A stretch of 64,000 bases of DNA, from assembly GCF_900230285.1 (NCBI RefSeq), contig NZ_OCNK01000002.1:372001-436000 (forward strand). The letters are read 5' to 3'. Both the position numbers and the translations under genes were made by a program. Source of the stretch: Blastococcus haudaquaticus (GTDB taxonomy: Bacteria > Actinomycetota > Actinomycetes > Mycobacteriales > Geodermatophilaceae). How positions within the stretch are numbered: position 1 is the stretch's first letter; each line of letters begins with the position of its first letter. Below, piece after piece: positions 1 to 64,000 of this stretch. Below the pieces are notes generated by a model, which ran no database searches, had not been told where the DNA came from, and saw only the letters and a list, made by a program, of their open reading frames with translations.

Positions 1-17
1 CCACCTTGGCCCCTCTC

Positions 18-2054
18 TCAGCGGAGGAACGCGGCAGCGACGCCGGAGTCCACGGGCACGTGCAGCCCCGTCGTCCGGGTGAGCTCGCCGCCGGTCAGTG
101 CGAACACGGCGTCGGCCACGTGGTCGGGGAGGACCTCGCGCTTGAGCAGGGTCCGCTGGGCGTAGAACTCGCCGAGCTTGTCCTCCTCGACCCCGTACAC
201 GGCCGCCCGGCTGGCCCCCCAGCCGCCGGCGAAGATGCCCGACCCGCGGACGACGCCGTCGGGGTTGATGCCGTTGACCCGGATCTGGTGCGGGCCGAGC
301 TCGGCGGCCAGCAGCCGTACCTGGTGGGCCTGGTCGGCCTTGGTGGCGCCGTAGGCGATGTTGTTCGGCCCGGCGAACAGGGAGTTCTTCGAGGAGATGT
401 AGACGATGTCCCCGCCGAGCTCCTGCTCGATCATGATCCGGGCCGCCTCGCGTGAGACCAGGAAGCTCCCCTTCGCCATCACGTCGTGCTGCAGGTCCCA
501 GTCCTGCTCGGTGGTCTCCAGCAGCGGCTTGGAGATCGACAGGCCGGCGTTGTTCACCACCAGGTCGACACCCCCGAACGCGAGCAGCGCCTCCCGGAAC
601 GCGGCGGCCACGGCTTCGGCGTCGCTGACGTCGGCGGCCACGCCGATCGCCACGTCAGCGGACCCGATCTCGGCCGCGGCGTCCTGGGCCTTCGCCAGGT
701 CCAGGTCGGCGACGACGACGCAGGCGCCCTCGGCGGCCAGGCGGTGCGCGACCGCCTTGCCGATGCCGCTGGCCGCACCGGTGACCAGCGCGACGCGGGT
801 CGCCAGCGACTTGGGCTTCGGCATCCGCTGGAGCTTGGCCTCCTCCAGCGCCCAGTACTCGATGCGGAACTTCTCGCTCTCGTCGATGGGCGCGTAGGTG
901 GAGACCGCCTCGGCGCCGCGCATCACGTTGATCGCGTTGACGTAGAACTCGCCGGCCACTCGGGCGGTCTGCTTGTTGGCGCCGAAGCTGAACATGCCGA
1001 CGCCGGGCACCAGCACGATCGCCGGGTCGGCGCCGCGCATCGCCGGGCTGTCCGGGGTGGCGTGCCGCGCGTAGTAGGCGGCGTACTCGGCGCGGTACTC
1101 CTGGTGCAGCTCCTTCAGCCGCGCGACGACGTCCTCGACCGGCGCGGTCGCCGGCAGGTCGACGACCAGCGGGCGCACCTTGGTGCGCAGGAAGTGGTCG
1201 GGGCAGCTCGTGCCCAGCGCGGCGAGACGGGGGTGCTCGCTCGACGCCAGGAAGTCGAGGACGACGTCGGAATCGGTGACGTGCCCGACCTGCGGCTTGT
1301 CGGTCGAGGCCAGGCCGCGGATCACCGGCGCGAGGGCGGCCGCCCTGATCCGCCGCTCCCCCTCCGGCAGCGCCTCGTACCCGGGCAGCGCCGGGCCGAA
1401 GGGATCCGGGCGGCCGCGCTCGGCGAGGAACTGCTCCGCCGTCCGGATGATCTCGAGGCTGTTGGCCTCGCACTGCTCGCTGGTCTCCCCCCACGCGGTC
1501 ACGCCGTGCCCGCCGAGGATGCAGCCGATCGCCTGCGGGTTCTTCTCCGCGATCTCGGCGATGTCGAGCCCGAGCTGGAAGCCGGGCCGCCGCCAGGGCA
1601 CCCAGACCACCCGGTCGCCGAAGCACTCGCGGGTCAGCTGCTCGCCGTCGGCGGCGGTGGCCAGGGCGATCCCGGAGTCGGGGTGCAGGTGGTCGACGTG
1701 CGCGGCCCGGACGAGGCCGTGCATCGCGGTGTCGATGCTCGGCGCGGCGCCGCCACGGCCGTGCAGGCAGTAGTCGAACGCGGCGACCATCTCGTCCTCC
1801 CGGTCGACGCCCGGGTAGACGTCGACCAGCGAGCGGAGCCGGTCGAGCCGGAGGACGGCGAGGCCGGCCTCCTCCAGCGTGCCGAGGTCGCCGCCGGAGC
1901 CCTTCACCCAGAGCAGCTCGACCGGCTGACCGGTGACCGGGTCGGTGTCGGTGCCCTGGGCGGAGGTGTTGCCGCCGGCGTAGTTGGTGTTGCGCGGGTC
2001 CGCGCCGAGCCGGTTGCTACGGGTCAGGAGGTCGCTGACCACGGGGTTCGTCAC
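18..2054 (-). CDS. rhaDE: Bifunctional rhamnulose-1-phosphate aldolase / short-chain dehydrogenase (RhaD-RhaE fusion)
   Basis: Predicted 678-residue cytoplasmic fusion. The N-terminal ~400 residues are a class II aldolase domain with the metal-site motifs HLHPDSGIA and GGHGVTAWG. It would cleave L-rhamnulose-1-phosphate to DHAP and L-lactaldehyde. The C-terminal ~260 residues are an SDR domain with the nucleotide motif TGAASGIGKA and active-site YGATKAD, expected to oxidise lactaldehyde to lactate. Full length for the known actinobacterial and Bacillus aldolase/SDR fusion family. GTG start with a GGAAGG ribosome site upstream. It lies 95 bp downstream of rhaI on the same strand and very probably shares its transcript. 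No RhaB-type kinase is in the window, so it may lie beyond the left edge. Confident family call; the reaction follows from the family. Confidence 0.93.
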   Translation of the reverse strand: MTNPVVSDLLTRSNRLGADPRNTNYAGGNTSAQGTDTDPVTGQPVELLWVKGSGGDLGTLEEAGLAVLRLDRLRSLVDVYPGVDREDEMVAAFDYCLHGRGGAAPSIDTAMHGLVRAAHVDHLHPDSGIALATAADGEQLTRECFGDRVVWVPWRRPGFQLGLDIAEIAEKNPQAIGCILGGHGVTAWGETSEQCEANSLEIIRTAEQFLAERGRPDPFGPALPGYEALPEGERRIRAAALAPVIRGLASTDKPQVGHVTDSDVVLDFLASSEHPRLAALGTSCPDHFLRTKVRPLVVDLPATAPVEDVVARLKELHQEYRAEYAAYYARHATPDSPAMRGADPAIVLVPGVGMFSFGANKQTARVAGEFYVNAINVMRGAEAVSTYAPIDESEKFRIEYWALEEAKLQRMPKPKSLATRVALVTGAASGIGKAVAHRLAAEGACVVVADLDLAKAQDAAAEIGSADVAIGVAADVSDAEAVAAAFREALLAFGGVDLVVNNAGLSISKPLLETTEQDWDLQHDVMAKGSFLVSREAARIMIEQELGGDIVYISSKNSLFAGPNNIAYGATKADQAHQVRLLAAELGPHQIRVNGINPDGVVRGSGIFAGGWGASRAAVYGVEEDKLGEFYAQRTLLKREVLPDHVADAVFALTGGELTRTTGLHVPVDSGVAAAFLR

Positions 2055-2095
2055 GTTCGTCGTCCTTCCGATGGTGACGTGCTGGAACGGCCTGG

Positions 2096-2122
2096 CCGCA
2101 GGGGCCCGCCGCGAGCCTGCGG
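2096..2122. terminator. Intercistronic hairpin between rhaI and rhaDE
   Basis: CCGCAGG at 2096-2102 pairs with CCTGCGG at 2116-2122 around a 13-nt GC-rich loop, in the 95-bp gap between rhaI and rhaDE. There is no U-tract, so it more likely acts as an mRNA stability or partial attenuation element than as a full stop. Structure seen, function inferred. Confidence 0.35.
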
Positions 2123-2149
2123 GGGGTGGGGGGGCGGTCAGGTCCTTCG

Positions 2150-3319
2150 TCAGGCGCCCCAGCCGGCCTGCTGGCCGCCGACGCGCTCGCGGGCGATGCG
2201 CTCCTGGTAGCCGGAGCGGGCGTAGGCGGCGGACGGCTCGGGGTCCAGGCCCTGCGACTCGCGCAGCTCGCCCAGCAGCGGACGGACGTCGGTGTTGTAC
2301 GCGTCCATCAGCAGCGCGTTGGCGCCGAGGACGTCACCGGCCTGCTGGGCCTCGGCGAGCGCCGCCCGGTCGACGAGCAGCGCCTTCGCCGTCGCCTCCT
2401 GGACGTTCGTGACCGACCGGATCTGGCCGGGGATCTTCGGCTCGATGTTGTGGCACTGGTCGAGCATGAAGTTGACGCCGGACTCCGGACGGAGCGCGTC
2501 GTTGCCGACGATCTCGTTCATGATCCGGAACAGCTGGAACGGGTCGGCCGAGCCCACGATGAGGTCGTCGTCGGCGTAGTTGCGCGAGTTGAAGTCGAAG
2601 GCGCCCAGACGCCCGGCCCGCAGCAGCTGCATCACGATGAACTCGATGTTCGTGCCCGGCGCGTGGTGGCCGGTGTCCAGGACGACGGTCGCCTGCTCGC
2701 CCAGCGCGAGGCAGTGCACCAGCGAGGTGCCCCAGTCGGGGATGTCCATCGCGTAGAAGTACGGCTCGAAGAACTTGTACTCGAGCAGCATCCGCATGTC
2801 CGGGCCGAGCATCGCGTAGATCTGCGAGAGCGAGTCGGCCAGCCGGTCCTGGCGGGCGCGCAGGTCGTCCTGGCCCGGGTAGTTGGTGCCGTCCGGCAGC
2901 CACACCTTGAGGTCGGTGGAGCCGGTGGCGTGCATGACCTCGACGCACTGCGCGTGGTGGTCGACGGCCCTGCGGCGGGTCGCCGGGTCGGCGTGGGTCA
3001 GCGAGCCCAGGCGGTAGTCGTCGTCCTGGAACAGGTTGGAGTTGATCGCCCCGATCCGCACGCCCAGGTCGCCGGCGTGGGCGGCGATCTTGCCGTAGTC
3101 GTCGACGAGGTCCCACGGGATGTGCAGCGAGACCCGGGGGGCGACACCGGTGTACCGGTGCACCTGGGCGGCGTCCTCGAGCTTCTCGTACGGGTCGCGG
3201 GCCACGCCCGGCTGGCCGAACACCTTGAAGCGGGTGCCGGAGTTCCCGAACGCCCACGACGGGAGCTCGATGGTCTGGGTCGCGAGCGCGCCGATGGCGG
3301 CGGCGCGGGGGTCGGTCAC
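2150..3319 (-). CDS. rhaI: L-rhamnose isomerase (RhaI type)
   Basis: 389-residue TIM-barrel sugar isomerase, expected to convert L-rhamnose to L-rhamnulose in the cytoplasm using two divalent metals. Metal-site stretches typical of the RhaI/Pseudomonas-type enzyme are visible: LEYKFFEPYFY, VLDTGHHAPGTN and FDFNSRNYADDDL. Start chosen at the GTG at 3319, which follows an AGGAG ribosome site. The frame stays open for 29 more codons upstream, but that part is not family-like and would cross the operator. First gene of a rhaI-rhaDE unit divergent from lacI-lutABC. A LacI-type palindrome lies about 30 bp upstream. The family resembles xylose isomerase, but the RhaDE neighbour fixes the substrate well. 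Confidence 0.93.
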   Translation of the reverse strand: MTDPRAAAIGALATQTIELPSWAFGNSGTRFKVFGQPGVARDPYEKLEDAAQVHRYTGVAPRVSLHIPWDLVDDYGKIAAHAGDLGVRIGAINSNLFQDDDYRLGSLTHADPATRRRAVDHHAQCVEVMHATGSTDLKVWLPDGTNYPGQDDLRARQDRLADSLSQIYAMLGPDMRMLLEYKFFEPYFYAMDIPDWGTSLVHCLALGEQATVVLDTGHHAPGTNIEFIVMQLLRAGRLGAFDFNSRNYADDDLIVGSADPFQLFRIMNEIVGNDALRPESGVNFMLDQCHNIEPKIPGQIRSVTNVQEATAKALLVDRAALAEAQQAGDVLGANALLMDAYNTDVRPLLGELRESQGLDPEPSAAYARSGYQERIARERVGGQQAGWGA

Positions 3320-3348
3320 AAGAGCTCCTGACGGCTGGGGCACAGCTG

Positions 3349-3360
3349 TGAAACGTTTCA
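3349..3360. promoter_or_regulatory. LacI-family operator 1 (rhaI side)
   Basis: Perfect 12-bp palindrome TGAAACGTTTCA with the central CG typical of LacI/PurR-family operators. It lies 30 bp upstream of the rhaI start, so a bound repressor would block the rha promoter. Sequence seen; regulator assignment to the adjacent LacI protein is inferred. Confidence 0.75.
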
Positions 3361-3437
3361 GCGACTGCTGGCGCCGACCATAGGGAGCCTGGTAGACCTG
3401 TGTCAACGGTCACGGCGCGGCGGGCAGCGCTCGCGGT

Positions 3438-3449
3438 TGAACCGGTTCA
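3438..3449. promoter_or_regulatory. LacI-family operator 2 (lacI-lut side)
   Basis: Perfect 12-bp palindrome TGAACCGGTTCA, 35 bp upstream of the lacI GTG start. It shares the TGAA..TTCA frame with operator 1 but has CCGG at the centre. The two sites are 89 bp apart centre to centre, so one repressor could bind both and control both divergent operons. Confidence 0.72.
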
Positions 3450-3483
3450 GCGGACTGTGCCCCGACGCCCAGGAGGAGCCTGC

Positions 3484-4509
3484 GTGAACGCCAGCATCCG
3501 GGACGTGGCCGAACGCGCCGGCGTCTCCGTCGGGACGGTCAGCAACGTGCTCAACCGCCCCGATACGGTCAGCGAGTCAACCCGCGACCGCGTCCTCGCC
3601 GCGATCGAGGCCCTGGGCTTCGTCCGCAACGAGTCGGCCCGCCACCTGCGCGCGGGCCGCAGCCGCACCATCGGCCTGGTCGTCCTCGACATCGCCAACC
3701 CCTTCTTCACCGACGTCGCCCGTGGTGTCGAGGAGGTGGCCAACGCGCAGGGACTCTCGGTCATCCTCTGCAACACCGACGACGAGCCGGACAAGCAGGC
3801 GGCCCACCTCGATTCCCTCGCCGAGCAGCGCGTGCAGGGCGTGCTGATCACGCCCACTGCGGAGCCCTCCCCGCAGCTGGAGTCGTTGCGACGCCGCGGG
3901 GTGCCCGTGGTCCTCGTCGACCGCCAGGCCCCGGACATCGGCCAGTGCTCGGTCGCCGTCGACGACCACCTCGGCGGACGCCTGGCCGGCGAGCACCTGC
4001 TCGAACACGGCCACCGGCGCATCACGTTCATCGGCGGCTCCTCTGGGCTGCCGCAGATCCAGGAACGCCTGGACGGCGTGAGCGCGGCGTTCCGGGCGGT
4101 GTGCGGCTCGGACGACGGCCTGACCGTCATCTCCCCGGAGTCGCTCACCGTCGCGGGCGGGCTCGAGGCGGCCGCACGCATCGTGGGCATCCCCGCCGCC
4201 CGCCGGCCCACCGCCGCGGTGTGCGCCAACGACCTCATGGCCCTCGGCGTCCTGCAGGGGATGGTGCGCCACGGCGTCCGGGTCCCGGACGACTTCGCCA
4301 TCGTCGGGTACGACGACATCGACTTCGCGGCAGCGGCGGCGGTGCCGCTGACCTCGGTGCGCAAGCCGCGGCTGGAGCTGGGCCGACGGGCGACCGAGCT
4401 GCTGCTGGCCGAGGCCCGGGGCGACGGTCACCGGCACGAGCAGCAGGTGTTCGGCCCGATGCTCGTCGTCCGCGAGTCGAGCATGGTGCGCCGGGACCCG
4501 ACAGCATGA
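3484..4509 (+). CDS. LacI-family transcriptional regulator, probable rhamnose/lactate repressor
   Basis: 341-residue repressor. The N-terminal helix-turn-helix (IRDVAERAGVSVGTVSNVL, about residues 4-22) is followed by a hinge (LRAGRSRTIGLV) and a periplasmic-binding-like effector domain with IANPFFTDVARGVEE and VCANDLMALGVLQ. GTG start at 3484, preceded by AGGAGGAG; more upstream codons are open but lie within the operator region. First gene of the lut operon: its TGA overlaps the lutA ATG by 4 bp. It probably binds the two palindromes at 3349 and 3438 and releases them on sensing a rhamnose-pathway metabolite. Family certain; ligand inferred. Confidence 0.93.
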   Translation: MNASIRDVAERAGVSVGTVSNVLNRPDTVSESTRDRVLAAIEALGFVRNESARHLRAGRSRTIGLVVLDIANPFFTDVARGVEEVANAQGLSVILCNTDDEPDKQAAHLDSLAEQRVQGVLITPTAEPSPQLESLRRRGVPVVLVDRQAPDIGQCSVAVDDHLGGRLAGEHLLEHGHRRITFIGGSSGLPQIQERLDGVSAAFRAVCGSDDGLTVISPESLTVAGGLEAAARIVGIPAARRPTAAVCANDLMALGVLQGMVRHGVRVPDDFAIVGYDDIDFAAAAAVPLTSVRKPRLELGRRATELLLAEARGDGHRHEQQVFGPMLVVRESSMVRRDPTA

Positions 4510-5303
4510 AGATCGCCCTGTTCGTCACCTGCCTGGTGGACACGATGGTGCCGCAGGTCGCCCGGGCCACCGCCGTCCTGCTCCAGCGCCTGGGCCACGA
4601 GGTGGTCGTCCCGCCGGGGCAGAGCTGCTGCGGCCAGATGCACGTCAACACCGGGTACCGGCGCGAGGCGGTGCCGATCGTCGCCAACCACGTGCGCGCC
4701 TTCGCGGGCGCCGAGGCGATCGTGGCGCCGTCCGGCTCCTGCGTGGCCTCCATCCACCACCAGCAGGCGGCCGTCGCGCGGCGGGCCGGCGCGCACGCAC
4801 TCGCCGACGAGGCCGCAGCACTGGCGGAGCGGACCTACGAGCTGTCGCAGTTCCTGGTCGACGTCCTGGGCGTCACCGACGTCGGCGCGTACTACCCGCA
4901 CCGCGTCACCTACCACCCGACCTGCCACTCCCTGCGCATGCTCCGGGTGGGCGACCGGCCGGTCCAGCTGCTGCGCGCCGTCCGCGGTCTGGACCTCGTC
5001 GAGCTGCCCGCCGCCGACCAGTGCTGCGGGTTCGGCGGCACCTTCGCGGTCAAGAACGCCGAGACGTCGACGGCGATGCTCGCCGACAAGATGGCCAACG
5101 TGCTGTCCACGCACGCCGAGGTGTGCACGGCCGGGGACGCCTCCTGCCTGCTGCACATCGGCGGCGGGCTGTCCCGGCTGCGGTCGGGCACGCGCACCGT
5201 CCACCTCGCCGAGATCCTGGCGTCCACCGAAGAGGCCGTGACGCCCCACCAGTCGACCGCGCCATCGCTGTCCCACCCCACCACCCCGGCGGCCGCGCCA
5301 TGA
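4506..5303 (+). CDS. lutA: L-lactate oxidation complex subunit LutA (cysteine-rich CCG-domain protein)
   Basis: 265-residue protein with two CCG domains: QSCCGQMHVNTG near residue 40 and DQCCGFGGTFAVK near residue 173, the cysteine motifs that hold Fe-S clusters in LutA/YkgE and heterodisulfide-reductase-like subunits. With LutB and LutC it oxidises L-lactate to pyruvate independently of the classical flavin dehydrogenases. ATGA overlaps with lacI upstream and lutB downstream indicate translational coupling. Beside rhaDE it would consume the lactate made from rhamnose. Confidence 0.92.
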   Translation: MKIALFVTCLVDTMVPQVARATAVLLQRLGHEVVVPPGQSCCGQMHVNTGYRREAVPIVANHVRAFAGAEAIVAPSGSCVASIHHQQAAVARRAGAHALADEAAALAERTYELSQFLVDVLGVTDVGAYYPHRVTYHPTCHSLRMLRVGDRPVQLLRAVRGLDLVELPAADQCCGFGGTFAVKNAETSTAMLADKMANVLSTHAEVCTAGDASCLLHIGGGLSRLRSGTRTVHLAEILASTEEAVTPHQSTAPSLSHPTTPAAAP

Positions 5304-6760
5304 CCGCCGTCTTCCTCGGGATCCCGACGGCACCCCGCGGCGTCGGGCACCTGCGCGGCGACGAGTCCTTCCCCGACGCTGCCCGCAACTCGCTCCAGAA
5401 CGGGCAGCTCCGTGCCAACCTCGGGCACGCGACGTCGACGATCCGCGGCAAGCGGGCCGCCGTCGTCGGCGAGGTGGCCGACTGGGCGGAGCTGCGCGAG
5501 GCCGGCCGGGCGATCAAGGCGGCCACGATGGCCCGGCTCGACGAGCACCTGATCGCGCTCGAGGAGCAGGTGACCGCGCGCGGCGGGACGGTGCACTGGG
5601 CCCGGGACGCGAACGAGGCCAACGCGATCGTCACCCGGCTCGTGCAGGCGACCGGCACCGACGAGGTCGTGAAGGTCAAGTCGATGGCCACCCAGGAGAT
5701 CGGGCTCAACGAGGCACTGGAGGCGGCCGGGATCGCGGCGCACGAGACCGACCTCGCGGAGCTCATCGTCCAGCTGGGCGAGGACAAGCCGTCGCACATC
5801 CTGGTGCCGGCGATCCACAAGAACCGGGCCGAGATCCGCGAGATCTTCCTGCGCACCATGCCCGGTGTGGACCCGGAGCTCACCGACGAGCCGCGACACC
5901 TGGCCATGGCCGCCCGGGCGCACCTGCGCGAGCGGTTCCTCCGGGCCCGGGTGGCGATCAGCGGGGCGAACTTCGCCGTGGCCGAGACCGGGACGCTCGC
6001 CGTCGTCGAGTCCGAGGGCAACGGCCGGATGTGCCTGACGCTCCCGCAGACGCTGATCACCGTCATGGGCATCGAGAAGGTGGTGCCCACCTGGCGTGAC
6101 CTCGAGGTGTTCCTGCAGCTGCTCCCCCGCAGCTCCACCGGCGAGCGGATGAACCCGTACACGTCGCTGTGGGCCGGGGTGACTCCCGGCGACGGGCCGC
6201 AGGAGTTCCACCTGGTCCTCGTCGACAACGGCCGGACGGCGGTGCTCGCCGACGAGGTGGGCCGCGAGGCACTGCACTGCATCCGCTGCTCGGCCTGCCT
6301 GAACGTCTGCCCGGTGTACGAGCGCGCGGGGGGTCACGCGTACGGCTCGGTCTACCCCGGCCCGATCGGTGCGGTGCTGTCCCCGCAGCTGACCGGGGTG
6401 CAGGACAACGCCTCGCTGCCGTACGCGTCGTCGTTGTGCGGCGCCTGCTACGACGTCTGCCCGGTGGCCATCGACATCCCCTCGATCCTGGTCCACCTGC
6501 GGGCCGAGCACGTCGAGGCGCAGACCCGCACGACTCCCGAGGCCGTCGCCTTCCGGGCGCTGTCGAAGGCGATGTCCAGCCCTCGGTTGTGGCGCCTCGC
6601 CCAGCGCGCCGCCGGGCTCGGCCGGTTCCTCGCCCGGGGGAGGCCGACCCTGCCGGCCGCCCTGCCGCCGCCGGCCTCGAAGTGGACCCGCACCCGCGAC
6701 CTGCCGACGCCCCCCGCGGAGACGTTCACGCAGGCGTGGGCCCGGGAGCACGGCGGATGA
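5300..6760 (+). CDS. lutB: L-lactate oxidation complex iron-sulfur subunit LutB
   Basis: 486-residue LutB/YkgF-family protein. The N-terminal two thirds carry the LUD domain (GANFAVAETGTLAVVESEGN). A ferredoxin-like region follows: cysteines 327, 330, 333 and 337 in CIRCSACLNVCPVY, and 380, 383 and 387 in CGACYDVCPVAI, ligands for [4Fe-4S] clusters. Start codon overlaps the lutA stop (ATGA) and its stop overlaps the lutC ATG. Full family length. Electron acceptor unknown. Confidence 0.94.
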   Translation: MTAVFLGIPTAPRGVGHLRGDESFPDAARNSLQNGQLRANLGHATSTIRGKRAAVVGEVADWAELREAGRAIKAATMARLDEHLIALEEQVTARGGTVHWARDANEANAIVTRLVQATGTDEVVKVKSMATQEIGLNEALEAAGIAAHETDLAELIVQLGEDKPSHILVPAIHKNRAEIREIFLRTMPGVDPELTDEPRHLAMAARAHLRERFLRARVAISGANFAVAETGTLAVVESEGNGRMCLTLPQTLITVMGIEKVVPTWRDLEVFLQLLPRSSTGERMNPYTSLWAGVTPGDGPQEFHLVLVDNGRTAVLADEVGREALHCIRCSACLNVCPVYERAGGHAYGSVYPGPIGAVLSPQLTGVQDNASLPYASSLCGACYDVCPVAIDIPSILVHLRAEHVEAQTRTTPEAVAFRALSKAMSSPRLWRLAQRAAGLGRFLARGRPTLPAALPPPASKWTRTRDLPTPPAETFTQAWAREHGG

Positions 6761-7380
6761 CGGCGCGCGAGGACATCCTCGGCCGGATCCGGACCGCGCT
6801 CGGCCCGGACCGGCGCGTACCCGCGGAGATCAGCCGCGACTACCGGCTCACCGACGACCGCTCCCCCGACGACCTGCTCGACGTCCTGACCGACCGGCTG
6901 GAGGACTACAAGGCGACGGTGGTGCGCTGCGGTCCTGCCGACGTCGCGCCGACGATGGCCCGTGCGCTGCGGACGGCGCTCGGCGAGCACGCGCCCGCGG
7001 ACGTCGTCGTCGCCCCTGGCGTGCCCGCGGCCTGGCGGCCGGACGGCGCGGTGGAGGACGACGGCCGACCCGCGGTGGACCTGGCCGCCTACGCCGCGGC
7101 GGTCGCCGGAGTCTCCGTCGCGATCGCCGAGACCGGCACGCTGGTCCTGGACGGGAGTGCGCTGTCGGGCCGGCGTGCGCTGTCCCTGCTCCCCGACTGC
7201 CTGGTCTGCGTCGTCGAGGCCCACCAGGTCGTGAGCGGCGTCCCGGAAGGGCTGGCGCGGCTCGACCCGACCGCCCCGCTCACGATGATCAGCGGCCCGT
7301 CCGCGACCAGCGACATCGAGCTGCAGCGGGTGGAGGGCGTGCACGGCCCGCGCACGTTGGTGGTCGTGCTCGTCGCCTAG
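6757..7380 (+). CDS. lutC: L-lactate oxidation complex subunit LutC (LUD domain)
   Basis: 207-residue LutC/YkgG-family protein with the LUD-domain stretch VSVAIAETGTLVLDGS and the C-terminal SATSDIELQRVEGVHGPR signature. Third subunit of the lactate-oxidising complex and last gene of the coupled lacI-lutABC operon; ATGA overlap with lutB. Followed by about 300 bp without a convincing gene. Confidence 0.93.
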   Translation: MTAREDILGRIRTALGPDRRVPAEISRDYRLTDDRSPDDLLDVLTDRLEDYKATVVRCGPADVAPTMARALRTALGEHAPADVVVAPGVPAAWRPDGAVEDDGRPAVDLAAYAAAVAGVSVAIAETGTLVLDGSALSGRRALSLLPDCLVCVVEAHQVVSGVPEGLARLDPTAPLTMISGPSATSDIELQRVEGVHGPRTLVVVLVA

Positions 7381-7680
7381 ATCGGCGACGGGACGACTCA
7401 CGAGGCACGGCCCAGGCGCGGGGGGATTCACGACCACGCCGGGGCCGGTGCCGGCCATGTGCCCCGAGTGCTTGCACGCGAAACCACCTGACCATCGCGC
7501 GCCACGTTTGGCGGGCGGAGCGCACCCGGGGTGTCCCGGGGCCCCGCCCGGGGTCAGCATGCGCGATCCCGACTCGTCTCGCAACTGTCGTCCCCGACGT
7601 CTTTCCGGGTCGGGGGCGCGACACGCCGTGCAGTTGATGCAAACTTGCATAGAGTGCAATATTCGACCATCATGGTGCCC
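7381..7680. other. Intergenic region between lutC and the TetR gene
   Basis: No convincing gene. It holds GC-rich inverted repeats that could end the lut transcript: GGGGCCGGTGCCGGCC near 7442, and CCCGGGG blocks around 7525-7557 that can pair but lack a U-tract. The 3' end carries the AT-richer TetR operator and promoter. Confidence 0.5.
7638..7659. promoter_or_regulatory. TetR-type operator with TGCAA/TTGCA repeats
   Basis: TGCAAACTTGCA at 7638-7649, followed by TAGAG and a second TGCAA at 7655-7659. The TTGCA/TGCAA arms form two overlapping inverted repeats just upstream of the TetR start. This resembles TTGCA-type operators of TetR regulators that control DHA2 efflux pumps. The block is conspicuously AT-rich for this genome. 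Probable autoregulatory site also controlling the MFS gene. Confidence 0.62.
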
Positions 7681-8277
7681 ATGTCGACCGGCCTGCGCGA
7701 GCGCAAGAAGCTCGCCACCCGGTCGGCCCTCCACCTCGCCGCTCTCCAGCTGGTGGCCGAGCGCGGGCTGGACGAGGTGTCGGTCGACGACATCGCCGAG
7801 CGCGCCGACGTCTCGCCACGGACGTTCTTCAACTACTTCCCGTCCAAGATCGACGCCGTCGTCGGCCTGGACCCGGCAGCGCCGCAGCGGCAGGTCGAGG
7901 CCTTCCTGAGCCGGCCGGCCGACGAGTCGCCGGTCGAGGCGATGCGTGCGGTCGCCCGCGAGCAGGCCGCCGAGATGAGCGAGAACACCGAGCTGTGGCC
8001 GCTGCGCCTCACGGTGATCGACGCGCACCCGGCGGCGTTGGCGCGCCTCGCGGCGGCCTTCGGCGAGTCCGAGCAGGTCCTCGCCGCGGCGATCGGCGAG
8101 CGGACCGGCACCCGGGTGGGCGCCGACGCCTACCCCGCGCTCCTCGCCGGCGTCGCAGCCGCGGCGATGCGCACGTCGCTGCACCGCTGGTTCGCCGGCG
8201 ACTTCACCGCGGCCCTCCCGGACCTCGTCGACGAGACCTGGGACCTGCTGGCCGCGGGACTCCCCGCCCCCCGCTGA
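7681..8277 (+). CDS. TetR-family regulator of the adjacent MFS efflux pump
   Basis: 198-residue TetR protein. The N-terminal helix-turn-helix spans LVAERGLDEVSVDDIAERADVSPRTFFNYFPSK, where the RTFFNYF recognition stretch is typical. The C-terminal ligand domain is variable. ATG at 7681 chosen; an in-frame ATG at 7672 is possible and neither has a strong ribosome site. It lies 78 bp ahead of the MFS gene on the same strand and probably represses both. Inducer not predictable. Confidence 0.88.
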   Translation: MSTGLRERKKLATRSALHLAALQLVAERGLDEVSVDDIAERADVSPRTFFNYFPSKIDAVVGLDPAAPQRQVEAFLSRPADESPVEAMRAVAREQAAEMSENTELWPLRLTVIDAHPAALARLAAAFGESEQVLAAAIGERTGTRVGADAYPALLAGVAAAAMRTSLHRWFAGDFTAALPDLVDETWDLLAAGLPAPR

Positions 8278-10038
<1,761 letters not shown>

Positions 10039-10050
10039 CTGCGCGCCCCA

Positions 10051-10084
10051 CCGAGACCCGGAACCCGTCGGTTCCGGGCCTCGG
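10051..10084. terminator. Bidirectional hairpin terminator
   Basis: CCGAGACCCGGAACC (10051-10065), loop CGTC, GGTTCCGGGCCTCGG (10070-10084): near-perfect 15-bp arms with one A-C mismatch, 12 bp after the MFS stop and 22 bp from the convergent IclR stop. Ideally placed to end both transcripts. T-rich tract short. Confidence 0.8.
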
Positions 10085-10106
10085 TGCTTCAGGCCTCGCC
10101 GAGGGG

Positions 10107-10847
10107 TCACACGGCGTCGAGGTCGCGGGCGATGTCCGCCGCGGCCTCGGTCAGCGCAGCTCTCCAAACCGGCAGCCGGTCGCGGGAGTACCGCGCGGTG
10201 GGTGCGGCCAGGGAGAGCGCGGCGCCGGCGAAGCCCCCTGCCGGGGGCACCGCGACGCCGACCGCGGTCAGCCCTGCCTCGGTGCCCTGGTCGTTCACCG
10301 CGAACCCGCGACGCCGGGCGGTGCGCAGCTCGCGGAGCACGTGGGCGAGCACCGTCCCGTCCAGGGCGGTGAGGACAGCGGCGACCTCGTCGTCGGCCAT
10401 CGTGGCCAGCACCGCCTTGCCGCCCGAGGTCCGGTGCGCCGGCAGGGTCCGGCCGGCCCGGTCGCCGACCCGGAGCACCTGGGCGCTCTCGACGGTCGCG
10501 ACGAAGCGGATGTCCGACCCGGCCAGCACCATCACGTTGGCCGTCTCCCCTACCGCGTCGACCAGCCGGCGCAGGTGCGGCAGGGCCACCTCGCGCAGTG
10601 TGGCGACCGAGGCCTGCTGCACCGGTCCGCGGCGCAGCACCGGGCCTGCTGCGTAGCGGCGGTCGGGGAGCTGCTCGGCGAAGTCGCGGTAGACCAGCAT
10701 CCCGAGCAGCCGGTGCGCCGTCGAGACCGAGACCCCGAGGCGCCCGGCGACGTCGGTGACCCGCATCGCCCCCTCGTGCTGCAGCAGGCTGGCCAGGAGC
10801 AGCGCCGAGTCGACGGAGGCGATGGCGTACGCAGGCCTGTTCTTCAA
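10107..10847 (-). CDS. IclR-family regulator divergent from the FAD hydroxylase
   Basis: 246 residues from a probable TTG start at 10847 (LKNRPAYAIASVDSALLL). The N-terminal winged helix contains AMRVTDVAGRLGVSVSTAHRLLGML, and the C-terminal effector domain carries TSGGKAVLATM and VNDQGTEAGLTAVGVAV. The TTG follows an AGGAGGGG block with rather long spacing, so the start is uncertain; no ATG or GTG fits better. Transcribed divergently from the aromatic hydroxylase at 10925 with only 77 bp between, so it very likely controls that gene. Distinct from the IclR at 33411. Confidence 0.88.
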   Translation of the reverse strand: MKNRPAYAIASVDSALLLASLLQHEGAMRVTDVAGRLGVSVSTAHRLLGMLVYRDFAEQLPDRRYAAGPVLRRGPVQQASVATLREVALPHLRRLVDAVGETANVMVLAGSDIRFVATVESAQVLRVGDRAGRTLPAHRTSGGKAVLATMADDEVAAVLTALDGTVLAHVLRELRTARRRGFAVNDQGTEAGLTAVGVAVPPAGGFAGAALSLAAPTARYSRDRLPVWRAALTEAAADIARDLDAV

Positions 10848-10924
10848 CGCAGAAAACTCTATCCCCTCCTGCGGGACGTGCGGGACCGTCGAGGTGCCAC
10901 ACCATCCACGGAGGGACCAGCGAC

Positions 10925-12841
10925 GTGCAGTTCTACCTCGACGGCTACCGACCCGGCGACCCGTTCGTGGAGCAGCCGCACCCGTCCGTGACCGCGCGCT
11001 CCGGGAGCCTGCCCGACGAGGTCGACGTGCTGATCGTCGGCTGCGGCCCGGCCGGCATGGTCCTGGCCGCACAGCTCGCCCGGTTCCCGGAGATCCGGAC
11101 GGCGATCATCGACCGGCGGAAGGGCCCGCTCGAGGTGGGTCAGGCCGATGGCGTCGCCTGCCGGACCGTCGAGATGTTCGAGGCGTTCGGGCTGGCCGAC
11201 CAGCTGGTCTCGGAGGCCTACTGGGTCAACGAGGTCGGCTTCTGGCGACCCGATCCGGAGGACCCCTCCCGCATCACCCGGACCGGACGCATCCAGGACG
11301 TCGAGGACGGCCTGTCGGAGTTCCCGCACGTCATCGTCAACCAGGCACGGATGCTCGCCTACCTGCGCGACTCCATGGCCCGGTCGTCGTCGCGGCTCGA
11401 GCCCTGGTACGGGCTGCAGGCCGCCGATCTCGACATCTCCCCCGACGGCAGCACCCCCGTGACCGTCACGGTCCGCCACGTCCGGGACGGCGTCGGGACC
11501 GGCGAGACCTCCACGATCCGCGCGCGGTACGTCGTCGGCTGCGACGGTGCTCGCAGCGCGGTCCGGACGTCGATCGGCCAGGAGCTCGTCGGCGACGCGA
11601 TGAACCAGACCTGGGGCGTCATGGACGTCCTGGCCGTCACCGACTTCCCCGACATCCGGCTGAAGGCCGTCGTCCAATCGGCCAACCAGGGCAACCTGCT
11701 GATCATCCCGCGCGAGGGCGGCTACCTGGTCCGGCTCTACATCGAGCTCGACCAGGTCAGCGACCGGGAGATGCTGGACGGCCGCAGCGTCGACCCGGAC
11801 AAGCTGGTCGCGGTGGCCAACCGGATCCTGCACCCGTACTCGATCGACGTGAAGAGCGTCGGCTGGTGGTCGGTGTACGAGATCGGCCAGCGGCTGTGCC
11901 GGAAGTTCGACGACGTGCCGGCCGAGGAGATGTCGGCCCGGCTCCCCCAGGTCTTCATCGCCGGCGATGCCTGCCACACCCACAGCGCCAAGGCCGGCCA
12001 GGGCATGAACGTGTCGATGGCCGACGCCTGGAACCTGGGCTGGAAGCTCGCCGCGGTCCTGCGGGGCACCGCGCGGCCGGAGCTCCTGCACACCTACTCC
12101 GACGAACGGCAGAAGGTCGCGCAGGAGCTTATCGACTTCGACCGCGAGTTCGCCCGCATGATGAGCGCCAGGCCGCGCACCTCCCCCGACGACGAGGACG
12201 GCGTGGACCCGGCGGCGTTCCAGGAGCACTTCGCCGCCCAGGGGCGCTTCACCGCCGGGGTCGCCACCCGCTACGAGCCGTCGATGCTCACCGCGGCCGA
12301 CGCCTCCTCTTCCCCTGCCGAGGGCTTCCCGCTCGGCATGCGCTTCCACTCCGCCCCCGTGGTGCGGCTGGCCGACGCCAAGCCGGTGCAGCTCGGGCAC
12401 GCAGCCCGCGCGGACGGGGCCTGGCGGCTGTACGTCTTCGCCGACTCGCCCGACCCGACCTCGTCGGGGTCGCGGGCCCGGGCGCTGTTCGAGCACCTGG
12501 CCTCGGAGAAGTCGCCCCTGATCCGGTTCACCCCGGCCGGCGCCGACCCCGACGCGGTGATCGACGTCCGCGCCGTCTTCCAGCAGGGCCACCGCGACCT
12601 GGACGTCGGTCAGCTCCCCGCCGTCCTGGTGCCACGCAAGGGCACCTTCGGCCTGGTCGACCACGAGAAGGCGTTCTGCCCCGACCCGACGGCCACCGAC
12701 ATCTTCGACCTGCGCGGCATCGACCGGGCGCAGGGAGCCATGGTGCTGGTCCGGCCCGACCAGTACGTGGCGCACGTGCTGCCCCTCGACGGGTACGACG
12801 AGCTCGCCGACTTCCTGGCCGGAGTGCTGCTCGACGCCTGA
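10925..12841 (+). CDS. FAD-dependent aromatic hydroxylase (phenol 2-monooxygenase / 3-hydroxybenzoate 4-monooxygenase type)
   Basis: 638-residue class A flavoprotein hydroxylase. FAD-binding motif VLIVGCGPAGMVLAAQLA begins near residue 35, the DG motif is GCDGARSAVR, and the GD motif is VFIAGDACHTHSAKAGQGMN. A C-terminal thioredoxin-like domain (about residues 460-638) marks the phenol hydroxylase/MobA subfamily. Uses NAD(P)H and O2 to hydroxylate a phenolic ring. GTG start with GGAGGG. Divergent from an IclR gene. A 3- or 4-hydroxybenzoate or a phloroglucinol-like phenol are plausible substrates; a step in flavonoid-ring breakdown is inference only. Confidence 0.9.
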   Translation: MQFYLDGYRPGDPFVEQPHPSVTARSGSLPDEVDVLIVGCGPAGMVLAAQLARFPEIRTAIIDRRKGPLEVGQADGVACRTVEMFEAFGLADQLVSEAYWVNEVGFWRPDPEDPSRITRTGRIQDVEDGLSEFPHVIVNQARMLAYLRDSMARSSSRLEPWYGLQAADLDISPDGSTPVTVTVRHVRDGVGTGETSTIRARYVVGCDGARSAVRTSIGQELVGDAMNQTWGVMDVLAVTDFPDIRLKAVVQSANQGNLLIIPREGGYLVRLYIELDQVSDREMLDGRSVDPDKLVAVANRILHPYSIDVKSVGWWSVYEIGQRLCRKFDDVPAEEMSARLPQVFIAGDACHTHSAKAGQGMNVSMADAWNLGWKLAAVLRGTARPELLHTYSDERQKVAQELIDFDREFARMMSARPRTSPDDEDGVDPAAFQEHFAAQGRFTAGVATRYEPSMLTAADASSSPAEGFPLGMRFHSAPVVRLADAKPVQLGHAARADGAWRLYVFADSPDPTSSGSRARALFEHLASEKSPLIRFTPAGADPDAVIDVRAVFQQGHRDLDVGQLPAVLVPRKGTFGLVDHEKAFCPDPTATDIFDLRGIDRAQGAMVLVRPDQYVAHVLPLDGYDELADFLAGVLLDA

Positions 12842-12867
12842 CGCGGCCCGGTGGCTACGGTGCCGGG

Positions 12868-13269
12868 ATGCCGTCCCTCCCCCGCGACGCCGCCCGTGTC
12901 CTGCTCGGGGTGGCCATGGTCGGGGCGGGCGTCCTGCACCTGACCAGCCAGCGGCAGGAGTTCCGGGCTCAGGTGCCCGACTGGTTCCCCGTCGACGAGG
13001 ACCTCACGGTGCTCGGCTCGGGCGTCGCCGAGATCGCCCTGGGCGCAGCCTTCGTCGCGCTCCCGCAGAAGCGGCGGCTCGTCGGGGCGCTGCTGGCGGC
13101 GTTACTCGTGGTGATCTTCCCGGGCAACGTCGCCCAGTACGTGGAGGGCACCGACGCCTTCGGGCTCGACACCGACACGAAGCGGCTCGTGCGGCTCTTC
13201 TTCCAGCCCCTGCTCGTGCTGCTGGCCCTGTTCGGCGGCGGCTGGTTCCGGCGCACCCACCGCGACTGA
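12868..13269 (+). CDS. DoxX-like small membrane protein
   Basis: 133-residue protein with four predicted membrane segments (VLLGVAMVGAGVLHL, EIALGAAFVAL, GALLAALLVVIFPGNVAQY, LLVLLALFGGGWF) matching the DoxX-like fold. No ribosome site. A TACGGT -10 box at 12856-12861 ends 6 nt before the ATG, so the transcript is probably leaderless and separate from the hydroxylase 26 bp upstream. Function unknown. Confidence 0.75.
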   Translation: MPSLPRDAARVLLGVAMVGAGVLHLTSQRQEFRAQVPDWFPVDEDLTVLGSGVAEIALGAAFVALPQKRRLVGALLAALLVVIFPGNVAQYVEGTDAFGLDTDTKRLVRLFFQPLLVLLALFGGGWFRRTHRD

Positions 13270-13275
13270 CCTCCG

Positions 13276-15498
13276 CTACCCCCGGGCGGCGTTCGCCTCC
13301 GCCATGAGCCGCTCGAGCTCCGCCATCGGGACGGCGGACCCGAAGTCGGTCGCGAACCGCCCCATCGGCATGGAACCGATCATCTGCAGCATCCCGTCGT
13401 GCATCTCGCCGGCGCCCTCGGGCATCGTCTCGAGGAAGCCCGCCAGCAGCTGCGCGCCGACCACCGGGTGTCCGAACCACTCCGCCACCGACGAGCCGAG
13501 CGTCAGCTCCGGGACGACGTCGTCCCCGGTGAGCGTCACGGTCGCCTCGGCGACGACGTCGGCGGCGCTGCGGCCGATCTGGACGGTGTACTCCCCCGGC
13601 GCCACGAGCCAGCCGCCTCCGCGCACGTCCCAGTAGGCGAAGGCGCGGCGGTCCAGCCCGAAGCCCACCGTGCGCGACTCCCCCGCCGCCAGTGACACCT
13701 TCGCGAACGCACGCAGCTCCCGCACGGGCCGCCGGACCGGTCCGGCCGTCGTCGCGACGTAGACCTGGACCACGTGCCGGCCGGCCCGCTCGCCGGTGTT
13801 GGTCACGGTCATGCTGACCGTCGCCGTGTCGTCCCCGGTCGCGCGCACCTGCAGGCCGGCCGTCTCGACGGTCGTGTAGCTCAGTCCGTGGCCGAACGGG
13901 TACCGGACGGCGCGGTCGACGGAGAGGTAGTGCCGGTAGCCGACCATCAAGCCCTCGCCGTACCGGACGTGCCCCTGCTCGCCCGGGAAGTTCAGGTAGC
14001 TGGGGTTGTCCTGCAGCCGCAGCGGGATGGTCTCGGCCAGCCGTCCCGACGGGTCGACGGCGCCGGTGAGCAGGTCCGCGAGGGCGCCTCCGCCGGCTTG
14101 GCCGAGCAGGAACCCGGCCAGGATCGCGTCGACGTCGTCGTGCCACCCCTCGAGCGACACCACACCCCCCGAGGAGAGCACGACGACGGTGCGCGCGCCG
14201 ACCGCCGCCACGGCTTGGATCAGCTCCACCTGGACGGCGGGCAGGTCGAGGGTCGTGCGGTCGAAGCCCTCGGACTCGTCCGCCTCGGCGAGCCCGGCGA
14301 AGACGACGGTCACCTCGGCGTCCCGGGCGGCGGCGACCGCCTCCTCCCGCAGCGCCGGCGCGTCACCGGAGCCGTCGAGGGTGAACCCGGGCGCGAAGAC
14401 GACGTCGTCCACCGCCTGCCGCAGCGCGCCCACGGCGTCGTCGACCCGGGTGGCGTTGACGTGCGAGCTCCCACCGCCCTGGAATCGCGGGGTCCGGGCG
14501 AACTCCCCCACCACGGCGATGCGGGCGCCTCCGGTCAGGGGCAGCGCGCCGTCGTCGTTCTTCAGCAGCACGGCACAGCCGGCGGCGAGCTCGCGGGCCA
14601 GGGCGTGGTGCGCCTCGACGTCGACGCCGTCGGTCGGCTCGGTCACCAGCCCGGCGAGGGCGGCGACCCGCCTTGCGCTGCGGTCGACGACGGCCTCGTC
14701 CATTGTCCCGGCCCGCACCGCGTCGACGACGAGCTGGTTGCCTGCGCCGTGGTCGCCGGGCATCTGCAGGTCCAGGCCGGCCTCCAACGCGGCCACCCGG
14801 TCCTGCACCGCGCCCCAGTCGGAGACGACGGCACCCTCGAAGCCCCACTCGCCACGCAGCACGTCGGTCAGCAGCCAGCGGTGCTGCGACGCGTAGACGC
14901 CGTTGATCTTGTTGTAGGCGCACATGACCGTCGCCGGCCGCGCCTCGGTGACGACGCGTTCGAAGGCCGGCAGGTAGATCTCGCGGAGGGTGCGCTCGTC
15001 GACGTCGGCGCTGATCTGCATGCGCTGCGTCTCCTGGTTGTTGGCCGCGAAGTGCTTCACCGACGCGCCGACTCCCTCGCCCTGCTGTCCGCGCACGTGG
15101 GCGGCGCCCAGCACGCCGGCCAGCAGCGGGTCCTCCGCGTAGTACTCGAAGTTGCGGCCGCACAGCGGCGACCGCTTGATGTTCACGCCCGGCCCGAGCA
15201 CGACGGGAACGCCGAGCGCCCGCGCCTCCCGACCGACGGCGGCACCGATGCGCTCGGCGACCTCGGGGTCCCAGCTCGACCCGACGGCGACGGCGGGCGG
15301 GAAGCAGGTGGCCGGCAGGCTCTGCAGCAGGCCGATCTGCTCGAAGTCGGCCTCCTGGCGGCGGACGCCGTGCGGCCCGTCGGTGAGCACGACCGACGGC
15401 AGGCCGGCCTCCTCGATCGGCGCCGTCGACCAGAAGTCCTGCCCGGACAGCAGGGCGGCCTTGCGCCCCAGGGGCAGTGGGGTCACGTCGTCGGTCAT
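13276..15498 (-). CDS. GH3-family beta-glucosidase
   Basis: 740-residue GH3 enzyme. N-terminal TIM barrel holds the sugar-site VKHFAANNQE and the nucleophile Asp227 in AVVSDWGAV. An (alpha/beta)6 sandwich follows, and the C-terminus carries a fibronectin-III-like domain (GERAGRHVVQVYVA). No signal peptide, so hydrolysis is cytoplasmic. Starts inside the stop of a 19-codon micro-ORF that is itself coupled to the GH2 gene; the ribosome site GAGGAG lies inside that micro-ORF. Would release glucose from aryl beta-glucosides after rhamnose removal, but xylosidase or arabinosidase activity is possible in this family. Confidence 0.92.
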   Translation of the reverse strand: MTDDVTPLPLGRKAALLSGQDFWSTAPIEEAGLPSVVLTDGPHGVRRQEADFEQIGLLQSLPATCFPPAVAVGSSWDPEVAERIGAAVGREARALGVPVVLGPGVNIKRSPLCGRNFEYYAEDPLLAGVLGAAHVRGQQGEGVGASVKHFAANNQETQRMQISADVDERTLREIYLPAFERVVTEARPATVMCAYNKINGVYASQHRWLLTDVLRGEWGFEGAVVSDWGAVQDRVAALEAGLDLQMPGDHGAGNQLVVDAVRAGTMDEAVVDRSARRVAALAGLVTEPTDGVDVEAHHALARELAAGCAVLLKNDDGALPLTGGARIAVVGEFARTPRFQGGGSSHVNATRVDDAVGALRQAVDDVVFAPGFTLDGSGDAPALREEAVAAARDAEVTVVFAGLAEADESEGFDRTTLDLPAVQVELIQAVAAVGARTVVVLSSGGVVSLEGWHDDVDAILAGFLLGQAGGGALADLLTGAVDPSGRLAETIPLRLQDNPSYLNFPGEQGHVRYGEGLMVGYRHYLSVDRAVRYPFGHGLSYTTVETAGLQVRATGDDTATVSMTVTNTGERAGRHVVQVYVATTAGPVRRPVRELRAFAKVSLAAGESRTVGFGLDRRAFAYWDVRGGGWLVAPGEYTVQIGRSAADVVAEATVTLTGDDVVPELTLGSSVAEWFGHPVVGAQLLAGFLETMPEGAGEMHDGMLQMIGSMPMGRFATDFGSAVPMAELERLMAEANAARG

Positions 15499-15554
15499 CG
15501 GTTCTCCTCGTGGAAGTCGACGTCGGTGTAGGCCCGGATGCAGGGGGAACTCAT
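15495..15554 (-). CDS. 19-codon coupling micro-ORF, possible remnant of a nucleoside-hydrolase-like gene
   Basis: Reads MSSPCIRAYTDVDFHEENR. Its ATG overlaps the GH2 stop (ATGA) and its own stop overlaps the GH3 ATG (ATGA), so it bridges the two glycosidase genes exactly. The YTDVD stretch and a 17-base identity match the 3' part of the nucleoside-hydrolase-like gene at 19035, suggesting a shrunken relic kept for translational coupling. Too short for a homology call; translation not shown. Confidence 0.45.
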   Translation of the reverse strand: MSSPCIRAYTDVDFHEENR

Positions 15555-17971
15555 CGCGCCGCGATACATGTGGTGACGGCGCCGCACTCCGGCGCAGACG
15601 CAGTCACGGTGATGACCCCGACCCCGGTCGGTCGGACGACGGCCAGCGCGCGACCGTCGAACGTCGTGTGGACGTCGTCCAGGTAGGACTCCTCGGTCGC
15701 CGGGGCGGCACTGCCGAACCCCTGGAGGACGCCGGGGCCCTCGACGGTGACCGTCACCTCGCGGTCCACCCCGAGGGCGACGACGCCGGCGCCGTCCTGC
15801 AGCGTGAGCGCGACGTGGGCGAGGTCGGTGTCGTCGGCCCGGACCACGTCGCGGTCGGCCACCGCAGCCAACCCGATCGGACCCGCGGCCGACCGCAGCG
15901 TGGAGCGCCCGGTCTCCTCCCCCGCGGTGCGGGCCACCGCCGTGAGCTCACCAGGTGCGTAGACCACCTCGAACTCGGCGCGGAAGCGGTTCGCCTCCCC
16001 CGCCTTCGCCGTGCCGAGCGACGCTCCGTCCAGGAGCAGCTCCACCTCGTCGGCGTCGCTGTACACCTCGACCGTCACCGGCTTGCCCTCGGCGCCGGCC
16101 CAGCTCCAGCTGCCGACCGTGTCGCTCCACGCCCACGGCGTCGCCGCCAGCTCGCGACCGGACCGCTCGGGCCGCAGGACGGCGAGATAGGGATCGGTGC
16201 GCAGACCGAAGACGATCTCCCGGTAGTACGAGGCCGGCCGCCGGTGCCCGGTGATGTCGATGTCGCCGACGTGCGCGAGCAGCCACGGGTAGGGACCGTT
16301 GAGCCCGCCCCCGGCCGGCTCGTCGGCGAACGAGACCCGGCCGATGCCGACCTCGCCGAGGTAGTCCCAACCGGTCCAGGTGAAGTCGCCGATCACGTGC
16401 GGGTTGTCGAGGACGAGCCGCCACAGCCGATCGATCCTGTTCGCGAAGGTCTCCGACCCCACGATCACCCGACGGGGGAAGAGCTCCCGGTCGAGTGCGT
16501 ACCGGGCCTCCATGTAGTTCATACCGGCCGCGTCGAGCACGTCGTAGGCCTCGGCGGTCCGGGCGGCGACCAACTCGGAGGCGGAGAGCTCGTCCATGAA
16601 CGCACCCATGTCGCTGAGCATCGTGTTGATGCCGGCCTGTTCCTCGGCCGCCTGGTTCTCGGAAGAGGTCGCCTCGCCGATGACGGCCAGCATGGCGTTG
16701 ATCCCGTTGGTGACGAACCGGGTGCCGTCGAGCGAGCGCACCTTCTCGGCCAGCCGCCGCGACCAGACGGCACCGTGCGGCTTGGCGACCTCCGGGATCT
16801 CGTTGCCGATCGAGTAGAAGACGACGCTCGGGTGGTTGACGTCCTTGGCCACCATCGCCTCGACCTCGCGCTCCCACCACTCCGGGAAGTCCAGTGCGGC
16901 GTCGAAGTCGGACTTGCTCTCGGTCCACACGTCGGTGAGCTCGTCCATGACGAGGACGCCGTTCCGGTCGCACGCGTCGAGCATGGCCCGGCTCATCGGG
17001 TTGTGCGCGTTGCGCAGGGCGTTGAAGCCGGCCGCCTTGAGCAGCTCGACGCGGCGTTCGTCGGCCCGGCCGATCGTGGCCGCTCCGAGGACGCCGTTGT
17101 CGGAGTGCACGCAGGCCCCGCGGAGCGTGACCGGCTCGCCGTTGATCCGCAGGCCACGCTCCGGGTCCAGCGAGAGGGTCCGGATCCCGAACGAGGCGGT
17201 CTCCAGGTCCATCTCGGCGTCGCCCTCCCGGAGGACGACGGATGCCGTGTACAGCGAGGGAGAGTCCGGACCCCAGAGCGCCGGGTCGCGGATCAGCAAC
17301 CGCTGTCGCACGATCGCCGGCTCCCCCGGGAGGACGGTCACCGGGGACACGGCGGAGGCGACGACCGCGCCGTTCCCGTCCCGCACCTGGGTGTCCAGCT
17401 CGAGCGTCGCCAGCCCCCGGCCGTCGTGCTCGACGGTGGTCGCGACCTCCACGACGGCGAACTGGTCGTCGACGTCCACCGCGGTGACGCGGACGCCGTC
17501 GAGGGCGATGTGCACCAGCCCCGACACGACGAGGTGCACCGGGCGGTGGATGCCGGCGCCGGAGTACCAGCGGGAGTCGCGGTGGGTGCGGCAGACGACG
17601 CGGATCTCGTTCGCGGCGCCGTACCGCAGGTGGTCGTCGAGGTCGACGGTGAACCCGGTGTACCCCGCCGCCCGGTGGCCGGCGAGGCTGCCGTTCACGT
17701 ACACCATGGCGGTGCGGTAGACGCCCTCGAACTCCAGGAGCACCCGCCGGTCGCGGTACTCCTCCGGCGCGTCGAGGACCGCCCGGTACTCGTGCACCCC
17801 GCCCGGGACGTAGCCGGTACCGGCGCCCTGGGAGGAGTCCCGCGCCGAACCGAGTGCGGCGTCGTGCGGAAGGGTGACCTGCTGCCACGGTGCCGCAGCC
17901 CCGTGCATCTCGGCGAAGAAGTTGGCGTGCGGCCTGGTCTCCCAGCCGCGGTTGAACGGGATGCGTCGCAT
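15551..17971 (-). CDS. GH2-family glycoside hydrolase (beta-galactosidase/beta-glucosidase-like)
   Basis: 806-residue GH2 protein: jelly-roll N-terminal domain (GVYRTAMVYVNGSLAG), immunoglobulin-like domain, then a TIM barrel with acid/base Glu in FYSIGNEIPEV and nucleophile Glu in VIVGSETFANR. The C-terminal extension resembles the extra beta-domains (DUF4982-like) of bacterial GH2 enzymes. No signal peptide. ATG at 17971. First gene of a GH2-microORF-GH3 unit. A probable IclR site lies 180 bp upstream at 18151. Sugar specificity cannot be fixed. Confidence 0.9.
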   Translation of the reverse strand: MRRIPFNRGWETRPHANFFAEMHGAAAPWQQVTLPHDAALGSARDSSQGAGTGYVPGGVHEYRAVLDAPEEYRDRRVLLEFEGVYRTAMVYVNGSLAGHRAAGYTGFTVDLDDHLRYGAANEIRVVCRTHRDSRWYSGAGIHRPVHLVVSGLVHIALDGVRVTAVDVDDQFAVVEVATTVEHDGRGLATLELDTQVRDGNGAVVASAVSPVTVLPGEPAIVRQRLLIRDPALWGPDSPSLYTASVVLREGDAEMDLETASFGIRTLSLDPERGLRINGEPVTLRGACVHSDNGVLGAATIGRADERRVELLKAAGFNALRNAHNPMSRAMLDACDRNGVLVMDELTDVWTESKSDFDAALDFPEWWEREVEAMVAKDVNHPSVVFYSIGNEIPEVAKPHGAVWSRRLAEKVRSLDGTRFVTNGINAMLAVIGEATSSENQAAEEQAGINTMLSDMGAFMDELSASELVAARTAEAYDVLDAAGMNYMEARYALDRELFPRRVIVGSETFANRIDRLWRLVLDNPHVIGDFTWTGWDYLGEVGIGRVSFADEPAGGGLNGPYPWLLAHVGDIDITGHRRPASYYREIVFGLRTDPYLAVLRPERSGRELAATPWAWSDTVGSWSWAGAEGKPVTVEVYSDADEVELLLDGASLGTAKAGEANRFRAEFEVVYAPGELTAVARTAGEETGRSTLRSAAGPIGLAAVADRDVVRADDTDLAHVALTLQDGAGVVALGVDREVTVTVEGPGVLQGFGSAAPATEESYLDDVHTTFDGRALAVVRPTGVGVITVTASAPECGAVTTCIAAR

Positions 17972-18067
17972 GGCTGTCCAATCGCTGTGGAGCGGTACGA
18001 GGGGGCAGCACGCGACGGATGGCGTCCTGGCTGGAGCGCCCCATGCTCACGCGCGGCCCGTCCGGCC

Positions 18068-18093
18068 GGCCATCCGCCGTCCGCTGGATGGCC
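18068..18093. promoter_or_regulatory. Inverted repeat GGCCATCC-N10-GGATGGCC
   Basis: Perfect 8-bp arms separated by 10 nt, midway between the GH2 and SDR starts. The half-site GGATGG recurs nearby (about 18014 and 18212). Could be an operator for a second regulator or an mRNA hairpin; no regulator can be assigned. Confidence 0.4.
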
Positions 18094-18150
18094 CTCGGGA
18101 CCCACGCACCCGACATCCTCGGTGACGGTCGTCGCCTCCGACGACCGCCG

Positions 18151-18165
18151 TCCCATTGACCGGCA
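18151..18165. promoter_or_regulatory. Probable IclR operator, divergent copy
   Basis: TCCCATTGACCGGCA matches the reverse complement of the TGCCGCTCAATGGCA motif at 13 of 15 positions. It lies in the GH2/SDR divergent region. This is the weakest of the five copies. Confidence 0.5.
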
Positions 18166-18267
18166 GCCGATCAGCCGCGGCACCCCACCGGTGCCCTCGG
18201 CGACCTGGGATGCCGGTGGATGGCAGGGGGTCTGTGGCCCGACGGGGACCCGAGGCAGGCTGCAGAC

Positions 18268-19018
18268 ATGGCGGAGCGGCTGACAGGGAAGACGGCACTG
18301 GTCACCGGGGCTGCCGCGGGCATCGGACGGGCAGTGGCCGACCGGTTCGTCGCCGAGGGAGCGCGGGTCGCCTACGCCGACCGCGACGCCGCGGGCGCCG
18401 AGGCGGCCGCTGCGACATCCGGCGGGCGGGCGGTGCCGATGGACGTCACCGACGAGGACAGCGTCGCCGGCGGTTTCGCCGCGCTGGCCGCGGACGGCTG
18501 GGTCCCCGACGTCGTCGTCGTCAACGCCGGCGTCCAGTTGTTCGGGCAGGACGCCGAGGTCGCCGACCTGGACCTCGACGTCTGGCGGCGCACCCACGAG
18601 GTCAACCTGACCGGCGCGTTCCTGACCATCAAGCACGCCGTGCGGGGGATGCTGACCGTCGGCGGTGGCTCCATCGTCCTGACCGGCAGCCCGACCGCGA
18701 TCCGCGGCGAGGGCGCGGAGTTCACCGCCTATGCCTCGTCGAAGGCCGGGATGCACGGGCTCGGCCGCACGGTCGCCGCCGCCTACGCCCGCCGGGGCAT
18801 CCGGGTGAACACCGTCGTCCCGCCCTACACCGGGACGGGCCTGGTCAGCACCATCACCGGCGACCCCGAGGCGCGGGCCGCCATCGTCGGCCGGATCCCC
18901 ATGGGCCGCGCCGGCACGACGGGGGACCTCGAGGGAGTCATGGTGTACCTGGCCGGCGACGAGTCGGCGTTCGCCACCGGCGACGTTCGCCGTCGACGGC
19001 GGCATGACCACGCTCTGA
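18268..19018 (+). pseudogene. Short-chain dehydrogenase/reductase with a 3' frameshift
   Basis: Classical SDR of about 250 residues: TGAAAGIGRAVADRF cofactor motif, VVNAGVQ, active-site Tyr in YASSKAG. The frame is intact to GDESAFATGD near 18981, where the usual ending (ATGxTFAVDGGMTTL, stop at 19016-19018) is found in another frame. Two bases appear missing in the GGCGACG stretch, and the uncorrected frame runs on to 19113 through the terminator and into the opposing gene. Either a sequencing error or a recent mutation altering only the last ~12 residues. Likely a sugar or polyol dehydrogenase from its setting. Confidence 0.75.
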
Positions 19019-19037
19019 GCCGGGCCGCTCCGGCTCA
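19016..19037. terminator. Terminator hairpin embedding both convergent stop codons
   Basis: TGAGCCGG (19016-19023), loop GCCGCT, CCGGCTCA (19030-19037): perfect 8-bp arms. The first TGA is the corrected SDR stop. The last three bases are the reverse-complement stop of the nucleoside-hydrolase gene, so one hairpin serves as both stops and probable bidirectional terminator. Confidence 0.65.
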
Positions 19038-19865
19038 GTCGGTGCGGCGCTGGTGCAACCTCAGCCGGGCGAGCAGGTCGGCGAACAGCAGCCGGACGTC
19101 GACGTCGGTGTAGACGCGCCGGGTCGGCGGGCCGCTCCACGTGCTCGACGCGTCGTCCAGCGCAGTGACCAGGACGGGCGGGCTGTCGCCCAGCGGCCAC
19201 ACCTCGCCGAGCTGCACGAAGTCGGGCAGCGGCAGTTCGAGGAAGCGCTGCCAGAGCCACGCCCCGACCCGGCCGGCGCCGCCGATGTCGTGCTCCAGCT
19301 CGGCGACCGAGTACGAGCACCGTCGGTAGGTCTCCAGCGGGAACTGCCGGACGGCGAGCTCGGCCCGACCCAGCACCTCGTCGGCCGCCTGCGGGTCGGT
19401 GTCCCGGTTGTACTCCTGCGCGTCGGCGCCCAGCGCCCCGCCGATCCAGACCAGGGTCAGCCGCTCGGCGATGTCCGGCGCCTGCCGGAGCGCCTGGGCG
19501 ACGTTGGTCAGGGGTCCGGCGCAGACCAGGAAGAGCGGGAGCGGGTCGTCCCGCCGGGCCTCGGCGACGATGGCGTCCGCAGCGGCCGACGAGGTGTCGC
19601 CCCCACCGATCGGCACGTCGCACCCGGCGGCGACGACCGGCCGGTGGGTGCCGACCAGGTCGATCAGCTCTTGGGCGAGCGCGGTTCCTGCGGCCGCGGT
19701 GCCCGCGGGCGACCCGAAGACCGGGCTGTTCTGCGAGCCGGTCACCGCGACCACCCGGTTGGCAGGGCTGAGCAGGTGGTGCGCCAGAGCGACCAGGCCG
19801 TCCGGGTCACCGGCCCAGTCGTTGTCGACGACGACACGGCACCGTTCGGCGATGCGCAGGGACAC
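19035..19865 (-). CDS. Nucleoside-hydrolase-like protein
   Basis: 276 residues of the inosine/uridine-preferring nucleoside hydrolase fold. The N-terminal calcium motif is altered to VVVDNDWAGDPDG from the usual DxDxxxDD, while LVCAGPLTNVAQAL and the YTDVD C-terminal stretch fit the family. GTG start with GGAGGAGAAC, 15 bp after the GH43 stop. Last gene of the glycoside-uptake operon. It could cleave an N- or O-ribosyl-like glycoside rather than a nucleoside, but substrate is unknown. Confidence 0.8.
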   Translation of the reverse strand: MSLRIAERCRVVVDNDWAGDPDGLVALAHHLLSPANRVVAVTGSQNSPVFGSPAGTAAAGTALAQELIDLVGTHRPVVAAGCDVPIGGGDTSSAAADAIVAEARRDDPLPLFLVCAGPLTNVAQALRQAPDIAERLTLVWIGGALGADAQEYNRDTDPQAADEVLGRAELAVRQFPLETYRRCSYSVAELEHDIGGAGRVGAWLWQRFLELPLPDFVQLGEVWPLGDSPPVLVTALDDASSTWSGPPTRRVYTDVDVRLLFADLLARLRLHQRRTD

Positions 19866-19880
19866 GTTCTCCTCCAGTGG

Positions 19881-21380
19881 TCAGACGGCCGGCACGACGG
19901 CGGGCTCGTCGCTGCCGGTGTAGCGGAACGAGCGGACGACGATCGCGCCGGACGAGCACCAGACGCCGAGCAGCCGGCCGGTCATGCCGCCCGCCACCTC
20001 GGTCGACACGTAGCGACCGTCCAGCCGGCCGAGCTCGGTGAACCCGCCGTCGCCGCCTACGAGGCCGGCCACGAGCTGGTCGGGCCCCAGGGCCGTCGAG
20101 GAGAAGTGGCCCTCGTCCGGGACCGCCCGGATCTCCAGGACGACGTCGCCGGTCGCGACGGTCGTCTCCCCCAGCACCTGCCGCAGCACCCCGACGTGGG
20201 CGACGGCCCGGACGCGGTCGCCGTCCACCTCCAGGTCGAGGTGGTGCCGGGCGTCCATGCGGACGGAGAGCCCGCCGACGCCCTCGGACGCGTCCACGAC
20301 CGCCCGGGCACGCGCGACGAGGTGCTCCTGCCGGCGTCCCGCGAAGAAGAGCTCGTCCGATGCGGGGTCGGGGTCGGCCGCTGACACCCGCCAGCCGGCG
20401 TCGCTCCGGGTGAGCAGTTCCTCCGGGAAGCGACGCGGTGACACCCACGAGTCCGGGAGCGCCGGGCCGTCGAGCTCCTCGACCTCGACGGCGTCCGTCG
20501 TGGGAACCAGCCACGCGCCGATGCGCGGCCAGCCGTCCTCCCACGTCACCTCGGCGGCGAAGGTCTCGCGGCCCAGGACGTGGAACTGGGGGCTGGCCCC
20601 GCGCGGGCGGACGCCGTGGAAGACGATCGCCCAGCTGCCGTCGGGCCGCTGCACCAGGTCGGAGTGCCCGGTGTTCTGCACCGGCGACTCGATGCCGCGG
20701 TGGGTCAGCAGCGGGTTGTGCGGGCACGGCTCGAACGGCCCGGACGGCGATGTCCCGCGCGCAATGGTCACCGCGTGCCCGCGCTCCGTGCCGCCCTCGG
20801 CGATCAGCAGGTACCAGTACTCCCCGATCCGGTAGAGGTGCGGGCCCTCCGGGAACCGGCCACCGGTCCCCTGCCACACGTGCCGGCGCTCGGTGAGCGC
20901 GGCGCCCGTCTCCAGATCCACTGCCTGCTGCACGAGCCCGGCCGGCCCGCCCGCGCCGAAGCCTGCGTAGGTGACCAGCAGGGTGCCGTCGTCGTCCCAG
21001 GCCAGGTCGGGGTCGATGCCCCGGACCTCGGTCAGCCGGACCGGCTCCGACCAGGGGCCGAGCGGGTCCTCGGCGTGCACGAGGACCTGCCACCCGCCGT
21101 CGGCGAGGTTGGTGGTGATCATCCAGAACCGGCCGTCGTGGAAGCGGATCGTCGGCGCGGTGATGCCGCCCGAGCCGGGCGCCGCCGAGACGTCCAACTG
21201 CGACGGCCGGGCGAGCACGTGCCCGGCCTGCTGCCACGTGACGAGGTCGGTCGACCGGAACAGCGGCACCCCGGGCGCGTACTCGAAGCTCGACACCACC
21301 ATCCAGTACGTGTTCCCCACCCGGACCACGCTCGGGTCCGGATGGAACCCGGGGACGACGGGACGCGGCGGCACCGTCAC
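19881..21380 (-). CDS. GH43-family glycoside hydrolase (xylosidase/arabinofuranosidase-like)
   Basis: 499-residue enzyme from a GTG start that overlaps the upstream GH78 stop (GTGA). The five-bladed propeller shows the three expected acids: base Asp in GFHPDPSV, modulator Asp in GIDPDLAW and acid Glu in FPEGPHLY. The C-terminal ~200 residues form the beta-sandwich domain of GH43 two-domain xylosidases. No signal peptide, so it acts on imported oligosaccharides or glycosides. Pentose-bearing flavonoid glycosides would fit, but plant xylan fragments are equally possible. Confidence 0.9.
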   Translation of the reverse strand: MTVPPRPVVPGFHPDPSVVRVGNTYWMVVSSFEYAPGVPLFRSTDLVTWQQAGHVLARPSQLDVSAAPGSGGITAPTIRFHDGRFWMITTNLADGGWQVLVHAEDPLGPWSEPVRLTEVRGIDPDLAWDDDGTLLVTYAGFGAGGPAGLVQQAVDLETGAALTERRHVWQGTGGRFPEGPHLYRIGEYWYLLIAEGGTERGHAVTIARGTSPSGPFEPCPHNPLLTHRGIESPVQNTGHSDLVQRPDGSWAIVFHGVRPRGASPQFHVLGRETFAAEVTWEDGWPRIGAWLVPTTDAVEVEELDGPALPDSWVSPRRFPEELLTRSDAGWRVSAADPDPASDELFFAGRRQEHLVARARAVVDASEGVGGLSVRMDARHHLDLEVDGDRVRAVAHVGVLRQVLGETTVATGDVVLEIRAVPDEGHFSSTALGPDQLVAGLVGGDGGFTELGRLDGRYVSTEVAGGMTGRLLGVWCSSGAIVVRSFRYTGSDEPAVVPAV

Positions 21381-24028
21381 TGGTGGTCGTCCGGGTCGAA
21401 GAAGAGCGCGGGCTTCTCCACGGGCACCGGCTCGGCGATCGTGGCCGCGAACGAGTGCCGGCCGGACCCGACCTCGACGGCGTCGCTGCCGTCGGGGAGC
21501 ACGACCTGTGCCGTCGTGTTCGGCGGCACGGTGACCTCCAGGGCGAACTGCGTGCCGGCGGTCAGCGTCCAGGAGACCTCCGCCGTTCCGTAGGGCGTCT
21601 CGTGGGTCGCCGCCGCCGAGCTGAGCCCAGGTCCCGGGCGCGGGGCGATCAGCAGCCGCCGATACCCCGGCGCCGCGGGCGCGAGCCCCGCCACCGTGCG
21701 GTGCAGCCAGTCGGCCACCGCGCCGAAGGCGTAGTGGTTGAACGACGTCATGTCGCCGGGGTTGATCGAGCCGTCCGGGAGCATGGAGTCCCAGCGCTCC
21801 CAGATGGTCGTGGCACCCATCGTCACCGGATAGAGCCACGACGGGTTCTCCCGCTGCAGCAGCAGCTCGTACGCGGTCGGCAGCTCGCCGGCGTCGGTCA
21901 GCGCGTCGGTGACCAGCGGCGTCCCGAGGAAGCCGCTGGCGATGTGGAAGCCGTCCTTGAGAACCTGCTCGGCCAGCAGCCGGCCGGCGTGCTCCCGCTG
22001 CTCGGGCGTCAGCAGGTCGAACTCCAGCGCCAGCGCGTACGCCGTCTGGGAGGGGAAGGCGACCCGGCCGTTCGGGGTCACGTACTCGGCGCGGAACCGC
22101 GCGGCTGCGCGTTCTGCCAGGTCGGCGAAGCGGCTGCCGTCCCGGCCGAGCACCTCCGCCGCCTGCGCCATCGTGCGAGCCGTCCGCGCCAGGTAGGCCG
22201 TCGCCACGCACTGCCACGGCGTCCGGGCAGCGGCCGGGTTGTCGGGCGGCGCGGCGGTGTCCAGCCAGTCGCCGAAGGAGAAGCCGCCCTCCGGGAAGTC
22301 GAGGTCGGCTCCCGCCCGGCCCGCGAAGGCGTCGACCCAGGCGGTCATCGACGTCCATTGGTCGGCCAGCAGCCCGGCGTCGCCGCTGCGCTGGTAGAGC
22401 ACCCACGGCACGACGACGGCGGCATCGCCCCAGCCGACGTCCGGCTGCTGCGGGAACGGCAGGAGCTCGACGAACGGCACGTACATCGGCACCACGCCGC
22501 CGTGGTCCTTCATCTGCTCGACGGCGAGGTCGGCCAGCCAGGACCGCAGCATGCCGGCGGTGTCGTAGAGGAACGACGCGGTGGGCGCGAAGACCTGCAG
22601 GTCGCCGGTCCAGCCCAGCCGTTCGTCGCGCTGCGGGCAGTCGGTCGGCACGTCGAGGAAGTTGCCGCGCATCCCCCACACGACGTTCTCGTGCAGCCGG
22701 GTGACGTCGGGGTCCGAGCACTCGAACGTGCCCGTCCGGCGCAGATCGGTGTGCACGACGACCGCCTCCAGTGCCTCGGCGGTCACCTCGCCCGGCCAGC
22801 CGGAGACCTCGGCGTAGCGGAACCCGTGGAAGGTGAACCGCGGCTCCCAGGTCCGGGGGCCCGTGCCGTCGAGGACGATCACGTCGGTCGCGTCGGCCGC
22901 GCGCAGCGGGCGGGTGCCCAGCTCACCGTGCTCGAGCACCTCGGCGTGCCGGACGGTGATCTCCGTCCCCGCCGGGGCGTCGGGCAGTGCGAAACGGAGC
23001 CGGCCGACGAGGTTCTGCCCGAAGTCCACCAACGTGGCGCCGGACGGCGACGTGCTGATCTCCCGCACGGGCACCGTCTGGGTGCGCCGCGCCGGGGGGC
23101 CCGTGGGCGCGACCAGCTGCGCCGCGTCGAACGCGCCGCGCTCGACCGGCGCCCAGCCGCTGTCGTCGAACGACGCCTGCGACCAGCCGGGGAGCTCGCG
23201 CCGGAAGTCGACGGTCTCGCCCTTGTAGAGGCCGGCCCGGGTCAGCGGGCCGTCGGTGGTGGCGCGCCAGTCGTCGTCGGTGGCGACGACGGTGCGGCTG
23301 CCGTCGGGGTGCTCCACCTCGAGCTGCAGGAAGACGCCGGTGCGGTCGCCGTAGATGCCGCGCTTGCCGGTGAACCCGAGGTAGCCGCGGTACCAGCCGT
23401 CGGCCAGCTGCACTCCGATCGCGTTGGCGCCTTCCCTCACCAGGTCGGTGACGTCGTACGACTGGTAGCGCAGCCGGTGGGAGTAGCTGGTCCAGCCCGG
23501 CGCCAGCACCTGGTCGCCGACGACCGAGCCGTTGAGCTCCGCCTCGTAGACGCCATGCGCGGTGGCGTACAGCCGGGCCCGGGCGACCGGCTTGCCCAGC
23601 ACGAACTCGCGGCGCAGCAGGGCGACCGGCTCGTCGGCGTCGGCGGTCAGGAACGGCTGCACCAGCGCGGCGGTCCAGTCGCCGGGCTCGAGCAGACCGG
23701 CCTCGACGACGACGTCCTCGCTCCAGGCCGACGGCTCGGGGGCGAGAGTGTCTCCGGAATGGCCCCACACCCGGACCCGGACGATGCGGCGCTCGCGGCT
23801 GGTCAGCGGCGGCGCGCCCCACGGGACGAGCACCGACTCGGCGGAGTCGATCCGCCCGGATGACCACGCCGACCCGTCGAGCGGTTCGATCTCCAGCTCG
23901 TAACCCGCCTGGTGCCAGTCCGGCAGGTCGGTCCGGGTCACCCAGGACAGCCGTGGCGTGGGATCCCCGATGCCGAGGGGCTCGCGGTGGTGCTCGACGG
24001 TCACGGGCAGGACGGTCAGGTCGCTCAT
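21377..24028 (-). CDS. GH78 alpha-L-rhamnosidase (second copy)
   Basis: 883 residues. N-terminal beta-sandwich domains (TPRLSWVTR, YATAHGVYEAELNGSVVGDQVLAPGW) precede the (alpha/alpha)6 barrel with the GH78 hallmark DVPTDCPQRDERLGWTGD, where the Asp/Arg/Glu cluster forms the catalytic centre. A C-terminal beta-domain ends the protein. No signal peptide. ATGA overlap with the esterase gene upstream and GTGA overlap with GH43 downstream. It removes terminal alpha-L-rhamnose. Clearly diverged from the 881-residue copy, suggesting different linkages or aglycones. Confidence 0.94.
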   Translation of the reverse strand: MSDLTVLPVTVEHHREPLGIGDPTPRLSWVTRTDLPDWHQAGYELEIEPLDGSAWSSGRIDSAESVLVPWGAPPLTSRERRIVRVRVWGHSGDTLAPEPSAWSEDVVVEAGLLEPGDWTAALVQPFLTADADEPVALLRREFVLGKPVARARLYATAHGVYEAELNGSVVGDQVLAPGWTSYSHRLRYQSYDVTDLVREGANAIGVQLADGWYRGYLGFTGKRGIYGDRTGVFLQLEVEHPDGSRTVVATDDDWRATTDGPLTRAGLYKGETVDFRRELPGWSQASFDDSGWAPVERGAFDAAQLVAPTGPPARRTQTVPVREISTSPSGATLVDFGQNLVGRLRFALPDAPAGTEITVRHAEVLEHGELGTRPLRAADATDVIVLDGTGPRTWEPRFTFHGFRYAEVSGWPGEVTAEALEAVVVHTDLRRTGTFECSDPDVTRLHENVVWGMRGNFLDVPTDCPQRDERLGWTGDLQVFAPTASFLYDTAGMLRSWLADLAVEQMKDHGGVVPMYVPFVELLPFPQQPDVGWGDAAVVVPWVLYQRSGDAGLLADQWTSMTAWVDAFAGRAGADLDFPEGGFSFGDWLDTAAPPDNPAAARTPWQCVATAYLARTARTMAQAAEVLGRDGSRFADLAERAAARFRAEYVTPNGRVAFPSQTAYALALEFDLLTPEQREHAGRLLAEQVLKDGFHIASGFLGTPLVTDALTDAGELPTAYELLLQRENPSWLYPVTMGATTIWERWDSMLPDGSINPGDMTSFNHYAFGAVADWLHRTVAGLAPAAPGYRRLLIAPRPGPGLSSAAATHETPYGTAEVSWTLTAGTQFALEVTVPPNTTAQVVLPDGSDAVEVGSGRHSFAATIAEPVPVEKPALFFDPDDHQ

Positions 24029-24936
24029 CGCAGCTTCTCCACGAGGTAGTCGACGGACAGGTGCACGACGCCGTCGACGTCGTCGTGCCCGTCGAAGATG
24101 TGCTGGGCGCCCTCGATCGGGACCAGCCGGCTCTCGACCCCGACGGCGGTCAGGGCGGCGTGCAGCTGCTCGCTCTGCGCGTAGGGCACCAGCCAGTCGG
24201 CCGTGCCGTGCACGAGCAGGAAGGGCGGCGAGTCGGCCCGGACGTGGTGCACCGGGCTGGCGTCGAGGAGCGCGTCTCCGCTCAGCCCGCGCAGCAACTG
24301 GTCCTCCGGCGGGGTGTGCAGCTCCGGCGGCAGCATCGCCGCCACCTGCGGGGGCGGGGCCTTCCGCGGCATGGTCGCCATGTCCGACAGCCCGTACCAG
24401 TCCACGACCACGTCGACCGCGCTGGACGGGCCGACGACGCCGTGCGAGCCCTCGAGGTCGTCGCGGGAGCCGGTCAGGCCGAGCAGCGCGACGAGGTGCC
24501 CACCGGCGGACTCGCCCCAGGCACCGATCCGGTCGGTGGAGACGCCCAGCTCATCGGCGTGCGCGCGCAGGTAGCGGACGGCGGCCTTGAGGTCGTGCAG
24601 CTGCGCGGGGAAGGGCGCCTCGAGGGCGTGCCGGTAGTCGACGGTGGCGACGGCGAGCCCGGCCTCCAGCAGCGCGTCGAAGACCTGGTCGGGCCGCAGC
24701 GTCTCCGGCAGGTACCGCCGGTCACCCATCATGAACGCGCCGCCGTGCACCCAGACCACCAGCGGGGCGGGGGCGTCGGTCGCGGGCACCCACACGTCCA
24801 GCTGCAGCGGCCGGTACCCGAACGCCACTGCGTAGGTCAGGCCGCTCCAGTGCCGGACGCCGTCGTCCCGCCGCGTCGGCTCGTGCGGGGGCAGGAACCG
24901 GGCAGGCCCGGCCCACTCGGTCGTGTCGGCGGTCAT
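24025..24936 (-). CDS. Alpha/beta-hydrolase esterase (acetyl-esterase/BD-FAE-like)
   Basis: 303 residues. Oxyanion-hole motif VVWVHGGAFMMGD, nucleophile Ser in WGESAGGH, and a late Asp/His pair in FLLVHGTADWLVP and EGAQHIFDGH. Typical of the HSL/acetyl-esterase group. Nested between two rhamnosidase genes with ATGA overlaps on both sides, so it probably strips acyl groups from acylated rhamnosides before GH78 cleavage. Related in sequence pattern to the esterase at 38561. Confidence 0.88.
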   Translation of the reverse strand: MTADTTEWAGPARFLPPHEPTRRDDGVRHWSGLTYAVAFGYRPLQLDVWVPATDAPAPLVVWVHGGAFMMGDRRYLPETLRPDQVFDALLEAGLAVATVDYRHALEAPFPAQLHDLKAAVRYLRAHADELGVSTDRIGAWGESAGGHLVALLGLTGSRDDLEGSHGVVGPSSAVDVVVDWYGLSDMATMPRKAPPPQVAAMLPPELHTPPEDQLLRGLSGDALLDASPVHHVRADSPPFLLVHGTADWLVPYAQSEQLHAALTAVGVESRLVPIEGAQHIFDGHDDVDGVVHLSVDYLVEKLR

Positions 24937-27578
24937 CGACGGTCCTCCAGGGTGCTCGTGTAGGTGTGCTCGCCGGGTCCCGCGCCGTCCACCGATCCGT
25001 CGGGCAGGACGATCTCCGCCGACGTGCCGGCCGGGACGACGACGCGGAGCGAGAAGGCGTCGCCGTCGATCCGCCACGCGGACTCGATGCGGCCGTAGGG
25101 CGAGTCGTGCGCCGCCTCGGCCGAGGTCAGCCCGCCACCCGGACGGGGCCGTACCCGGAACCGGCGGTAGGCGGGCTCCATCAGCTCGATGCCCGCGGTG
25201 TAGAGGTGCAGGAAGGAGATCACCGCGCCCTTGGAGTAGTGGTTGAGCGACTCGTACGGGACGCCGTCGGCGGAGACCCCGTTCCACCGCTCCCACACCG
25301 TCGTGGCGCCGCGGTCGACCATCACCAGCCACGAGGGCTCGCTGTCCTGCATCAGCAGCTCGTACGCGACGTCGAGATGGCCGGTCTCCGCGAGGACGGG
25401 CAGCAGGTAGGGCGTGGCGAGGAAGCCGGTCCCCAGGTGGGTGTCGGCCTTCCGGATGAGCTCGACCAGCCGCTCGGCCACGGCCGGACGCAACTCCGCC
25501 GGGACGAGGTCGAACGCCAGCGCGCGGACGTGGTTCGCCTGGGTGTCGGGCGTCAGCCGCCCGTCGGCGTCCAGGTACTCCGCCTCCCAGGCCTGCCGGG
25601 CACGGACAGCGAGCTCGGCGTACCGCGCAGCCTCCTCGTCGCGGCCCAGCAGCTCGCCGATGCGGGCCATCAGGCCGGCGCTGTGGACGAAGTACGCGGT
25701 GGCGACGTCGCCCTTGTCCGCCGCCACCCATGCCGGGAAGTCGGCGATCTGCTCGCCGGGCTCCAGCCACTCGCCCCAGTGGAAGCCGGTGTCCACCAGG
25801 TACTGCTCGTGCGGCGCGGGTTCCGGCCGGGACGCGGCCCGGTCGGGGTGCCGTCGGTTGTGCGCCTTCCGTTCCGTCCGCTCCAGCCAGCGGACCATGG
25901 TCGGCCACAGCTCGTCGAGCACCTGCTCGTCGCCGTACGCGCGATAGATCTCCCACGGGACGATGACCGCGGCGTCCCCCCAGCCGGCGGACCCGTTCAG
26001 AAACGCGAGCGGGCTCTGCCGGCCCTCGCCCCGGGTGCTCGGGCTCAGATTGGCGACGGTGCCGTCCGGCCACTGGTCCAGAGCGACGTCGCGCAGCCAC
26101 TTGGTCGAGAAGCCGGCGACGTCGTACAGGAACGCGGCGGTCGGCACGTACAGCTGCCAGTCACCGGTCCAGGGCCCGCGCTCGCGGTGCGGGCAGTCGG
26201 TGGGGACATCGCAGGCGTTGCCGCGGAGGCTCCACACCGCCGCCTCGTGGAAGCGGTTCACCCGCTCGTCGCTGCAGGTGAAAGCGCCGGTCCGCCGCAT
26301 GTCGGTGTGCACGACGACGCCCCGGACGTCGTCGACGGTGAGGTCGCCCGGATGACCCTCGATGCGGACGTACTGGAAGCCGTGCGTCGTCCGCCGGGGC
26401 TCGAAGACGTCGCCGTCGACCCCCGCCGACACGACGGCGTCGACCTGACCGGCCGGCAGCGGTTCCGGCAGGAACGGCACGGCGGGCCGCAGGTGGTCGG
26501 TCGTCACGTCGCCGTCGGGACCGAGCCACTCGCCGTGGGTGAGCGTCAACGTCGTGCCGGCGGGGCCGAGGTCCGTGAGCCGGAGCCAGCCGTTGATGTT
26601 CTGCCCGAGGTCCACGATCTGCCGGCCGTCGTCGAGGCGCGTCACCGATCGCGGCACGATCTCCGCCACCCGTCGCACCGGAGGCGCGGCCGAGTCGACC
26701 AGGCCGGCGTAACCGTGCTCGACGACGGCCACGTCGTCCCAGCCGGTGTCGTCGAATCCCGGCAGCTCCCAGCCCCGCGGCAGGCGTGTCAGGTCGACCC
26801 GCTCCCCGGCGATCAGGTCCGCGGCCACCACGTGACCCAGGCCGCTCCGCCACCCGGATCCCGTCCCGACGACGGTCTCGGTGCCGTCGTCGTGGGTCAC
26901 GTGCAGCTGGGCCAGCAGCGCGAGCCGGTCCCCCCATTGGTCGGCCGCGCGGGTGATGCCGGTCTGCCCGCGGAACCAGCCGTCGGCCAGGACAACGGCC
27001 AGGGCGTTGCGACCGGGCTGCACGGACGCGGTGACGTCGACCGTCTGCACCTGCAACCGGGCGTCGTACTGCGTCCAGCCGGGGGTGAGCTCCGCGTCCC
27101 CGACGCGACCGCCATTCAGGAAGGCCTCGTAGAGGCCCTGCGCGGTGGCGTGCAGCCGGGCGGAGGCGACGGGCCGGTCGACGTCGAACTCCAGGCGGAG
27201 CAGCGCAGCCGGCCGGTACCCCTTCGGGCCGTCGGGCATCGTCCCGGGCTCGATCCAGGAGGACTGCCAGTCCTCCTCCCACAGCAGGCCCGTCTCGAAG
27301 CAGGCCGGCGCGGACACCGGGCTCTCCCCCAGGTCCGTGCGCACCGCGACCTGCCACTCGACCCGCTGGGCGGAGGTCAGCGGCGGACCGGCGTACGGCA
27401 GGAGCAGGTGCCGGCCGTCGGCCGCCCAGCCGGAGTCCCAGCCGTTGTCGGCGGTGAGCCGGTAGGCCACCTGCTCGCGCGCGCCGTCCGGCAGCCGCCA
27501 CGAGAGCCGCGGCGTCGTCGTCCGGATGCCGATCGCGTCGTCCAGGTGCTCGACCCGCAGGCCGCGCGGTGCCGTCAT
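24933..27578 (-). CDS. GH78 alpha-L-rhamnosidase (first copy)
   Basis: 881 residues from ATG 27578 (MTAPRGLRVEHLDDAIGIRT); the frame extends 40 codons further upstream but into the ATPase gene. Family features: ARLHATAQGLYEAFLNGGRVG in the N-terminal sandwich, catalytic DVPTDCPHRERGPWTGDW, and VWERWNGVSADG late in the barrel. The usual RDERxGW reads RERGPW here, a one-residue shortening at the active-site loop compared with the neighbouring copy. No signal peptide. ATGA-coupled to the ATPase gene upstream and the esterase downstream. Confidence 0.93.
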   Translation of the reverse strand: MTAPRGLRVEHLDDAIGIRTTTPRLSWRLPDGAREQVAYRLTADNGWDSGWAADGRHLLLPYAGPPLTSAQRVEWQVAVRTDLGESPVSAPACFETGLLWEEDWQSSWIEPGTMPDGPKGYRPAALLRLEFDVDRPVASARLHATAQGLYEAFLNGGRVGDAELTPGWTQYDARLQVQTVDVTASVQPGRNALAVVLADGWFRGQTGITRAADQWGDRLALLAQLHVTHDDGTETVVGTGSGWRSGLGHVVAADLIAGERVDLTRLPRGWELPGFDDTGWDDVAVVEHGYAGLVDSAAPPVRRVAEIVPRSVTRLDDGRQIVDLGQNINGWLRLTDLGPAGTTLTLTHGEWLGPDGDVTTDHLRPAVPFLPEPLPAGQVDAVVSAGVDGDVFEPRRTTHGFQYVRIEGHPGDLTVDDVRGVVVHTDMRRTGAFTCSDERVNRFHEAAVWSLRGNACDVPTDCPHRERGPWTGDWQLYVPTAAFLYDVAGFSTKWLRDVALDQWPDGTVANLSPSTRGEGRQSPLAFLNGSAGWGDAAVIVPWEIYRAYGDEQVLDELWPTMVRWLERTERKAHNRRHPDRAASRPEPAPHEQYLVDTGFHWGEWLEPGEQIADFPAWVAADKGDVATAYFVHSAGLMARIGELLGRDEEAARYAELAVRARQAWEAEYLDADGRLTPDTQANHVRALAFDLVPAELRPAVAERLVELIRKADTHLGTGFLATPYLLPVLAETGHLDVAYELLMQDSEPSWLVMVDRGATTVWERWNGVSADGVPYESLNHYSKGAVISFLHLYTAGIELMEPAYRRFRVRPRPGGGLTSAEAAHDSPYGRIESAWRIDGDAFSLRVVVPAGTSAEIVLPDGSVDGAGPGEHTYTSTLEDRR

Positions 27579-28597
27579 CGAGCCGGGACGCGCTCGGCGT
27601 GGTGGCAGGCGGCGAGGGTCGCGTCGAGCCGCCGCAGCGGCGGCCGCTGCTCCACGCACACGTCGGTCGACAGCGGGCATCGTGGCACGAAGGGACACCC
27701 GGTGGCGGACGCCTGCGCGGTGCCGGCCGTCCCCATGCCGAGCGCCTCCCGGGCGGCGCGGCGGGCGGCCTGCTCCGCCGGGCGCGGCACGGGGGCCGCC
27801 GAGGTGAGCGCGACGGTGTACGGGTGCCGCGGAGCCAGCGCGACGGCGTCGACCGGACCGGTCTCCATGACCTGCCCGCGGTAGAGCACGACCGTCCGCT
27901 GGGACAGGAAGCGCACGACACCGAGGTCGTGGGCGATGAACAGGAAGGCCAGGCCACGCTGGTCGCGCAGGTCGGCCAGCAGGTTGAGCACCTGTGCCTG
28001 GGTGGAGAGGTCGAGCGCGGAGACCGGCTCGTCGAGGACGACGACCTTCGGGTCGCAGACCAGGGCGCGGGCGATGGCGATGCGCTGGCGCTGACCGCCC
28101 GAGAACTGGGCCGGATACCGGTCGACGGCGTCGCCGGGGAGGCCGACGGACTCCAGGCCGGACCGCGCCTTGGCCAGCGCCTCCCGGCCGGTCACCCCCA
28201 TGAGGCGGAGCGGCTCGACCAGCGTCTTCCCGATCGTGCGCGCCGGGTTGAGCGAGGAGTACGGGTCCTGGAAGACCACCCGCAGGTCCGCGACCTGGCG
28301 GCTGCGCTGCTTCAGCGGCATGTGCGTGATGTCCTGGCCGTGCAGCCGCACCGTCCCCGCCGTCGGCGGCTGCAGGCCGAGGACCGCCTTGCCGATCGTC
28401 GACTTGCCGGACCCGGACTCGCCGACGAGACCGAGAGTCTCGCCCGGCATGATGTCGAAGCTCACGCCGTCGATGGCCGGGGGCGCCTGACGCGCCTTGC
28501 GACCGCGGCCGTACCGGACCACGAGGTCGCGGATCTCGAGGGCGGGCGCCGGGCCCGTCCCGAGAGCCACCGGGGTGGCGGGAGCGGGCGCGGTCAT
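27575..28597 (-). CDS. Oligopeptide/glycoside ABC transporter ATP-binding protein (DppF/OppF type)
   Basis: 340 residues. Walker A GESGSGKST, Q-loop VVFQDPYSSLNP, signature FSGGQRQR, Walker B VVVLDEPVSALD, and the C-terminal oligopeptide-transporter extension with the cysteine pattern TGCPFVPRCPLSTDVC. Energises uptake with the fused permease-ATPase upstream. Start and stop overlap both neighbours by 4 bp. Linkage to rhamnosidases indicates glycoside rather than peptide cargo. Confidence 0.92.
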   Translation of the reverse strand: MTAPAPATPVALGTGPAPALEIRDLVVRYGRGRKARQAPPAIDGVSFDIMPGETLGLVGESGSGKSTIGKAVLGLQPPTAGTVRLHGQDITHMPLKQRSRQVADLRVVFQDPYSSLNPARTIGKTLVEPLRLMGVTGREALAKARSGLESVGLPGDAVDRYPAQFSGGQRQRIAIARALVCDPKVVVLDEPVSALDLSTQAQVLNLLADLRDQRGLAFLFIAHDLGVVRFLSQRTVVLYRGQVMETGPVDAVALAPRHPYTVALTSAAPVPRPAEQAARRAAREALGMGTAGTAQASATGCPFVPRCPLSTDVCVEQRPPLRRLDATLAACHHAERVPAR

Positions 28598-30633
28598 CGG
28601 ATTCCTCCAGCGGTCGCGGCGGGCTCGGTAGCGATCGGCTCGGCGGTCAGACCGGCACCGGGCGCCACCTCGGCCCCGATGTCGTCGGCCTCCCACGTGG
28701 CGCCGGCCCGGGCGATCTCGTCGACGCGGACGCACAGCACCGATCCGGCTCCGTGCGCCGGCAGCGCCGGGAACGGCACGGTGCACTTCTCCTGGACGAA
28801 CTGGCAGCGGCCGGCGAACCGGCAGCCGGTCGGCCACGAGCCGGGCGGCGGCACTGTCCCGGGGATGGAGGCGAGTCGCTCCGGCACCGGCTCGCCGTCG
28901 GGCACGTGCGGGTTCGCACCGAGGAGGGCCATCGTGTACGGGTGTGCCGGCTCGTCCAGCACGGCGACGGCGGAACCGTCCTCCACGACCGCGCCGGCGT
29001 ACATGACGGCCACGTCGTCGCAGATGTCGGCGACGACGCCGAGGTCGTGGCTGACGATGACCACCGAGAGGCCGGTGTCCCGGACCAGGGCGCGCAGGAG
29101 ACTGAGGATCTCCGCCTGCACCGTGACGTCGAGGGCGGTGGTCGGCTCGTCGGCGATCAGCAGCTTCGGCTCGCCGGTCAGCGCGAGGGCGATGGCCACG
29201 CGCTGTGCCATGCCGCCCGAGAGCTCGTGCGGGTAGGACTTCAGGACCCGCTCGGCGTCGACGATGCCCACCTGTCGGAGCAGCTCGGCGGCGATCGTCC
29301 GGGCCTCGGCCTTGCCGGCCCCTCGGATGCGGCGCAGCGGCTGGACGAGCTGGTAGGCGATGGAGAACATCGGGTCCAGCGCCACCATGGGCTCCTGGGA
29401 GATCATCGCGATCTCCCGGCCACGGATCGCCGTGAGTTCCTTGTCCGGGAGGGCGACCAGCTCGCGCCCCTGCCACAGGATCGACCCGCCGGACACCGAC
29501 ACCCCGTCGGGAAGCAGCCCCATCAGCGAGCGCGCGGTCATCGTCTTGCCGCAGCCGGACTCCCCCACGAGGCCGAGGACGCGCCCGGGCCGCAGCGTGA
29601 AGGAGACGCCGGTGACCAACGCCGGGCCGTCGTCCACCGAGACGTCGAGATCGCGGACCTCGAGGATGGCGGCCGGATCAGCCGGCGCGGCGTCCCCCCT
29701 CGCGGCGGCGATCGCCCTGGCCAGGGGCCGCTTCCGGCGGGTCGGCGTGCGCGCGATCGAGGCCTTGCCGGCGATGGCGTCGGCGAGCTCGTTGGCGGCG
29801 ACCACGGTGAGCGCCAGGACCAGTCCGGTGGGCACCAGCAGCCACGGCGCGTTGAACACGTAGGAGGACGCGTCCTGGATCATGAAGCCCCAACTGGGGG
29901 CGGGCTCGGCCGGCCCGAAGCCGAGGAAGGCCAGGCCCGCGACGATCAGCAGGCCGATGCCGTAGAGCTGCGCGGCTTGGACGGCCACGACGGTCGCCAT
30001 CGACGGCAGCACGTGGACGAGGTTGACCCGCAGCGACCCGAGTCCGTTGACGCGTGCGGCGTCGACGTAGAGGCGCTGCCGCACCGACTGCGCGACGCCC
30101 AGCATCACGCGGTACACCGCGGCGGAGATCAGCACGCCGAGGATCGCCATGATGATGAAGGTGCGGACGCCGATCACGCCGATGACCGCGAGCAGCAGGA
30201 TGGTGGCCGGCAGCGCGAGGAAGACCTCGGTCACCCTGCTGATCACCCGTTCCACGCGACGGCCGCGCTCGGCGGCGATCAGGGCGAGCGGCAGGCCGAT
30301 GCCGAAGGCGACGAGCACGGTGACCGCAGCGGCCAGCAGCGGCTCGGCGCCGGCGCTGAAGATCCGGCTGAGGAGGTCGCGGCCCAGTGGGTCGGTGCCC
30401 AGCAGGTGCGCGCCCGACGGGAGGGCCAGCCGGTTCGCGAGATCCTGCTCGGCGACCTCGTAGGGCCGCCACAGCGAGGCGGTGAGCGAGGCGGCCAGCA
30501 TGAAGACCAGCCAGACCGCGCCGAACAGGCCACCGGGGCGACGCAGGAAGTACGGCAGGCCGCGGCGACGCTGCGCCGGCGGGACGGGCTCGGTCGCCAC
30601 GTCGTCCGCAGCGTCCAACGGCAGAACGCTCAT
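28594..30633 (-). CDS. Fused ABC permease and ATP-binding protein (DppC-DppD fusion)
   Basis: 679 residues in one frame. Residues ~1-300 are a DppC-type permease with an N-terminal helix ([20 protein letters not shown]), the [15 protein letters not shown] motif and five further helices. Residues ~325-679 are a DppD-type ATPase: Walker A GESGCGKT, signature ELSGGMAQR, Walker [13 protein letters not shown], and the cysteine-containing C-terminal extension. The linker ([20 protein letters not shown]) is basic and cytoplasmic. This fusion is known in some actinobacterial peptide transporters. ATGA overlap on both sides. Confidence 0.92.
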
Positions 30634-31571
30634 GCTGTCCGCACCTTCGGGTCGAGCGCCGCGACCAGGAGGTCCAGCAGCAGGTTCGTGATGACGACGA
30701 CGACGGTGGCGACCACGACCACGCCGATCAGGGCCGGGATGTCGCTCGAGGCAGCGGCGAACTGACCGGCCTGCCCGAGGCCGGGAAGGGCGAAGAGGTT
30801 CTCGATGATCACCGAGCCGCCGAACAGCGCGATGAACTGGATGCCGAGCACCGACACGACGGGCAGGCTGGCGAAGCGCAGAGCGTGCACGTAGCGGATC
30901 CGCCACTCCGGCGTGCCCATGGCCCGCAGGGTCCGGATGTGCTCCTGGGCCAGGGCCTCGCGCATGCCGGCGTTCGCCGTCCGCGCGATGATCGCGGCCC
31001 CGCCCACGGTGAGGGTCAGGACGGGGATCGCCAGGCTGGTGGCCCAGCCGGCCGGGTCGGTGGCGAACTCGACGTAGCCGGTCGCCGGGAACAGCCCGGT
31101 CTGGATCGCCAGGACGTAGACGAGCAGCACGCCGACCCAGAACGCCGGCAGCGACAGCGCCACCCCGCTGCCGGTCATGAGGAAGCGGCTCACCCGGCCA
31201 CCGCGGACGGCTGCGGTGACGCCGATGCATACGCCCACGACCCCCGAGAGGAGGGTCGCGAAGAGGGCGATGGAGGCGGTGACCGGCACCCGGTCGGCCA
31301 GGTCGGCGCCGATCGAGCGGCCGTCGATGAGCGACGTCCCCAGGTCCCCCCGGACCAGGTCCCCGAGGTAGTCGAAGAACTGGACGACCAGCGGGCGGTT
31401 CCAGCCCAGCACCTCGTTCTCCGCGGCGATCTGCGCCTCGGTGGCACCGGGGCCGAGACGCACGGCCCCGGGCGTGGAGTCACTGATGTGCACCAGCAGG
31501 AAGCTGATCACCACCGCGGCCAGAACTGTGCCGACCGCCATGGCCAGCCGCCGTGCGACGTAGCCGAGCAT
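30630..31571 (-). CDS. ABC transporter permease (DppB type)
   Basis: 313-residue membrane protein with about six helices. It has the N-terminal LGYVARRLAMAVGTVLAAVVISFLL anchor, the GDLGTSLIDGRS motif, and the EAA loop MREALAQEHIRTLRAMG that contacts the ATPase. Forms the channel with the permease half of the fusion protein. Its stop overlaps the fusion gene's ATG. It lies 96 bp after the binding-protein gene; the gap holds a run of CGT triplets and no clear terminator. Confidence 0.92.
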   Translation of the reverse strand: MLGYVARRLAMAVGTVLAAVVISFLLVHISDSTPGAVRLGPGATEAQIAAENEVLGWNRPLVVQFFDYLGDLVRGDLGTSLIDGRSIGADLADRVPVTASIALFATLLSGVVGVCIGVTAAVRGGRVSRFLMTGSGVALSLPAFWVGVLLVYVLAIQTGLFPATGYVEFATDPAGWATSLAIPVLTLTVGGAAIIARTANAGMREALAQEHIRTLRAMGTPEWRIRYVHALRFASLPVVSVLGIQFIALFGGSVIIENLFALPGLGQAGQFAAASSDIPALIGVVVVATVVVVITNLLLDLLVAALDPKVRTA

Positions 31572-31667
31572 CTCGTTGTCCTTCGTCGTCGTCGTCGTCG
31601 TGCGGGGGCCGGGCGGGAGTGCTGGGAGCCGGTGACCGCGGACTGCGCCGCGGCCACCGGCCGTCGA

Positions 31668-33224
31668 TCAGCTGGCGGGCTGGATCTCGGAGAGGACGAG
31701 GTAGTTGTTCGTCCCGGCGTAGGCCGGCTCGGCCACCTTCTCGGCGTTGTAGCCGGTGTAGGTGAAGTCCTCGTAGACCGGGATGTACCAGCCGTTGCTG
31801 GTGATCGCGGCGTTGAGGTCGGTCAGGGCCTGCCCCTGCGCGTCACCGGTCGCACCGAGCGCGGCACCGAGGGAGGCGTCGATCTCGGGCTCCTTGGCGC
31901 CCTGCATGTTCATGAAGCCGCCGTAGACCACACCGGCGATGAAACCGGCCGGGTTCGCGCCGACCGCGAAGGGACCGAAGATCACCGGGTCGGTGCGCAC
32001 CGCTGCGAAGACCTGGTCCGTGGACGTCGCCGTCACGAAGTTCATGGTGATGCCCACCTCGGCCAGCTGGCTCTGGATGGCGACCGCGTCCTCGTCCGGC
32101 TGGCCGAGCACGGTGTAGTTGAACTCGAAGCCGTCGGCGAGTCCCGCCTCCGCGAGCAGCTGCTTGGCCTTCTCGGGGTCGTAGCCGAACTCCTCGTCGA
32201 GCGCCTCGTCGAATCCCGCGGCGGACTCGGGGAACAGCTGCGTGGTCGCGCGGGCACCCGGGTGCAGGTCCTCGACGATGGCTTCGCGGTCGATGGCGTA
32301 GCTGATGGCCAGCCGTGCCTGCTCGCTGGCGAACGCGGGGTTGTTGGCGCCCGTCTTGTCGATCACCGGGAAGCCGACGATGGTCCCGCCCGCGCTCACG
32401 ATGTTCTGGCGCGACTCGACCAGCTCGATCGTGGACGGGTCGAGGATCGTGGCGACGTCCGCCTGGCCGGACACGACCGCGTTGGCCAGGGCCTGCGGGT
32501 CGGTGATGACGTTGAAGACGATGGTGTCGAAGGCCCACTCGTCGGCGTTCCACGCCTCGTCGTTCTTGTCCAACGTGTACGTGCTGGCGCGGGTGGTCTC
32601 ACCCTCGTTGAGCGTGTAGGCGCCCGAGCCGTCCGGGGTCGTCTCGAGGGAGTCGGGGTCGGCGATCGCGTCGGGACCGACGATGATCCCGGCGGTGTCG
32701 ACCAGGTTCTTGTCCGGCGAGGCCTGCGGCGTCGCCCAGGTGATCACGACCGTCTTCGGGTCGGGCGCCTGGACGTCGGTGATCTCGCTGGCCCCGCCGG
32801 GCGCGAGCGCGCCGTAGGCCTCCAGCATCTCGTCGGTACGGCGGTCGAGGTTCGCCTTGACCAGCTCGGCGGTCAGCTCGGAGCCGTCGGCGAAGCTCAC
32901 GCCGTCGCGCAGGGTCAGCGTGGTCTGCGTGTTCTCCGCGTTGTTCTCGAAGCTCTCGGCCAGGCTCGGCTCGATTGAGCCGTCCGCGGCCGTGACGAAC
33001 AGGGCGTCGTAGAGCGCCGCGAAGAAGGTGAACTGACCGGACGAGTACAGCAGCGGGTCGTAGCCGGTGGGCGCGGCGTCGGCGTCGTAGGCGAACGTCA
33101 GGGTGTCGCTGGCGCCCTGGCTGCCACCGCCGCCACCGCTGTCGCCGCCACCGCACGCCGCCAGGGCCGCCATGGACGCAGCAGCGACCAGCGCGGGCCC
33201 GGTCCGGGACGTGAATCGATTCAT
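31668..33224 (-). CDS. Extracellular solute-binding lipoprotein, family 5 (DppA/OppA type)
   Basis: 518 residues. Lipoprotein signal peptide with lipobox LAAC (Cys24), then a glycine/serine linker and the family-5 binding fold (TLTFAYDADAAPTGYDPLL, TLRDGVSFADGSELTAELV). Captures the transported compound outside the membrane. ATG at 33224 follows GAAGGAG. First gene of the nine-gene uptake operon. The IclR motif lies 126 bp upstream at 33350. Family 5 includes sugar-oligomer and peptide binders; coupling to rhamnosidases suggests a rhamnosylated glycoside. Confidence 0.92.
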   Translation of the reverse strand: MNRFTSRTGPALVAAASMAALAACGGGDSGGGGGSQGASDTLTFAYDADAAPTGYDPLLYSSGQFTFFAALYDALFVTAADGSIEPSLAESFENNAENTQTTLTLRDGVSFADGSELTAELVKANLDRRTDEMLEAYGALAPGGASEITDVQAPDPKTVVITWATPQASPDKNLVDTAGIIVGPDAIADPDSLETTPDGSGAYTLNEGETTRASTYTLDKNDEAWNADEWAFDTIVFNVITDPQALANAVVSGQADVATILDPSTIELVESRQNIVSAGGTIVGFPVIDKTGANNPAFASEQARLAISYAIDREAIVEDLHPGARATTQLFPESAAGFDEALDEEFGYDPEKAKQLLAEAGLADGFEFNYTVLGQPDEDAVAIQSQLAEVGITMNFVTATSTDQVFAAVRTDPVIFGPFAVGANPAGFIAGVVYGGFMNMQGAKEPEIDASLGAALGATGDAQGQALTDLNAAITSNGWYIPVYEDFTYTGYNAEKVAEPAYAGTNNYLVLSEIQPAS

Positions 33225-33349
33225 GGTGCTGGGCTCCTTCGCCTCGAAACAACGGAGGGTCGTGTTCGGCCGATCCGTCGGCCCGGCCGTAGCGTCCGCT
33301 CGGCTTGGCGGCAACGATGGGCGCGGGCCGGATGAGACGTCAGGCACAA

Positions 33350-33364
33350 TGCCGCTCAATGGAA
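33350..33364. promoter_or_regulatory. Probable IclR operator, transport operon / iclR promoter
   Basis: TGCCGCTCAATGGAA in the 186-bp divergent region between the binding-protein gene and the IclR gene, 46 bp before the IclR start. Matches the TGCCGCTCAATGGCA motif at 14 of 15 positions. Fits autoregulation plus control of the transporter operon. Confidence 0.68.
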
Positions 33365-33410
33365 AACAACTGTGGCGCGCGCCTCACCGTGAACGGCAGG
33401 TGATCAGAAC

Positions 33411-34223
33411 GTGACCGACATGTCTGCCGAGCCCACCCGGGTACGCGGCCGCCGCCCGCCGCAGGGCGATCCGGTGGTCGATCGGGCGTTCGCGCTGCTG
33501 GCCGCCTTCGACGCAGGCCACCGGTCGCTGACCCTCGGCGAACTGAGCCGGCGGAGCGGCATCCCCACCAGCTCGACCCTGCGGTTGGCGGGGCGGCTCA
33601 TGGCGTGGGGAGCACTCGAGCGGGGGGCCGACGGCCGCTTCACGATCGGGCTCCGGCTCTGGGAGGTCGCCTCGCTCGCTCCCCGCGGCCAGGGGCTCAA
33701 GCAGGTGGCGCTCCCGTTCATGGGTGACCTCGAGGAGGTGACCCGGCAGCACGTGCTGCTGGCGGTGCGCGAAGGCACCGAGGCGCTGCTGGTCGAGCGA
33801 CTGTCCGCCCACCAGGCCATGGACGTGCTCTATCGCGTGGGAGGTCGCCTCCCGCTGCACTCGACCGGTGTCGGGCTCGTCCTGCTCGCCTTCGCGGAGT
33901 CCTCGTTCCAGGAGTCCGTCCTGGTCCAGCCCCTGACGCACATGCCGGAGAACACACCCGTCTCCCCAGCAGCCCTGCGCCGCACCCTCGCCGAGATCCG
34001 CCGCGACGGACTGGCGACCTTCCGGCGTCGGGCGCCGCAGCCACTCGTCAGCGTCGCCGCCCCCATCTTCGCCGCCGACGAACGGGTCGTCGCGGCCCTG
34101 TCCGTCGTCGTGCCCCAGGAGCACGCCGAGCCGCGGTTGCTCGGCCCGGCCGTCCGCACCGCCGCCCGCGCCATCTCCCGTGGCCTCGGTGCCCGACGGG
34201 CCATCGGGGCGCCGCCCGCCTGA
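33411..34223 (+). CDS. IclR-family regulator, proposed master regulator of the glycoside locus
   Basis: 270 residues from a GTG start. N-terminal winged helix (VVDRAFALLAAFDAGHRSLT, LSRRSGIPTSSTLRLAGRL) and C-terminal effector domain (LPLHSTGVGLVLLAF, VSVAAPIFAADERVVAALSV). No strong ribosome site, and the GTG lies close to the operator. It sits between the uptake operon and the aglycone genes, and copies of one palindrome flank it and recur at 18151, 34230, 37909 and 43219. IclR proteins commonly sense aromatic or small acid intermediates. Regulator-site pairing is inferred from position. Confidence 0.9.
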   Translation: MTDMSAEPTRVRGRRPPQGDPVVDRAFALLAAFDAGHRSLTLGELSRRSGIPTSSTLRLAGRLMAWGALERGADGRFTIGLRLWEVASLAPRGQGLKQVALPFMGDLEEVTRQHVLLAVREGTEALLVERLSAHQAMDVLYRVGGRLPLHSTGVGLVLLAFAESSFQESVLVQPLTHMPENTPVSPAALRRTLAEIRRDGLATFRRRAPQPLVSVAAPIFAADERVVAALSVVVPQEHAEPRLLGPAVRTAARAISRGLGARRAIGAPPA

Positions 34224-34229
34224 CCTGCG

Positions 34230-34244
34230 TGCCGCTCATTGGCA
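34230..34244. promoter_or_regulatory. Probable IclR operator ahead of the esterase gene
   Basis: TGCCGCTCATTGGCA, one mismatch from the palindromic motif, directly after the IclR stop and 42 bp before the esterase start. With TGCC/GGCA arms it is a good imperfect palindrome. Confidence 0.68.
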
Positions 34245-34285
34245 GGGGCCTGTGACCTGCGGCACCGGGCACCCAGTCTTCCCCC

Positions 34286-35236
34286 GTGCCGATCCATCCC
34301 GCCGTCGCGTCGAAGTTCCACCTGCTGGAGGGCATCGAGTCCTTCGAGGCCGGTCTGTCGGATCCCGTCACCCGCGCCCGGATGGAGGAGTTCATGTCCA
34401 TGACCGACGCGCCCGCACCGCCCGCCGTGGACATCCGCGCGGACACCGCACCGGGACCGCGCGGCCCCGTCCCCGTCCGCACCTACGGCGGCGCCGACGG
34501 ACATCGGCCCTGCCTGGTGTGGCTGCACGGCGGTGCGTTCCGCATGGGCGACCTGGACATGCCCGAGGCCGACCGGACCGCCCGCGAGGTGGCCACGCGC
34601 GCCGACGCCGTCGTCGTCAGCGTCGACTACCGGCTGTGCGTCGGTGGGGTGACCTACCCCGTGCCGCACGACGACGCGGTGGCCGCCGTCCGCTGGGTAC
34701 GCGACAACGCGGCCGCCCTCGGCGTCGATCCGCAGCGCATCTCGCTCGGCGGCGCGAGCGCCGGAGGCAACCTCGCCGCCGGAGCCGCGCTCAAGCTGCG
34801 ACTGGGCGCCAGCCGCCCTGCTGCTCGCCTACACGACGCTGCACGCCGTGGTGCCGCCACCGTCGCCCTCCCTGGCGCCGCTACTCGACGACGTCCCGCT
34901 GCTGCTCCGCTTCCTGCCCGAGAACCGACGGTCCATCACGGAGAACTACCTCGGCGGGCCGGCCAGCCGGGCCGACGGCTACGCCATGCCGGGCGGGGCG
35001 GTCCTCGAAAGCCTGTGCCCGGTACTGCTGCTCAACTCCGAGTACGACGACCTTCGCGCCTCGGCCGAGGTGTTCGCGGGCCAGCTCGCCGTCGCGGGCG
35101 TCGACGTCCGGCAGGTGCTCGTGCCGGGCATGCTGCACGCTTCCTGAACCTGCACGCGGGCATCGAGCCGGTCGACCGCGCGCTGGCCCTGATGGCACAG
35201 GCGGTGACCGGCGACCGGGTCGCGGTTCCGGCGTGA
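34286..35236 (+). pseudogene. HSL-type alpha/beta-hydrolase with two compensating frameshifts
   Basis: Begins VPIHPAVASKFHLLEGIESF and shows the oxyanion motif CLVWLHGGAFRMGD and nucleophile GGASAGGN. At about 34811 the reading moves to another frame: one extra base (the A of GCCAGCC) or two missing. That frame carries the remaining conserved part (LLLNSEYDDLRASAEVFAGQL with the catalytic Asp, VLVPGMLHA). Near 35140 a missing G in CACGCTTC shifts back to the first frame (FLNLHAGIEPVDRALALM). Corrected length is about 316 residues. Either paired assembly errors or a decaying gene; the intact middle domain favours errors or recent change. Possible depside or acyl esterase. Confidence 0.78.
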
Positions 35237-35387
35237 ACCCGAACCCGCTGCGCCTGTCAGCCGGCCTGCCCCGCCGGCAGCACCGCGACTGAGCCTCCGA
35301 ACACGTCACCCCAGGCGCGGATCGACGTGGATCTTCGGCCCGCGCCGCGCGCATCTTCTGGACAGGGAGCGGGGACACAGCGCAAAG

Positions 35388-37106
35388 ATGGCGCGCGTGA
35401 CCCTGCGCAGTGCGGAGTGGTACTCCGGCGACGTCAAGAACGGCTACCTCCACCGGGCGTGGATGCGCCGCGGCGTCCCCGACGACGCGTTCGGCCGACC
35501 GCAGATCGCCATCGCGAACACCGCGTCGGACCTGGTGCCGTGCAACCGCCACCTCACCGAGGTCGCGGCGGCGGTGCGGGACGGCGTCCACGCTGCGGGC
35601 GGAACCCCGCTGGAGATGCCGGTGCTCGGTCTGGGCGAGACGCAGGTGCGGCCGACGGCGATGCTCTGGCGCAACTTGGCCGCGATGGAGATGGAGGAGA
35701 TGTTCCGCGCCAACCCGGTCGACGGGCTGGTGCTCCTCGGCGGGTGCGACAAGACGATCCCGGCGCTGCTCATGGCCGCCGCCTCCGTCGACCTGCCGGC
35801 CGTCGTCGTCCCTGGCGGACCGATGCTCACCGGCGCGTTCCGCGGCGTGCCGTTGGGATGCGGCACCGACGTCTTCCGGCTGTCGGAGGAGGTCCGCGCC
35901 GGCACGCTGTCGGCTGAGGAGTTCGCGCGCTCGGAGTCGGCGATGATCCGCAGCCGCGGCCACTGCAACACGATGGGCACCGCCTCGACCATGGGCTTGG
36001 TCGCCGAGGCGCTGGGCACTGTCGTCCCCGGGGTCGCGGGCACCCCGGCCGCGGACAGCCGGCTGCTGGAGGCGGCCCACGGCACCGGGCGGCTGGCCGT
36101 GGAGATGGTCGCCGCCGACCGGCGGCCCTCGACCTTCCTCACCGCGGGGTCCTTCGCCAACGCGATCGTCGCGCTGGCCGCGATCGGCGGCTCGACGAAC
36201 GCCGTCGTACACCTCCTGGCCATCGCCGGCCGCCTGGGGATCGACCTGAGCCTGGACGACTTCGACCGCATCGGCTCGCGGGTGCCGGTGCTGGTCGACC
36301 TGCTGCCGGCCGGCCGGTTCCTCATGGAGGACTTCCACCGCGCCGGCGGGCTCCAGGCCGTGCTGGGGCAGGTCCGGGATCTCCTCGACCCGACCGCCCT
36401 GACCGTGACCGGGAAGCCCTTGGTGGACTTCCTCGACGAGGCGTCGATCTGGGACCCGCAGGTCATCAGGCTGCGACGGGAGCCCCTGGTGGAGCACGGC
36501 GGCATCGCCGTCCTGCGCGGCAACCTCGCTCCCGACGGTGCGGTGATCAAGCCGGCCGCGGCCTCACCGCACCTGATGCGGCACCGTGGCCGGGCGGTGG
36601 TCTTCGACTCCATCGAGGACTTCCACGCCCGCGTCGACGACCCCGCCCTCGACGTCGACGCCGACTCGGTGCTCGTTCTGCGCGGGTGCGGGCCGAAGGG
36701 CTATCCCGGCATGCCGGAGGTCTCCAACATGCCGCTGCCCAGGAAGCTGCTGGAGGCAGGCGTACGGGACATGGTGCGCGTCTGCGACGGCCGGATGAGC
36801 GGGACCGCGTACGGCACGGTCGTCCTGCACGTCGCCCCCGAGGCCGCCGCCGGCGGACCGCTGGGGCTGGTGCAGACCGGCGACATCGTCACCCTCGACG
36901 TCGCCGCGCGACGGATCGACGTCGAGGTCCCGGACGACGAGATGGCCGCACGCACGCCCAGCACGGCGATGCGCGCCGGGTTCGCCGACCCGCGGCGCGG
37001 CTGGGAACGCCTCTACGTCGACTCCGTGCAGCAGGCCGACACCGGCACCGACCTGGACTTCCTCGTCGGCTCGAGCGGCTCCGCAGTCAGCCGCGAGTCG
37101 CACTGA
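35388..37106 (+). CDS. IlvD/Edd-family sugar-acid dehydratase (pentonate/hexonate type)
   Basis: 572 residues. Closer to arabonate/xylonate-type dehydratases than to IlvD itself. Three cysteines expected to hold the [2Fe-2S] cluster are present in SDLVPCNRHL, LLGGCDKTIPA and RSRGHCNTMGTAST; the last is the sub-family hallmark. Dehydrates an aldonic acid to a 2-keto-3-deoxy acid. ATG at 35388; an in-frame GTG at 35397 is an alternative. Its stop is one base from that of the convergent DapA-like gene, whose product could act on the keto-deoxy acid formed. Confidence 0.9.
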   Translation: MARVTLRSAEWYSGDVKNGYLHRAWMRRGVPDDAFGRPQIAIANTASDLVPCNRHLTEVAAAVRDGVHAAGGTPLEMPVLGLGETQVRPTAMLWRNLAAMEMEEMFRANPVDGLVLLGGCDKTIPALLMAAASVDLPAVVVPGGPMLTGAFRGVPLGCGTDVFRLSEEVRAGTLSAEEFARSESAMIRSRGHCNTMGTASTMGLVAEALGTVVPGVAGTPAADSRLLEAAHGTGRLAVEMVAADRRPSTFLTAGSFANAIVALAAIGGSTNAVVHLLAIAGRLGIDLSLDDFDRIGSRVPVLVDLLPAGRFLMEDFHRAGGLQAVLGQVRDLLDPTALTVTGKPLVDFLDEASIWDPQVIRLRREPLVEHGGIAVLRGNLAPDGAVIKPAAASPHLMRHRGRAVVFDSIEDFHARVDDPALDVDADSVLVLRGCGPKGYPGMPEVSNMPLPRKLLEAGVRDMVRVCDGRMSGTAYGTVVLHVAPEAAAGGPLGLVQTGDIVTLDVAARRIDVEVPDDEMAARTPSTAMRAGFADPRRGWERLYVDSVQQADTGTDLDFLVGSSGSAVSRESH

Positions 37107-37107
37107 G

Positions 37108-37869
37108 TCACCGGCCGACGCGGGTGACCGCCGACGTGCCGAAGCGCTGCGCAGCCGCGCGCTTGTAGCCGGCCGGGAAGTCGGCGAACGCCGTGCGGTC
37201 GGCGGCGGCCGACCGCAACTGGGCCTCGGCATCGCCGGCGAACGTGGCGACGGCGTCCTCCGGCGCGAAGTTGGCGACCGCCACCAGCGCGCCCGCGCCG
37301 CCCACCGCGCCGCACAGGCCGACCAGACTGACCGCGCCGGTGTAGAGGTCACCGCCGAAGACGTCGCACTCGTGCAGCAGCCGGTCGGCGTCGCCGGAGG
37401 AGTCCTTGAGTCCCGCGACGGGCAGGTCGGCGAGCAGATCGACGGGAATGCCCGGCGCCGCGGCAGCCGGGAGGTGGTAGGCCAGCAACGGCCCGGTGGC
37501 CACCTCGGCGACCGTGTCGTAGTACGGCCGGGGATCGGGGACCCCCGGCGGCGAGAGCGCCAGGACGGCATCGGCGCCGGCCCCGAAAGCGCGCTCGGCC
37601 AGTTCCGCCGCCTGCCGGCCGGTGGGCGCGCCGGTGCCGGCCAGAACAGGCACGTCCGCCGGAAGCGCAGCCCGCACCGCGCCGACCACGGTGTCGCGCT
37701 CCTCCCTCGTGAGGGCGGCCGCCTCCCCCGTCGTCCCGGCGACCAGCACGCACCGCACGCCCAGGCCGACGAGCTGCCCCGCCAGGTCCGCGGTGGCCGG
37801 CGCATCCAGCGCGCCGTCCGGACGGAAGAGCGTGACCAGAGCGACCCCAACACCGGTGAAGAGAGGCAT
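37108..37869 (-). CDS. DapA-family aldolase/dehydratase (2-keto-3-deoxy acid type)
   Basis: 253 residues from ATG 37869 (MPLFTGVGVALVTLF); an in-frame GTG at 37884 is possible. DHDPS/N-acetylneuraminate-lyase barrel with GTTGEAAALT, a Tyr in LLAYHLP and the Schiff-base Lys in VAGLKDSSGD. Shorter than usual DapA (about 290). No lysine genes are nearby, so a catabolic keto-acid lyase or dehydratase is likely, for example for the product of the sugar-acid dehydratase. Divergent from the quercetinase gene; the IclR motif lies between them, 40 bp upstream of the chosen start. Confidence 0.85.
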   Translation of the reverse strand: MPLFTGVGVALVTLFRPDGALDAPATADLAGQLVGLGVRCVLVAGTTGEAAALTREERDTVVGAVRAALPADVPVLAGTGAPTGRQAAELAERAFGAGADAVLALSPPGVPDPRPYYDTVAEVATGPLLAYHLPAAAAPGIPVDLLADLPVAGLKDSSGDADRLLHECDVFGGDLYTGAVSLVGLCGAVGGAGALVAVANFAPEDAVATFAGDAEAQLRSAAADRTAFADFPAGYKRAAAQRFGTSAVTRVGR

Positions 37870-37908
37870 GTCGGCATCTTTCACCTCGGCTGGGCGGCCG
37901 AGGATGCT

Positions 37909-37923
37909 TCCCGCTCAATGGCA
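37909..37923. promoter_or_regulatory. Probable IclR operator, DapA-like / quercetinase divergent promoter
   Basis: TCCCGCTCAATGGCA, one mismatch from the motif, in the 125-bp region between the DapA-like gene and the cupin dioxygenase gene. Positioned to control both. Confidence 0.68.
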
Positions 37924-37994
37924 CGGCGCTGGGTCCGGGTGACGGCGGTCACCGATGCTCGACCCGTCACCGTCGACCCAGCCGGGAGTAACCC

Positions 37995-38549
37995 ATGAGC
38001 TTCGAGTACCTGATCGACCCGTCGAAGGGCCCGCAGTGGAAGGGCCAGCTGCCCGGCAAGCCGGTGCCCTACGTCCTGCGCAAGGGCGAGGGCGAGACCG
38101 CGATGCTCTTCCGCGACCTGTTCACGGTGCTGCTCTCCGGTGACGAGACGGAGAACCAGTTCGGCATCATCACCGCCGACTCCCCCGCGGGCGACGTCAT
38201 CCCCACCCACTCGCACAACGAGACCCACGAGACGTTCTACGTCATCGAGGGCAAGGTGAAGCTCTTCTACGAGGACGCCGAAGGGCAGAAGCAGTCGTCG
38301 CTGCTCTCCCCCGGCGACTTCGGCTACGTGCCGGCCGGGTTCGCGCACGCCTACCAGATCGTCGAGGACGCCCGGATGATGGGCACGCTCTCCGGTGGGT
38401 TCGAGCGGTTCTTCCAGCACATCGGCACGCCGACCGACCACGCCACGAAGGACCAGCCGCCGTTCATCCCGGACTTCCCGCGGATGGGTGCGGCGGCCCA
38501 GCAGCACAACATGCAGTTCATGCCGGACTACACCTGGCCCGACGCCTGA
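37995..38549 (+). CDS. Monocupin quercetin 2,4-dioxygenase-like protein (quercetinase)
   Basis: 184-residue single-cupin protein. Cupin motif 1 is complete: Gly66, His72, His74, Glu79, Gly86 in GDVIPTHSHNETHETFYVIE. Motif 2 has Gly107, Pro113, Gly115, His118 in GDFGYVPAGFAHAY. The 3-His/1-Glu metal set and the length match the small bacterial quercetinase known from Streptomyces sp. FLA. That enzyme opens the flavonol C-ring with O2, releasing CO and a depside. ATG preceded by GGGAG. Next gene, 11 bp on, is an esterase that could split the depside. Other monocupins look similar, so the reaction is strongly suggested, not proven. Confidence 0.8.
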   Translation: MSFEYLIDPSKGPQWKGQLPGKPVPYVLRKGEGETAMLFRDLFTVLLSGDETENQFGIITADSPAGDVIPTHSHNETHETFYVIEGKVKLFYEDAEGQKQSSLLSPGDFGYVPAGFAHAYQIVEDARMMGTLSGGFERFFQHIGTPTDHATKDQPPFIPDFPRMGAAAQQHNMQFMPDYTWPDA

Positions 38550-38560
38550 TCGTCGGAGCC

Positions 38561-39487
38561 GTGCCCATCCCTGCCCTGCCGCTGCCGCCCCCCGCGCACG
38601 AGCAGCCGCTGCCTGCCGCCCTGCCCGGTCCGGACGGCACCCGGCTGCTGCTCGGCGTCCCGTACGCGGCCATCCCCGGTCTCCGCCCGTTGGAGCTCGA
38701 CCTGCACCTGCCGGCGGAGAGCGGCGGACCGGTCCCCGTGGTCGTCTTCCTGCACGGCGGTGGCTGGCGGATGGGCAGTCGGCACGCGGCGGGCCCGATG
38801 TACCGCGGCGCCTCCCCCACCCCGTTCGAACTGGTCGCACAGGCGGGCATCGCCGTCGCGAGCGTCGACTACCGCCTGTCGGGCGAGGCGACGTTCCCCG
38901 CCCAGCTGCACGACGCCAAGGCCGCCGTCCGGTGGCTGCGGACCAGGGCCGCCGAACTGGGCATCGACCCGACCCGGATCGCCGCCTGGGGCGAGTCGGC
39001 GGGCGGCCACCTGGCCGAGCTGCTCGGCCTGGTGACCGACCCCGCGCTGGAGGGGGACGTCGGGTTCGCCGGACAGTCCAGCCACGTCTCTACCGTCGTC
39101 GCCTGGTACGCCCCGAGTGACGTCGCGGCGGTGTCCACCGACCTCGGCACCGACCCGGCGGACGCCACCACCCGGGAGGCGCTGCTGTTGGGCGCCCCGG
39201 CGCGGGACGTGCCGGAGCTCGCCGCGCAGGCGAGCCCGATCAGCCACGTCTCCGCCGCCGCCCCACCGTTCCTGCTCCTGCACGGGGCGGCCGACCAGCT
39301 CATCCCGCCCGTCCAGAGCGAACGCCTGCACGACGCGCTCACGGCGGTCGGGGTCGACAGCGTCCTCGAACTGTTCGAGGGCGCGAACCACATGTGGCTC
39401 GGGTCGCCGGCTGCCGCGCAGGCAGCGCTCGAGCGCACCATCGACGAACTGCGCTGCCGCGTCGGCGCGAGGAGTGAGCAGTCATGA
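38561..39487 (+). CDS. Alpha/beta-hydrolase esterase, proposed depside hydrolase
   Basis: 308 residues from a GTG start 11 bp after the quercetinase stop, with GGAG in the gap. Oxyanion motif VVFLHGGGWRMG, nucleophile Ser in WGESAGGHLAELLG, acid/base in FLLLHGAADQLIPP and EGANHMWLG. HSL/acetyl-esterase type. Quercetinase yields an ester (depside) of protocatechuate and phloroglucinol carboxylate, so an esterase directly downstream is the expected next step. Its stop overlaps the FAH gene (ATGA). The substrate is inferred from position only. Confidence 0.87.
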   Translation: MPIPALPLPPPAHEQPLPAALPGPDGTRLLLGVPYAAIPGLRPLELDLHLPAESGGPVPVVVFLHGGGWRMGSRHAAGPMYRGASPTPFELVAQAGIAVASVDYRLSGEATFPAQLHDAKAAVRWLRTRAAELGIDPTRIAAWGESAGGHLAELLGLVTDPALEGDVGFAGQSSHVSTVVAWYAPSDVAAVSTDLGTDPADATTREALLLGAPARDVPELAAQASPISHVSAAAPPFLLLHGAADQLIPPVQSERLHDALTAVGVDSVLELFEGANHMWLGSPAAAQAALERTIDELRCRVGARSEQS

Positions 39488-40332
39488 GGATCGTGGGCAT
39501 CCGCCGGGACGGCGGCGTGCAGGTCGCGGCGCTGTCGGACGACGGCGCGCAGGTGACGGTGGTCGCCGGCCTGGAGGAGTTCTGGGCCGACGCGGCCGGG
39601 CACCTCTCCCGCAGCCCGGGCGGCGAGACGCTGACCGCGGCGGACGTCGAGTTCGTGCCGCCGGTGCTCCCCGGTGCCCGGGTGGTCTGCATCGGGCTGA
39701 ACTACCTCAAGCACGTCGCCGAGGGCAGCTTCAAGGACCAGGAGCTCCCGCCGCACCCGACGCTGTTCGCCCGGTGGTCGCAGTCGCTGACCGTGGGCGG
39801 TGCCGAGGTCCCGATCCCGGCGAACGAGGACGGCCTGGACTGGGAGGGCGAGGTCATGGCGTACGTCGGGTCGGGGCTCGTCGACGCGACGCCGGAGGAG
39901 GCGCTGGCCGCCGTCGTCGGGTACTCGACGTTCAACGACCTGACCTCGCGGCGGGCGCAGAAGCTCACCAGCCAGTGGATCCTCGGCAAGAACGGTGACC
40001 GGTCGGGCCCGCTGGGTCCGCTGGTGCCCGCGGCCGAGGTGGGCGACCTCCGCGACGGCCTCCGGGTGCAGACCCGGGTCAACGGCGAGACCGTCCAGGA
40101 CGGCAGCACCGACGAGATGGTCTACACGGTCGGCGACACCCTCTCGCTCATCTCGCACACCTTCACCCTGCGCCCGGGCGACCTGCTCGCCACCGGCACG
40201 CCGTCGGGTGTCGGCTACGGCCGGACGCCTCCGTGGCTGCTGCAGCCCGGTGACGTCGTCGAGGTCGAGGTCGAGCGCCTGGGCGTCCTCACGAACTCGG
40301 TCGTGGCCAACGAGGCTCGTCATGAGCGGTGA
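39484..40332 (+). CDS. Fumarylacetoacetate-hydrolase (FAH) family protein
   Basis: 282 residues. Core FAH domain: VVCIGLNYLKHVAEG, metal-binding acids in DWEGEVMAYVG and FNDLTSRRAQ, and TGTPSGVGYGRTPPWLL. Members cleave C-C bonds in acylpyruvates or 2,4-diketo acids, typical end steps of aromatic-ring or sugar-acid breakdown. ATGA-coupled to the esterase gene and overlapping the next gene by 11 bp. Could process a ring-cleavage product of the phloroglucinol part, or a 2,4-diketo-3-deoxy sugar acid. Confidence 0.9.
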   Translation: MRIVGIRRDGGVQVAALSDDGAQVTVVAGLEEFWADAAGHLSRSPGGETLTAADVEFVPPVLPGARVVCIGLNYLKHVAEGSFKDQELPPHPTLFARWSQSLTVGGAEVPIPANEDGLDWEGEVMAYVGSGLVDATPEEALAAVVGYSTFNDLTSRRAQKLTSQWILGKNGDRSGPLGPLVPAAEVGDLRDGLRVQTRVNGETVQDGSTDEMVYTVGDTLSLISHTFTLRPGDLLATGTPSGVGYGRTPPWLLQPGDVVEVEVERLGVLTNSVVANEARHER

Positions 40333-41575
40333 GTTCCGCCGGTTCCTCTTCCCGCACGACCACCCGCGGGTCGCCGAGGTCCGCGGCCTGGACCCGTACA
40401 CCTATGGGGAGTTCTCCCGGAAGCCCGGCACGTTCACCGGCGGCCTGGTCGAGGGGTGGACGCCGCTCTACCGGAACGAGTTCCGCGGTGTCACCGAGGA
40501 CGGCACCCTCCGCGAGGGGCTCTTCCCGTTCGAGCCGGCCCGCCCCGGTGAGGAGGCGCCGGTCGCCGAGATGGTCGCCGCCGCGCACGACCTGCTCACC
40601 GTCCTCGACGACGACGACCGGGAGCGGATCTCGCATCCCGTCGACGCCGTCGAGTGGCAGACCTGGGCCAACCCGGAGTTCATGCAGTTCGACACCGGCC
40701 TGCGGCTGGACCTGCAGCCGGTGGCGGTGCGCGACAAGGCGCTCGCGCTGGTGGCCGCCTCGCTCTCCCCCGAGGGCTACGAGCTCACCCACGCGATGAT
40801 GCTGATCAACGGCTTCCTCGGCGAGGTCGTCGACCTGCCGACCGTGCTCAACGAATTCAGCTACAACATCGCGCTCTACGGCGAGCCCGACCTGCGCGCC
40901 CCGTGGGGCTGGCAGCTGTTCGGCCACCACTGCGCGGTCAACTGCCTGGTGGTGGAGGGCCGCATGGTCGTCTCGCCGGTCTTCCTGGGCGCCGAGCCGG
41001 ACGAGATCGACGCCGGGCCGCATGCCGGCCTCCGCGAGGTCTTCGCCGACCGGATCGCCCTCGGCACCGCACTGATGGCCGCGCTGCCCGCCGAGCAGCG
41101 GGCGGCCGCCACTGTCTACGAGCAGATGGTGGACCCGGCGATGCCGCCGGGCCGGGTGCACCCGGGCGACGAACGCCACCTGGCGGGCGCCTTCCAAGAC
41201 AACCGCGTGATCCCGTTGGAGGGCATCCGGGTCGTCGACATGCCGGCCGAGGCGCAGGCGCTCGCGGTGCGGATCGCCGAGTCGTTCGTCCGTCTGCTGC
41301 CCGAGGGCCCGCGCGCGGCCCGGCTGCGCGAGATCGAGGCGCACCTGGACGAGACGTGGTTCTCCTGGATCGGCGGATCGCAGCCGGGCGACGTCTTCTA
41401 CTACCGGCTGCAGTCGCCGGTGCTCATCGCCGAGCTCGACCACCACTGCGGCGTCTTCCTCGACTACGACACCCCGCAGCCGTTCCACATCCACACCGTC
41501 CTGCGCACCCCGCACGGCAACGACTACGGCCGGTCCTGGGTCCGGCAGTGGCAGGAGCGCGAGGCGGCGAGCTGA
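40322..41575 (+). CDS. DUF3500-family protein, unknown function
   Basis: 417 residues matching the DUF3500 pattern. It has several conserved-looking His-rich blocks: WQLFGHHCAVNCLVVEG, LIAELDHHCGVFLDYD and PFHIHTVLRTPHGNDYG, suggesting a metal or redox-type active site. No signal peptide. ATG lies inside the 3' end of the FAH gene, so the two are translated together. Final gene of the quercetinase-esterase-FAH set; a catabolic role in the same pathway is inferred. I know no established biochemical function for the family. Confidence 0.75.
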   Translation: MSGEFRRFLFPHDHPRVAEVRGLDPYTYGEFSRKPGTFTGGLVEGWTPLYRNEFRGVTEDGTLREGLFPFEPARPGEEAPVAEMVAAAHDLLTVLDDDDRERISHPVDAVEWQTWANPEFMQFDTGLRLDLQPVAVRDKALALVAASLSPEGYELTHAMMLINGFLGEVVDLPTVLNEFSYNIALYGEPDLRAPWGWQLFGHHCAVNCLVVEGRMVVSPVFLGAEPDEIDAGPHAGLREVFADRIALGTALMAALPAEQRAAATVYEQMVDPAMPPGRVHPGDERHLAGAFQDNRVIPLEGIRVVDMPAEAQALAVRIAESFVRLLPEGPRAARLREIEAHLDETWFSWIGGSQPGDVFYYRLQSPVLIAELDHHCGVFLDYDTPQPFHIHTVLRTPHGNDYGRSWVRQWQEREAAS

Positions 41576-41581
41576 TCGTGG

Positions 41582-43114
41582 TCAGAAGGGCGGCGGGTCG
41601 GCTCCGGACAGGGCTCGCCGTTCGGCCGGTACCCGCAGCACCGAGCTGACCGCCGCGCTCATGCCCGGCGGCCGGCTGACCCGGGTGACGCCGCTGGGCG
41701 TGGTGACCGCGAGCACCCCGTCGGCGGTCATGACGTGCCGCCAACCGCGGGCGTGGGTCTTCAGGCGGTGGTGCCGGCGGCACAGGCAGCAGAGGTTCGC
41801 GCAGTCGGTCGCGCCGCCGTCGGCGTGCGCGACGACGTGATCGAGGTCCGCCCACCCGGCGCGGTTGCCGCAGCCGGGATGCCGGCAGGTGCGGTCGCGA
41901 GTGCGCGCGAAGCGCTCCAGCGCCGGGCCGGGGACGTACCGGCCCACCGCGGGCGGCCGGCTGAGGCCTTCCCCGCGGCGCACGGCGGACTCCAGCTCGC
42001 GGCGGGTGACCGCGGCGAGCAGGCGCCCGTCGGCGTCGGTGACCGCGAGCCGCAGAGTGCCGTCGGTCGGGGCCTGGATTCCGCCTGGGCACAGCGCGTC
42101 CAGGCGTTCGAGCAACTCGCGGGCCAGCGCGGCGGTGACGGGCTCACCGTCGACCAGCACCGGCGACCGCCCCGCCCCCGGCGCGCCGGCTGCCGCGGAC
42201 TCCAGCGCGTCCAGCGCGGCGACCACCTCGACGTGGGCGCTCACCGTCGGCCGCTCGTCGTCCGCGCCGGTCACCAGCCCGTGCACCACCACGCTGCGGA
42301 GCTCCCTGATCGACCGCTCGTCACCTGCCGCCTTGAGCGCCCGGGCATGGGCGTCCGCCGCGGCCCGCACCTCCGCGGCCTCGGGCATCGGCATCGTGGC
42401 GCGGACCTCGCCCATGCCGTCGCCGAGCCCTCGGACGGTGACGTCCGCGTCCCGCTGGGCCTTCTGCCGGCGTCGGTCGGCGGCGGCCGGGTCGGCCCTG
42501 ATCAGCTCCGCCCGCACGAGCGCCCGCAGCCGGTTGACGGAGAGCCCGGTCGCGTGCGGCAGCACGGCCGCCTCGACGAGGTGAAGCACGTCGTCCGGGG
42601 TCTCGCGGGCCGGCCAGCCGAGCTCGGCGGCGATCGCCCGCGCGCGCGGCCAGTCCAACCGGCCGTCCGCCAGGGCTGCCCAGGTGGCCGGCAGTCGGCG
42701 CCGCAGCGTCGCCGACCGTTCCCACAGCTGCGTTGCCGCCGTGCGCGAGCAGTTCAGCACCAGCGCGAGCTCGTCGGGGAAGAACTCCGACACGTCGGCG
42801 TCGAGCAGCTGGGCCGCCCACTCCCCCGACGCGGCACCGGCCTGCCCGCGCTGCCGGTCGTCGCTCGCCGGCCGGTCGGCGGCCAGCCCCACCACGAGCT
42901 CGACCCGGTAGGCGGCGAGGACCGCCTCTGCCTCCTCGACCCGCTGCAGCTGCTCCGCCTTCTGCTCCGGCGTCATCAGGTCGACCTGGAGCAGGTCACC
43001 GAGCCGGGACGGCCGCGCCACGACCCCCGGGGGCAGCACGACGTCGTCGCAGGACACCGCCGGCTGCAGCTCGGCGACCGTCACGCCGACGCCGAACGCA
43101 CCCGGAGGGAACAT
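41582..43114 (-). CDS. DUF222 / HNH endonuclease domain protein
   Basis: 510 residues. DUF222 region (residues ~40-380) followed by an HNH nuclease motif with CRHPGCGNRAGWADLDHVVAHADGG and the second Cys pair/His in CANLCCLCRRHHRLKTH. This '13E12 repeat' family is multi-copy in many actinobacteria and may behave as a mobile or selfish gene. ATG at 43114, with TACCGT -10 (43121-43126, read on the minus strand) 6 nt upstream and no ribosome site, so probably leaderless. It sits between two parts of the aglycone cluster, unrelated to its function. Confidence 0.88.
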   Translation of the reverse strand: MFPPGAFGVGVTVAELQPAVSCDDVVLPPGVVARPSRLGDLLQVDLMTPEQKAEQLQRVEEAEAVLAAYRVELVVGLAADRPASDDRQRGQAGAASGEWAAQLLDADVSEFFPDELALVLNCSRTAATQLWERSATLRRRLPATWAALADGRLDWPRARAIAAELGWPARETPDDVLHLVEAAVLPHATGLSVNRLRALVRAELIRADPAAADRRRQKAQRDADVTVRGLGDGMGEVRATMPMPEAAEVRAAADAHARALKAAGDERSIRELRSVVVHGLVTGADDERPTVSAHVEVVAALDALESAAAGAPGAGRSPVLVDGEPVTAALARELLERLDALCPGGIQAPTDGTLRLAVTDADGRLLAAVTRRELESAVRRGEGLSRPPAVGRYVPGPALERFARTRDRTCRHPGCGNRAGWADLDHVVAHADGGATDCANLCCLCRRHHRLKTHARGWRHVMTADGVLAVTTPSGVTRVSRPPGMSAAVSSVLRVPAERRALSGADPPPF

Positions 43115-43218
43115 GCCCGGACGGTAGGCCGGGGGTACGACAATTCCGGCGCTGAGCAGTGGGAACGCCGGGACGGAGCGCAGTGGACCGCTCCGCGCTG
43201 GACCCACCCGTTCCGCAC

Positions 43219-43233
43219 TGCCGCTCAATGGCA
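43219..43233. promoter_or_regulatory. Probable IclR operator ahead of the FAD hydroxylase-GH1 operon
   Basis: TGCCGCTCAATGGCA, the best copy: TGCC/GGCA arms around a 7-nt core, in the 254-bp divergent region before the FAD hydroxylase, 135 bp upstream of its start. Confidence 0.7.
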
Positions 43234-43368
43234 ACGGCCTACGTCGGAGTGACCTCCGCCACGGATCCTGGAACCGAGCCGGACGGATCCCGCGCAGTCC
43301 CCGGGCCACCACCGCGCAGCTACTTCGCCTCGTCGTCCTCGCGGACGAGCACCACGTCAGGAGACCCG

Positions 43369-44997
43369 ATGACCCGCGTGCCCGAACGCGTCCCGGTGCT
43401 CGTCGTCGGCGGCGGCCCCAGTGGCCTGGCCGCCGCGATCGAGCTCGGCCGCCGGGGGGTGGAGGTGCTCGTCGTCGAGCCGCGCACCGTCCTCGACCCG
43501 CTCCGCCCACGTGCCAAGACGACCAGCGTGCGCACGATGGAGCACCTCCGGCGCTGGGGCATCGCCGAGCGGCTCCGTGCGCAGGCGCCGCTGCCGGTGG
43601 AGCACGCCCAGGACGTCGTCTTCGTGACGGGACTCTTCGGGCACGAGATCACCCGCTTCGAGAACGCCTTCGGCCTGTGGACCGACCCGCAGGAGGTCGC
43701 CGCCGAGGCCGGCCAGCAGGCGCCGCAGCCCATGGTCGAGGAGGTGCTGCGGGAGGCGGCGGCCGCGCTGCCGACGGTCACGCTGCTGACCGGCTGGCGG
43801 GCAGTGTCGGTCGCCGACGGCGTCGGCGCCGCCCGGGCCGTGGTCGAGGACCCCGACGGCACGACGCACGAGATCTCCGCCGACTACCTGCTCGGCTGCG
43901 ACGGCAGCAGCGGCGTCAGCCGGGCAGCGATCGGCGCCCGCTACGAGGGCTCGTCGGGAACGCTGCCCAATCTCTCCATCACCTTCCGCAGCTCGGCGCT
44001 CGAGGAGCGGGAGCTGTGCGCGCTCGGCATCCACTACTGGGTCATCGGCGCCCGCTACGGCGGCCTCATGGGGCGGCTGGACCTCGACGGCACCTGGTGG
44101 GCGATCGTCCAGGGCATCGACCGGCCGGACGGCGTCGACCCAGTCGCGCTGGTCCGCGCGCTGGCCGGCGACGCCATCGACGTCGACGTGCTCGCGACCG
44201 ACCCCTGGTCCGCGCGGATGCTGCTGGTCGACCGCTACCGCGGCGAGCGGGTCCTCCTCGTCGGCGACGCCGCCCACCTCAACCCCCCGTGGGGCGGCCA
44301 CGGCTTCAACACCTGCGTCGGCGACGCGGTGAACCTCGGCTGGAAGCTGGCCGCCGTGCTGCAGGGCTGGGCCCCGCCGTCGTTGCTGGACAGCTACGAG
44401 GCCGAGCGCCGTCCGGTGGCGTACCGGACCATCGGTGCCGCCGGCGACCAGGAAGCCTTCCTCGCGCCGTCCTTCGCCGACGTCGACCTCGACGACGACG
44501 GCACCGCCGGGCAGTTGCTGCGGGGCGACCTGGCGCACCGCCTCGACGTGAAGGACGCCGAGTTCCACAGCCTCGGGCTGGTGCTCGGCTACGACTACCC
44601 CGATTCCCCCGTCGTCGTCCCCGACGGGCGGCCGGTGCCGCCGCAGTCGCTGACGGAGTACACGCCGTCCGCCCATCCCGGAGCGCGGCTGCCGCACGCC
44701 TGGCTGCCCGACGGCCGCTCGGTCTTCGACCTGCTCGGCGACGGGTTCACCCTGCTCCGGCTGAGCGCCGACGCCGATGCCGGACCCCTGATCGCCGCGG
44801 CGACAGACGCCGGGCTCCCGCTCGCGGTCGTCGACCTGCCCGACCTCCGCCCGCTGTACGACGCCGACCTCGTCCTGGTCCGCCCGGACCAGCACGTGGC
44901 CTGGCGCGGATCCACCGGCGACCAGCCGCACGACCTGTTCCGCACCGTCGTCGGCGGAGCCGACGTCGTCGCCGACCTCGAGGAGATCACCCGATGA
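43369..44997 (+). CDS. FAD-dependent aromatic hydroxylase (class A flavoprotein monooxygenase)
   Basis: 542 residues. FAD-binding motif VPVLVVGGGPSGLAAAIELG at the N-terminus, DG motif LGCDGSSGVSRAAIG, and GD motif VLLVGDAAHLNPPWGGHGFN. A C-terminal thioredoxin-like domain follows, as in PheA/MhpA/TetX-related enzymes. Hydroxylates an aromatic ring with NAD(P)H and O2. ATG after CAGGAGA. ATGA-coupled to a GH1 beta-glucosidase and preceded by an IclR motif, so a phenolic aglycone or its fragment (for example a phloroglucinol) is the likely substrate. Specificity not readable. Confidence 0.9.
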   Translation: MTRVPERVPVLVVGGGPSGLAAAIELGRRGVEVLVVEPRTVLDPLRPRAKTTSVRTMEHLRRWGIAERLRAQAPLPVEHAQDVVFVTGLFGHEITRFENAFGLWTDPQEVAAEAGQQAPQPMVEEVLREAAAALPTVTLLTGWRAVSVADGVGAARAVVEDPDGTTHEISADYLLGCDGSSGVSRAAIGARYEGSSGTLPNLSITFRSSALEERELCALGIHYWVIGARYGGLMGRLDLDGTWWAIVQGIDRPDGVDPVALVRALAGDAIDVDVLATDPWSARMLLVDRYRGERVLLVGDAAHLNPPWGGHGFNTCVGDAVNLGWKLAAVLQGWAPPSLLDSYEAERRPVAYRTIGAAGDQEAFLAPSFADVDLDDDGTAGQLLRGDLAHRLDVKDAEFHSLGLVLGYDYPDSPVVVPDGRPVPPQSLTEYTPSAHPGARLPHAWLPDGRSVFDLLGDGFTLLRLSADADAGPLIAAATDAGLPLAVVDLPDLRPLYDADLVLVRPDQHVAWRGSTGDQPHDLFRTVVGGADVVADLEEITR

Positions 44998-46172
44998 CCG
45001 CCAGCAGCTTCCCCGAGAACTTCCTCTGGGGCACCGCCACCGCCGCGCACCAGGTGGAGGGCGGCAACGTCAACAACGACCACTGGGAGATGGAGCACGC
45101 CGAGCACTCCCCCTTCGTCGAGTCCAGCGGCGACGCCTGCGACTCCTGGCACCGCTGGGAGGAGGACCTCGACCTGGTGGCCGGCGCCGGCCTGAACACC
45201 TACCGCTTCAGCCTGGAGTGGAGCCGGATCGAGCCCGAGGAGGGCGAGGTCTCCCGCGCGGCGCTGGACCACTACCGGCGCATCGTCGACGGCTGCCGCG
45301 ACCGCGGATTGACGCCGATCGCCACGCTCGTGCACTTCACGATGCCCCGCTGGCTGATGCACGACGGCGGGTGGACCGGCCAGAAGACCGGTGACCGGAT
45401 CGCCCGGTTCACCGAGCTCGCGCTGCCCGCAGTCCGGGACGCGGCGTACGTCGCCACGATCAACGAGCCGAACCTGATGGCCGTCCAGCCGGTGATCGGC
45501 GGGATGGCCCGTCGCGGTGAGGAGATCAAGGGCCTGCCGGTGCCGGACCAGGCGGTGTCCGAGGCCCTGATCGGCCTGCACCAGCGCAGCATGGCGGTGC
45601 TCCGCGGCGCCGGATCGCCGCCGGCCGGGATGACGCTGGTCGGGCTGGAGTACATCGACGAGGGCGGCGGCCAGGAGCCGATGCAGGCCGCCCGCGCCGC
45701 GATGATGGACCAGTTCCTGACCGCCGCCGAGGGCGACGACTTCGTCGGCCTGCAGATCTACACCGCCCAGCGGTTCGGGCCCGAGGGGCTCATCGCCCCG
45801 CCGGCGGACCAGCAGACCCTGGCCCACGGCATGGAGCGCCGGCCGCGCGCCCTGAGCGCGGCGGTCCGCCACGCGGCCACCGTGCTCCCGGACATGCCGC
45901 TGCTCGTCACCGAGAACGGGATCGCCACGGCCGACGACGAGGACCGCATCCGGTTCACCTCCGACGCCCTGCAGAGCCTGTGCGAGGCCATCGCCGACGG
46001 CGTCGACGTCCGCGGCTACGTGCACTGGAGCCTGCTCGACAACTTCGAGTGGATGCTCGGCTTCGCCCCCACCTTCGGTCTGGTCGCCGTCGACCGGGAG
46101 ACCTTCACCCGGACGCCGAAGCCCAGCCTCGCCTGGCTCGGCGAGGTGGCCCGCCGCAACGGGCTGGGCTGA
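44994..46172 (+). CDS. GH1-family beta-glucosidase
   Basis: 392 residues, shorter than the usual 440-480. N-terminal signature FPENFLWGTATAAHQVEGG, acid/base Glu158 in ATINEPN, nucleophile Glu307 in LLVTENGIA, and WSLLDNFEWMLGF near the end. The core is complete; loops are shortened. No signal peptide. ATGA overlap with the aromatic hydroxylase gene is a strong hint that its substrates are aryl glucosides. Confidence 0.92.
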   Translation: MTASSFPENFLWGTATAAHQVEGGNVNNDHWEMEHAEHSPFVESSGDACDSWHRWEEDLDLVAGAGLNTYRFSLEWSRIEPEEGEVSRAALDHYRRIVDGCRDRGLTPIATLVHFTMPRWLMHDGGWTGQKTGDRIARFTELALPAVRDAAYVATINEPNLMAVQPVIGGMARRGEEIKGLPVPDQAVSEALIGLHQRSMAVLRGAGSPPAGMTLVGLEYIDEGGGQEPMQAARAAMMDQFLTAAEGDDFVGLQIYTAQRFGPEGLIAPPADQQTLAHGMERRPRALSAAVRHAATVLPDMPLLVTENGIATADDEDRIRFTSDALQSLCEAIADGVDVRGYVHWSLLDNFEWMLGFAPTFGLVAVDRETFTRTPKPSLAWLGEVARRNGLG

Positions 46173-46177
46173 GCCGG

Positions 46178-46411
46178 CTACTGGACCGGCGCGTCCGGAG
46201 GCGGCAGCTGGTGGGTGAGCTGCGCATCGACCGAGGCGACGCCCTCGACGCCCCGCAGGGTGTCGAGGGCGTCGTCCGGTGCGGAGCCGGTGACGATGCC
46301 GAGCGTGCCCAGGACCTGGTCCACCTGCAGTCCGGACGCGCGCAGGTTCTGCACCACGCCGTCCAGGCTCTCCCGGTGGTCGTCCCCGACGGTCACGCTG
46401 ACGTGGGTCAT
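46178..46411 (-). CDS. I9-inhibitor/propeptide-like small protein
   Basis: 77 residues with a ferredoxin-like beta-alpha-beta pattern (THVSVTVGDDHRESLDGVVQNL...GIVTGSAPDDALDTLRGVEGVASVDAQ), resembling the I9 propeptide of subtilases as a stand-alone protein. Lies 25 bp downstream of an S8 peptidase gene on the same strand. TAGGTT (46419-46424, minus) ends 7 nt before the ATG with no ribosome site, so it may have its own leaderless transcript. Probably folds or inhibits the neighbouring protease. Confidence 0.7.
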   Translation of the reverse strand: MTHVSVTVGDDHRESLDGVVQNLRASGLQVDQVLGTLGIVTGSAPDDALDTLRGVEGVASVDAQLTHQLPPPDAPVQ

Positions 46412-46436
46412 GCCGCGGAACCTACGCCCGGCCTGC

Positions 46437-47768
46437 TCACTGCGGCGCGATGCAGAGCCCGCTGCCGACGTCGACCGACGGCATCATCAGCCGCTCGCTC
46501 TCCTGGCAGAGGGTCGCCCAGAGCTCCAGCCCCCGGCGGCCGGTGGCCTCGGCCCACAGCGCCGCGATGCCGGCGACGTGCGGCGTCGCCATGCTCGTCC
46601 CGCTGATGCTCCGGTACCGCGTGGGCATGGGCCAGGAGGAGAGCACCTGGTACCCCGGCCCGGCGATGTCGACCTGGCCACCGCGCGCGGCCAGGCTGCG
46701 GGCGGAGAAGTAGGCCATCTCCAGGTTCTGGTCCAGTGCGCCGACGGCCATGATCTCGGGACTGTTGGCGGGCGCCCCGACGAACCCCATGCGGCCGTTG
46801 CGCCGGTCGGCGTTGTTGCCGGCCGCGGCGATGATCAGCGATGCCCTCTCCAGCGCCCGCGCACCGGCCGCGGAGTACGGCGGGTGCGCCTCCATGACGT
46901 CGGCACCGAGCGACATCGAGATGACCGGGCAGCCGTTGGACACCGCCCAGTCGATGCCGGCGAGGATGCCGCCGTCGGTGCCGCTCCCGGCGTCGCTGAG
47001 CACCTTGCCGACGAAGATGTCGGCCTCGTAGGCGACGCCGTAGCGGGGTCCGGTCGACGGAGACCGGGGACCGCAGGACGTCCCGATGCAGTGCGTGCCG
47101 TGCCCGTGGCCGTCCTGCGCCCGCTCCCCGGGGACGAACGACATCGCCGACACCGTCCGCCCCGCGAAGTCGGGGTGCTCCAGGTCGAACCCGGTGTCGA
47201 GGACCGCCACCCCGATCCCCCGGCCGGAGCAGGACGACGAATCGGCCCGCACCGCCTGGATGCCCCAGGTGGCCTGCGCGGTGTCGGCGAAGAGCGGCGC
47301 GGCGCGCACACCCGTCGCGGCATGCCCGTTCCCGTTCCCGTCGTGGGCGTGCAGCACCCGCTCGGCCAGGTCGTCGACGCCGTCGCGGTACGCGCGGGCG
47401 TAGTCCAGCACGTCCTGCAGCACGTGGTGGACCAGCTCCGGCGACACCGACAGCACGCGTCGTCCCGGCGCCTCGGCCGACTGGAGCACGGCCATCTGAC
47501 CGGGATCTGCGGAGACGACGGCGATCCCGAGCTGGGCGAAGACCGTCGCCTGGGCGTCGTGCAGGGTCTCCGGCGGGACGCCGCCGGACGCGAAGTCGCG
47601 GGAGTCCGCGACCTCACCGATGCCGGCGCGGCCCCATTCGACCCCGGCGTCGTCGTCGGCGTCCGCGAGCACGACGATCTGCCGTCCGGTGGTCTCCGGT
47701 GGCCGTACGGCCGCCACCCGGTCGTCCCCCGGGAAGCCTGACTCTGCCGAGAAGCGCGGATCGATCAC
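46437..47768 (-). CDS. S8-family serine peptidase (subtilase)
   Basis: 443 residues from a GTG preceded by GGAGGGGGAACA. The catalytic triad is visible: Asp in GVAVLDTGFDLEHPDF, His in GHGHGTHCIGT, Ser in SISGTSMATPHVAG, with oxyanion Asn in IIAAAGNN. No signal peptide; the N-terminal ~150 residues are not recognised and may replace a propeptide. Intracellular or non-classically exported. The I9-like partner is the next gene. Confidence 0.9.
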   Translation of the reverse strand: MIDPRFSAESGFPGDDRVAAVRPPETTGRQIVVLADADDDAGVEWGRAGIGEVADSRDFASGGVPPETLHDAQATVFAQLGIAVVSADPGQMAVLQSAEAPGRRVLSVSPELVHHVLQDVLDYARAYRDGVDDLAERVLHAHDGNGNGHAATGVRAAPLFADTAQATWGIQAVRADSSSCSGRGIGVAVLDTGFDLEHPDFAGRTVSAMSFVPGERAQDGHGHGTHCIGTSCGPRSPSTGPRYGVAYEADIFVGKVLSDAGSGTDGGILAGIDWAVSNGCPVISMSLGADVMEAHPPYSAAGARALERASLIIAAAGNNADRRNGRMGFVGAPANSPEIMAVGALDQNLEMAYFSARSLAARGGQVDIAGPGYQVLSSWPMPTRYRSISGTSMATPHVAGIAALWAEATGRRGLELWATLCQESERLMMPSVDVGSGLCIAPQ

Positions 47769-47820
47769 TGTTCCCCCTCCGTCCGAGGCGCGGCAGCCGG
47801 GCGAGGGACCGGCGCGCGCC

Positions 47821-47858
47821 CCCTTCCCGCCGGCAGGACTGCTCGGCAGAGGGAAGGG
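47821..47858. terminator. Inverted repeat CCCTTCCC...GGGAAGGG
   Basis: Perfect 8-bp arms (47821-47828, 47851-47858) with inner GCCG/CGGC pairing, 53 bp upstream of the peptidase start. Could be a terminator for upstream transcription or a leader structure. Confidence 0.35.
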
Positions 47859-47931
47859 TTCTCGCGGGGCGGTTGCGGTGCCAGCGCGTCGCGTACGGGT
47901 CACGCTGTGCAGGAGGCCGTACGGCGCTCCA

Positions 47932-48105
47932 TCACGCCGCGGTGCCGGCCGACCGCGCTCTGCTCCATCCCGGTGACGCGGCGGTGACGACTGGCGCACC
48001 GGGCAGCACCTTGCCCGGGTTCATCAGCCCCGGCGGGTCGAGGAGGTCCTTGATGCCGCGCATCAGGTCCAGCTCGGACCCGTCCTTGTTCTCGGCGATC
48101 AACGG
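47932..48105 (-). pseudogene. 3' remnant of an FAD-linked oxidase (GlcD/D-lactate dehydrogenase type)
   Basis: The minus strand reads GSELDLMRGIKDLLDPPGLM followed by NPGKVLP, the usual ending of FAD-binding oxidase C domains (LMRxIKxxLDPxGxxNPGKxxP). It then runs through an unrelated tail to a TGA at 47932. No start or FAD-binding domain exists upstream; the ALDH gene begins its 3' end at 48148. A truncated relic, perhaps of a glycolate or lactate oxidase. Confidence 0.6.
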
Positions 48106-48147
48106 TCGACCCGGAGCCCCCGCTCCGAGCAGACCAGGGCCACCCGC

Positions 48148-49662
48148 TCAGTCACGGGGCAGCTGCAGCTTCCCGTCGATCCGGCGCGGGATGCCCGAGA
48201 AGCCCTCGGTGAGCTCCTCCGGCAGGACCTCCTGCGGGGCGCCCTGCCACGTCACCGGCCGCAGGAACCGGCGGATGGCGGTGGTGCCCACGGACGTGTG
48301 CTGGGAGTTGGTCGAGGGCCAGGGACCGCCGTGGTGCTGGGCCCAGGACACCGCGACGCCCGTCGGGTAGGCGTCGTAGACCAGCCGCCCCGCCCGCGTC
48401 CGCAGCTCCTGGGAGACCGCCAACGGCAGGTCGGTCTCGCCGTCGCCGCGCAGAACGGTCGCGGTGAGGGAGGAGGGCATGGCGTCCAGGGCCGAGAAGA
48501 GGTCCTTCTCGCCGTCGTAGCGGGCGACGACGGCGACCGGCCCGAAGACCTCCTCCGTCACCTCGTGCGGCAGCTGGGTCGCCGACGTGGTGAGCAGCAG
48601 CGGCGTGGCCCGGAAACCGGCGTCGTCCGTGCGCGTGCCCACGGCGACGGTCTCCACCCCGGGCAGCTCGGCGAGCTCCGTGGAGCCCCGGCCGTAGGAC
48701 GCGGCGATGCCCTCGTTGAGCAGGACCTGCGCGGTGGTGGCGCGCACGGCCTCGGCCATGGCGTCGAGGACGGCGTCGCCCTCGGGGCCGGCCGGCACGA
48801 AGGCCAGGCCGGGCTTGGTGCAGAACTGCCCGGCGCCGAGGGTGAACGACCCGACCAGCTCGCCGCCGATCTGCGCACCCCGCTCGGCGGCCGCCTGGGG
48901 CGTGACGACGACGGGATTGAGGCTGGAGAGCTCGCCGTAGAACGGGATCGGGTCCGGGCGCTGCTCCATGATCGCCAGCAGTGCCTTGCCGCCGTTCACG
49001 GAGCCGGTGAAGCCGACCGCCCGGATCGCGGGGTGGGCCACCAGGTCCGCGCCGGCCTGGACGCCGTGCACGAGACCCAGGGTGCCGTCGGGCGCGCCGG
49101 CGGTGCGGGCGGCTTCGACCATGAGGTCGAAGACCAGTTGCGAGGTGGCCGGGTGCGAGCCGTGCGCCTTGACGACCACCGGCGAGCCGGCGGCCAGCGC
49201 CGAGGCGGTGTCACCACCGGGCACGGAGAACGCGAGCGGGAAGTTGCTGGCGCCGAAGACGGCGACCGGGCCGATCGGCACGAGCATGCGGCGCAGATCG
49301 GGACGCGGGCCCATGGGCGTCTGCCCGGCGTGGTCGATCGTCGCCTCGAGGTAGCTGCCCTCCTCCAGGACCTCCGCGAACAGCCGGAGCTGGTACTCCG
49401 TGCGCGTCAGCTCGCCGTTCAGCCGGGTGGCGCCGAGCCCGGACTCCCGGTCGGCGACGGCGACGACGTCGTCGCGGCGGGCCTCGAGGGCTTCGGCCAG
49501 GGCGCGCAGCAGCCCGGCCCGGCCGGCGCGGCCCATCGCGTCGAGCGCGGGCGCGGCGGCGAGCGCCGCGGCGACCAGCCGGTCGACCTCGGCGCTGGTG
49601 GTCTCCTGCGCGACGACCTCGACGGTCTCGCCGGTGCGGGGGTCGATGCTGACGACGTCCAC
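48148..49662 (-). CDS. Aldehyde dehydrogenase, alpha-ketoglutarate-semialdehyde dehydrogenase type
   Basis: 504 residues from GTG 49662 (AGAGGAGAACCAC upstream). The frame is open 51 codons further, but that part is not family-like. NADP-type ALDH: GPVAVFGASNFPLAFSVPGGD, Glu in PFYGELSSLNPV, catalytic Cys in GAGQFCTKPG, and PLLLTTSA...EEVFGPVAVV. This pattern matches 2,5-dioxovalerate dehydrogenase, which makes 2-oxoglutarate at the end of non-phosphorylative sugar-acid pathways. Together with the IlvD/Edd and DapA-like genes it could complete such a route, though it is 10 kb away and has no IclR motif. Confidence 0.87.
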   Translation of the reverse strand: MDVVSIDPRTGETVEVVAQETTSAEVDRLVAAALAAAPALDAMGRAGRAGLLRALAEALEARRDDVVAVADRESGLGATRLNGELTRTEYQLRLFAEVLEEGSYLEATIDHAGQTPMGPRPDLRRMLVPIGPVAVFGASNFPLAFSVPGGDTASALAAGSPVVVKAHGSHPATSQLVFDLMVEAARTAGAPDGTLGLVHGVQAGADLVAHPAIRAVGFTGSVNGGKALLAIMEQRPDPIPFYGELSSLNPVVVTPQAAAERGAQIGGELVGSFTLGAGQFCTKPGLAFVPAGPEGDAVLDAMAEAVRATTAQVLLNEGIAASYGRGSTELAELPGVETVAVGTRTDDAGFRATPLLLTTSATQLPHEVTEEVFGPVAVVARYDGEKDLFSALDAMPSSLTATVLRGDGETDLPLAVSQELRTRAGRLVYDAYPTGVAVSWAQHHGGPWPSTNSQHTSVGTTAIRRFLRPVTWQGAPQEVLPEELTEGFSGIPRRIDGKLQLPRD

Positions 49663-49685
49663 GTGGTTCTCCTCTGAAGGGGGGT

Positions 49686-49775
49686 TCAGTGCGGCGCGTC
49701 GACGTGGACGCGGTCCACGGTCCAGGCGCGCGCCTGCTCGGTCAGCGTGACACCGAGGCCGGACTCGCTGCGCCA
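49686..49775 (-). pseudogene. Unidentified 3' gene remnant upstream of the ALDH gene
   Basis: Minus-strand codons read WRSESGLGVTLTEQARAWTV then DRVHVDAPH and a stop, ending 23 bp before the ALDH start. An in-frame stop lies 3 codons upstream of the Trp, so no gene of useful length remains. It has the look of a real C-terminus from a former operon partner; family not identified. Confidence 0.35.
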
Positions 49776-50043
49776 CGCCGCTCATCTTCGAGGGCCACGC
49801 CACCGAATTCTCCACCCGGCCGATCTCGGGGACGCTGCTGGTCGCAAGGAGCCGCTCGTCGTCCTGAATCCCCCCCGCGGCGACGCGGCCGACGAGGTGC
49901 TCCGCGTGGCGCAGGAGGTGTCGGCGTCGGTGATCGTCATCGGCCTGCGCAAGCGGTCACCGGTCGGGAAGCTGCTGATGGGCAGCAGCGCGCAGCGCAT
50001 CCTGCTCGACGCCGACCGTCCGGTGCTCGCCGTCAAGCCCTAA
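49747..50043 (+). pseudogene. C-terminal fragment of a universal stress protein
   Basis: From about 49845 the frame encodes a UspA C-terminal half: GDAADEVLRVAQEVSASVIV, then GLRKRSPVGKLLMGSSAQRI with the GxxxxGSxxQ nucleotide-loop pattern, and LLDADRPVLAVKP. The N-terminal strand and helix are missing and the codons before 49845 are not family-like, so the gene is 5'-truncated. Ends 10 bp before the NTF2-like gene, whose -10 box overlaps its stop. Confidence 0.65.
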
Positions 50044-50053
50044 CGTCTGCGCC

Positions 50054-50434
50054 ATGACCGACGACATCGTCGCCGAGGTGCTGGCCGCCGAGGACCGGCG
50101 CTACGAGGCCCTGCTCGGACCGGACCTGCCCGCGCTCGAGCGGCTGTTCCACGACCGGCTCAGCTACGCGCACTCCAGCGGTGTCCGCGACACCAAGGAC
50201 GAGTACCTGGCCAAGATCGCGAACGGCTACTACGACTACCAGCGCCTGGACCACCCGGTGGACCGCGTCGACGTCGTCGGCGGGACCGTCGTCGTCAGCG
50301 GCCGGATGACCGCCGACCTCCTGGTCGAGGGCACCCCGAAGTCGCTCGACGTCCTCGCGCTGGCGGTCTGGACCCGGGACTCAGGCGAGTGGCAGCTGCT
50401 CGCCTACGCCTCCACCCCCGTGCCGCGCGCCTGA
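50054..50434 (+). CDS. NTF2-like / DUF4440 protein
   Basis: 126 residues with the SnoaL/DUF4440 cone fold pattern (VAEVLAAEDRRYEALLGPDL, LFHDRLSYAHSSGVRDTKDEYL, VDVVGGTVVVSGRMTADL). Small cytoplasmic protein; the family includes enzymes and binding proteins, so function is open. TAACGT at 50041-50046 ends 7 nt before the ATG, with no ribosome site: probably leaderless. Confidence 0.8.
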   Translation: MTDDIVAEVLAAEDRRYEALLGPDLPALERLFHDRLSYAHSSGVRDTKDEYLAKIANGYYDYQRLDHPVDRVDVVGGTVVVSGRMTADLLVEGTPKSLDVLALAVWTRDSGEWQLLAYASTPVPRA

Positions 50435-50438
50435 GCTC

Positions 50439-51275
50439 TCAGCGGCTCCGGTAGAGCCGGGTCGTGATCGGCAGGAAGATCGCGGCCAGGGCGGCGGCGA
50501 CCACCAGCGAGGTCGTGATGGCCTCGCCGTCCGGGGTGCCGTCCATGAGCGAGCGGCACGCCGTCGCCAGGATCGAGATCGGGTTGACGTTCACGAACGC
50601 CTCGAGCGGCCCGGGCAGCGTCGCGGGGTCGACGAAGACGTTCGACAGGAACGTCAGCGGGAAGATGCCCATGAAGCCGGCGTTCATCACCGCGTTCGGC
50701 GAGCGGAGCAGCAGCCCCAGCACCGAGAAGACCCAGGACAGCCCGAACGAGAAGACGACGACCAGTGCCAGGGCGCCCAGCGCACCGGTCACCCCGGCGT
50801 CGGGGCGGTAGCCCAGCGCCACGCCCACCACGATGATCACGGTGCCGGCGATGACGTAGCGGACGCTGTCGCCCAGCAGCGAGCCCAGCAGCGGTGCCGG
50901 GCGCCAGATCGGCAGCGAGCGGAACCGGTCGACGACGCCCTTGGTCAGGTCGGTGTTGAGCGAGACGCCGGAGTACACGGTCGTGAACAGCACCGACATG
51001 ACCAGCAGCCCGGGCAGCGTGTAGTCGAGGTAGGCGCTGGTCGAGCCGGCGATGGCGCCACCGAACAGGTAGGTGAACATCAGCAGGAACATGACCGGGG
51101 TGACGGTCACGTCGAGCAGCTGCTCCGGGACGTGCTTGACCTTGAGCATCCCGCGCCAGCCGAAGGTCAGCGCCGTCGACAGGGGTCCCGGCCGTGGCGG
51201 CCGGGCGGTGGTCGCGATGGCCTGGCGGACGGCGGCGGTGTCGGCGCCGGCGGTCACCGGAGTGGCGGTGCTCAT
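50439..51275 (-). CDS. ABC-2 type exporter permease (DrrB-like)
   Basis: 278 residues with six predicted helices and the daunorubicin-resistance DrrB pattern ([58 protein letters not shown]). Partners the ATPase encoded upstream, with ATGA overlap. Likely exports a hydrophobic compound or lipid. Confidence 0.9.
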
Positions 51276-52252
51276 GACGACTGCTCCTCGAGGGTGGCGT
51301 CGCGCTCCTCGGCCAGGTGACCGGTGAGCGCCAGGAAGACCTCGTCCAGGCTGGGCTGGCCGAGGGAGAACTCCGCGATGCCGAGCCCCGCACGCGCGAG
51401 CGCGGACACGCCGTCGGCAGCCCGGGAGGCGTCGGCCGACGAGACCGACAGGGCGGCCGGATCGGCGTCGAGGACGACGGCGCCCACGGCGCGCTCCAGG
51501 ATCCCGGCCGCGTCGCCGCGCTGCCCGGGGTCCAGCAACCGGACCTTCAGCCCGCCGGTGCCGACGGACGCCTTGAGCTGACCCGGCGTCCCCTCGGCGA
51601 TCACCTTCCCCCGGTCGATCACCGCGATCCCGTCGGCCAGCTGGTCGGCCTCCTCCAGGTACTGGGTGCAGAGCAGGATCGTCGTCCCGCCGGCCTGCAG
51701 CGCCCGGGCGATCTCCCACACCTGCCCGCGCGACCGCGGGTCCAGCCCGGTGGTGGGCTCGTCGAGGAACATCAGCCGCGGCGTGACGACGATGCTCGCG
51801 GCGATGTCCAGCCGGCGGCGCATGCCCCCCGAGTAGTGCTTGACCAGGCGGGCGGCGGCCTCGCTGATGCCGAACGCCTCGAGCAGCTCGTCGGCTCGCG
51901 TCCGCGACGCCGACCGCGACAGGCCGAGCAGCCGGCCCAGCAGGATGAGGTTCTCCCGGCCGGTCAGCTCCTCGTCGACCGAGGCCAGCTGCCCGGTGAG
52001 GCTCACCAGGCTGCGGACGGCGTCGCCCTCGGTGCGGATGTCGTGCCCCAGCACCCGGGCCGTGCCGGCGTCGGGCGGGATGAGCGTGGCCAGCATGCGG
52101 ATGACCGTGGTCTTCCCGGCCCCGTTCGGGCCGAGGACGCCGTAGATGGAGCCCTCGGGCACGGCCAGGTCCACGCCGGCGACCGCGTGGGTGTCGCCGA
52201 ACGACTTCTCCAGCCCGGTCACTTCGATCGCCAGTGGTGCGTGCGTCGTCAT
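51272..52252 (-). CDS. ABC exporter ATP-binding protein (DrrA-like)
   Basis: 326 residues. Walker [10 protein letters not shown], signature [11 protein letters not shown], Walker [13 protein letters not shown], and the C-terminal DrrA regulatory tail ([18 protein letters not shown]). Overlaps the permease gene by ATGA. 110 bp downstream of the XRE gene on the same strand, so possibly controlled by it. Confidence 0.92.
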
Positions 52253-52362
52253 CGGACTCCTCGGTTCGGCCCCCGCCGTGTGCTGTCCACGTTCAGACGC
52301 AGGGTCCGCCCCGGAATGAGCGGTCGCCACCGACTTTTCTGCCCGCGACCGCAGGCATCCGG

Positions 52363-52584
52363 TCAGCCGGGCGGTGCCAGGTCCAGCACGTCGCCGGGGC
52401 GGCACCCGAGGGCGTCGCAGACGGCGGTCAGCGTGGAGAACCGGACGGCCCGGGCCCGGTCGTTCTTGAGCACCGACAGGTTCACGACCGACACCCCGGC
52501 CCGGTCGGCGAGCTCGGTGAGCGTCATCCCGCGGGCGGCGAGCAGGGAGTCGAGCCGGCAGAGGATGCGGTGGCCGTCGCTCAC
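52363..52584 (-). CDS. XRE-family small helix-turn-helix regulator (YozG-like)
   Basis: 73 residues, almost all a Cro/CI helix-turn-helix ([35 protein letters not shown]). GTG start overlaps the stop of the DUF2975 gene (GTGA), the usual arrangement of this regulator with DUF2975 proteins. Target unknown. Confidence 0.85.
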
Positions 52585-53204
52585 ACGAGCCCGACGACGT
52601 CGTCGGCCAGCAGCGCACCCCGACGGAAGGCCTCCGCTATGCCCAGCACCGCCACCGCGAGGAGCAGCGGCGTCAGGGGGATCGTCAGCTGGGCCAGGAA
52701 CGGCGCGTCCTCGCCCGTGAGCCCGAGGTGGTCCAGCGCGGCGAAGCCGGCCGCGTCACGGGCCATCGGCGCGAGCACGCCCCCGACCAGGACCGACGCC
52801 GCGACCACCTGGAGCCTGGTCGAGCTGCCTCCCGCGAACGGACGTCCCACCCGGACGGAGCGCAGCACCTGGGCGAGGGCCAGCGCACCGGCGGCGATGG
52901 ACAGGAAGAGGAGCACGCTGCTGGCGGCCGCCAGCAGCCGGAGTCCCAGCGGGACGTCCGGCACGTGCAGGTCGACGCCGACGAGGTCACCCAGCAGGAC
53001 CGCTCCGGCGGGCAGGTCGAGTCCCGCGTCGACGTCGAGCCGCGCCTGGTTCGTCAGGAACACCGTGACGTCGGCGGCGTCCCGGGACACGGCCAGCCAG
53101 ACGAGGACCAGGGCGACGATCGCGGCGCCCACTCCGACGAACGCCAGGAGCAGGGCGTGGGCGCCTGCGGAGCGCGGACCCAGCACGGGCTTCGTCGTCG
53201 ACAT
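52581..53204 (-). CDS. DUF2975 membrane protein
   Basis: 207 residues, four predicted helices ([78 protein letters not shown]), then [15 protein letters not shown], the family ending. ATG at 53204 chosen because TATGGT (53212-53217 minus) ends 7 nt upstream, giving a leaderless start; a start 4 codons earlier would lie in the -10 box. Probably senses or modulates the XRE regulator. Confidence 0.83.
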
Positions 53205-53307
53205 GCGCGGGACCATAACGACATTCGATACGTCGGGGAACCCTCGCCACGCCGGGCAGCACGCGGCGCCGGGCCCCGAGGGGTCCGGCGCCGGAGGAGA
53301 CGCGCGG

Positions 53308-53850
53308 TCAGGCGGTGCGGCGGGACTGCGCCCGGCCGGTGTACAGGCCGATCAGGACCAGGGCCGCGGTGATCAGCACCAGGTTCTTGACGACGAACTC
53401 ACCGTCGGCGGTGAGCTCCAGCGGGTTCGACGTCCACATCAGCTCCGACGCGGTGACGAAGGTGAGGAACGTGCCCGCGAGGTGCCCGCAGAGCACCAGC
53501 AGGGTGATCCGCGGCAGCACACCGGCCGCCAGGACCAGGCCGAGGACGATCTCCACCACCCCGAGGGCCGGCACGGTCAGGCCGGCGTCCAGGAAGGGCA
53601 GCGTCTGGGCGATGAGGTCGTGCACCGGGCTCGAGCCGACCAGCTTCAGCGCGCCGAACCACACGAACACCACCGCGAGGGCCAACCGCAGCAGCGTCGG
53701 GGCGATCCGCTGGTTCAGCTGTGCCGCGCGGTCCACCAGCACGGCGCCGGGCAGGCGGGCCGGCGGGCGGTCCGCGGCCTGATCGGCCGCGGACACCTCC
53801 GCCGGGCGCTCCATCAGGGCCGTCGACGAGGTCGTCCCGTCCATGGTCAT
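53308..53850 (-). CDS. DoxX-family membrane protein
   Basis: 180 residues: a charged ~45-residue N-terminus, then four helices (LLRLALAVVFVWFGALKLVG, ALGVVEIVLGLVLAAGVLP, LVLCGHLAGTFLTFVTASEL, LVLITAALVLIGLYTG) of the DoxX/YkgB type. AAGGAGAG immediately upstream of the ATG. Function of this branch unknown; some members link to redox stress. Confidence 0.82.
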   Translation of the reverse strand: MTMDGTTSSTALMERPAEVSAADQAADRPPARLPGAVLVDRAAQLNQRIAPTLLRLALAVVFVWFGALKLVGSSPVHDLIAQTLPFLDAGLTVPALGVVEIVLGLVLAAGVLPRITLLVLCGHLAGTFLTFVTASELMWTSNPLELTADGEFVVKNLVLITAALVLIGLYTGRAQSRRTA

Positions 53851-53925
53851 CTCTCCTTGCCGTCCCGAGGCGCGCCGGGTGCGCGGCCGTCGGGAGGAAG
53901 AGAGCCGGGAATCCTCGGGGATACG

Positions 53926-54519
53926 TCAGCGGCGGACGGCTCGCACCAGCTTCCGCACGCCCAGCACGGCGCCACCCGCGGCCGCGACCCACGGCCCCGC
54001 GACGACGAGCGGGTCGAGGAGGTGGTGGCGCGCGTCGACCCGGCCCTTCCGCGAGGCCAGCCCGCCGTGGGTGTACTCGGCCTTCACGCCGGTCTCCGTG
54101 ATCGGGTTGTCCGGCCGGGTGGTGGCGAAGGAGCGGAGGTGCTCCTCCCAGGCGTCGACCCGGTCGGCGAGGATGAGCAGCAGCCAGTGGCCGAGCCGCG
54201 CCTCGCCGTACCTGGCGTAGGAGAACTTCCGGATGACGCCGGACAGCCCCTTGGGTGGCTGGGCGGTGCCGAAGACCGGCGTCACGAAGGCGTGCTCGAT
54301 CGAGTGCTCCCGCGGCCACTTCTCCGGCTGGCGTTCCGGGAAGTCCCAGTGCGCCCCGGTGGTGTCGGGGGCGTAGTGCAGCCGGTGGTTCGACGGCCGG
54401 TCGGCGGGATCGAGGTCGACGCCCCAGCCGGGGATCCGGGCGCGGAGCTCCTCGCGGCTCTCGGTGGGGGTGCGCTTGTCCTTGACGTACGCGCTGGGGA
54501 TGTCCTTGTCGTCGGGCAC
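53926..54519 (-). CDS. Conserved hypothetical protein next to alcohol dehydrogenase
   Basis: 197 residues from GTG 54519 with GAGGAG upstream. Polar protein (SAYVKDKRTPTESREELRAR, YAPDTTGAHWDFPERQPEKW) with a short hydrophobic C-terminal stretch (PLVVAGPWVAAAGGAVLG) followed by basic residues, so possibly tail-anchored. 11 bp downstream of the zinc alcohol dehydrogenase and probably co-transcribed. Family not recognised. Confidence 0.65.
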   Translation of the reverse strand: MPDDKDIPSAYVKDKRTPTESREELRARIPGWGVDLDPADRPSNHRLHYAPDTTGAHWDFPERQPEKWPREHSIEHAFVTPVFGTAQPPKGLSGVIRKFSYARYGEARLGHWLLLILADRVDAWEEHLRSFATTRPDNPITETGVKAEYTHGGLASRKGRVDARHHLLDPLVVAGPWVAAAGGAVLGVRKLVRAVRR

Positions 54520-54530
54520 GGGGGCTCCTC

Positions 54531-55679
54531 TCAGGCCGCGCTGGGCAGGATCAGCGGCTTGATGCAGCCGTCGAGCTTGGCGGAGAACACGTGATAGGCC
54601 TCGGAGATGTCCTCGAGCGGGAACCGGTGGGTGACCATGTCGCGTGGCGTGAGGTAGCCGTTGCGCACGTGCTCGAACATGCGGGGCCACTGGCGCTTCA
54701 CCGGGGTCTGGTTCATGTTCAGCGTCAACCCCTTGTTCAGGGCGTCGCCGAACTTGACCGCGTTGGGGATCGGCCCGTAGGCGCCCACCACCCCGATCGT
54801 GCCGCCCTTGCGGACGGAGTCGATGGCCCAGTTGAGGGCGATCGGGGAACCCCCCTGCAGCTTCAGCTTCGTGCCGGCGATGTGCTGCAGGAGGCTGCCG
54901 TCCGCCTCGGCCCCCACGGCCTCGATCACGACGTCCGCGCCCAGATGATCGGTCTGCTTCTTCATCTCGACGACGATGTCGTCGTACTCGGTGTAGTTGA
55001 AGGTCTCGGCGTGGGCCATGCTCCGGGCCTTGGCCAGCCGTTCCTCCAACTGGTCGACGACCATCACCCGGCCGGCCCCCATCAGCCAGGCCGACTGCGC
55101 CGCGACGAGACCGACCGGGCCGGCACCGAGGACGACCACCGTGTCGCCCTCGGCGATCTCGCCGAGCTGGGCGCCGAAGTAGCCGGTCGCGGCCGCGTCG
55201 GTGAGCAGGACGGCGTCCTCGTCGTGCATCCAGTCGGGGATCTTGACCGGGCCGACGTCGGCGAAGGGCACCCGGACGTACTGGGACTGGCCGCCGTCGT
55301 ACCCGCCGGTGGTGTGCGAGTAGCCGTAGATGCCGCCGACGGCCGTGGCGTTGGGATTGACGTTGTGGCAGTTCGAGTACAGGCCGCGGGCGCAGTACCA
55401 GCACGAGCCGCAGAAGATGTTGAACGGCACCATCACCCGGTCGCCCACCTGCAGGTTCTGCACCGACGAGCCGACCTGCTCGACGACCCCGATGAACTCG
55501 TGGCCGAAGGTGTGCCCGACACGGGTGTCCGGCATCAGGCCGTGGTAGAGGTGCAGGTCCGAGCCGCAGATCGCGGCCAGCGTCACCCGCACGATGGCGT
55601 CGTTGGGGTGCTCGATGACCGGCATCGGCTTCTCCTCGACCCGGATCTTGTACGGGCCCCGGTAGACCATCGCGCGCAT
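54531..55679 (-). CDS. Zinc-dependent alcohol dehydrogenase (formaldehyde/threonine dehydrogenase-like)
   Basis: 382-residue medium-chain dehydrogenase. Catalytic zinc site ICGSDLHLYHG and GHEFIGVVEQVG; structural zinc cysteines in FCGSCWYCARGLYSNC; Rossmann motif VVLGAGPVGLVAAQ. The sub-family resembles glutathione-independent formaldehyde dehydrogenase-like enzymes. Substrate not readable. Start ATG 55679 fits the family N-terminus MRAMVYRGPYKIRVEE. Confidence 0.9.
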   Translation of the reverse strand: MRAMVYRGPYKIRVEEKPMPVIEHPNDAIVRVTLAAICGSDLHLYHGLMPDTRVGHTFGHEFIGVVEQVGSSVQNLQVGDRVMVPFNIFCGSCWYCARGLYSNCHNVNPNATAVGGIYGYSHTTGGYDGGQSQYVRVPFADVGPVKIPDWMHDEDAVLLTDAAATGYFGAQLGEIAEGDTVVVLGAGPVGLVAAQSAWLMGAGRVMVVDQLEERLAKARSMAHAETFNYTEYDDIVVEMKKQTDHLGADVVIEAVGAEADGSLLQHIAGTKLKLQGGSPIALNWAIDSVRKGGTIGVVGAYGPIPNAVKFGDALNKGLTLNMNQTPVKRQWPRMFEHVRNGYLTPRDMVTHRFPLEDISEAYHVFSAKLDGCIKPLILPSAA

Positions 55680-55766
55680 GGAGTCCTCGGTTCTTCTCGA
55701 CGGGTCGGCTGCCGTCCTGTGCCCGGACGGTCCCGCCCCGAACCTCGCTCGCGGTAGGAAGGGCGC

Positions 55767-56234
55767 ATGACCGTTCGCTACGCCCTGACCGATCTGGCGG
55801 CCGAGGAGGAGGAGCTGCAGTTCCGCCGGTTCACCGCCGACGACGCCTGGCGGCTCGGCTCCGCGCTCGTGGCGGCGGGACGGGAACGGGGCCTGCCCAT
55901 CGCGGTGGACATCAGCCGGCACCGGCACCAGGTGTTCCACGCCGCCCTGACGGGGGCGACGCCGGACAACGACTCGTGGATCCGGCGCAAGACCCGGGTG
56001 GTGGAACGGTTCGGGCACAGCAGCCTGTACGTGCGCCAGGCGAGCATCGAGCGAGGGACGACGTTCGAGGAGGAGTTCGGCCTCGACCCCGCCCGCTACG
56101 CCGCGCACGGCGGCGCGTTCCCGCTGCTGGTCCGGGACGTCGGACCTGTCGGCGTCGTCGTCGTGTCCGGCCTGCCGCAGGTCGACGACCACCGCATGGT
56201 GGTCGGCGCGCTGCGGGCCCACCTCCGGGGCTGA
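55767..56234 (+). CDS. UPF0303 / heme-degrading-domain protein (GlcG/HbpS fold)
   Basis: 155 residues with the UPF0303 pattern (FRRFTADDAWRLGSALVAAG, IAVDISRHRHQVFHAALTGA, RKTRVVERFGHSSLYV, GFPVLVRDVGPVGVVVVSGL-like end). ATG preceded by AGGAAGG. Divergent from the alcohol dehydrogenase. Family function poorly defined; some relatives bind heme. Confidence 0.8.
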   Translation: MTVRYALTDLAAEEEELQFRRFTADDAWRLGSALVAAGRERGLPIAVDISRHRHQVFHAALTGATPDNDSWIRRKTRVVERFGHSSLYVRQASIERGTTFEEEFGLDPARYAAHGGAFPLLVRDVGPVGVVVVSGLPQVDDHRMVVGALRAHLRG

Positions 56235-56257
56235 CCACCGGTGTCCGGAGCCACACA

Positions 56258-56289
56258 ATTGGTGGGCCAATCGTTGGTACGCTAACGAT
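56258..56289. promoter_or_regulatory. Operator/promoter of the OhrR-like gene
   Basis: Two overlapping inverted repeats: ATTGG-TGGG-CCAAT (56258-56271) and ATCGTT-N8-AACGAT (56270-56289). The second ends at the base before the ATG and contains TACGCT (56278-56283) as probable -10. AT-rich for this genome; a MarR dimer here would block its own leaderless promoter. Confidence 0.65.
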
Positions 56290-56766
56290 ATGCCCCTGCA
56301 GCCCGACCCGCTCGCCCTGGAGCACCAGGTCTGCTATGCCCTGTCCGTCGCCGCCCGGAACGTCGTCGCCGTCTACCGGCCGTTCCTGGAGCCCATGGGG
56401 CTCACCCATCCCCAATACCTGGTCATGCTCGCCCTCTGGCAGCACGGACCGCTCTCCGTCAAGCGGCTCAGCGGTCTGCTGCAGCTCGACCCCGGCACGC
56501 TGTCCCCTCTCGTCAAGCGGCTCGAGGCCGGTGGGCTGGTGCGCCGCGACCGCGACCCCAAGGACGAGCGCGCGCTCGCCATCGCCCTCACCGACGCCGG
56601 CCGCGCCCTGCGCGCCCGCGCCGAGGCGATCCCGCCGGGGATCGTGGACCGGCTGGGCATGGACGTCGCCGAGCTCGCCGCGCTGCACGGGGCCCTCACG
56701 CGGGTCATCGCGGCCTCGCAGCGGGCCCTCGAGCCGCCCGCCACCCTCGAGGCGGCCGGCCCATGA
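56290..56766 (+). CDS. MarR-family regulator of the OhrR type
   Basis: 158 residues. N-terminal LEHQVCYALSVAARNVVAVY, with Cys15 at the place of the peroxide-sensing cysteine of OhrR, followed by GLTHPQYLVMLALWQ and winged-helix LDPGTLSPLVKRLEAGGLVRRDRDPKDERA. Probable organic-peroxide sensor. No second resolving cysteine is evident, so a one-Cys type. No ohr gene is adjacent; it is ATGA-coupled to a DUF5313 gene instead. Confidence 0.85.
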   Translation: MPLQPDPLALEHQVCYALSVAARNVVAVYRPFLEPMGLTHPQYLVMLALWQHGPLSVKRLSGLLQLDPGTLSPLVKRLEAGGLVRRDRDPKDERALAIALTDAGRALRARAEAIPPGIVDRLGMDVAELAALHGALTRVIAASQRALEPPATLEAAGP

Positions 56767-57212
56767 CGACCGCGGCACCCGCTCCCGCCGGGGACGTCCG
56801 CCGTCCCGACCCCCTCCGCTGGCTCTGGTACGCGATGGGCGGGGCGCTCCCGGCCCGCTTCAGCCCCTGGGTCCTGCACGACACGACCACGCGCACCTGG
56901 GCGCTGCGCCACGTGCTGCGCTCGATGGTGCAACTGGCCGTGCCGATCGGACTGGTGCTGATCCTCGTGCCGGGCGAGTTCTGGATCCGCGGGATGGCCG
57001 CGCTCGGCGGCGTCTTCCTCGGACTGTTCTTCTCCCTGGCCTACATGCCCGAGACCACCGAGAACCGGGTCAAGCGGGCCGGCTACCGGCCCGGCACGGC
57101 CACCGTCGTGCGCGACCGGGCGGCCCGGGAACGCCAGGCCCGCGACAGCGAGCGACGACGTGCGGCCTCGGCGCGCCGGGCGGCGCGGTACCGGGCACGC
57201 CAGGGGCGCTGA
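56763..57212 (+). CDS. DUF5313 membrane protein
   Basis: 149 residues. N-terminal RRPDPLRWLWYAMGGALPARF and two central helices (LAVPIGLVLILVPGEFWIRG, AALGGVFLGLFFSLAYM), ending in a strongly basic tail (ERRRAASARRAARYRARQGR). Typical actinobacterial DUF5313. Translationally coupled to the OhrR-like gene. Function unknown. Confidence 0.75.
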   Translation: MTTAAPAPAGDVRRPDPLRWLWYAMGGALPARFSPWVLHDTTTRTWALRHVLRSMVQLAVPIGLVLILVPGEFWIRGMAALGGVFLGLFFSLAYMPETTENRVKRAGYRPGTATVVRDRAARERQARDSERRRAASARRAARYRARQGR

Positions 57213-57253
57213 CCGGGCTGGTCGCCCGCGTCGTGCTGGGCCACGATGCGGGC

Positions 57254-57589
57254 ATGTCCGCATCCACCCGGTCGCTGTGGTCGCTCTGGTCGACCGACTC
57301 GCTGCTGTCCATCGGCTCCACCGGGTCGGTGCTCTCGATCGGCAGCATCGGCTCGGCCGCCTCGATCGGCAGCATCGGCTCGTTCGCCTCCATCGGCTCC
57401 ATCGGCTCGGCGCTCAGCGTCGGATCCGCGCTGTCCTGGCTGTCGCTGTGGTCGGTGCTCTCCGAGCGGTCGGCCGGCGGCGTCCTCGCCTCCCGCCGGC
57501 GATCTCCCGGGACCGGGGCGCCGGCCGCCGCCCGGCTCGGCCTCGCCGTGGTCGGCGGGCTCCTGTGGGCCTCGCACTCCCGCCGCTGA
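57254..57589 (+). CDS. Serine/glycine nine-residue repeat small protein
   Basis: 111 residues from ATG 57254. Residues ~8-72 are tandem nine-residue units on the theme x-x-S-I-G-S-I-G-S (LLSIGSTGS, VLSIGSIGS, AASIGSIGS, FASIGSIGS, ALSVGSALS), followed by WLSLWSVLS. A C-terminal hydrophobic stretch (LGLAVVGGLLWAS) ends in SRR. At DNA level the 27-bp unit is repeated. The regular pattern suggests a stacked beta-solenoid or amphipathic surface anchored in the membrane. The opposite strand is also open through the repeat, so coding strand is favoured, not certain. Confidence 0.55.
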   Translation: MSASTRSLWSLWSTDSLLSIGSTGSVLSIGSIGSAASIGSIGSFASIGSIGSALSVGSALSWLSLWSVLSERSAGGVLASRRRSPGTGAPAAARLGLAVVGGLLWASHSRR

Positions 57590-57667
57590 CTGCACTCCGT
57601 CGCTGACCTGCGCGGCGCCCGGTCGGACCACCGGGACGGTGGCACGCGGCGGGTAGGCTCGCCGGTG

Positions 57668-58987
57668 ATGAAGCGCGACGATCGCCGGGGTTCGACGTTC
57701 ACCTACGAGGGCGTGGACGTCTCCCCCGCCACCGGTGAGATCACCTCCCGGTACTCCCTCGACGGTCGATCCTTCCAGGAGGTCGTGCGGCTCTCCGGCG
57801 ACCTGGACTGGGACCAGCCCGGCGTCGCCGCCGCGGCACGGATCCTGTTCCTGCTCAGCGGCATCTCGTACTACAAGACCGCCGCTCCCCCGGTCATCGA
57901 CCTCGGGGACACCCCGGTCACCGAGGACGAGATCGCCTTCCTGCGCGAGTTCTACCTGCAGGGCCTGGGCGAGTTCAGCTACGTCAACGACCTGTCCATC
58001 GACGACCTCCAGATCGTCGGCGGCCGCACCGACCTCGCCGAGCCGGTGCCGTGGCAGCTGCCCGAGGAGCGCCCGCTGATCCCCTTCGGCGGCGGCATCG
58101 ACTCCGTGGTCGTGGTCGAGGAGACGCGGAAGCAGCACCCCGACAGCAGCCTGTTCATCGTGGGCCGCTTCGACCCGATCGAGGACGCCGCCGCCGTCAC
58201 CGGCCTGCCGATCGTCCGGGCGTCGCGCACCCTCGACCCGCAGGTGCTCCGCAGCCGCGAGCTCGGCTTCCTCAACGGGCACGTGCCGGTCACCGGGGTC
58301 CTGTCCGCGATCGCCGTCCTCGCCGCCGTGCTCGACCACCGCAGCGCGGTGATCATGAGCAACGAGTGGTCCGCGTCGGCGCCGACCGTCGAGGTGGACG
58401 GCCGGGGCATCAACCACCAGTACTCGAAGTCGCTGGACTTCGAGGTCGGCTTCCGCCGGATGCTGGACGCCGTGCTGCCGGGGTTCCGCTACTTCTCCGC
58501 GCTCCGCCCCTACAGCGAGCTGTGGGTCGCCGAGCGGTTCGCCGAGCTGACCGATTACCACCCGGTCTTCCGCAGCTGCAACCGCGCCTTCACGGTGGAC
58601 CCGGCGAAGCGCGCCACCGCCTGGTGCGGCGAGTGCGACAAGTGCGCGTTCATCGACCTGATCCTGGCGCCCTTCATGTCCGCCGAGCAGCTGCGCGCCG
58701 TCTTCGGCGGGCGGGAGCCGCTGGACCGAACCGAGATGCTGCCGAAGTTCCGCGGGCTGCTGGGCGACACCGCCGCGACCAAGCCGTTCGAGTGCGTGGG
58801 CGACGTCGGGGAGTGCCGGATCGCCCTCGAGCTGACTGCGGCCCGTCCCGACCGGGCCGGCAACCCGGTGCTCGCGCAGCTGCGCGCGGAGCAGCCGGCC
58901 GCCCCCGGCCCCACCGCCCGGTACTTCGCCCCCATGGGCGAGCACTTCATCGAAGGCCCGTATGCCGCCGACGATCTCCTGGTCTGA
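57668..58987 (+). CDS. murL: UDP-N-acetylmuramoyl-L-alanyl-L-glutamate epimerase (MurL-like)
   Basis: 439 residues (ATG 57668; a GTG three bases earlier is possible). PP-loop-like motif LIPFGGGIDSVVVVEE, then IMSNEWSASAPTVEVDGRGI and a cysteine set in TAWCGECDKCAFIDL. Matches the MurL family described from Xanthomonas oryzae, which epimerises the L-Glu of UDP-MurNAc-L-Ala-L-Glu to D-Glu using ATP. Adjacent murD2, overlapping by 26 bp, supports the call. TAGGCT at 57654-57659 suggests a near-leaderless promoter. Confidence 0.85.
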   Translation: MKRDDRRGSTFTYEGVDVSPATGEITSRYSLDGRSFQEVVRLSGDLDWDQPGVAAAARILFLLSGISYYKTAAPPVIDLGDTPVTEDEIAFLREFYLQGLGEFSYVNDLSIDDLQIVGGRTDLAEPVPWQLPEERPLIPFGGGIDSVVVVEETRKQHPDSSLFIVGRFDPIEDAAAVTGLPIVRASRTLDPQVLRSRELGFLNGHVPVTGVLSAIAVLAAVLDHRSAVIMSNEWSASAPTVEVDGRGINHQYSKSLDFEVGFRRMLDAVLPGFRYFSALRPYSELWVAERFAELTDYHPVFRSCNRAFTVDPAKRATAWCGECDKCAFIDLILAPFMSAEQLRAVFGGREPLDRTEMLPKFRGLLGDTAATKPFECVGDVGECRIALELTAARPDRAGNPVLAQLRAEQPAAPGPTARYFAPMGEHFIEGPYAADDLLV

Positions 58988-60260
58988 CCTGCGCGACCGC
59001 CGGGTCGGCGTCTGGGGTCTGGGCGTCGAGGGCCGCGCCAACCTGCGCAAGCTCGCCGAGCTCGGGGTGGCGCCGCAGGTCCTGGTGGACGATCGCCCGG
59101 CCACCGACGACGTCGTCGGCACCGAGGCCGGTGGGCTCGAGGCGCTGGCCGCCTGCGACGTCGTCGTCAAGTCGCCGGGCATCTCCCGGACCCGCGAGGA
59201 CCTGCGGGCCCTCGAGGGCGCCGGGGTGCCGGTGGCCGGCGGGCTCGGGCTGTGGCTGGCCGAGGCCGACCGGGACCGGGTCCTGTGCATCACGGGGACC
59301 AAGGGCAAGAGCACGACCACCGCGATCGCCGGGCACCTGGCCACGGGCCTCGGTCAGCGGGTGCTGCTCGGCGGCAACTTCGGCACCGCGCCCTGGGACC
59401 CCGAGGCGCCGCAGGACGTCGACTGGTGGGTCGTGGAGACCTCCAGCTACCAGGCGACCGACGTGACCCTCGGCCCGGCCGTCGTCGCCGTCACCTCGCT
59501 CAGCCAGGACCACCTCGACTGGCACGGCGGCATCGAGAACTACTACCGCGACAAGCTCTCGCTGTGCAGCCGTCCGGGCGTGCGCAGCGTCGTCGCCGAC
59601 GGCGACAGCGCGCTGCTGGCCGAGCACGCCGACCTGCTCGGTCCGTCGGTCACCTGGGTGCGCTCGACCGACGACCCCGGCTGGACGGCGGGGCTCGGAC
59701 TGCTCGGCGAGCACAACGTCCGCAACGCCCTGGTCGCCCGCGCCGCCCTGGTCGCCCTCGGCGTCCCGGGTGCCGACGACGACGACCGGATCGCCGCCGC
59801 CGCGCACGACTTCGCGGGTCTGGGCAGCCGGCTGCGCCCGGTCGGCCGGGTCGACGGCGTGGACTTCGTCGACGACAGCCTGTCCACGAACGTGCTGCCC
59901 ACTCTCGCCGCCGTCGACGCGTTCCGTGGCCGGCGGGTGGCCCTGCTGGTCGGCGGGCACGACCGCGGCATCGACTACGCGCCGCTGGCCGAGGGGCTCA
60001 CCGGTCGGACGGACCTGCTGGCGATCTGCCTCCCCGACAGCGGCCCGCGCATCGCCACGGCCCTCCGCTCCGGTGCGCCGGACGTCGACGTCCGCGAGGT
60101 CGCGGACCTCCCCGAGGGCGTCCGCACCGGCTTCGAGTGGGCCCGCCCGGACGGCGTCGTCCTGCTCTCCCCCGCTGCCCCGAGCTTCGGCCGCTACCGC
60201 AACTACGAGGAGCGGGCCGCCGACTTCGTGCGGGCCGTGGAGCAGCTCAGCTCGCGGTGA
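58962..60260 (+). CDS. murD2: UDP-N-acetylmuramoyl-L-alanine--L-glutamate ligase (MurD2-like)
   Basis: 432-residue Mur ligase. N-terminal Rossmann motif VGVWGLGVEGRAN, ATP-binding P-loop CITGTKGKSTTTAI, Mur His in LSQDHLDWHGG, and C-terminal DDSLSTNVLPTLAAVDAF and LLVGGHDRGIDYAPL. In the MurD2/MurL route, MurD2 adds L-Glu, which MurL then epimerises, an alternative to MurI plus MurD. ATG lies inside the end of murL. Confidence 0.86.
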   Translation: MPPTISWSDLRDRRVGVWGLGVEGRANLRKLAELGVAPQVLVDDRPATDDVVGTEAGGLEALAACDVVVKSPGISRTREDLRALEGAGVPVAGGLGLWLAEADRDRVLCITGTKGKSTTTAIAGHLATGLGQRVLLGGNFGTAPWDPEAPQDVDWWVVETSSYQATDVTLGPAVVAVTSLSQDHLDWHGGIENYYRDKLSLCSRPGVRSVVADGDSALLAEHADLLGPSVTWVRSTDDPGWTAGLGLLGEHNVRNALVARAALVALGVPGADDDDRIAAAAHDFAGLGSRLRPVGRVDGVDFVDDSLSTNVLPTLAAVDAFRGRRVALLVGGHDRGIDYAPLAEGLTGRTDLLAICLPDSGPRIATALRSGAPDVDVREVADLPEGVRTGFEWARPDGVVLLSPAAPSFGRYRNYEERAADFVRAVEQLSSR

Positions 60261-60711
60261 CCGCCGCCGCCTGAGGCACGGGGCGCACCTCGCGCGCGCT
60301 CGTGAGCTCGTGCCCGTCGTCGCAGACGAGGCCCAGGTGCACGGGCGACCCGCAGTCCCGGTGCTCGAGGGCCAGCGGAGCGACGTCGTCGGCCAGGTAC
60401 TTGTCGCCCCACTGCATGAGCGCTACCAGGGTCGGATAGAGGTCCAGCCCCTTCGTCGTCAGCCGGTACTCGTGCCGCTGGCGCTCGCCCGCCGCCTGGT
60501 ACGGCACGCGCCGGAGGATGCCCTGCTCGACGAGCGTGCCGAGCCGATCGGTGAGCACGGCCTTCGGGGCGCCGAGCTGACGCTGGAAGTCGGCGAACCG
60601 GCGGACGCCGAGGAAGGCCTCCCGCAGGACCAGCAGGCTCCACTTCTCCCCGACCACGGCCAGGGTGCCCGCCACCGAGCAGCGGGACCGGTCCCACGAG
60701 GCATCCGTCAC
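60247..60711 (-). CDS. HxlR-family transcriptional regulator
   Basis: 154 residues from GTG 60711. Winged helix with the HxlR stamp CSVAGTLAVVGEKWSLLVLR, FADFQRQLGAPKAVLTDRLG and YRLTTKGLDLYPTL. Its Cys11 is at the place of the redox cysteine in HypR/HxlR members. TAGACT (60718-60723 minus) ends 6 nt before the GTG, so probably leaderless. Its 3' end overlaps the convergent murD2 by 14 bp. Divergent from the GNAT gene across two inverted repeats. Confidence 0.88.
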   Translation of the reverse strand: MTDASWDRSRCSVAGTLAVVGEKWSLLVLREAFLGVRRFADFQRQLGAPKAVLTDRLGTLVEQGILRRVPYQAAGERQRHEYRLTTKGLDLYPTLVALMQWGDKYLADDVAPLALEHRDCGSPVHLGLVCDDGHELTSAREVRPVPQAAAVTAS

Positions 60712-60733
60712 ATGCGCAGTCTAGACCCGGCTG

Positions 60734-60782
60734 GGTTCACTTGACGAACCTCGATCGGAGGAGGACAGTTCGTTTTACGAAC
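60734..60782. promoter_or_regulatory. HxlR-type operators, two inverted repeats
   Basis: GGTTC-N7-GAACC (60734-60738, 60746-60750) and GTTCG-TTTTA-CGAAC (60768-60782). Related GTTC/GAAC half-sites in the 84-bp divergent region; likely operators controlling both the HxlR gene and the GNAT gene. Confidence 0.6.
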
Positions 60783-60795
60783 CCAGGAGGCCGGG

Positions 60796-61329
60796 ATGGA
60801 CATCGCGGTGACGACGAGGCCGGTGCGGCCCGACGACCAGGCGCGCTTCTACCGGCTCTGGCCGCGCCTGTCCGCCGAGACGGTGTACCGCCGGTTCCAC
60901 GCCCCGGTGCACTCCCTGCCGGCCGAGACCGTCCGCCGACTCGTCACGGTCGACCACGACCTCCGCGAGGCCGTCGTCGCGGTCGTCGGGGGCGAGGTGG
61001 TCGGCGTCGCCCGCTACGACCGGCCCGTCGACGACCCCGCCACCGCCGAGATCGCCGTCCTCGTCGAGGACGCGTGGCAGGGCGTGGGGCTGGGACGGCA
61101 GCTGCTCGCCGAGCTCAGCTCGCTGGCCGCCCGCCGCGGCGTCCGCACGCTCACCGCGACGGTGCAGCCGGGGAACCGGCCGGCGCTCGGGCTCGCGCGC
61201 CGGCTGCTCCCCCGCGCGACCGTCGTCCCCGACGACGACGTCCTGACCGTCACGGGCCCCCTCGCACCACCGGAGCCGGTATCCGCGCCCCCGCGGGCGG
61301 GCTCCCTCGTCCTGACCGCACCGCACTGA
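60796..61329 (+). CDS. GNAT-family N-acetyltransferase
   Basis: 177 residues. GNAT core with AEIAVLVEDAWQGVGLGRQLL (motif A, acetyl-CoA pyrophosphate loop QGVGLG) and TVQPGNRPALGLARR. ATG after AGGAGGCCGGG. Divergent from the HxlR gene and probably regulated by it. Acceptor unknown. Confidence 0.85.
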   Translation: MDIAVTTRPVRPDDQARFYRLWPRLSAETVYRRFHAPVHSLPAETVRRLVTVDHDLREAVVAVVGGEVVGVARYDRPVDDPATAEIAVLVEDAWQGVGLGRQLLAELSSLAARRGVRTLTATVQPGNRPALGLARRLLPRATVVPDDDVLTVTGPLAPPEPVSAPPRAGSLVLTAPH

Positions 61330-61343
61330 GAGAAGGAACCGTC

Positions 61344-61487
61344 ATGTCCCGCCTGCACACCACCTTCGCCGCCCGTCGCGACGCCCGCCGGCACCTGCGC
61401 GAGGAGCGCGCGCTGGCCCGTGCCCTGGCCTTGGCCCCCACCGTCGAGTCCGCCCACGAGATCGCCACCCTGTACTCCCGCCGCTGA
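61344..61487 (+). CDS. Small basic protein, 47 residues
   Basis: Reads MSRLHTTFAARRDARRHLRE onward to ATLYSRR: rich in Arg and Ala, a probable single helix. Good ribosome site GAGAAGGAAC and 14-bp spacing after the GNAT gene indicate a real co-transcribed small gene. Function unknown. Confidence 0.6.
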   Translation: MSRLHTTFAARRDARRHLREERALARALALAPTVESAHEIATLYSRR

Positions 61488-61490
61488 GCT

Positions 61491-61532
61491 GCACGATCCC
61501 GCCCGCACGATCCCGCCCGCACGATCCCGCCC
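61491..61532. repeat. Tandem 14-bp repeat, three copies
   Basis: GCACGATCCCGCCC repeated exactly at 61491, 61505 and 61519, followed by a partial GCACG. Lies in the gap between the small gene and the methyltransferase gene, ending about 20 bp before the methyltransferase -10 box. Slippage-prone. Confidence 0.8.
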
Positions 61533-61566
61533 GCACGGGGGCGCCCGGCCGCTACGGTCGGGCGAC

Positions 61567-62352
61567 ATGGGCGTGTGGTCCAGCGGTGCGAGCTACGACA
61601 TCTACGTCGGGCGCTGGAGCCGGCTCGTCGCGGCCGACTTCGTCAGGTGGCTGGACCGACCCCCCGGCGCCCGCTGGCTGGACGTCGGCAGCGGTACCGG
61701 CGCGCTCACCGAGGCCGTGCTGTCCGCCGCCGCACCGACCGACGTCGTCGGCGTCGACCCCTCTGCCGACTTCGTCGCGCACGCCGCAGGGGTCATCCCC
61801 GACCCCCGGGCGAGGTTCGGCGTCGGGGACGCCCGGGCCCTGCCGGTCGTGGACGGCTCGTTCGACGTCGCCGTCTCCGGCCTGACGCTGAACTTCGTCG
61901 CCGAACGGACCGCGGTCCTCGGCGAGCTGCGGCGCGCGGTCGGCCCCGGAGGCACCGTGGCCGCGTACGTCTGGGACTACCCGGACGGCATGCAGCTCAT
62001 GGCCGCCTACTGGGACGCGGCGCTCGACCTCGGCCTGGCCGAGCCGACGATGCACGAGGCCGTGCGCTTCGGCTTCTGCCGCCGCGCGGCCCTGCAGGCA
62101 GTGTTCGTGACAGCGGGCCTGACCGGCGTCGACACCACCCCGATCGTCGTCCCCACGGCCTTCCGCGACTTCGACGACTTCTGGTCCCCCTTCCTCGGCG
62201 GCACCGGCCCCGCGCCGGCCCACCTCGCCGCGTTGCCCGCGGACCAGCAGGAGACGCTGCGGGACGCCGTCCGGGACCGGCTGCCGGTGGCCGACGACGG
62301 ATCCGTCGCGCTGACCGCGCGGGCGTGGGCCGTGCGGGGAACGGCTCCGTGA
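61567..62352 (+). CDS. Class I SAM-dependent methyltransferase
   Basis: 261 residues. SAM-binding motif I WLDVGSGTGALTEAVL, acidic loop VVGVDPSADFV, motif II GDARALPVVDGSFDVAVSG. Small-molecule methyltransferase type. TACGGT at 61553-61558 lies 8 nt before the ATG and no ribosome site is seen: near-leaderless. Substrate not predictable. Confidence 0.86.
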   Translation: MGVWSSGASYDIYVGRWSRLVAADFVRWLDRPPGARWLDVGSGTGALTEAVLSAAAPTDVVGVDPSADFVAHAAGVIPDPRARFGVGDARALPVVDGSFDVAVSGLTLNFVAERTAVLGELRRAVGPGGTVAAYVWDYPDGMQLMAAYWDAALDLGLAEPTMHEAVRFGFCRRAALQAVFVTAGLTGVDTTPIVVPTAFRDFDDFWSPFLGGTGPAPAHLAALPADQQETLRDAVRDRLPVADDGSVALTARAWAVRGTAP

Positions 62353-62359
62353 CGGCCGG

Positions 62360-63052
62360 TCAGATCGCCATCGCCGCCCGCACGGCGGCGGTGGAGGCGG
62401 CGCCTCCGTCGCCGGTCCCGGTGACCCGGCCCGACTCGACGACGTAGTAGGTGCTCGCCGCGCTGAGCGCGAAGCCGACGTGCTGCTCGACGAGCAGGAC
62501 CGACAACCCGCCCCGGCGCGTGAGTGCCAGGATCGCCTCCTGGATCTCGGTGACCACGCTGGGCTGGATGCCCTCCGTCGGCTCGTCGAGGATCAGCAGC
62601 CGCGGGCCGGTGATGAGCGCGCGGGCGATGGCCAGCTGCTGGCGCTGCCCGCCGGAGAGCAGCCCGGCCCGCCGGCCGAGCAGCTCCTTCAGCGCCGGGA
62701 AGAGGTCGAGCGCCTCGCCGGTGCGCGCCCGCCCGTCCCGGCGTCCGTCTGCGACGAGCTGGAGGTTCTCCGCCGCGGTCAGCTGCGGGAAGCTCTGCTG
62801 CCCCTGCGGCACGTACGCGAGCCCCCGGCGCACGCGCTGGTGCGGCCGGAGCCCCGTGACGTCCTCGCCGTCGAGCAGGACACGGCCCGGGCGCGGCGGC
62901 AGCAGGCCGACGGCAGCCCGCAGCAGCGTCGTCTTGCCCGCGCCGTTGTGGCCGAGGATCACCGCCACGCCGTCCGGCGGGACGACGACGTCGATGCCGT
63001 GCACCACCTCCGTGCGCCCGTAGGCGATGTGCACGTCGCGGAGTTCGAGCAT
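62360..63052 (-). CDS. urtE: Urea ABC transporter ATP-binding protein UrtE
   Basis: 230 residues of the LivF branch. Walker A GHNGAGKTT, signature LLSGGQRQQLAIA, Walker B LILDEPTEGIQPSVV; the GIQPS after Walker B is the UrtE mark. ATG overlaps the urtD stop by one base (TGATG). Energises urea/short-amide uptake with UrtD. Confidence 0.9.
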   Translation of the reverse strand: MLELRDVHIAYGRTEVVHGIDVVVPPDGVAVILGHNGAGKTTLLRAAVGLLPPRPGRVLLDGEDVTGLRPHQRVRRGLAYVPQGQQSFPQLTAAENLQLVADGRRDGRARTGEALDLFPALKELLGRRAGLLSGGQRQQLAIARALITGPRLLILDEPTEGIQPSVVTEIQEAILALTRRGGLSVLLVEQHVGFALSAASTYYVVESGRVTGTGDGGAASTAAVRAAMAI

Positions 63053-63813
63053 CAGTGCACCGCCTGGTGTCCGGGGCCCCGCGATCCAGGACCGAGGTAG
63101 ATCTCCTGCACGCGCGGATCGGCCTGCACCTGGGCGTAGGTGCCCTCCGCGAGGACCTTGCCGGCCGCCAGCACCGTCACCGAGTCCGCGTACGCGCGCA
63201 GGAACTCCATGTCGTGCTCGACGACGACCACCACGTGGTCGCGGCGCACCCGGCGCAGGAGCTCGCCGGTCTGCTCCCGTTCCTCGGCGCTCATCCCGGC
63301 CACCGGCTCGTCGAGGAAGAGCACCGTGGCGTTCTGCACGAGCAACATGCCGATCTCCAGCCACTGCTTCTGACCGTGCGACAGTTCCGCGGCGGGCCGG
63401 TCTCGCAGCGTGGTCAGGCCCGTCGTCTCCATCGCCAGCTGCACGCTGTCGGGGACGGTGGCCCGGGCCCGCAGCAGCGACCGGCGCCGGCGCTGCGAAC
63501 CCGCCGCGATGTCGAGGTTCTGCAGGACGGTCAGCTGCTCGAAGACGCTCGCGGTCTGGAAGGTGCGGCCCACGCCCGCCCGGGCGATCTGGTGCTCCTT
63601 CTGCCCGAGCAGCTCGGTCCCGTCGAACTTCGCCGAGCCGGAGGCCGCGGCGAGCCCGGTGACGGCGTCGACGAGGGTCGTCTTGCCCGCCCCGTTCGGG
63701 CCGATGAGGAAGCGCAGGTCGCCCTGCAGGACCGTGAGGTCCACACCGTCCACCGCGACGAACCCGTCGAAGCTGACCCGGAGCCCGCGGATCTCCAGGT
63801 AGTCCTGCCGCAT
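63052..63813 (-). CDS. urtD: Urea ABC transporter ATP-binding protein UrtD
   Basis: 253 residues of the LivG branch. Walker [11 protein letters not shown]-loop GVGRTFQTASVFEQLTVLQN, signature ELSHGQKQWLEIG, Walker B VLFLDEPVAGMSAEER. The ELSHGQKQWLEIGM stretch is typical of UrtD. Overlaps urtC and urtE by one base each. Confidence 0.92.
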   Translation of the reverse strand: MRQDYLEIRGLRVSFDGFVAVDGVDLTVLQGDLRFLIGPNGAGKTTLVDAVTGLAAASGSAKFDGTELLGQKEHQIARAGVGRTFQTASVFEQLTVLQNLDIAAGSQRRRRSLLRARATVPDSVQLAMETTGLTTLRDRPAAELSHGQKQWLEIGMLLVQNATVLFLDEPVAGMSAEEREQTGELLRRVRRDHVVVVVEHDMEFLRAYADSVTVLAAGKVLAEGTYAQVQADPRVQEIYLGPGSRGPGHQAVH

Positions 63814-64000
63814 CAGGCCCCTCCTCCGCGCGCGTCCGCCGGGGCCCGCTCGGGCCCGGCGTCGTCCACCAGAGGTGGCCCGGGCGGGCCGTGCCCGATG
63901 CCCTCCCCGACGACGCCGCCGGGCCTGCGCCGGCGGCCGCGCAGCACCCCGCCCAGCGAGCCGATGCCTCCGGGCAGGAAGGCCACGACCAGGACGAACA
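63813..64000 (-). CDS. urtC: Urea ABC transporter permease UrtC, C-terminal part (runs off the edge)
   Basis: Partial. The last ~61 codons begin in a membrane helix (FVLVVAFLPGGIGSLGGVLR) followed by a basic loop and a polar proline/glycine-rich tail to the TGA at 63813-63815. The LPGGIGSL motif is the usual end of LivM/UrtC permeases. The 5' part lies beyond the right edge. Overlaps urtD by TGATG. Confidence 0.8.
   Translation of the reverse strand, partial: FVLVVAFLPGGIGSLGGVLRGRRRRPGGVVGEGIGHGPPGPPLVDDAGPERAPADARGGGA

Follow-up and report, generated by a model that had tools for sequence, protein, structure and literature searches.

The region at 13276-46172 of the window (the 64,000-nucleotide stretch of Blastococcus haudaquaticus DNA analysed here) is best read as one regulon for the uptake and dismantling of rhamnosylated flavonol glycosides, with the IclR-family protein IclR2 probably in control; we put the probability of this reading at about 0.62. 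The sequences themselves show the gene families, the metal set of the cupin, the genes that stay together across genomes and an operator common to several units. Rhamnosylated flavonols in general fit as substrates, rutin being a candidate among them.

In the proposed route, all of whose substrates and reactions are predictions from sequence, glycosides would be imported by SBP5-OppB-OppCD-OppF, and sugars and acyl groups would be removed by cytoplasmic GH78, GH1 and other glycosidases and by BD-FAE esterase 1. Cleavage of the flavonol by the cupin would release CO and leave a depside, from which BD-FAE esterase 2 would yield 2,4,6-trihydroxybenzoate together with a benzoic acid, which in the case of quercetin is protocatechuate. 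FAD2 would convert 2,4,6-trihydroxybenzoate or phloroglucinol to 1,2,3,5-tetrahydroxybenzene, DUF3500 would open its ring, and FAH would hydrolyse the 2,4-diketo acid so formed, with pyruvate and malonate as plausible products. Rhamnose would exit through a neighbouring RhaI-RhaB-RhaDE plus LutABC module, and protocatechuate through a pca-like operon found ~95 kb to the right of the window. A wider proposal is more tentative, its chances falling just short of even: that Actinobacteria have a 1,2,3,5-tetrahydroxybenzene pathway in which DUF3500 is a ring-cleaving oxygenase of a new structural class, and that in Geodermatophilaceae one IclR operator joins importer, rhamnosidases and quercetinase.

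A first-pass annotation had proposed integrated import, deglycosylation and degradation at a self-contained locus. The integration is partly borne out, by an operator-linked conserved set; the locus is not self-contained, because the pca-like operon for protocatechuate exit lies outside the window. Every gene family listed at that stage is present (Pfam on selected ORFs; NCBIfam for RhaI and RhaDE), and the list lacked DUF3500, BD-FAE esterase 1, an ILVD/EDD dehydratase, a DHDPS-family aldolase and the shared operator.

Import and glycosidase genes

The import and glycosidase run lies on the minus strand, and its members were assigned with Pfam. It starts with a family-5 solute-binding protein (SBP5, 31668-33224; SBP_bac_5, with a lipobox-like N-terminus) and continues through an OppB-type permease (30630-31571), an OppC-type permease/ABC ATPase fusion (28594-30633), an oligopeptide-type, OppF-like ABC ATPase (27575-28597), GH78 alpha-L-rhamnosidase b (24933-27578), BD-FAE esterase 1 (24025-24936), GH78 alpha-L-rhamnosidase a (21377-24028; E 9.6e-234 against PDB 6gsz) and a GH43 gene (19881-21380), ending at a nucleoside-hydrolase-family protein (19035-19865). 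The esterase gene is thus flanked by both GH78 genes, whose products each have all five Pfam domains (Ig, N, concanavalin-like, 6-hairpin and C). Pfam also identifies a GH3 glycosidase (13276-15498, minus strand; 83% identical genes occur in genomes G036 and G031), a GH2 glycosidase of the DUF4982 type (15551-17971, minus strand; operator 180 bp upstream) and a GH1 glycosidase (44994-46172, plus strand); from the gene spacing, GH3 and GH2 are perhaps co-transcribed. Other Pfam assignments in the region are an SDR dehydrogenase (18268-19113, plus strand), whose C-terminus diverges from a relative's past ~18981, an Abhydrolase_3 gene (AbH3, 34286-35236, plus strand), which in this copy has two frame breaks relative to relatives, the ILVD/EDD-family dehydratase (35388-37106, plus strand; also NCBIfam) and the DHDPS-family aldolase (37108-37869, minus strand), which is divergent from the cupin gene.

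The glycosidases had been described as being without visible signal peptides, and a crude test by N-terminal hydrophobicity agrees: the best 12-mers of the six score 0.33 to 0.98, none strongly hydrophobic, versus 2.12 for the binding protein. Matches to GH78b at ≥70% identity occur in 25 of 112 genomes of the family, and all 25 also have the cupin; where the two are on one contig (21 genomes), they are always ≤22 kb apart.

GH78, GH43, GH2, GH3 and BD-FAE genes are frequent in polysaccharide loci, and this would suit an ordinary plant-polysaccharide (pectin, rhamnogalacturonan) locus lying beside unrelated aromatic genes. We disfavour that reading as very improbable: an operator is common to the sugar and aromatic units, GH78b at ≥70% identity was never found without the cupin in the 112 genomes, the Pfam matches of the scanned ORFs include zero polysaccharide lyases, and the crude check gives no sign of signal peptides on the glycosidases.

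Probable quercetinase and candidate depside esterase

Within the proposed flavonol regulon, a monocupin of the quercetinase type (37995-38549, plus strand) is the candidate flavonol 2,4-dioxygenase (EC 1.13.11.24), with CO and a depside as predicted products. It matches B. subtilis YxaG (E 2.9e-44 to 3e-44) and QueD (PDB 5fli; E 2.7e-43), the quercetinase of Streptomyces sp. FLA. Its H72, H74, E79 and H118 align with the QueD ligands H69, H71, E76 and H115, a 3His/1Glu set that confirms the complete quercetinase metal set noticed at first pass; QueD and the window cupin thus have the monocupin form and the metal set in common. What sets the window cupin apart from QueD is its proposed regulon, which also takes in a glycoside importer, GH78 enzymes and candidate genes for an A-ring route.

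The esterase previously placed directly after the cupin is BD-FAE esterase 2 (38561-39487, plus strand; Pfam), which starts after an 11 bp gap and is a candidate depside esterase. A homologue at 47-49% sits beside the cupin in three of four loci outside the family and is missing in the fourth; one example is Streptomyces sp. NBC_01558, where the gene directly after a 44% homologue of the cupin, annotated as quercetin 2,3-dioxygenase, encodes a 47% homologue of BD-FAE esterase 2. In the stretches around these four cupins, none of DUF3500, FAH, FAD2, importer or GH78 was seen.

A shared operator and its likely regulator

A 15-bp operator, TGCCATTG-NN-CGGCA, precedes five gene starts, all between 18151 and 43233. 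The sites lie between GH2 and SDR (TCCCATTGACCGGCA, 18151-18165, plus strand), between SBP5 and IclR2 (TTCCATTGAGCGGCA, 33350-33364, minus strand), before AbH3 (TGCCAATGAGCGGCA, 34230-34244, minus strand), ~72 bp before the cupin gene, from which the DHDPS-family aldolase gene diverges across the site (TGCCATTGAGCGGGA, 37909-37923, minus strand), and before FAD2 (43219-43233, minus strand), this last site being perfect. The operator unites the importer/GH78, quercetinase and hydroxylase operons. IclR2 (33420-34223, plus strand; Pfam), which is co-conserved, is its candidate owner and likely regulator, although the pairing of this protein with the five sites is a prediction.

The whole genome has eight sites with ≤1 mismatch, five of them at this locus, versus four matches for the reversed pattern used as a control. 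Of 70 exact copies across the 112 family genomes, 67 fall at this locus or, where it is split up, at parts of it, and the reversed pattern gives six matches. Because upstream regions of the loci themselves served to derive the pattern, counts of sites at the cupin and SBP5 are partly circular; FAD2 starts were left out when the pattern was found, and the operator precedes FAD2 in 17 of 25 loci. It precedes the FAH start in 0 of 70 loci, FAH being mostly operon-internal or under another regulator. Amycolatopsis and one Klenkia lack the operator upstream of the cupin, and in the Brevibacterium loci no gene was seen to have one.

Gene company across genomes

Gene company was compared in the 112 family genomes, in 396 genomes across the phylum and in 77 named loci found through DUF3500; Fisher co-occurrence values ignore kinship among genomes. 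Cupin and window-type DUF3500 occur together in 28 of the 29 cupin genomes among the 112, and are ≤7 kb apart in 25 of the 29; genome G110 lacks DUF3500 and has the cupin, the esterase and IclR. The 396 phylum-wide genomes add two with the cupin and four with DUF3500, with zero overlap. Among the 77 DUF3500 loci, 27 have a quercetinase, and all 27 have BD-FAE esterase, FAD2 and FAH as well. Amycolatopsis is among them, and so are seven loci from Brevibacterium, whose quercetinase is of a different type, a bicupin (one compared with YxaG gave 1.9e-49 to 2.9e-50). Taken with the operator, this pattern supports the import, GH78, quercetinase and esterase genes as one conserved, operator-linked set, as judged from sequence comparison.

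The substrates might instead be other rhamnosylated polyphenols or acylphloroglucinols, and the cupin might cleave an unrelated enol or polyphenol. The family of quercetinase-like cupins is broad, in 50 of the 77 DUF3500 loci the stretch examined shows no quercetinase, and a gene for DAPG hydrolase (PF18089), a marker of phloroglucinol chemistry, or a close homologue lies near DUF3500 in three of the 77. We nevertheless consider such substrates improbable, given that monocupin and bicupin quercetinases share the same esterase, FAD2, FAH and DUF3500 company and that the cupin has the full QueD metal set.

Candidate genes for A-ring degradation

On the favoured flavonol reading, the A ring would most likely be degraded through FAD2, DUF3500 and FAH; as a marker of phloroglucinol chemistry, the DAPG-hydrolase gene near DUF3500 in three of the 77 loci also speaks for this reading. 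FAD2 (43369-44997, plus strand; Pfam FAD_binding_3) is a FAD group-A ring hydroxylase and a candidate 2,4,6-trihydroxybenzoate or phloroglucinol hydroxylase; either of two FAD hydroxylase types is present in 48 of the 77 DUF3500 loci. Eleven of the 77 have a linked gene for a small protein of the SnoaL_4 type; no such gene was seen in the operon of the window. A DUF222 gene (41582-43114), which we take to be a passenger, also lies between DUF3500 and FAD2 in G013, G007 and G002 among seven relatives.

The DUF3500 protein (40322-41575, plus strand; PF12006, E 6.8e-101) is the best candidate for opening the ring of 1,2,3,5-tetrahydroxybenzene, its tie to a fungal protein being the family name alone. 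The accessible portions of two papers (PMC12388069; PMC13094099) propose the fungal DUF3500 protein as the cleaver of this ring, and that of the second, from 2026, presents the pathway as one that currently appears restricted to fungi. Among solved structures, the only clear relative of the window protein is 9x86, ApmL, an antibiotic-pathway protein described as a dehydratase, not a dioxygenase. In an alignment of 30 DUF3500 proteins, H202, H203, E371, H389, H391 and R395 do not vary, and ApmL keeps the aligned residues. Both this likeness and the description of ApmL would suit a DUF3500 protein that belongs to the same regulon and acts as a hydratase/dehydratase-type enzyme on a ring-opened, lactone or dearomatised-tautomer intermediate, another enzyme opening the A ring. 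This is unlikely, though to be taken seriously: the Pfam matches of the scanned window ORFs include no other known ring-cleaving family, and ring opening is what the accessible fungal accounts (PMC12388069, PMC13094099) propose for DUF3500.

With DUF3500 as the favoured ring opener, the FAH-family protein (39484-40332, plus strand; Pfam) is a candidate 2,4-diketo-acid (acylpyruvate-type) hydrolase. Its top NCBIfam match is 2,4-didehydro-3-deoxy-L-rhamnonate hydrolase (141.6 bits, the model cut-off being 500), and it matches a solved L-2,4-diketo-3-deoxyrhamnonate hydrolase at E 9.9e-38. Both matches would suit LRA6, which completes the non-phosphorylated L-rhamnose diketo pathway; FAH would then belong with the SDR and ILVD/EDD genes. 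We reject LRA6 as having a negligible chance: the bit score is far under the cut-off, FAH is ≤1.5 kb from DUF3500 in 70 of the 77 loci, and it is present where ILVD/EDD was not seen.

Relation to known pathways

Martins et al. in 2024 reportedly described a fungal (Aspergillus) 1,2,3,5-tetrahydroxybenzene central pathway. Its cluster is said to include an FAH-like member, which the window FAH parallels, and a short fungal protein is said to be linked to 5-hydroxydienelactone; no counterpart of the latter was recognised in the window. Bacterial flavonoid catabolism in Herbaspirillum (fde) and Variovorax (ifc) involves FAD hydroxylases, as at the window locus; its substrates are flavanones and isoflavones, whose A ring is hydroxylated while the skeleton is still intact, and we know of no quercetinase, GH78 or DUF3500 in those clusters. 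As far as the accessible fungal text goes, the likeness to the window consists of a DUF3500 protein and an aromatic monooxygenase, whereas the window route would be bacterial, fed by quercetinase and esterase, and operator-linked. In the accessible part of PMC13039779, 1,2,3,5-tetrahydroxybenzene serves in bacteria as co-substrate of the anaerobic pyrogallol-phloroglucinol transhydroxylase route towards phloroglucinol; that route differs in being anaerobic and reductive, the tetrol is not a ring-opening intermediate in it, and that part of the text does not mention DUF3500.

Our literature search found no assigned gene set for the aerobic bacterial degradation of the phloroglucinol (A) ring of flavonols. 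The present analysis names a candidate set (esterase, FAD2, DUF3500 and FAH), together with an operator, a likely regulator and 77 named loci. If correct, it would extend to Actinobacteria a pathway that, in the accessible text of PMC13094099, so far seems confined to fungi. Bacterial DUF3500 proteins of this type would gain a suggested function, plant flavonols would become a possible growth substrate of Geodermatophilaceae, and a single regulon would be the route from rhamnosylated flavonols to central metabolism.

Rhamnose module and neighbouring genes

RhaI, RhaDE and LutABC had been counted as part of the locus. The module is real and often adjacent, but it is a separate one: RhaB-RhaDE-RhaI-LacI-LutABC, with no operator site within the window, and membership of RhaI and LutABC in the regulon is unsupported. 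RhaDE (18-2054, minus strand; Pfam and NCBIfam) and RhaI (2150-3406, minus strand; NCBIfam) score 1062.6 and 596.6, over equivalog cut-offs of 567.75 and 531.35; a LacI-family regulator (3400-4509, plus strand) and LutA, LutB and LutC for lactate utilisation (4506-5303, 5300-6760 and 6757-7380, plus strand) were assigned with Pfam. An FGGY-kinase gene, in the place of the rhamnulokinase RhaB, lies directly left of the window. All genes of the known bacterial RhaI-RhaB-RhaDE plus LutABC catabolism are thus present, and only their frequent placement beside the flavonol locus is notable. RhaI is ≤50 kb from the cupin in 12 of 27 genomes with both (the two share a contig in 15), and Lut genes adjoin RhaI in 10 of 12 loci examined (from 12 of 45 RhaI genomes), the exceptions, where they were not seen, being G114 and G109.

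Two FAD hydroxylases had been assigned to the degradation route. Both are present, but we reject the phenol-hydroxylase-type enzyme (10925-12841; Pfam FAD_binding_3, like FAD2) as a member of the regulon, since it has no operator before its gene and no clear association with the cupin: it occurs in 13 of 29 cupin genomes versus 21 of 83 others (p 0.06, kinship ignored), and within 50 kb of the cupin in the window genome only. An MFS gene likewise falls outside the regulon. In G013, a gene of the phenol-hydroxylase type is on the contig of GH78b, where the cupin-distance count does not see it.

Conserved gene content of the locus

The first-pass annotation proposed a self-contained locus for rutin-like glycosides at 18..46172 of the window (73.3% GC), within a genome of 4.51 Mb in 11 contigs. 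Pfam scans of chosen ORFs found every gene on its list again, and added a DUF3500 gene (40322-41575), a BD-FAE esterase gene between the two GH78 rhamnosidase genes (BD-FAE1), an ILVD/EDD dehydratase gene and a DHDPS-family aldolase gene. By Pfam, the importer consists of a family-5 binding protein (SBP5), OppB, an OppC permease fused to an ATPase, and a further ATPase; its genes lie on the minus strand in a single run that also includes GH78b, BD-FAE1, GH78a, GH43 and a nucleoside-hydrolase-family gene. The latter (19035-19865) is the last gene of the run, and is also found in the G031 and G017 loci.

The core SBP5-OppB-OppCD-OppF-GH78b-BDFAE1, the regulator gene IclR2 (33420-34223), and Cupin-BDFAE2-FAH-DUF3500-FAD2-GH1 was kept, with some rearrangement, in six of the seven relatives with a close cupin, as judged up to contig or fetch ends (G013 is cut in OppCD, and G007 in GH1 and BDFAE1). 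In the seventh relative, G024, cupin-BDFAE2 lies in one place and the IclR2-like, FAD2, FAH and DUF3500 genes in another. The cupin was present in 29 of 112 family genomes (E 1e-30 or better) and window-type DUF3500 in 33 (≥300 bits); 28 genomes had both, ≤7 kb apart in 25. GH78b occurred in 25 of the 112 genomes, every one of which also had the cupin; these co-occurrence tests ignore relatedness. The locus is a real, conserved, operator-linked flavonol-glycoside locus, in which gene company and operator are observed, and all catalysis and the regulator inferred.

Several other genes of the window were noted. At least eight relatives also have the ILVD/EDD dehydratase gene (within 35388-37869 in the window) close to the cupin, adjoined by the DHDPS aldolase gene; together the two perhaps handle a second sugar acid by a non-phosphorylated route. 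In the window, G013, G007 and G002, DUF3500 and FAD2 are separated by a DUF222 gene (41582-43114 in the window), apparently a passenger. The Abhydrolase_3 gene (34286-35236) runs through frames 2, 3 and 2 relative to its relatives, these two frame breaks coming from sequencing error or decay, and the SDR gene (18268-19113) diverges from its relative past ~18981, which is likely a C-terminal frame break.

A shared operator

Aligning the regions upstream of SBP5 (13 sequences) and the cupin (21 sequences) yielded a block common to both, TGCCATTG-NN-CGGCA. Sites with ≤1 mismatch lie at 18151, 33350, 34230, 37909 and 43219 of the window; at ≤2 mismatches there are seven, against 1.17 expected, a number reached in none of 100 shuffles. 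Genome-wide, eight sites had ≤1 mismatch, including the window's five (backward-pattern control, four). Across the 112 genomes there were 70 exact sites (control, six), of which 60 were ≤25 kb from a cupin, five near DUF3500 away from a cupin, two on split contigs with GH78 genes and three elsewhere; 28 of the 29 cupin genomes had an exact site.

In named loci found through DUF3500, a site with ≤1 mismatch within 400 bp upstream preceded the cupin in 18/20, FAD2 (≥60% identity) in 17/25, IclR2 in 16/25, SBP5 in 8/10, GH1 in 5/16 and FAH in 0/70. For the cupin and SBP5 the counts are in part circular, because the pattern was learned from those upstream regions; the FAD2 count is free of this, FAD2 starts being outside the pattern training. 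IclR2 is likely the regulator acting on the operator because it is co-conserved and divergent from SBP5 across an operator site.

No site with ≤1 mismatch was found in the window near RhaI, LutABC, the MFS gene or the first FAD gene (phenol-hydroxylase-type, 10925-12841). The last of these was rejected as a locus member, having no such site nearby and no clear association with the cupin in the 112 genomes; a site with two mismatches sits inside it.

The cupin and its esterase partner

The cupin (37995-38549) matches solved quercetinases, and the metal-binding residues reported for QueD are all conserved in it. A homologue of BD-FAE2, the esterase after it, also follows the cupin in three of four loci examined outside the family (Streptomyces sp. 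NBC_01558 and two same-class genomes), and does not in that of Streptantibioticus cattleyicolor. G110 likewise has a cupin-BD-FAE2 pair, with an IclR-like gene, in a genome with no DUF3500 match. Recurrence of the pairing outside the family and in G110 supports BD-FAE2 as a candidate depside esterase. One of the three outside pairs has an intervening Amidohydro_2 gene (L201:8549-9547), possibly encoding a decarboxylase of 2,4,6-trihydroxybenzoate.

DUF3500 and the A ring

The original 2024 paper on the fungal tetrahydroxybenzene pathway reportedly describes a cluster of a monooxygenase, an FAH-like protein, DUF3500 and a short protein. A fungal DUF3500 protein is proposed to open the ring of 1,2,3,5-tetrahydroxybenzene (PMC12388069, PMC13094099), and PMC13094099 regards this pathway as apparently confined to fungi at present. 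The locus is a candidate for a bacterial tetrahydroxybenzene route, with catalysis predicted as follows. On chemical grounds, cleavage of the tetrol between neighboring hydroxyls would give 2,4-dioxoadipate, from which an FAH-type hydrolase could release pyruvate and malonate. No comparable bacterial system appeared among the matches listed for DUF3500, quercetinase/depside, tetrahydroxybenzene, flavonoid clusters and phloroglucinol catabolism, or likewise for AN10530 and quercetinase/rutin/rhamnosidase, in literature where subscription journals were thinly covered.

A scan with the DUF3500 alignment picked out 77 named loci, every one from an actinobacterial record. FAH (39484-40332 in the window) was present in 71, and ≤1.5 kb from DUF3500 in 70; in the other DUF3500 subfamily, FAH was a neighbor in 1 of 13 loci. 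Quercetinase-type cupins occurred in 27 of the 77, 20 being monocupins and seven Brevibacterium bicupins (one of the seven compared with PDB), and all 27 loci had a BD-FAE esterase, FAD2 (ring hydroxylase, 43369-44997 in the window) and FAH. Further neighbors were FCD-GntR-type regulators (43 loci), MFS transporters resembling the one in Aeromicrobium camelliae (16), CoA-transferase III and/or carboxyltransferase (10) and DAPG hydrolase (three), families being assigned by Pfam on one example each and by similarity for the remainder. The CoA-transferase and carboxyltransferase would, weakly, suit malonate. DAPG hydrolase is near DUF3500 in L128, L130 and L183 (Arthrobacter, Gordonia; PF18089 in L128, homologues in the other two); this placement suggests that acylphloroglucinols, including the antibiotic DAPG, may be degraded through DUF3500. 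Corynebacterium glutamicum, a control genome, has a DUF3500 gene above the Pfam cut-off.

Rhamnose and intradiol genes

RhaI was present in 27 of 29 cupin genomes versus 18 of 83 others, and ≤50 kb from the cupin in 12. In the neighborhoods fetched from 12 of the 45 RhaI genomes, RhaI was adjoined by RhaDE in 12, RhaB in 11 and LutABC in 10; RhaB was not seen near RhaI in the stretch fetched from G087. An FGGY kinase gene directly left of the window is read as a putative RhaB. For the B ring, the candidate exit is marked by intradiol dioxygenase matches at 530.9-532.1 kb of the window's contig, about 95 kb to the right of the window; judged by eye from protein starts, their surroundings look like a pcaHGBDC operon that also holds an IclR gene and a pobA-like gene.
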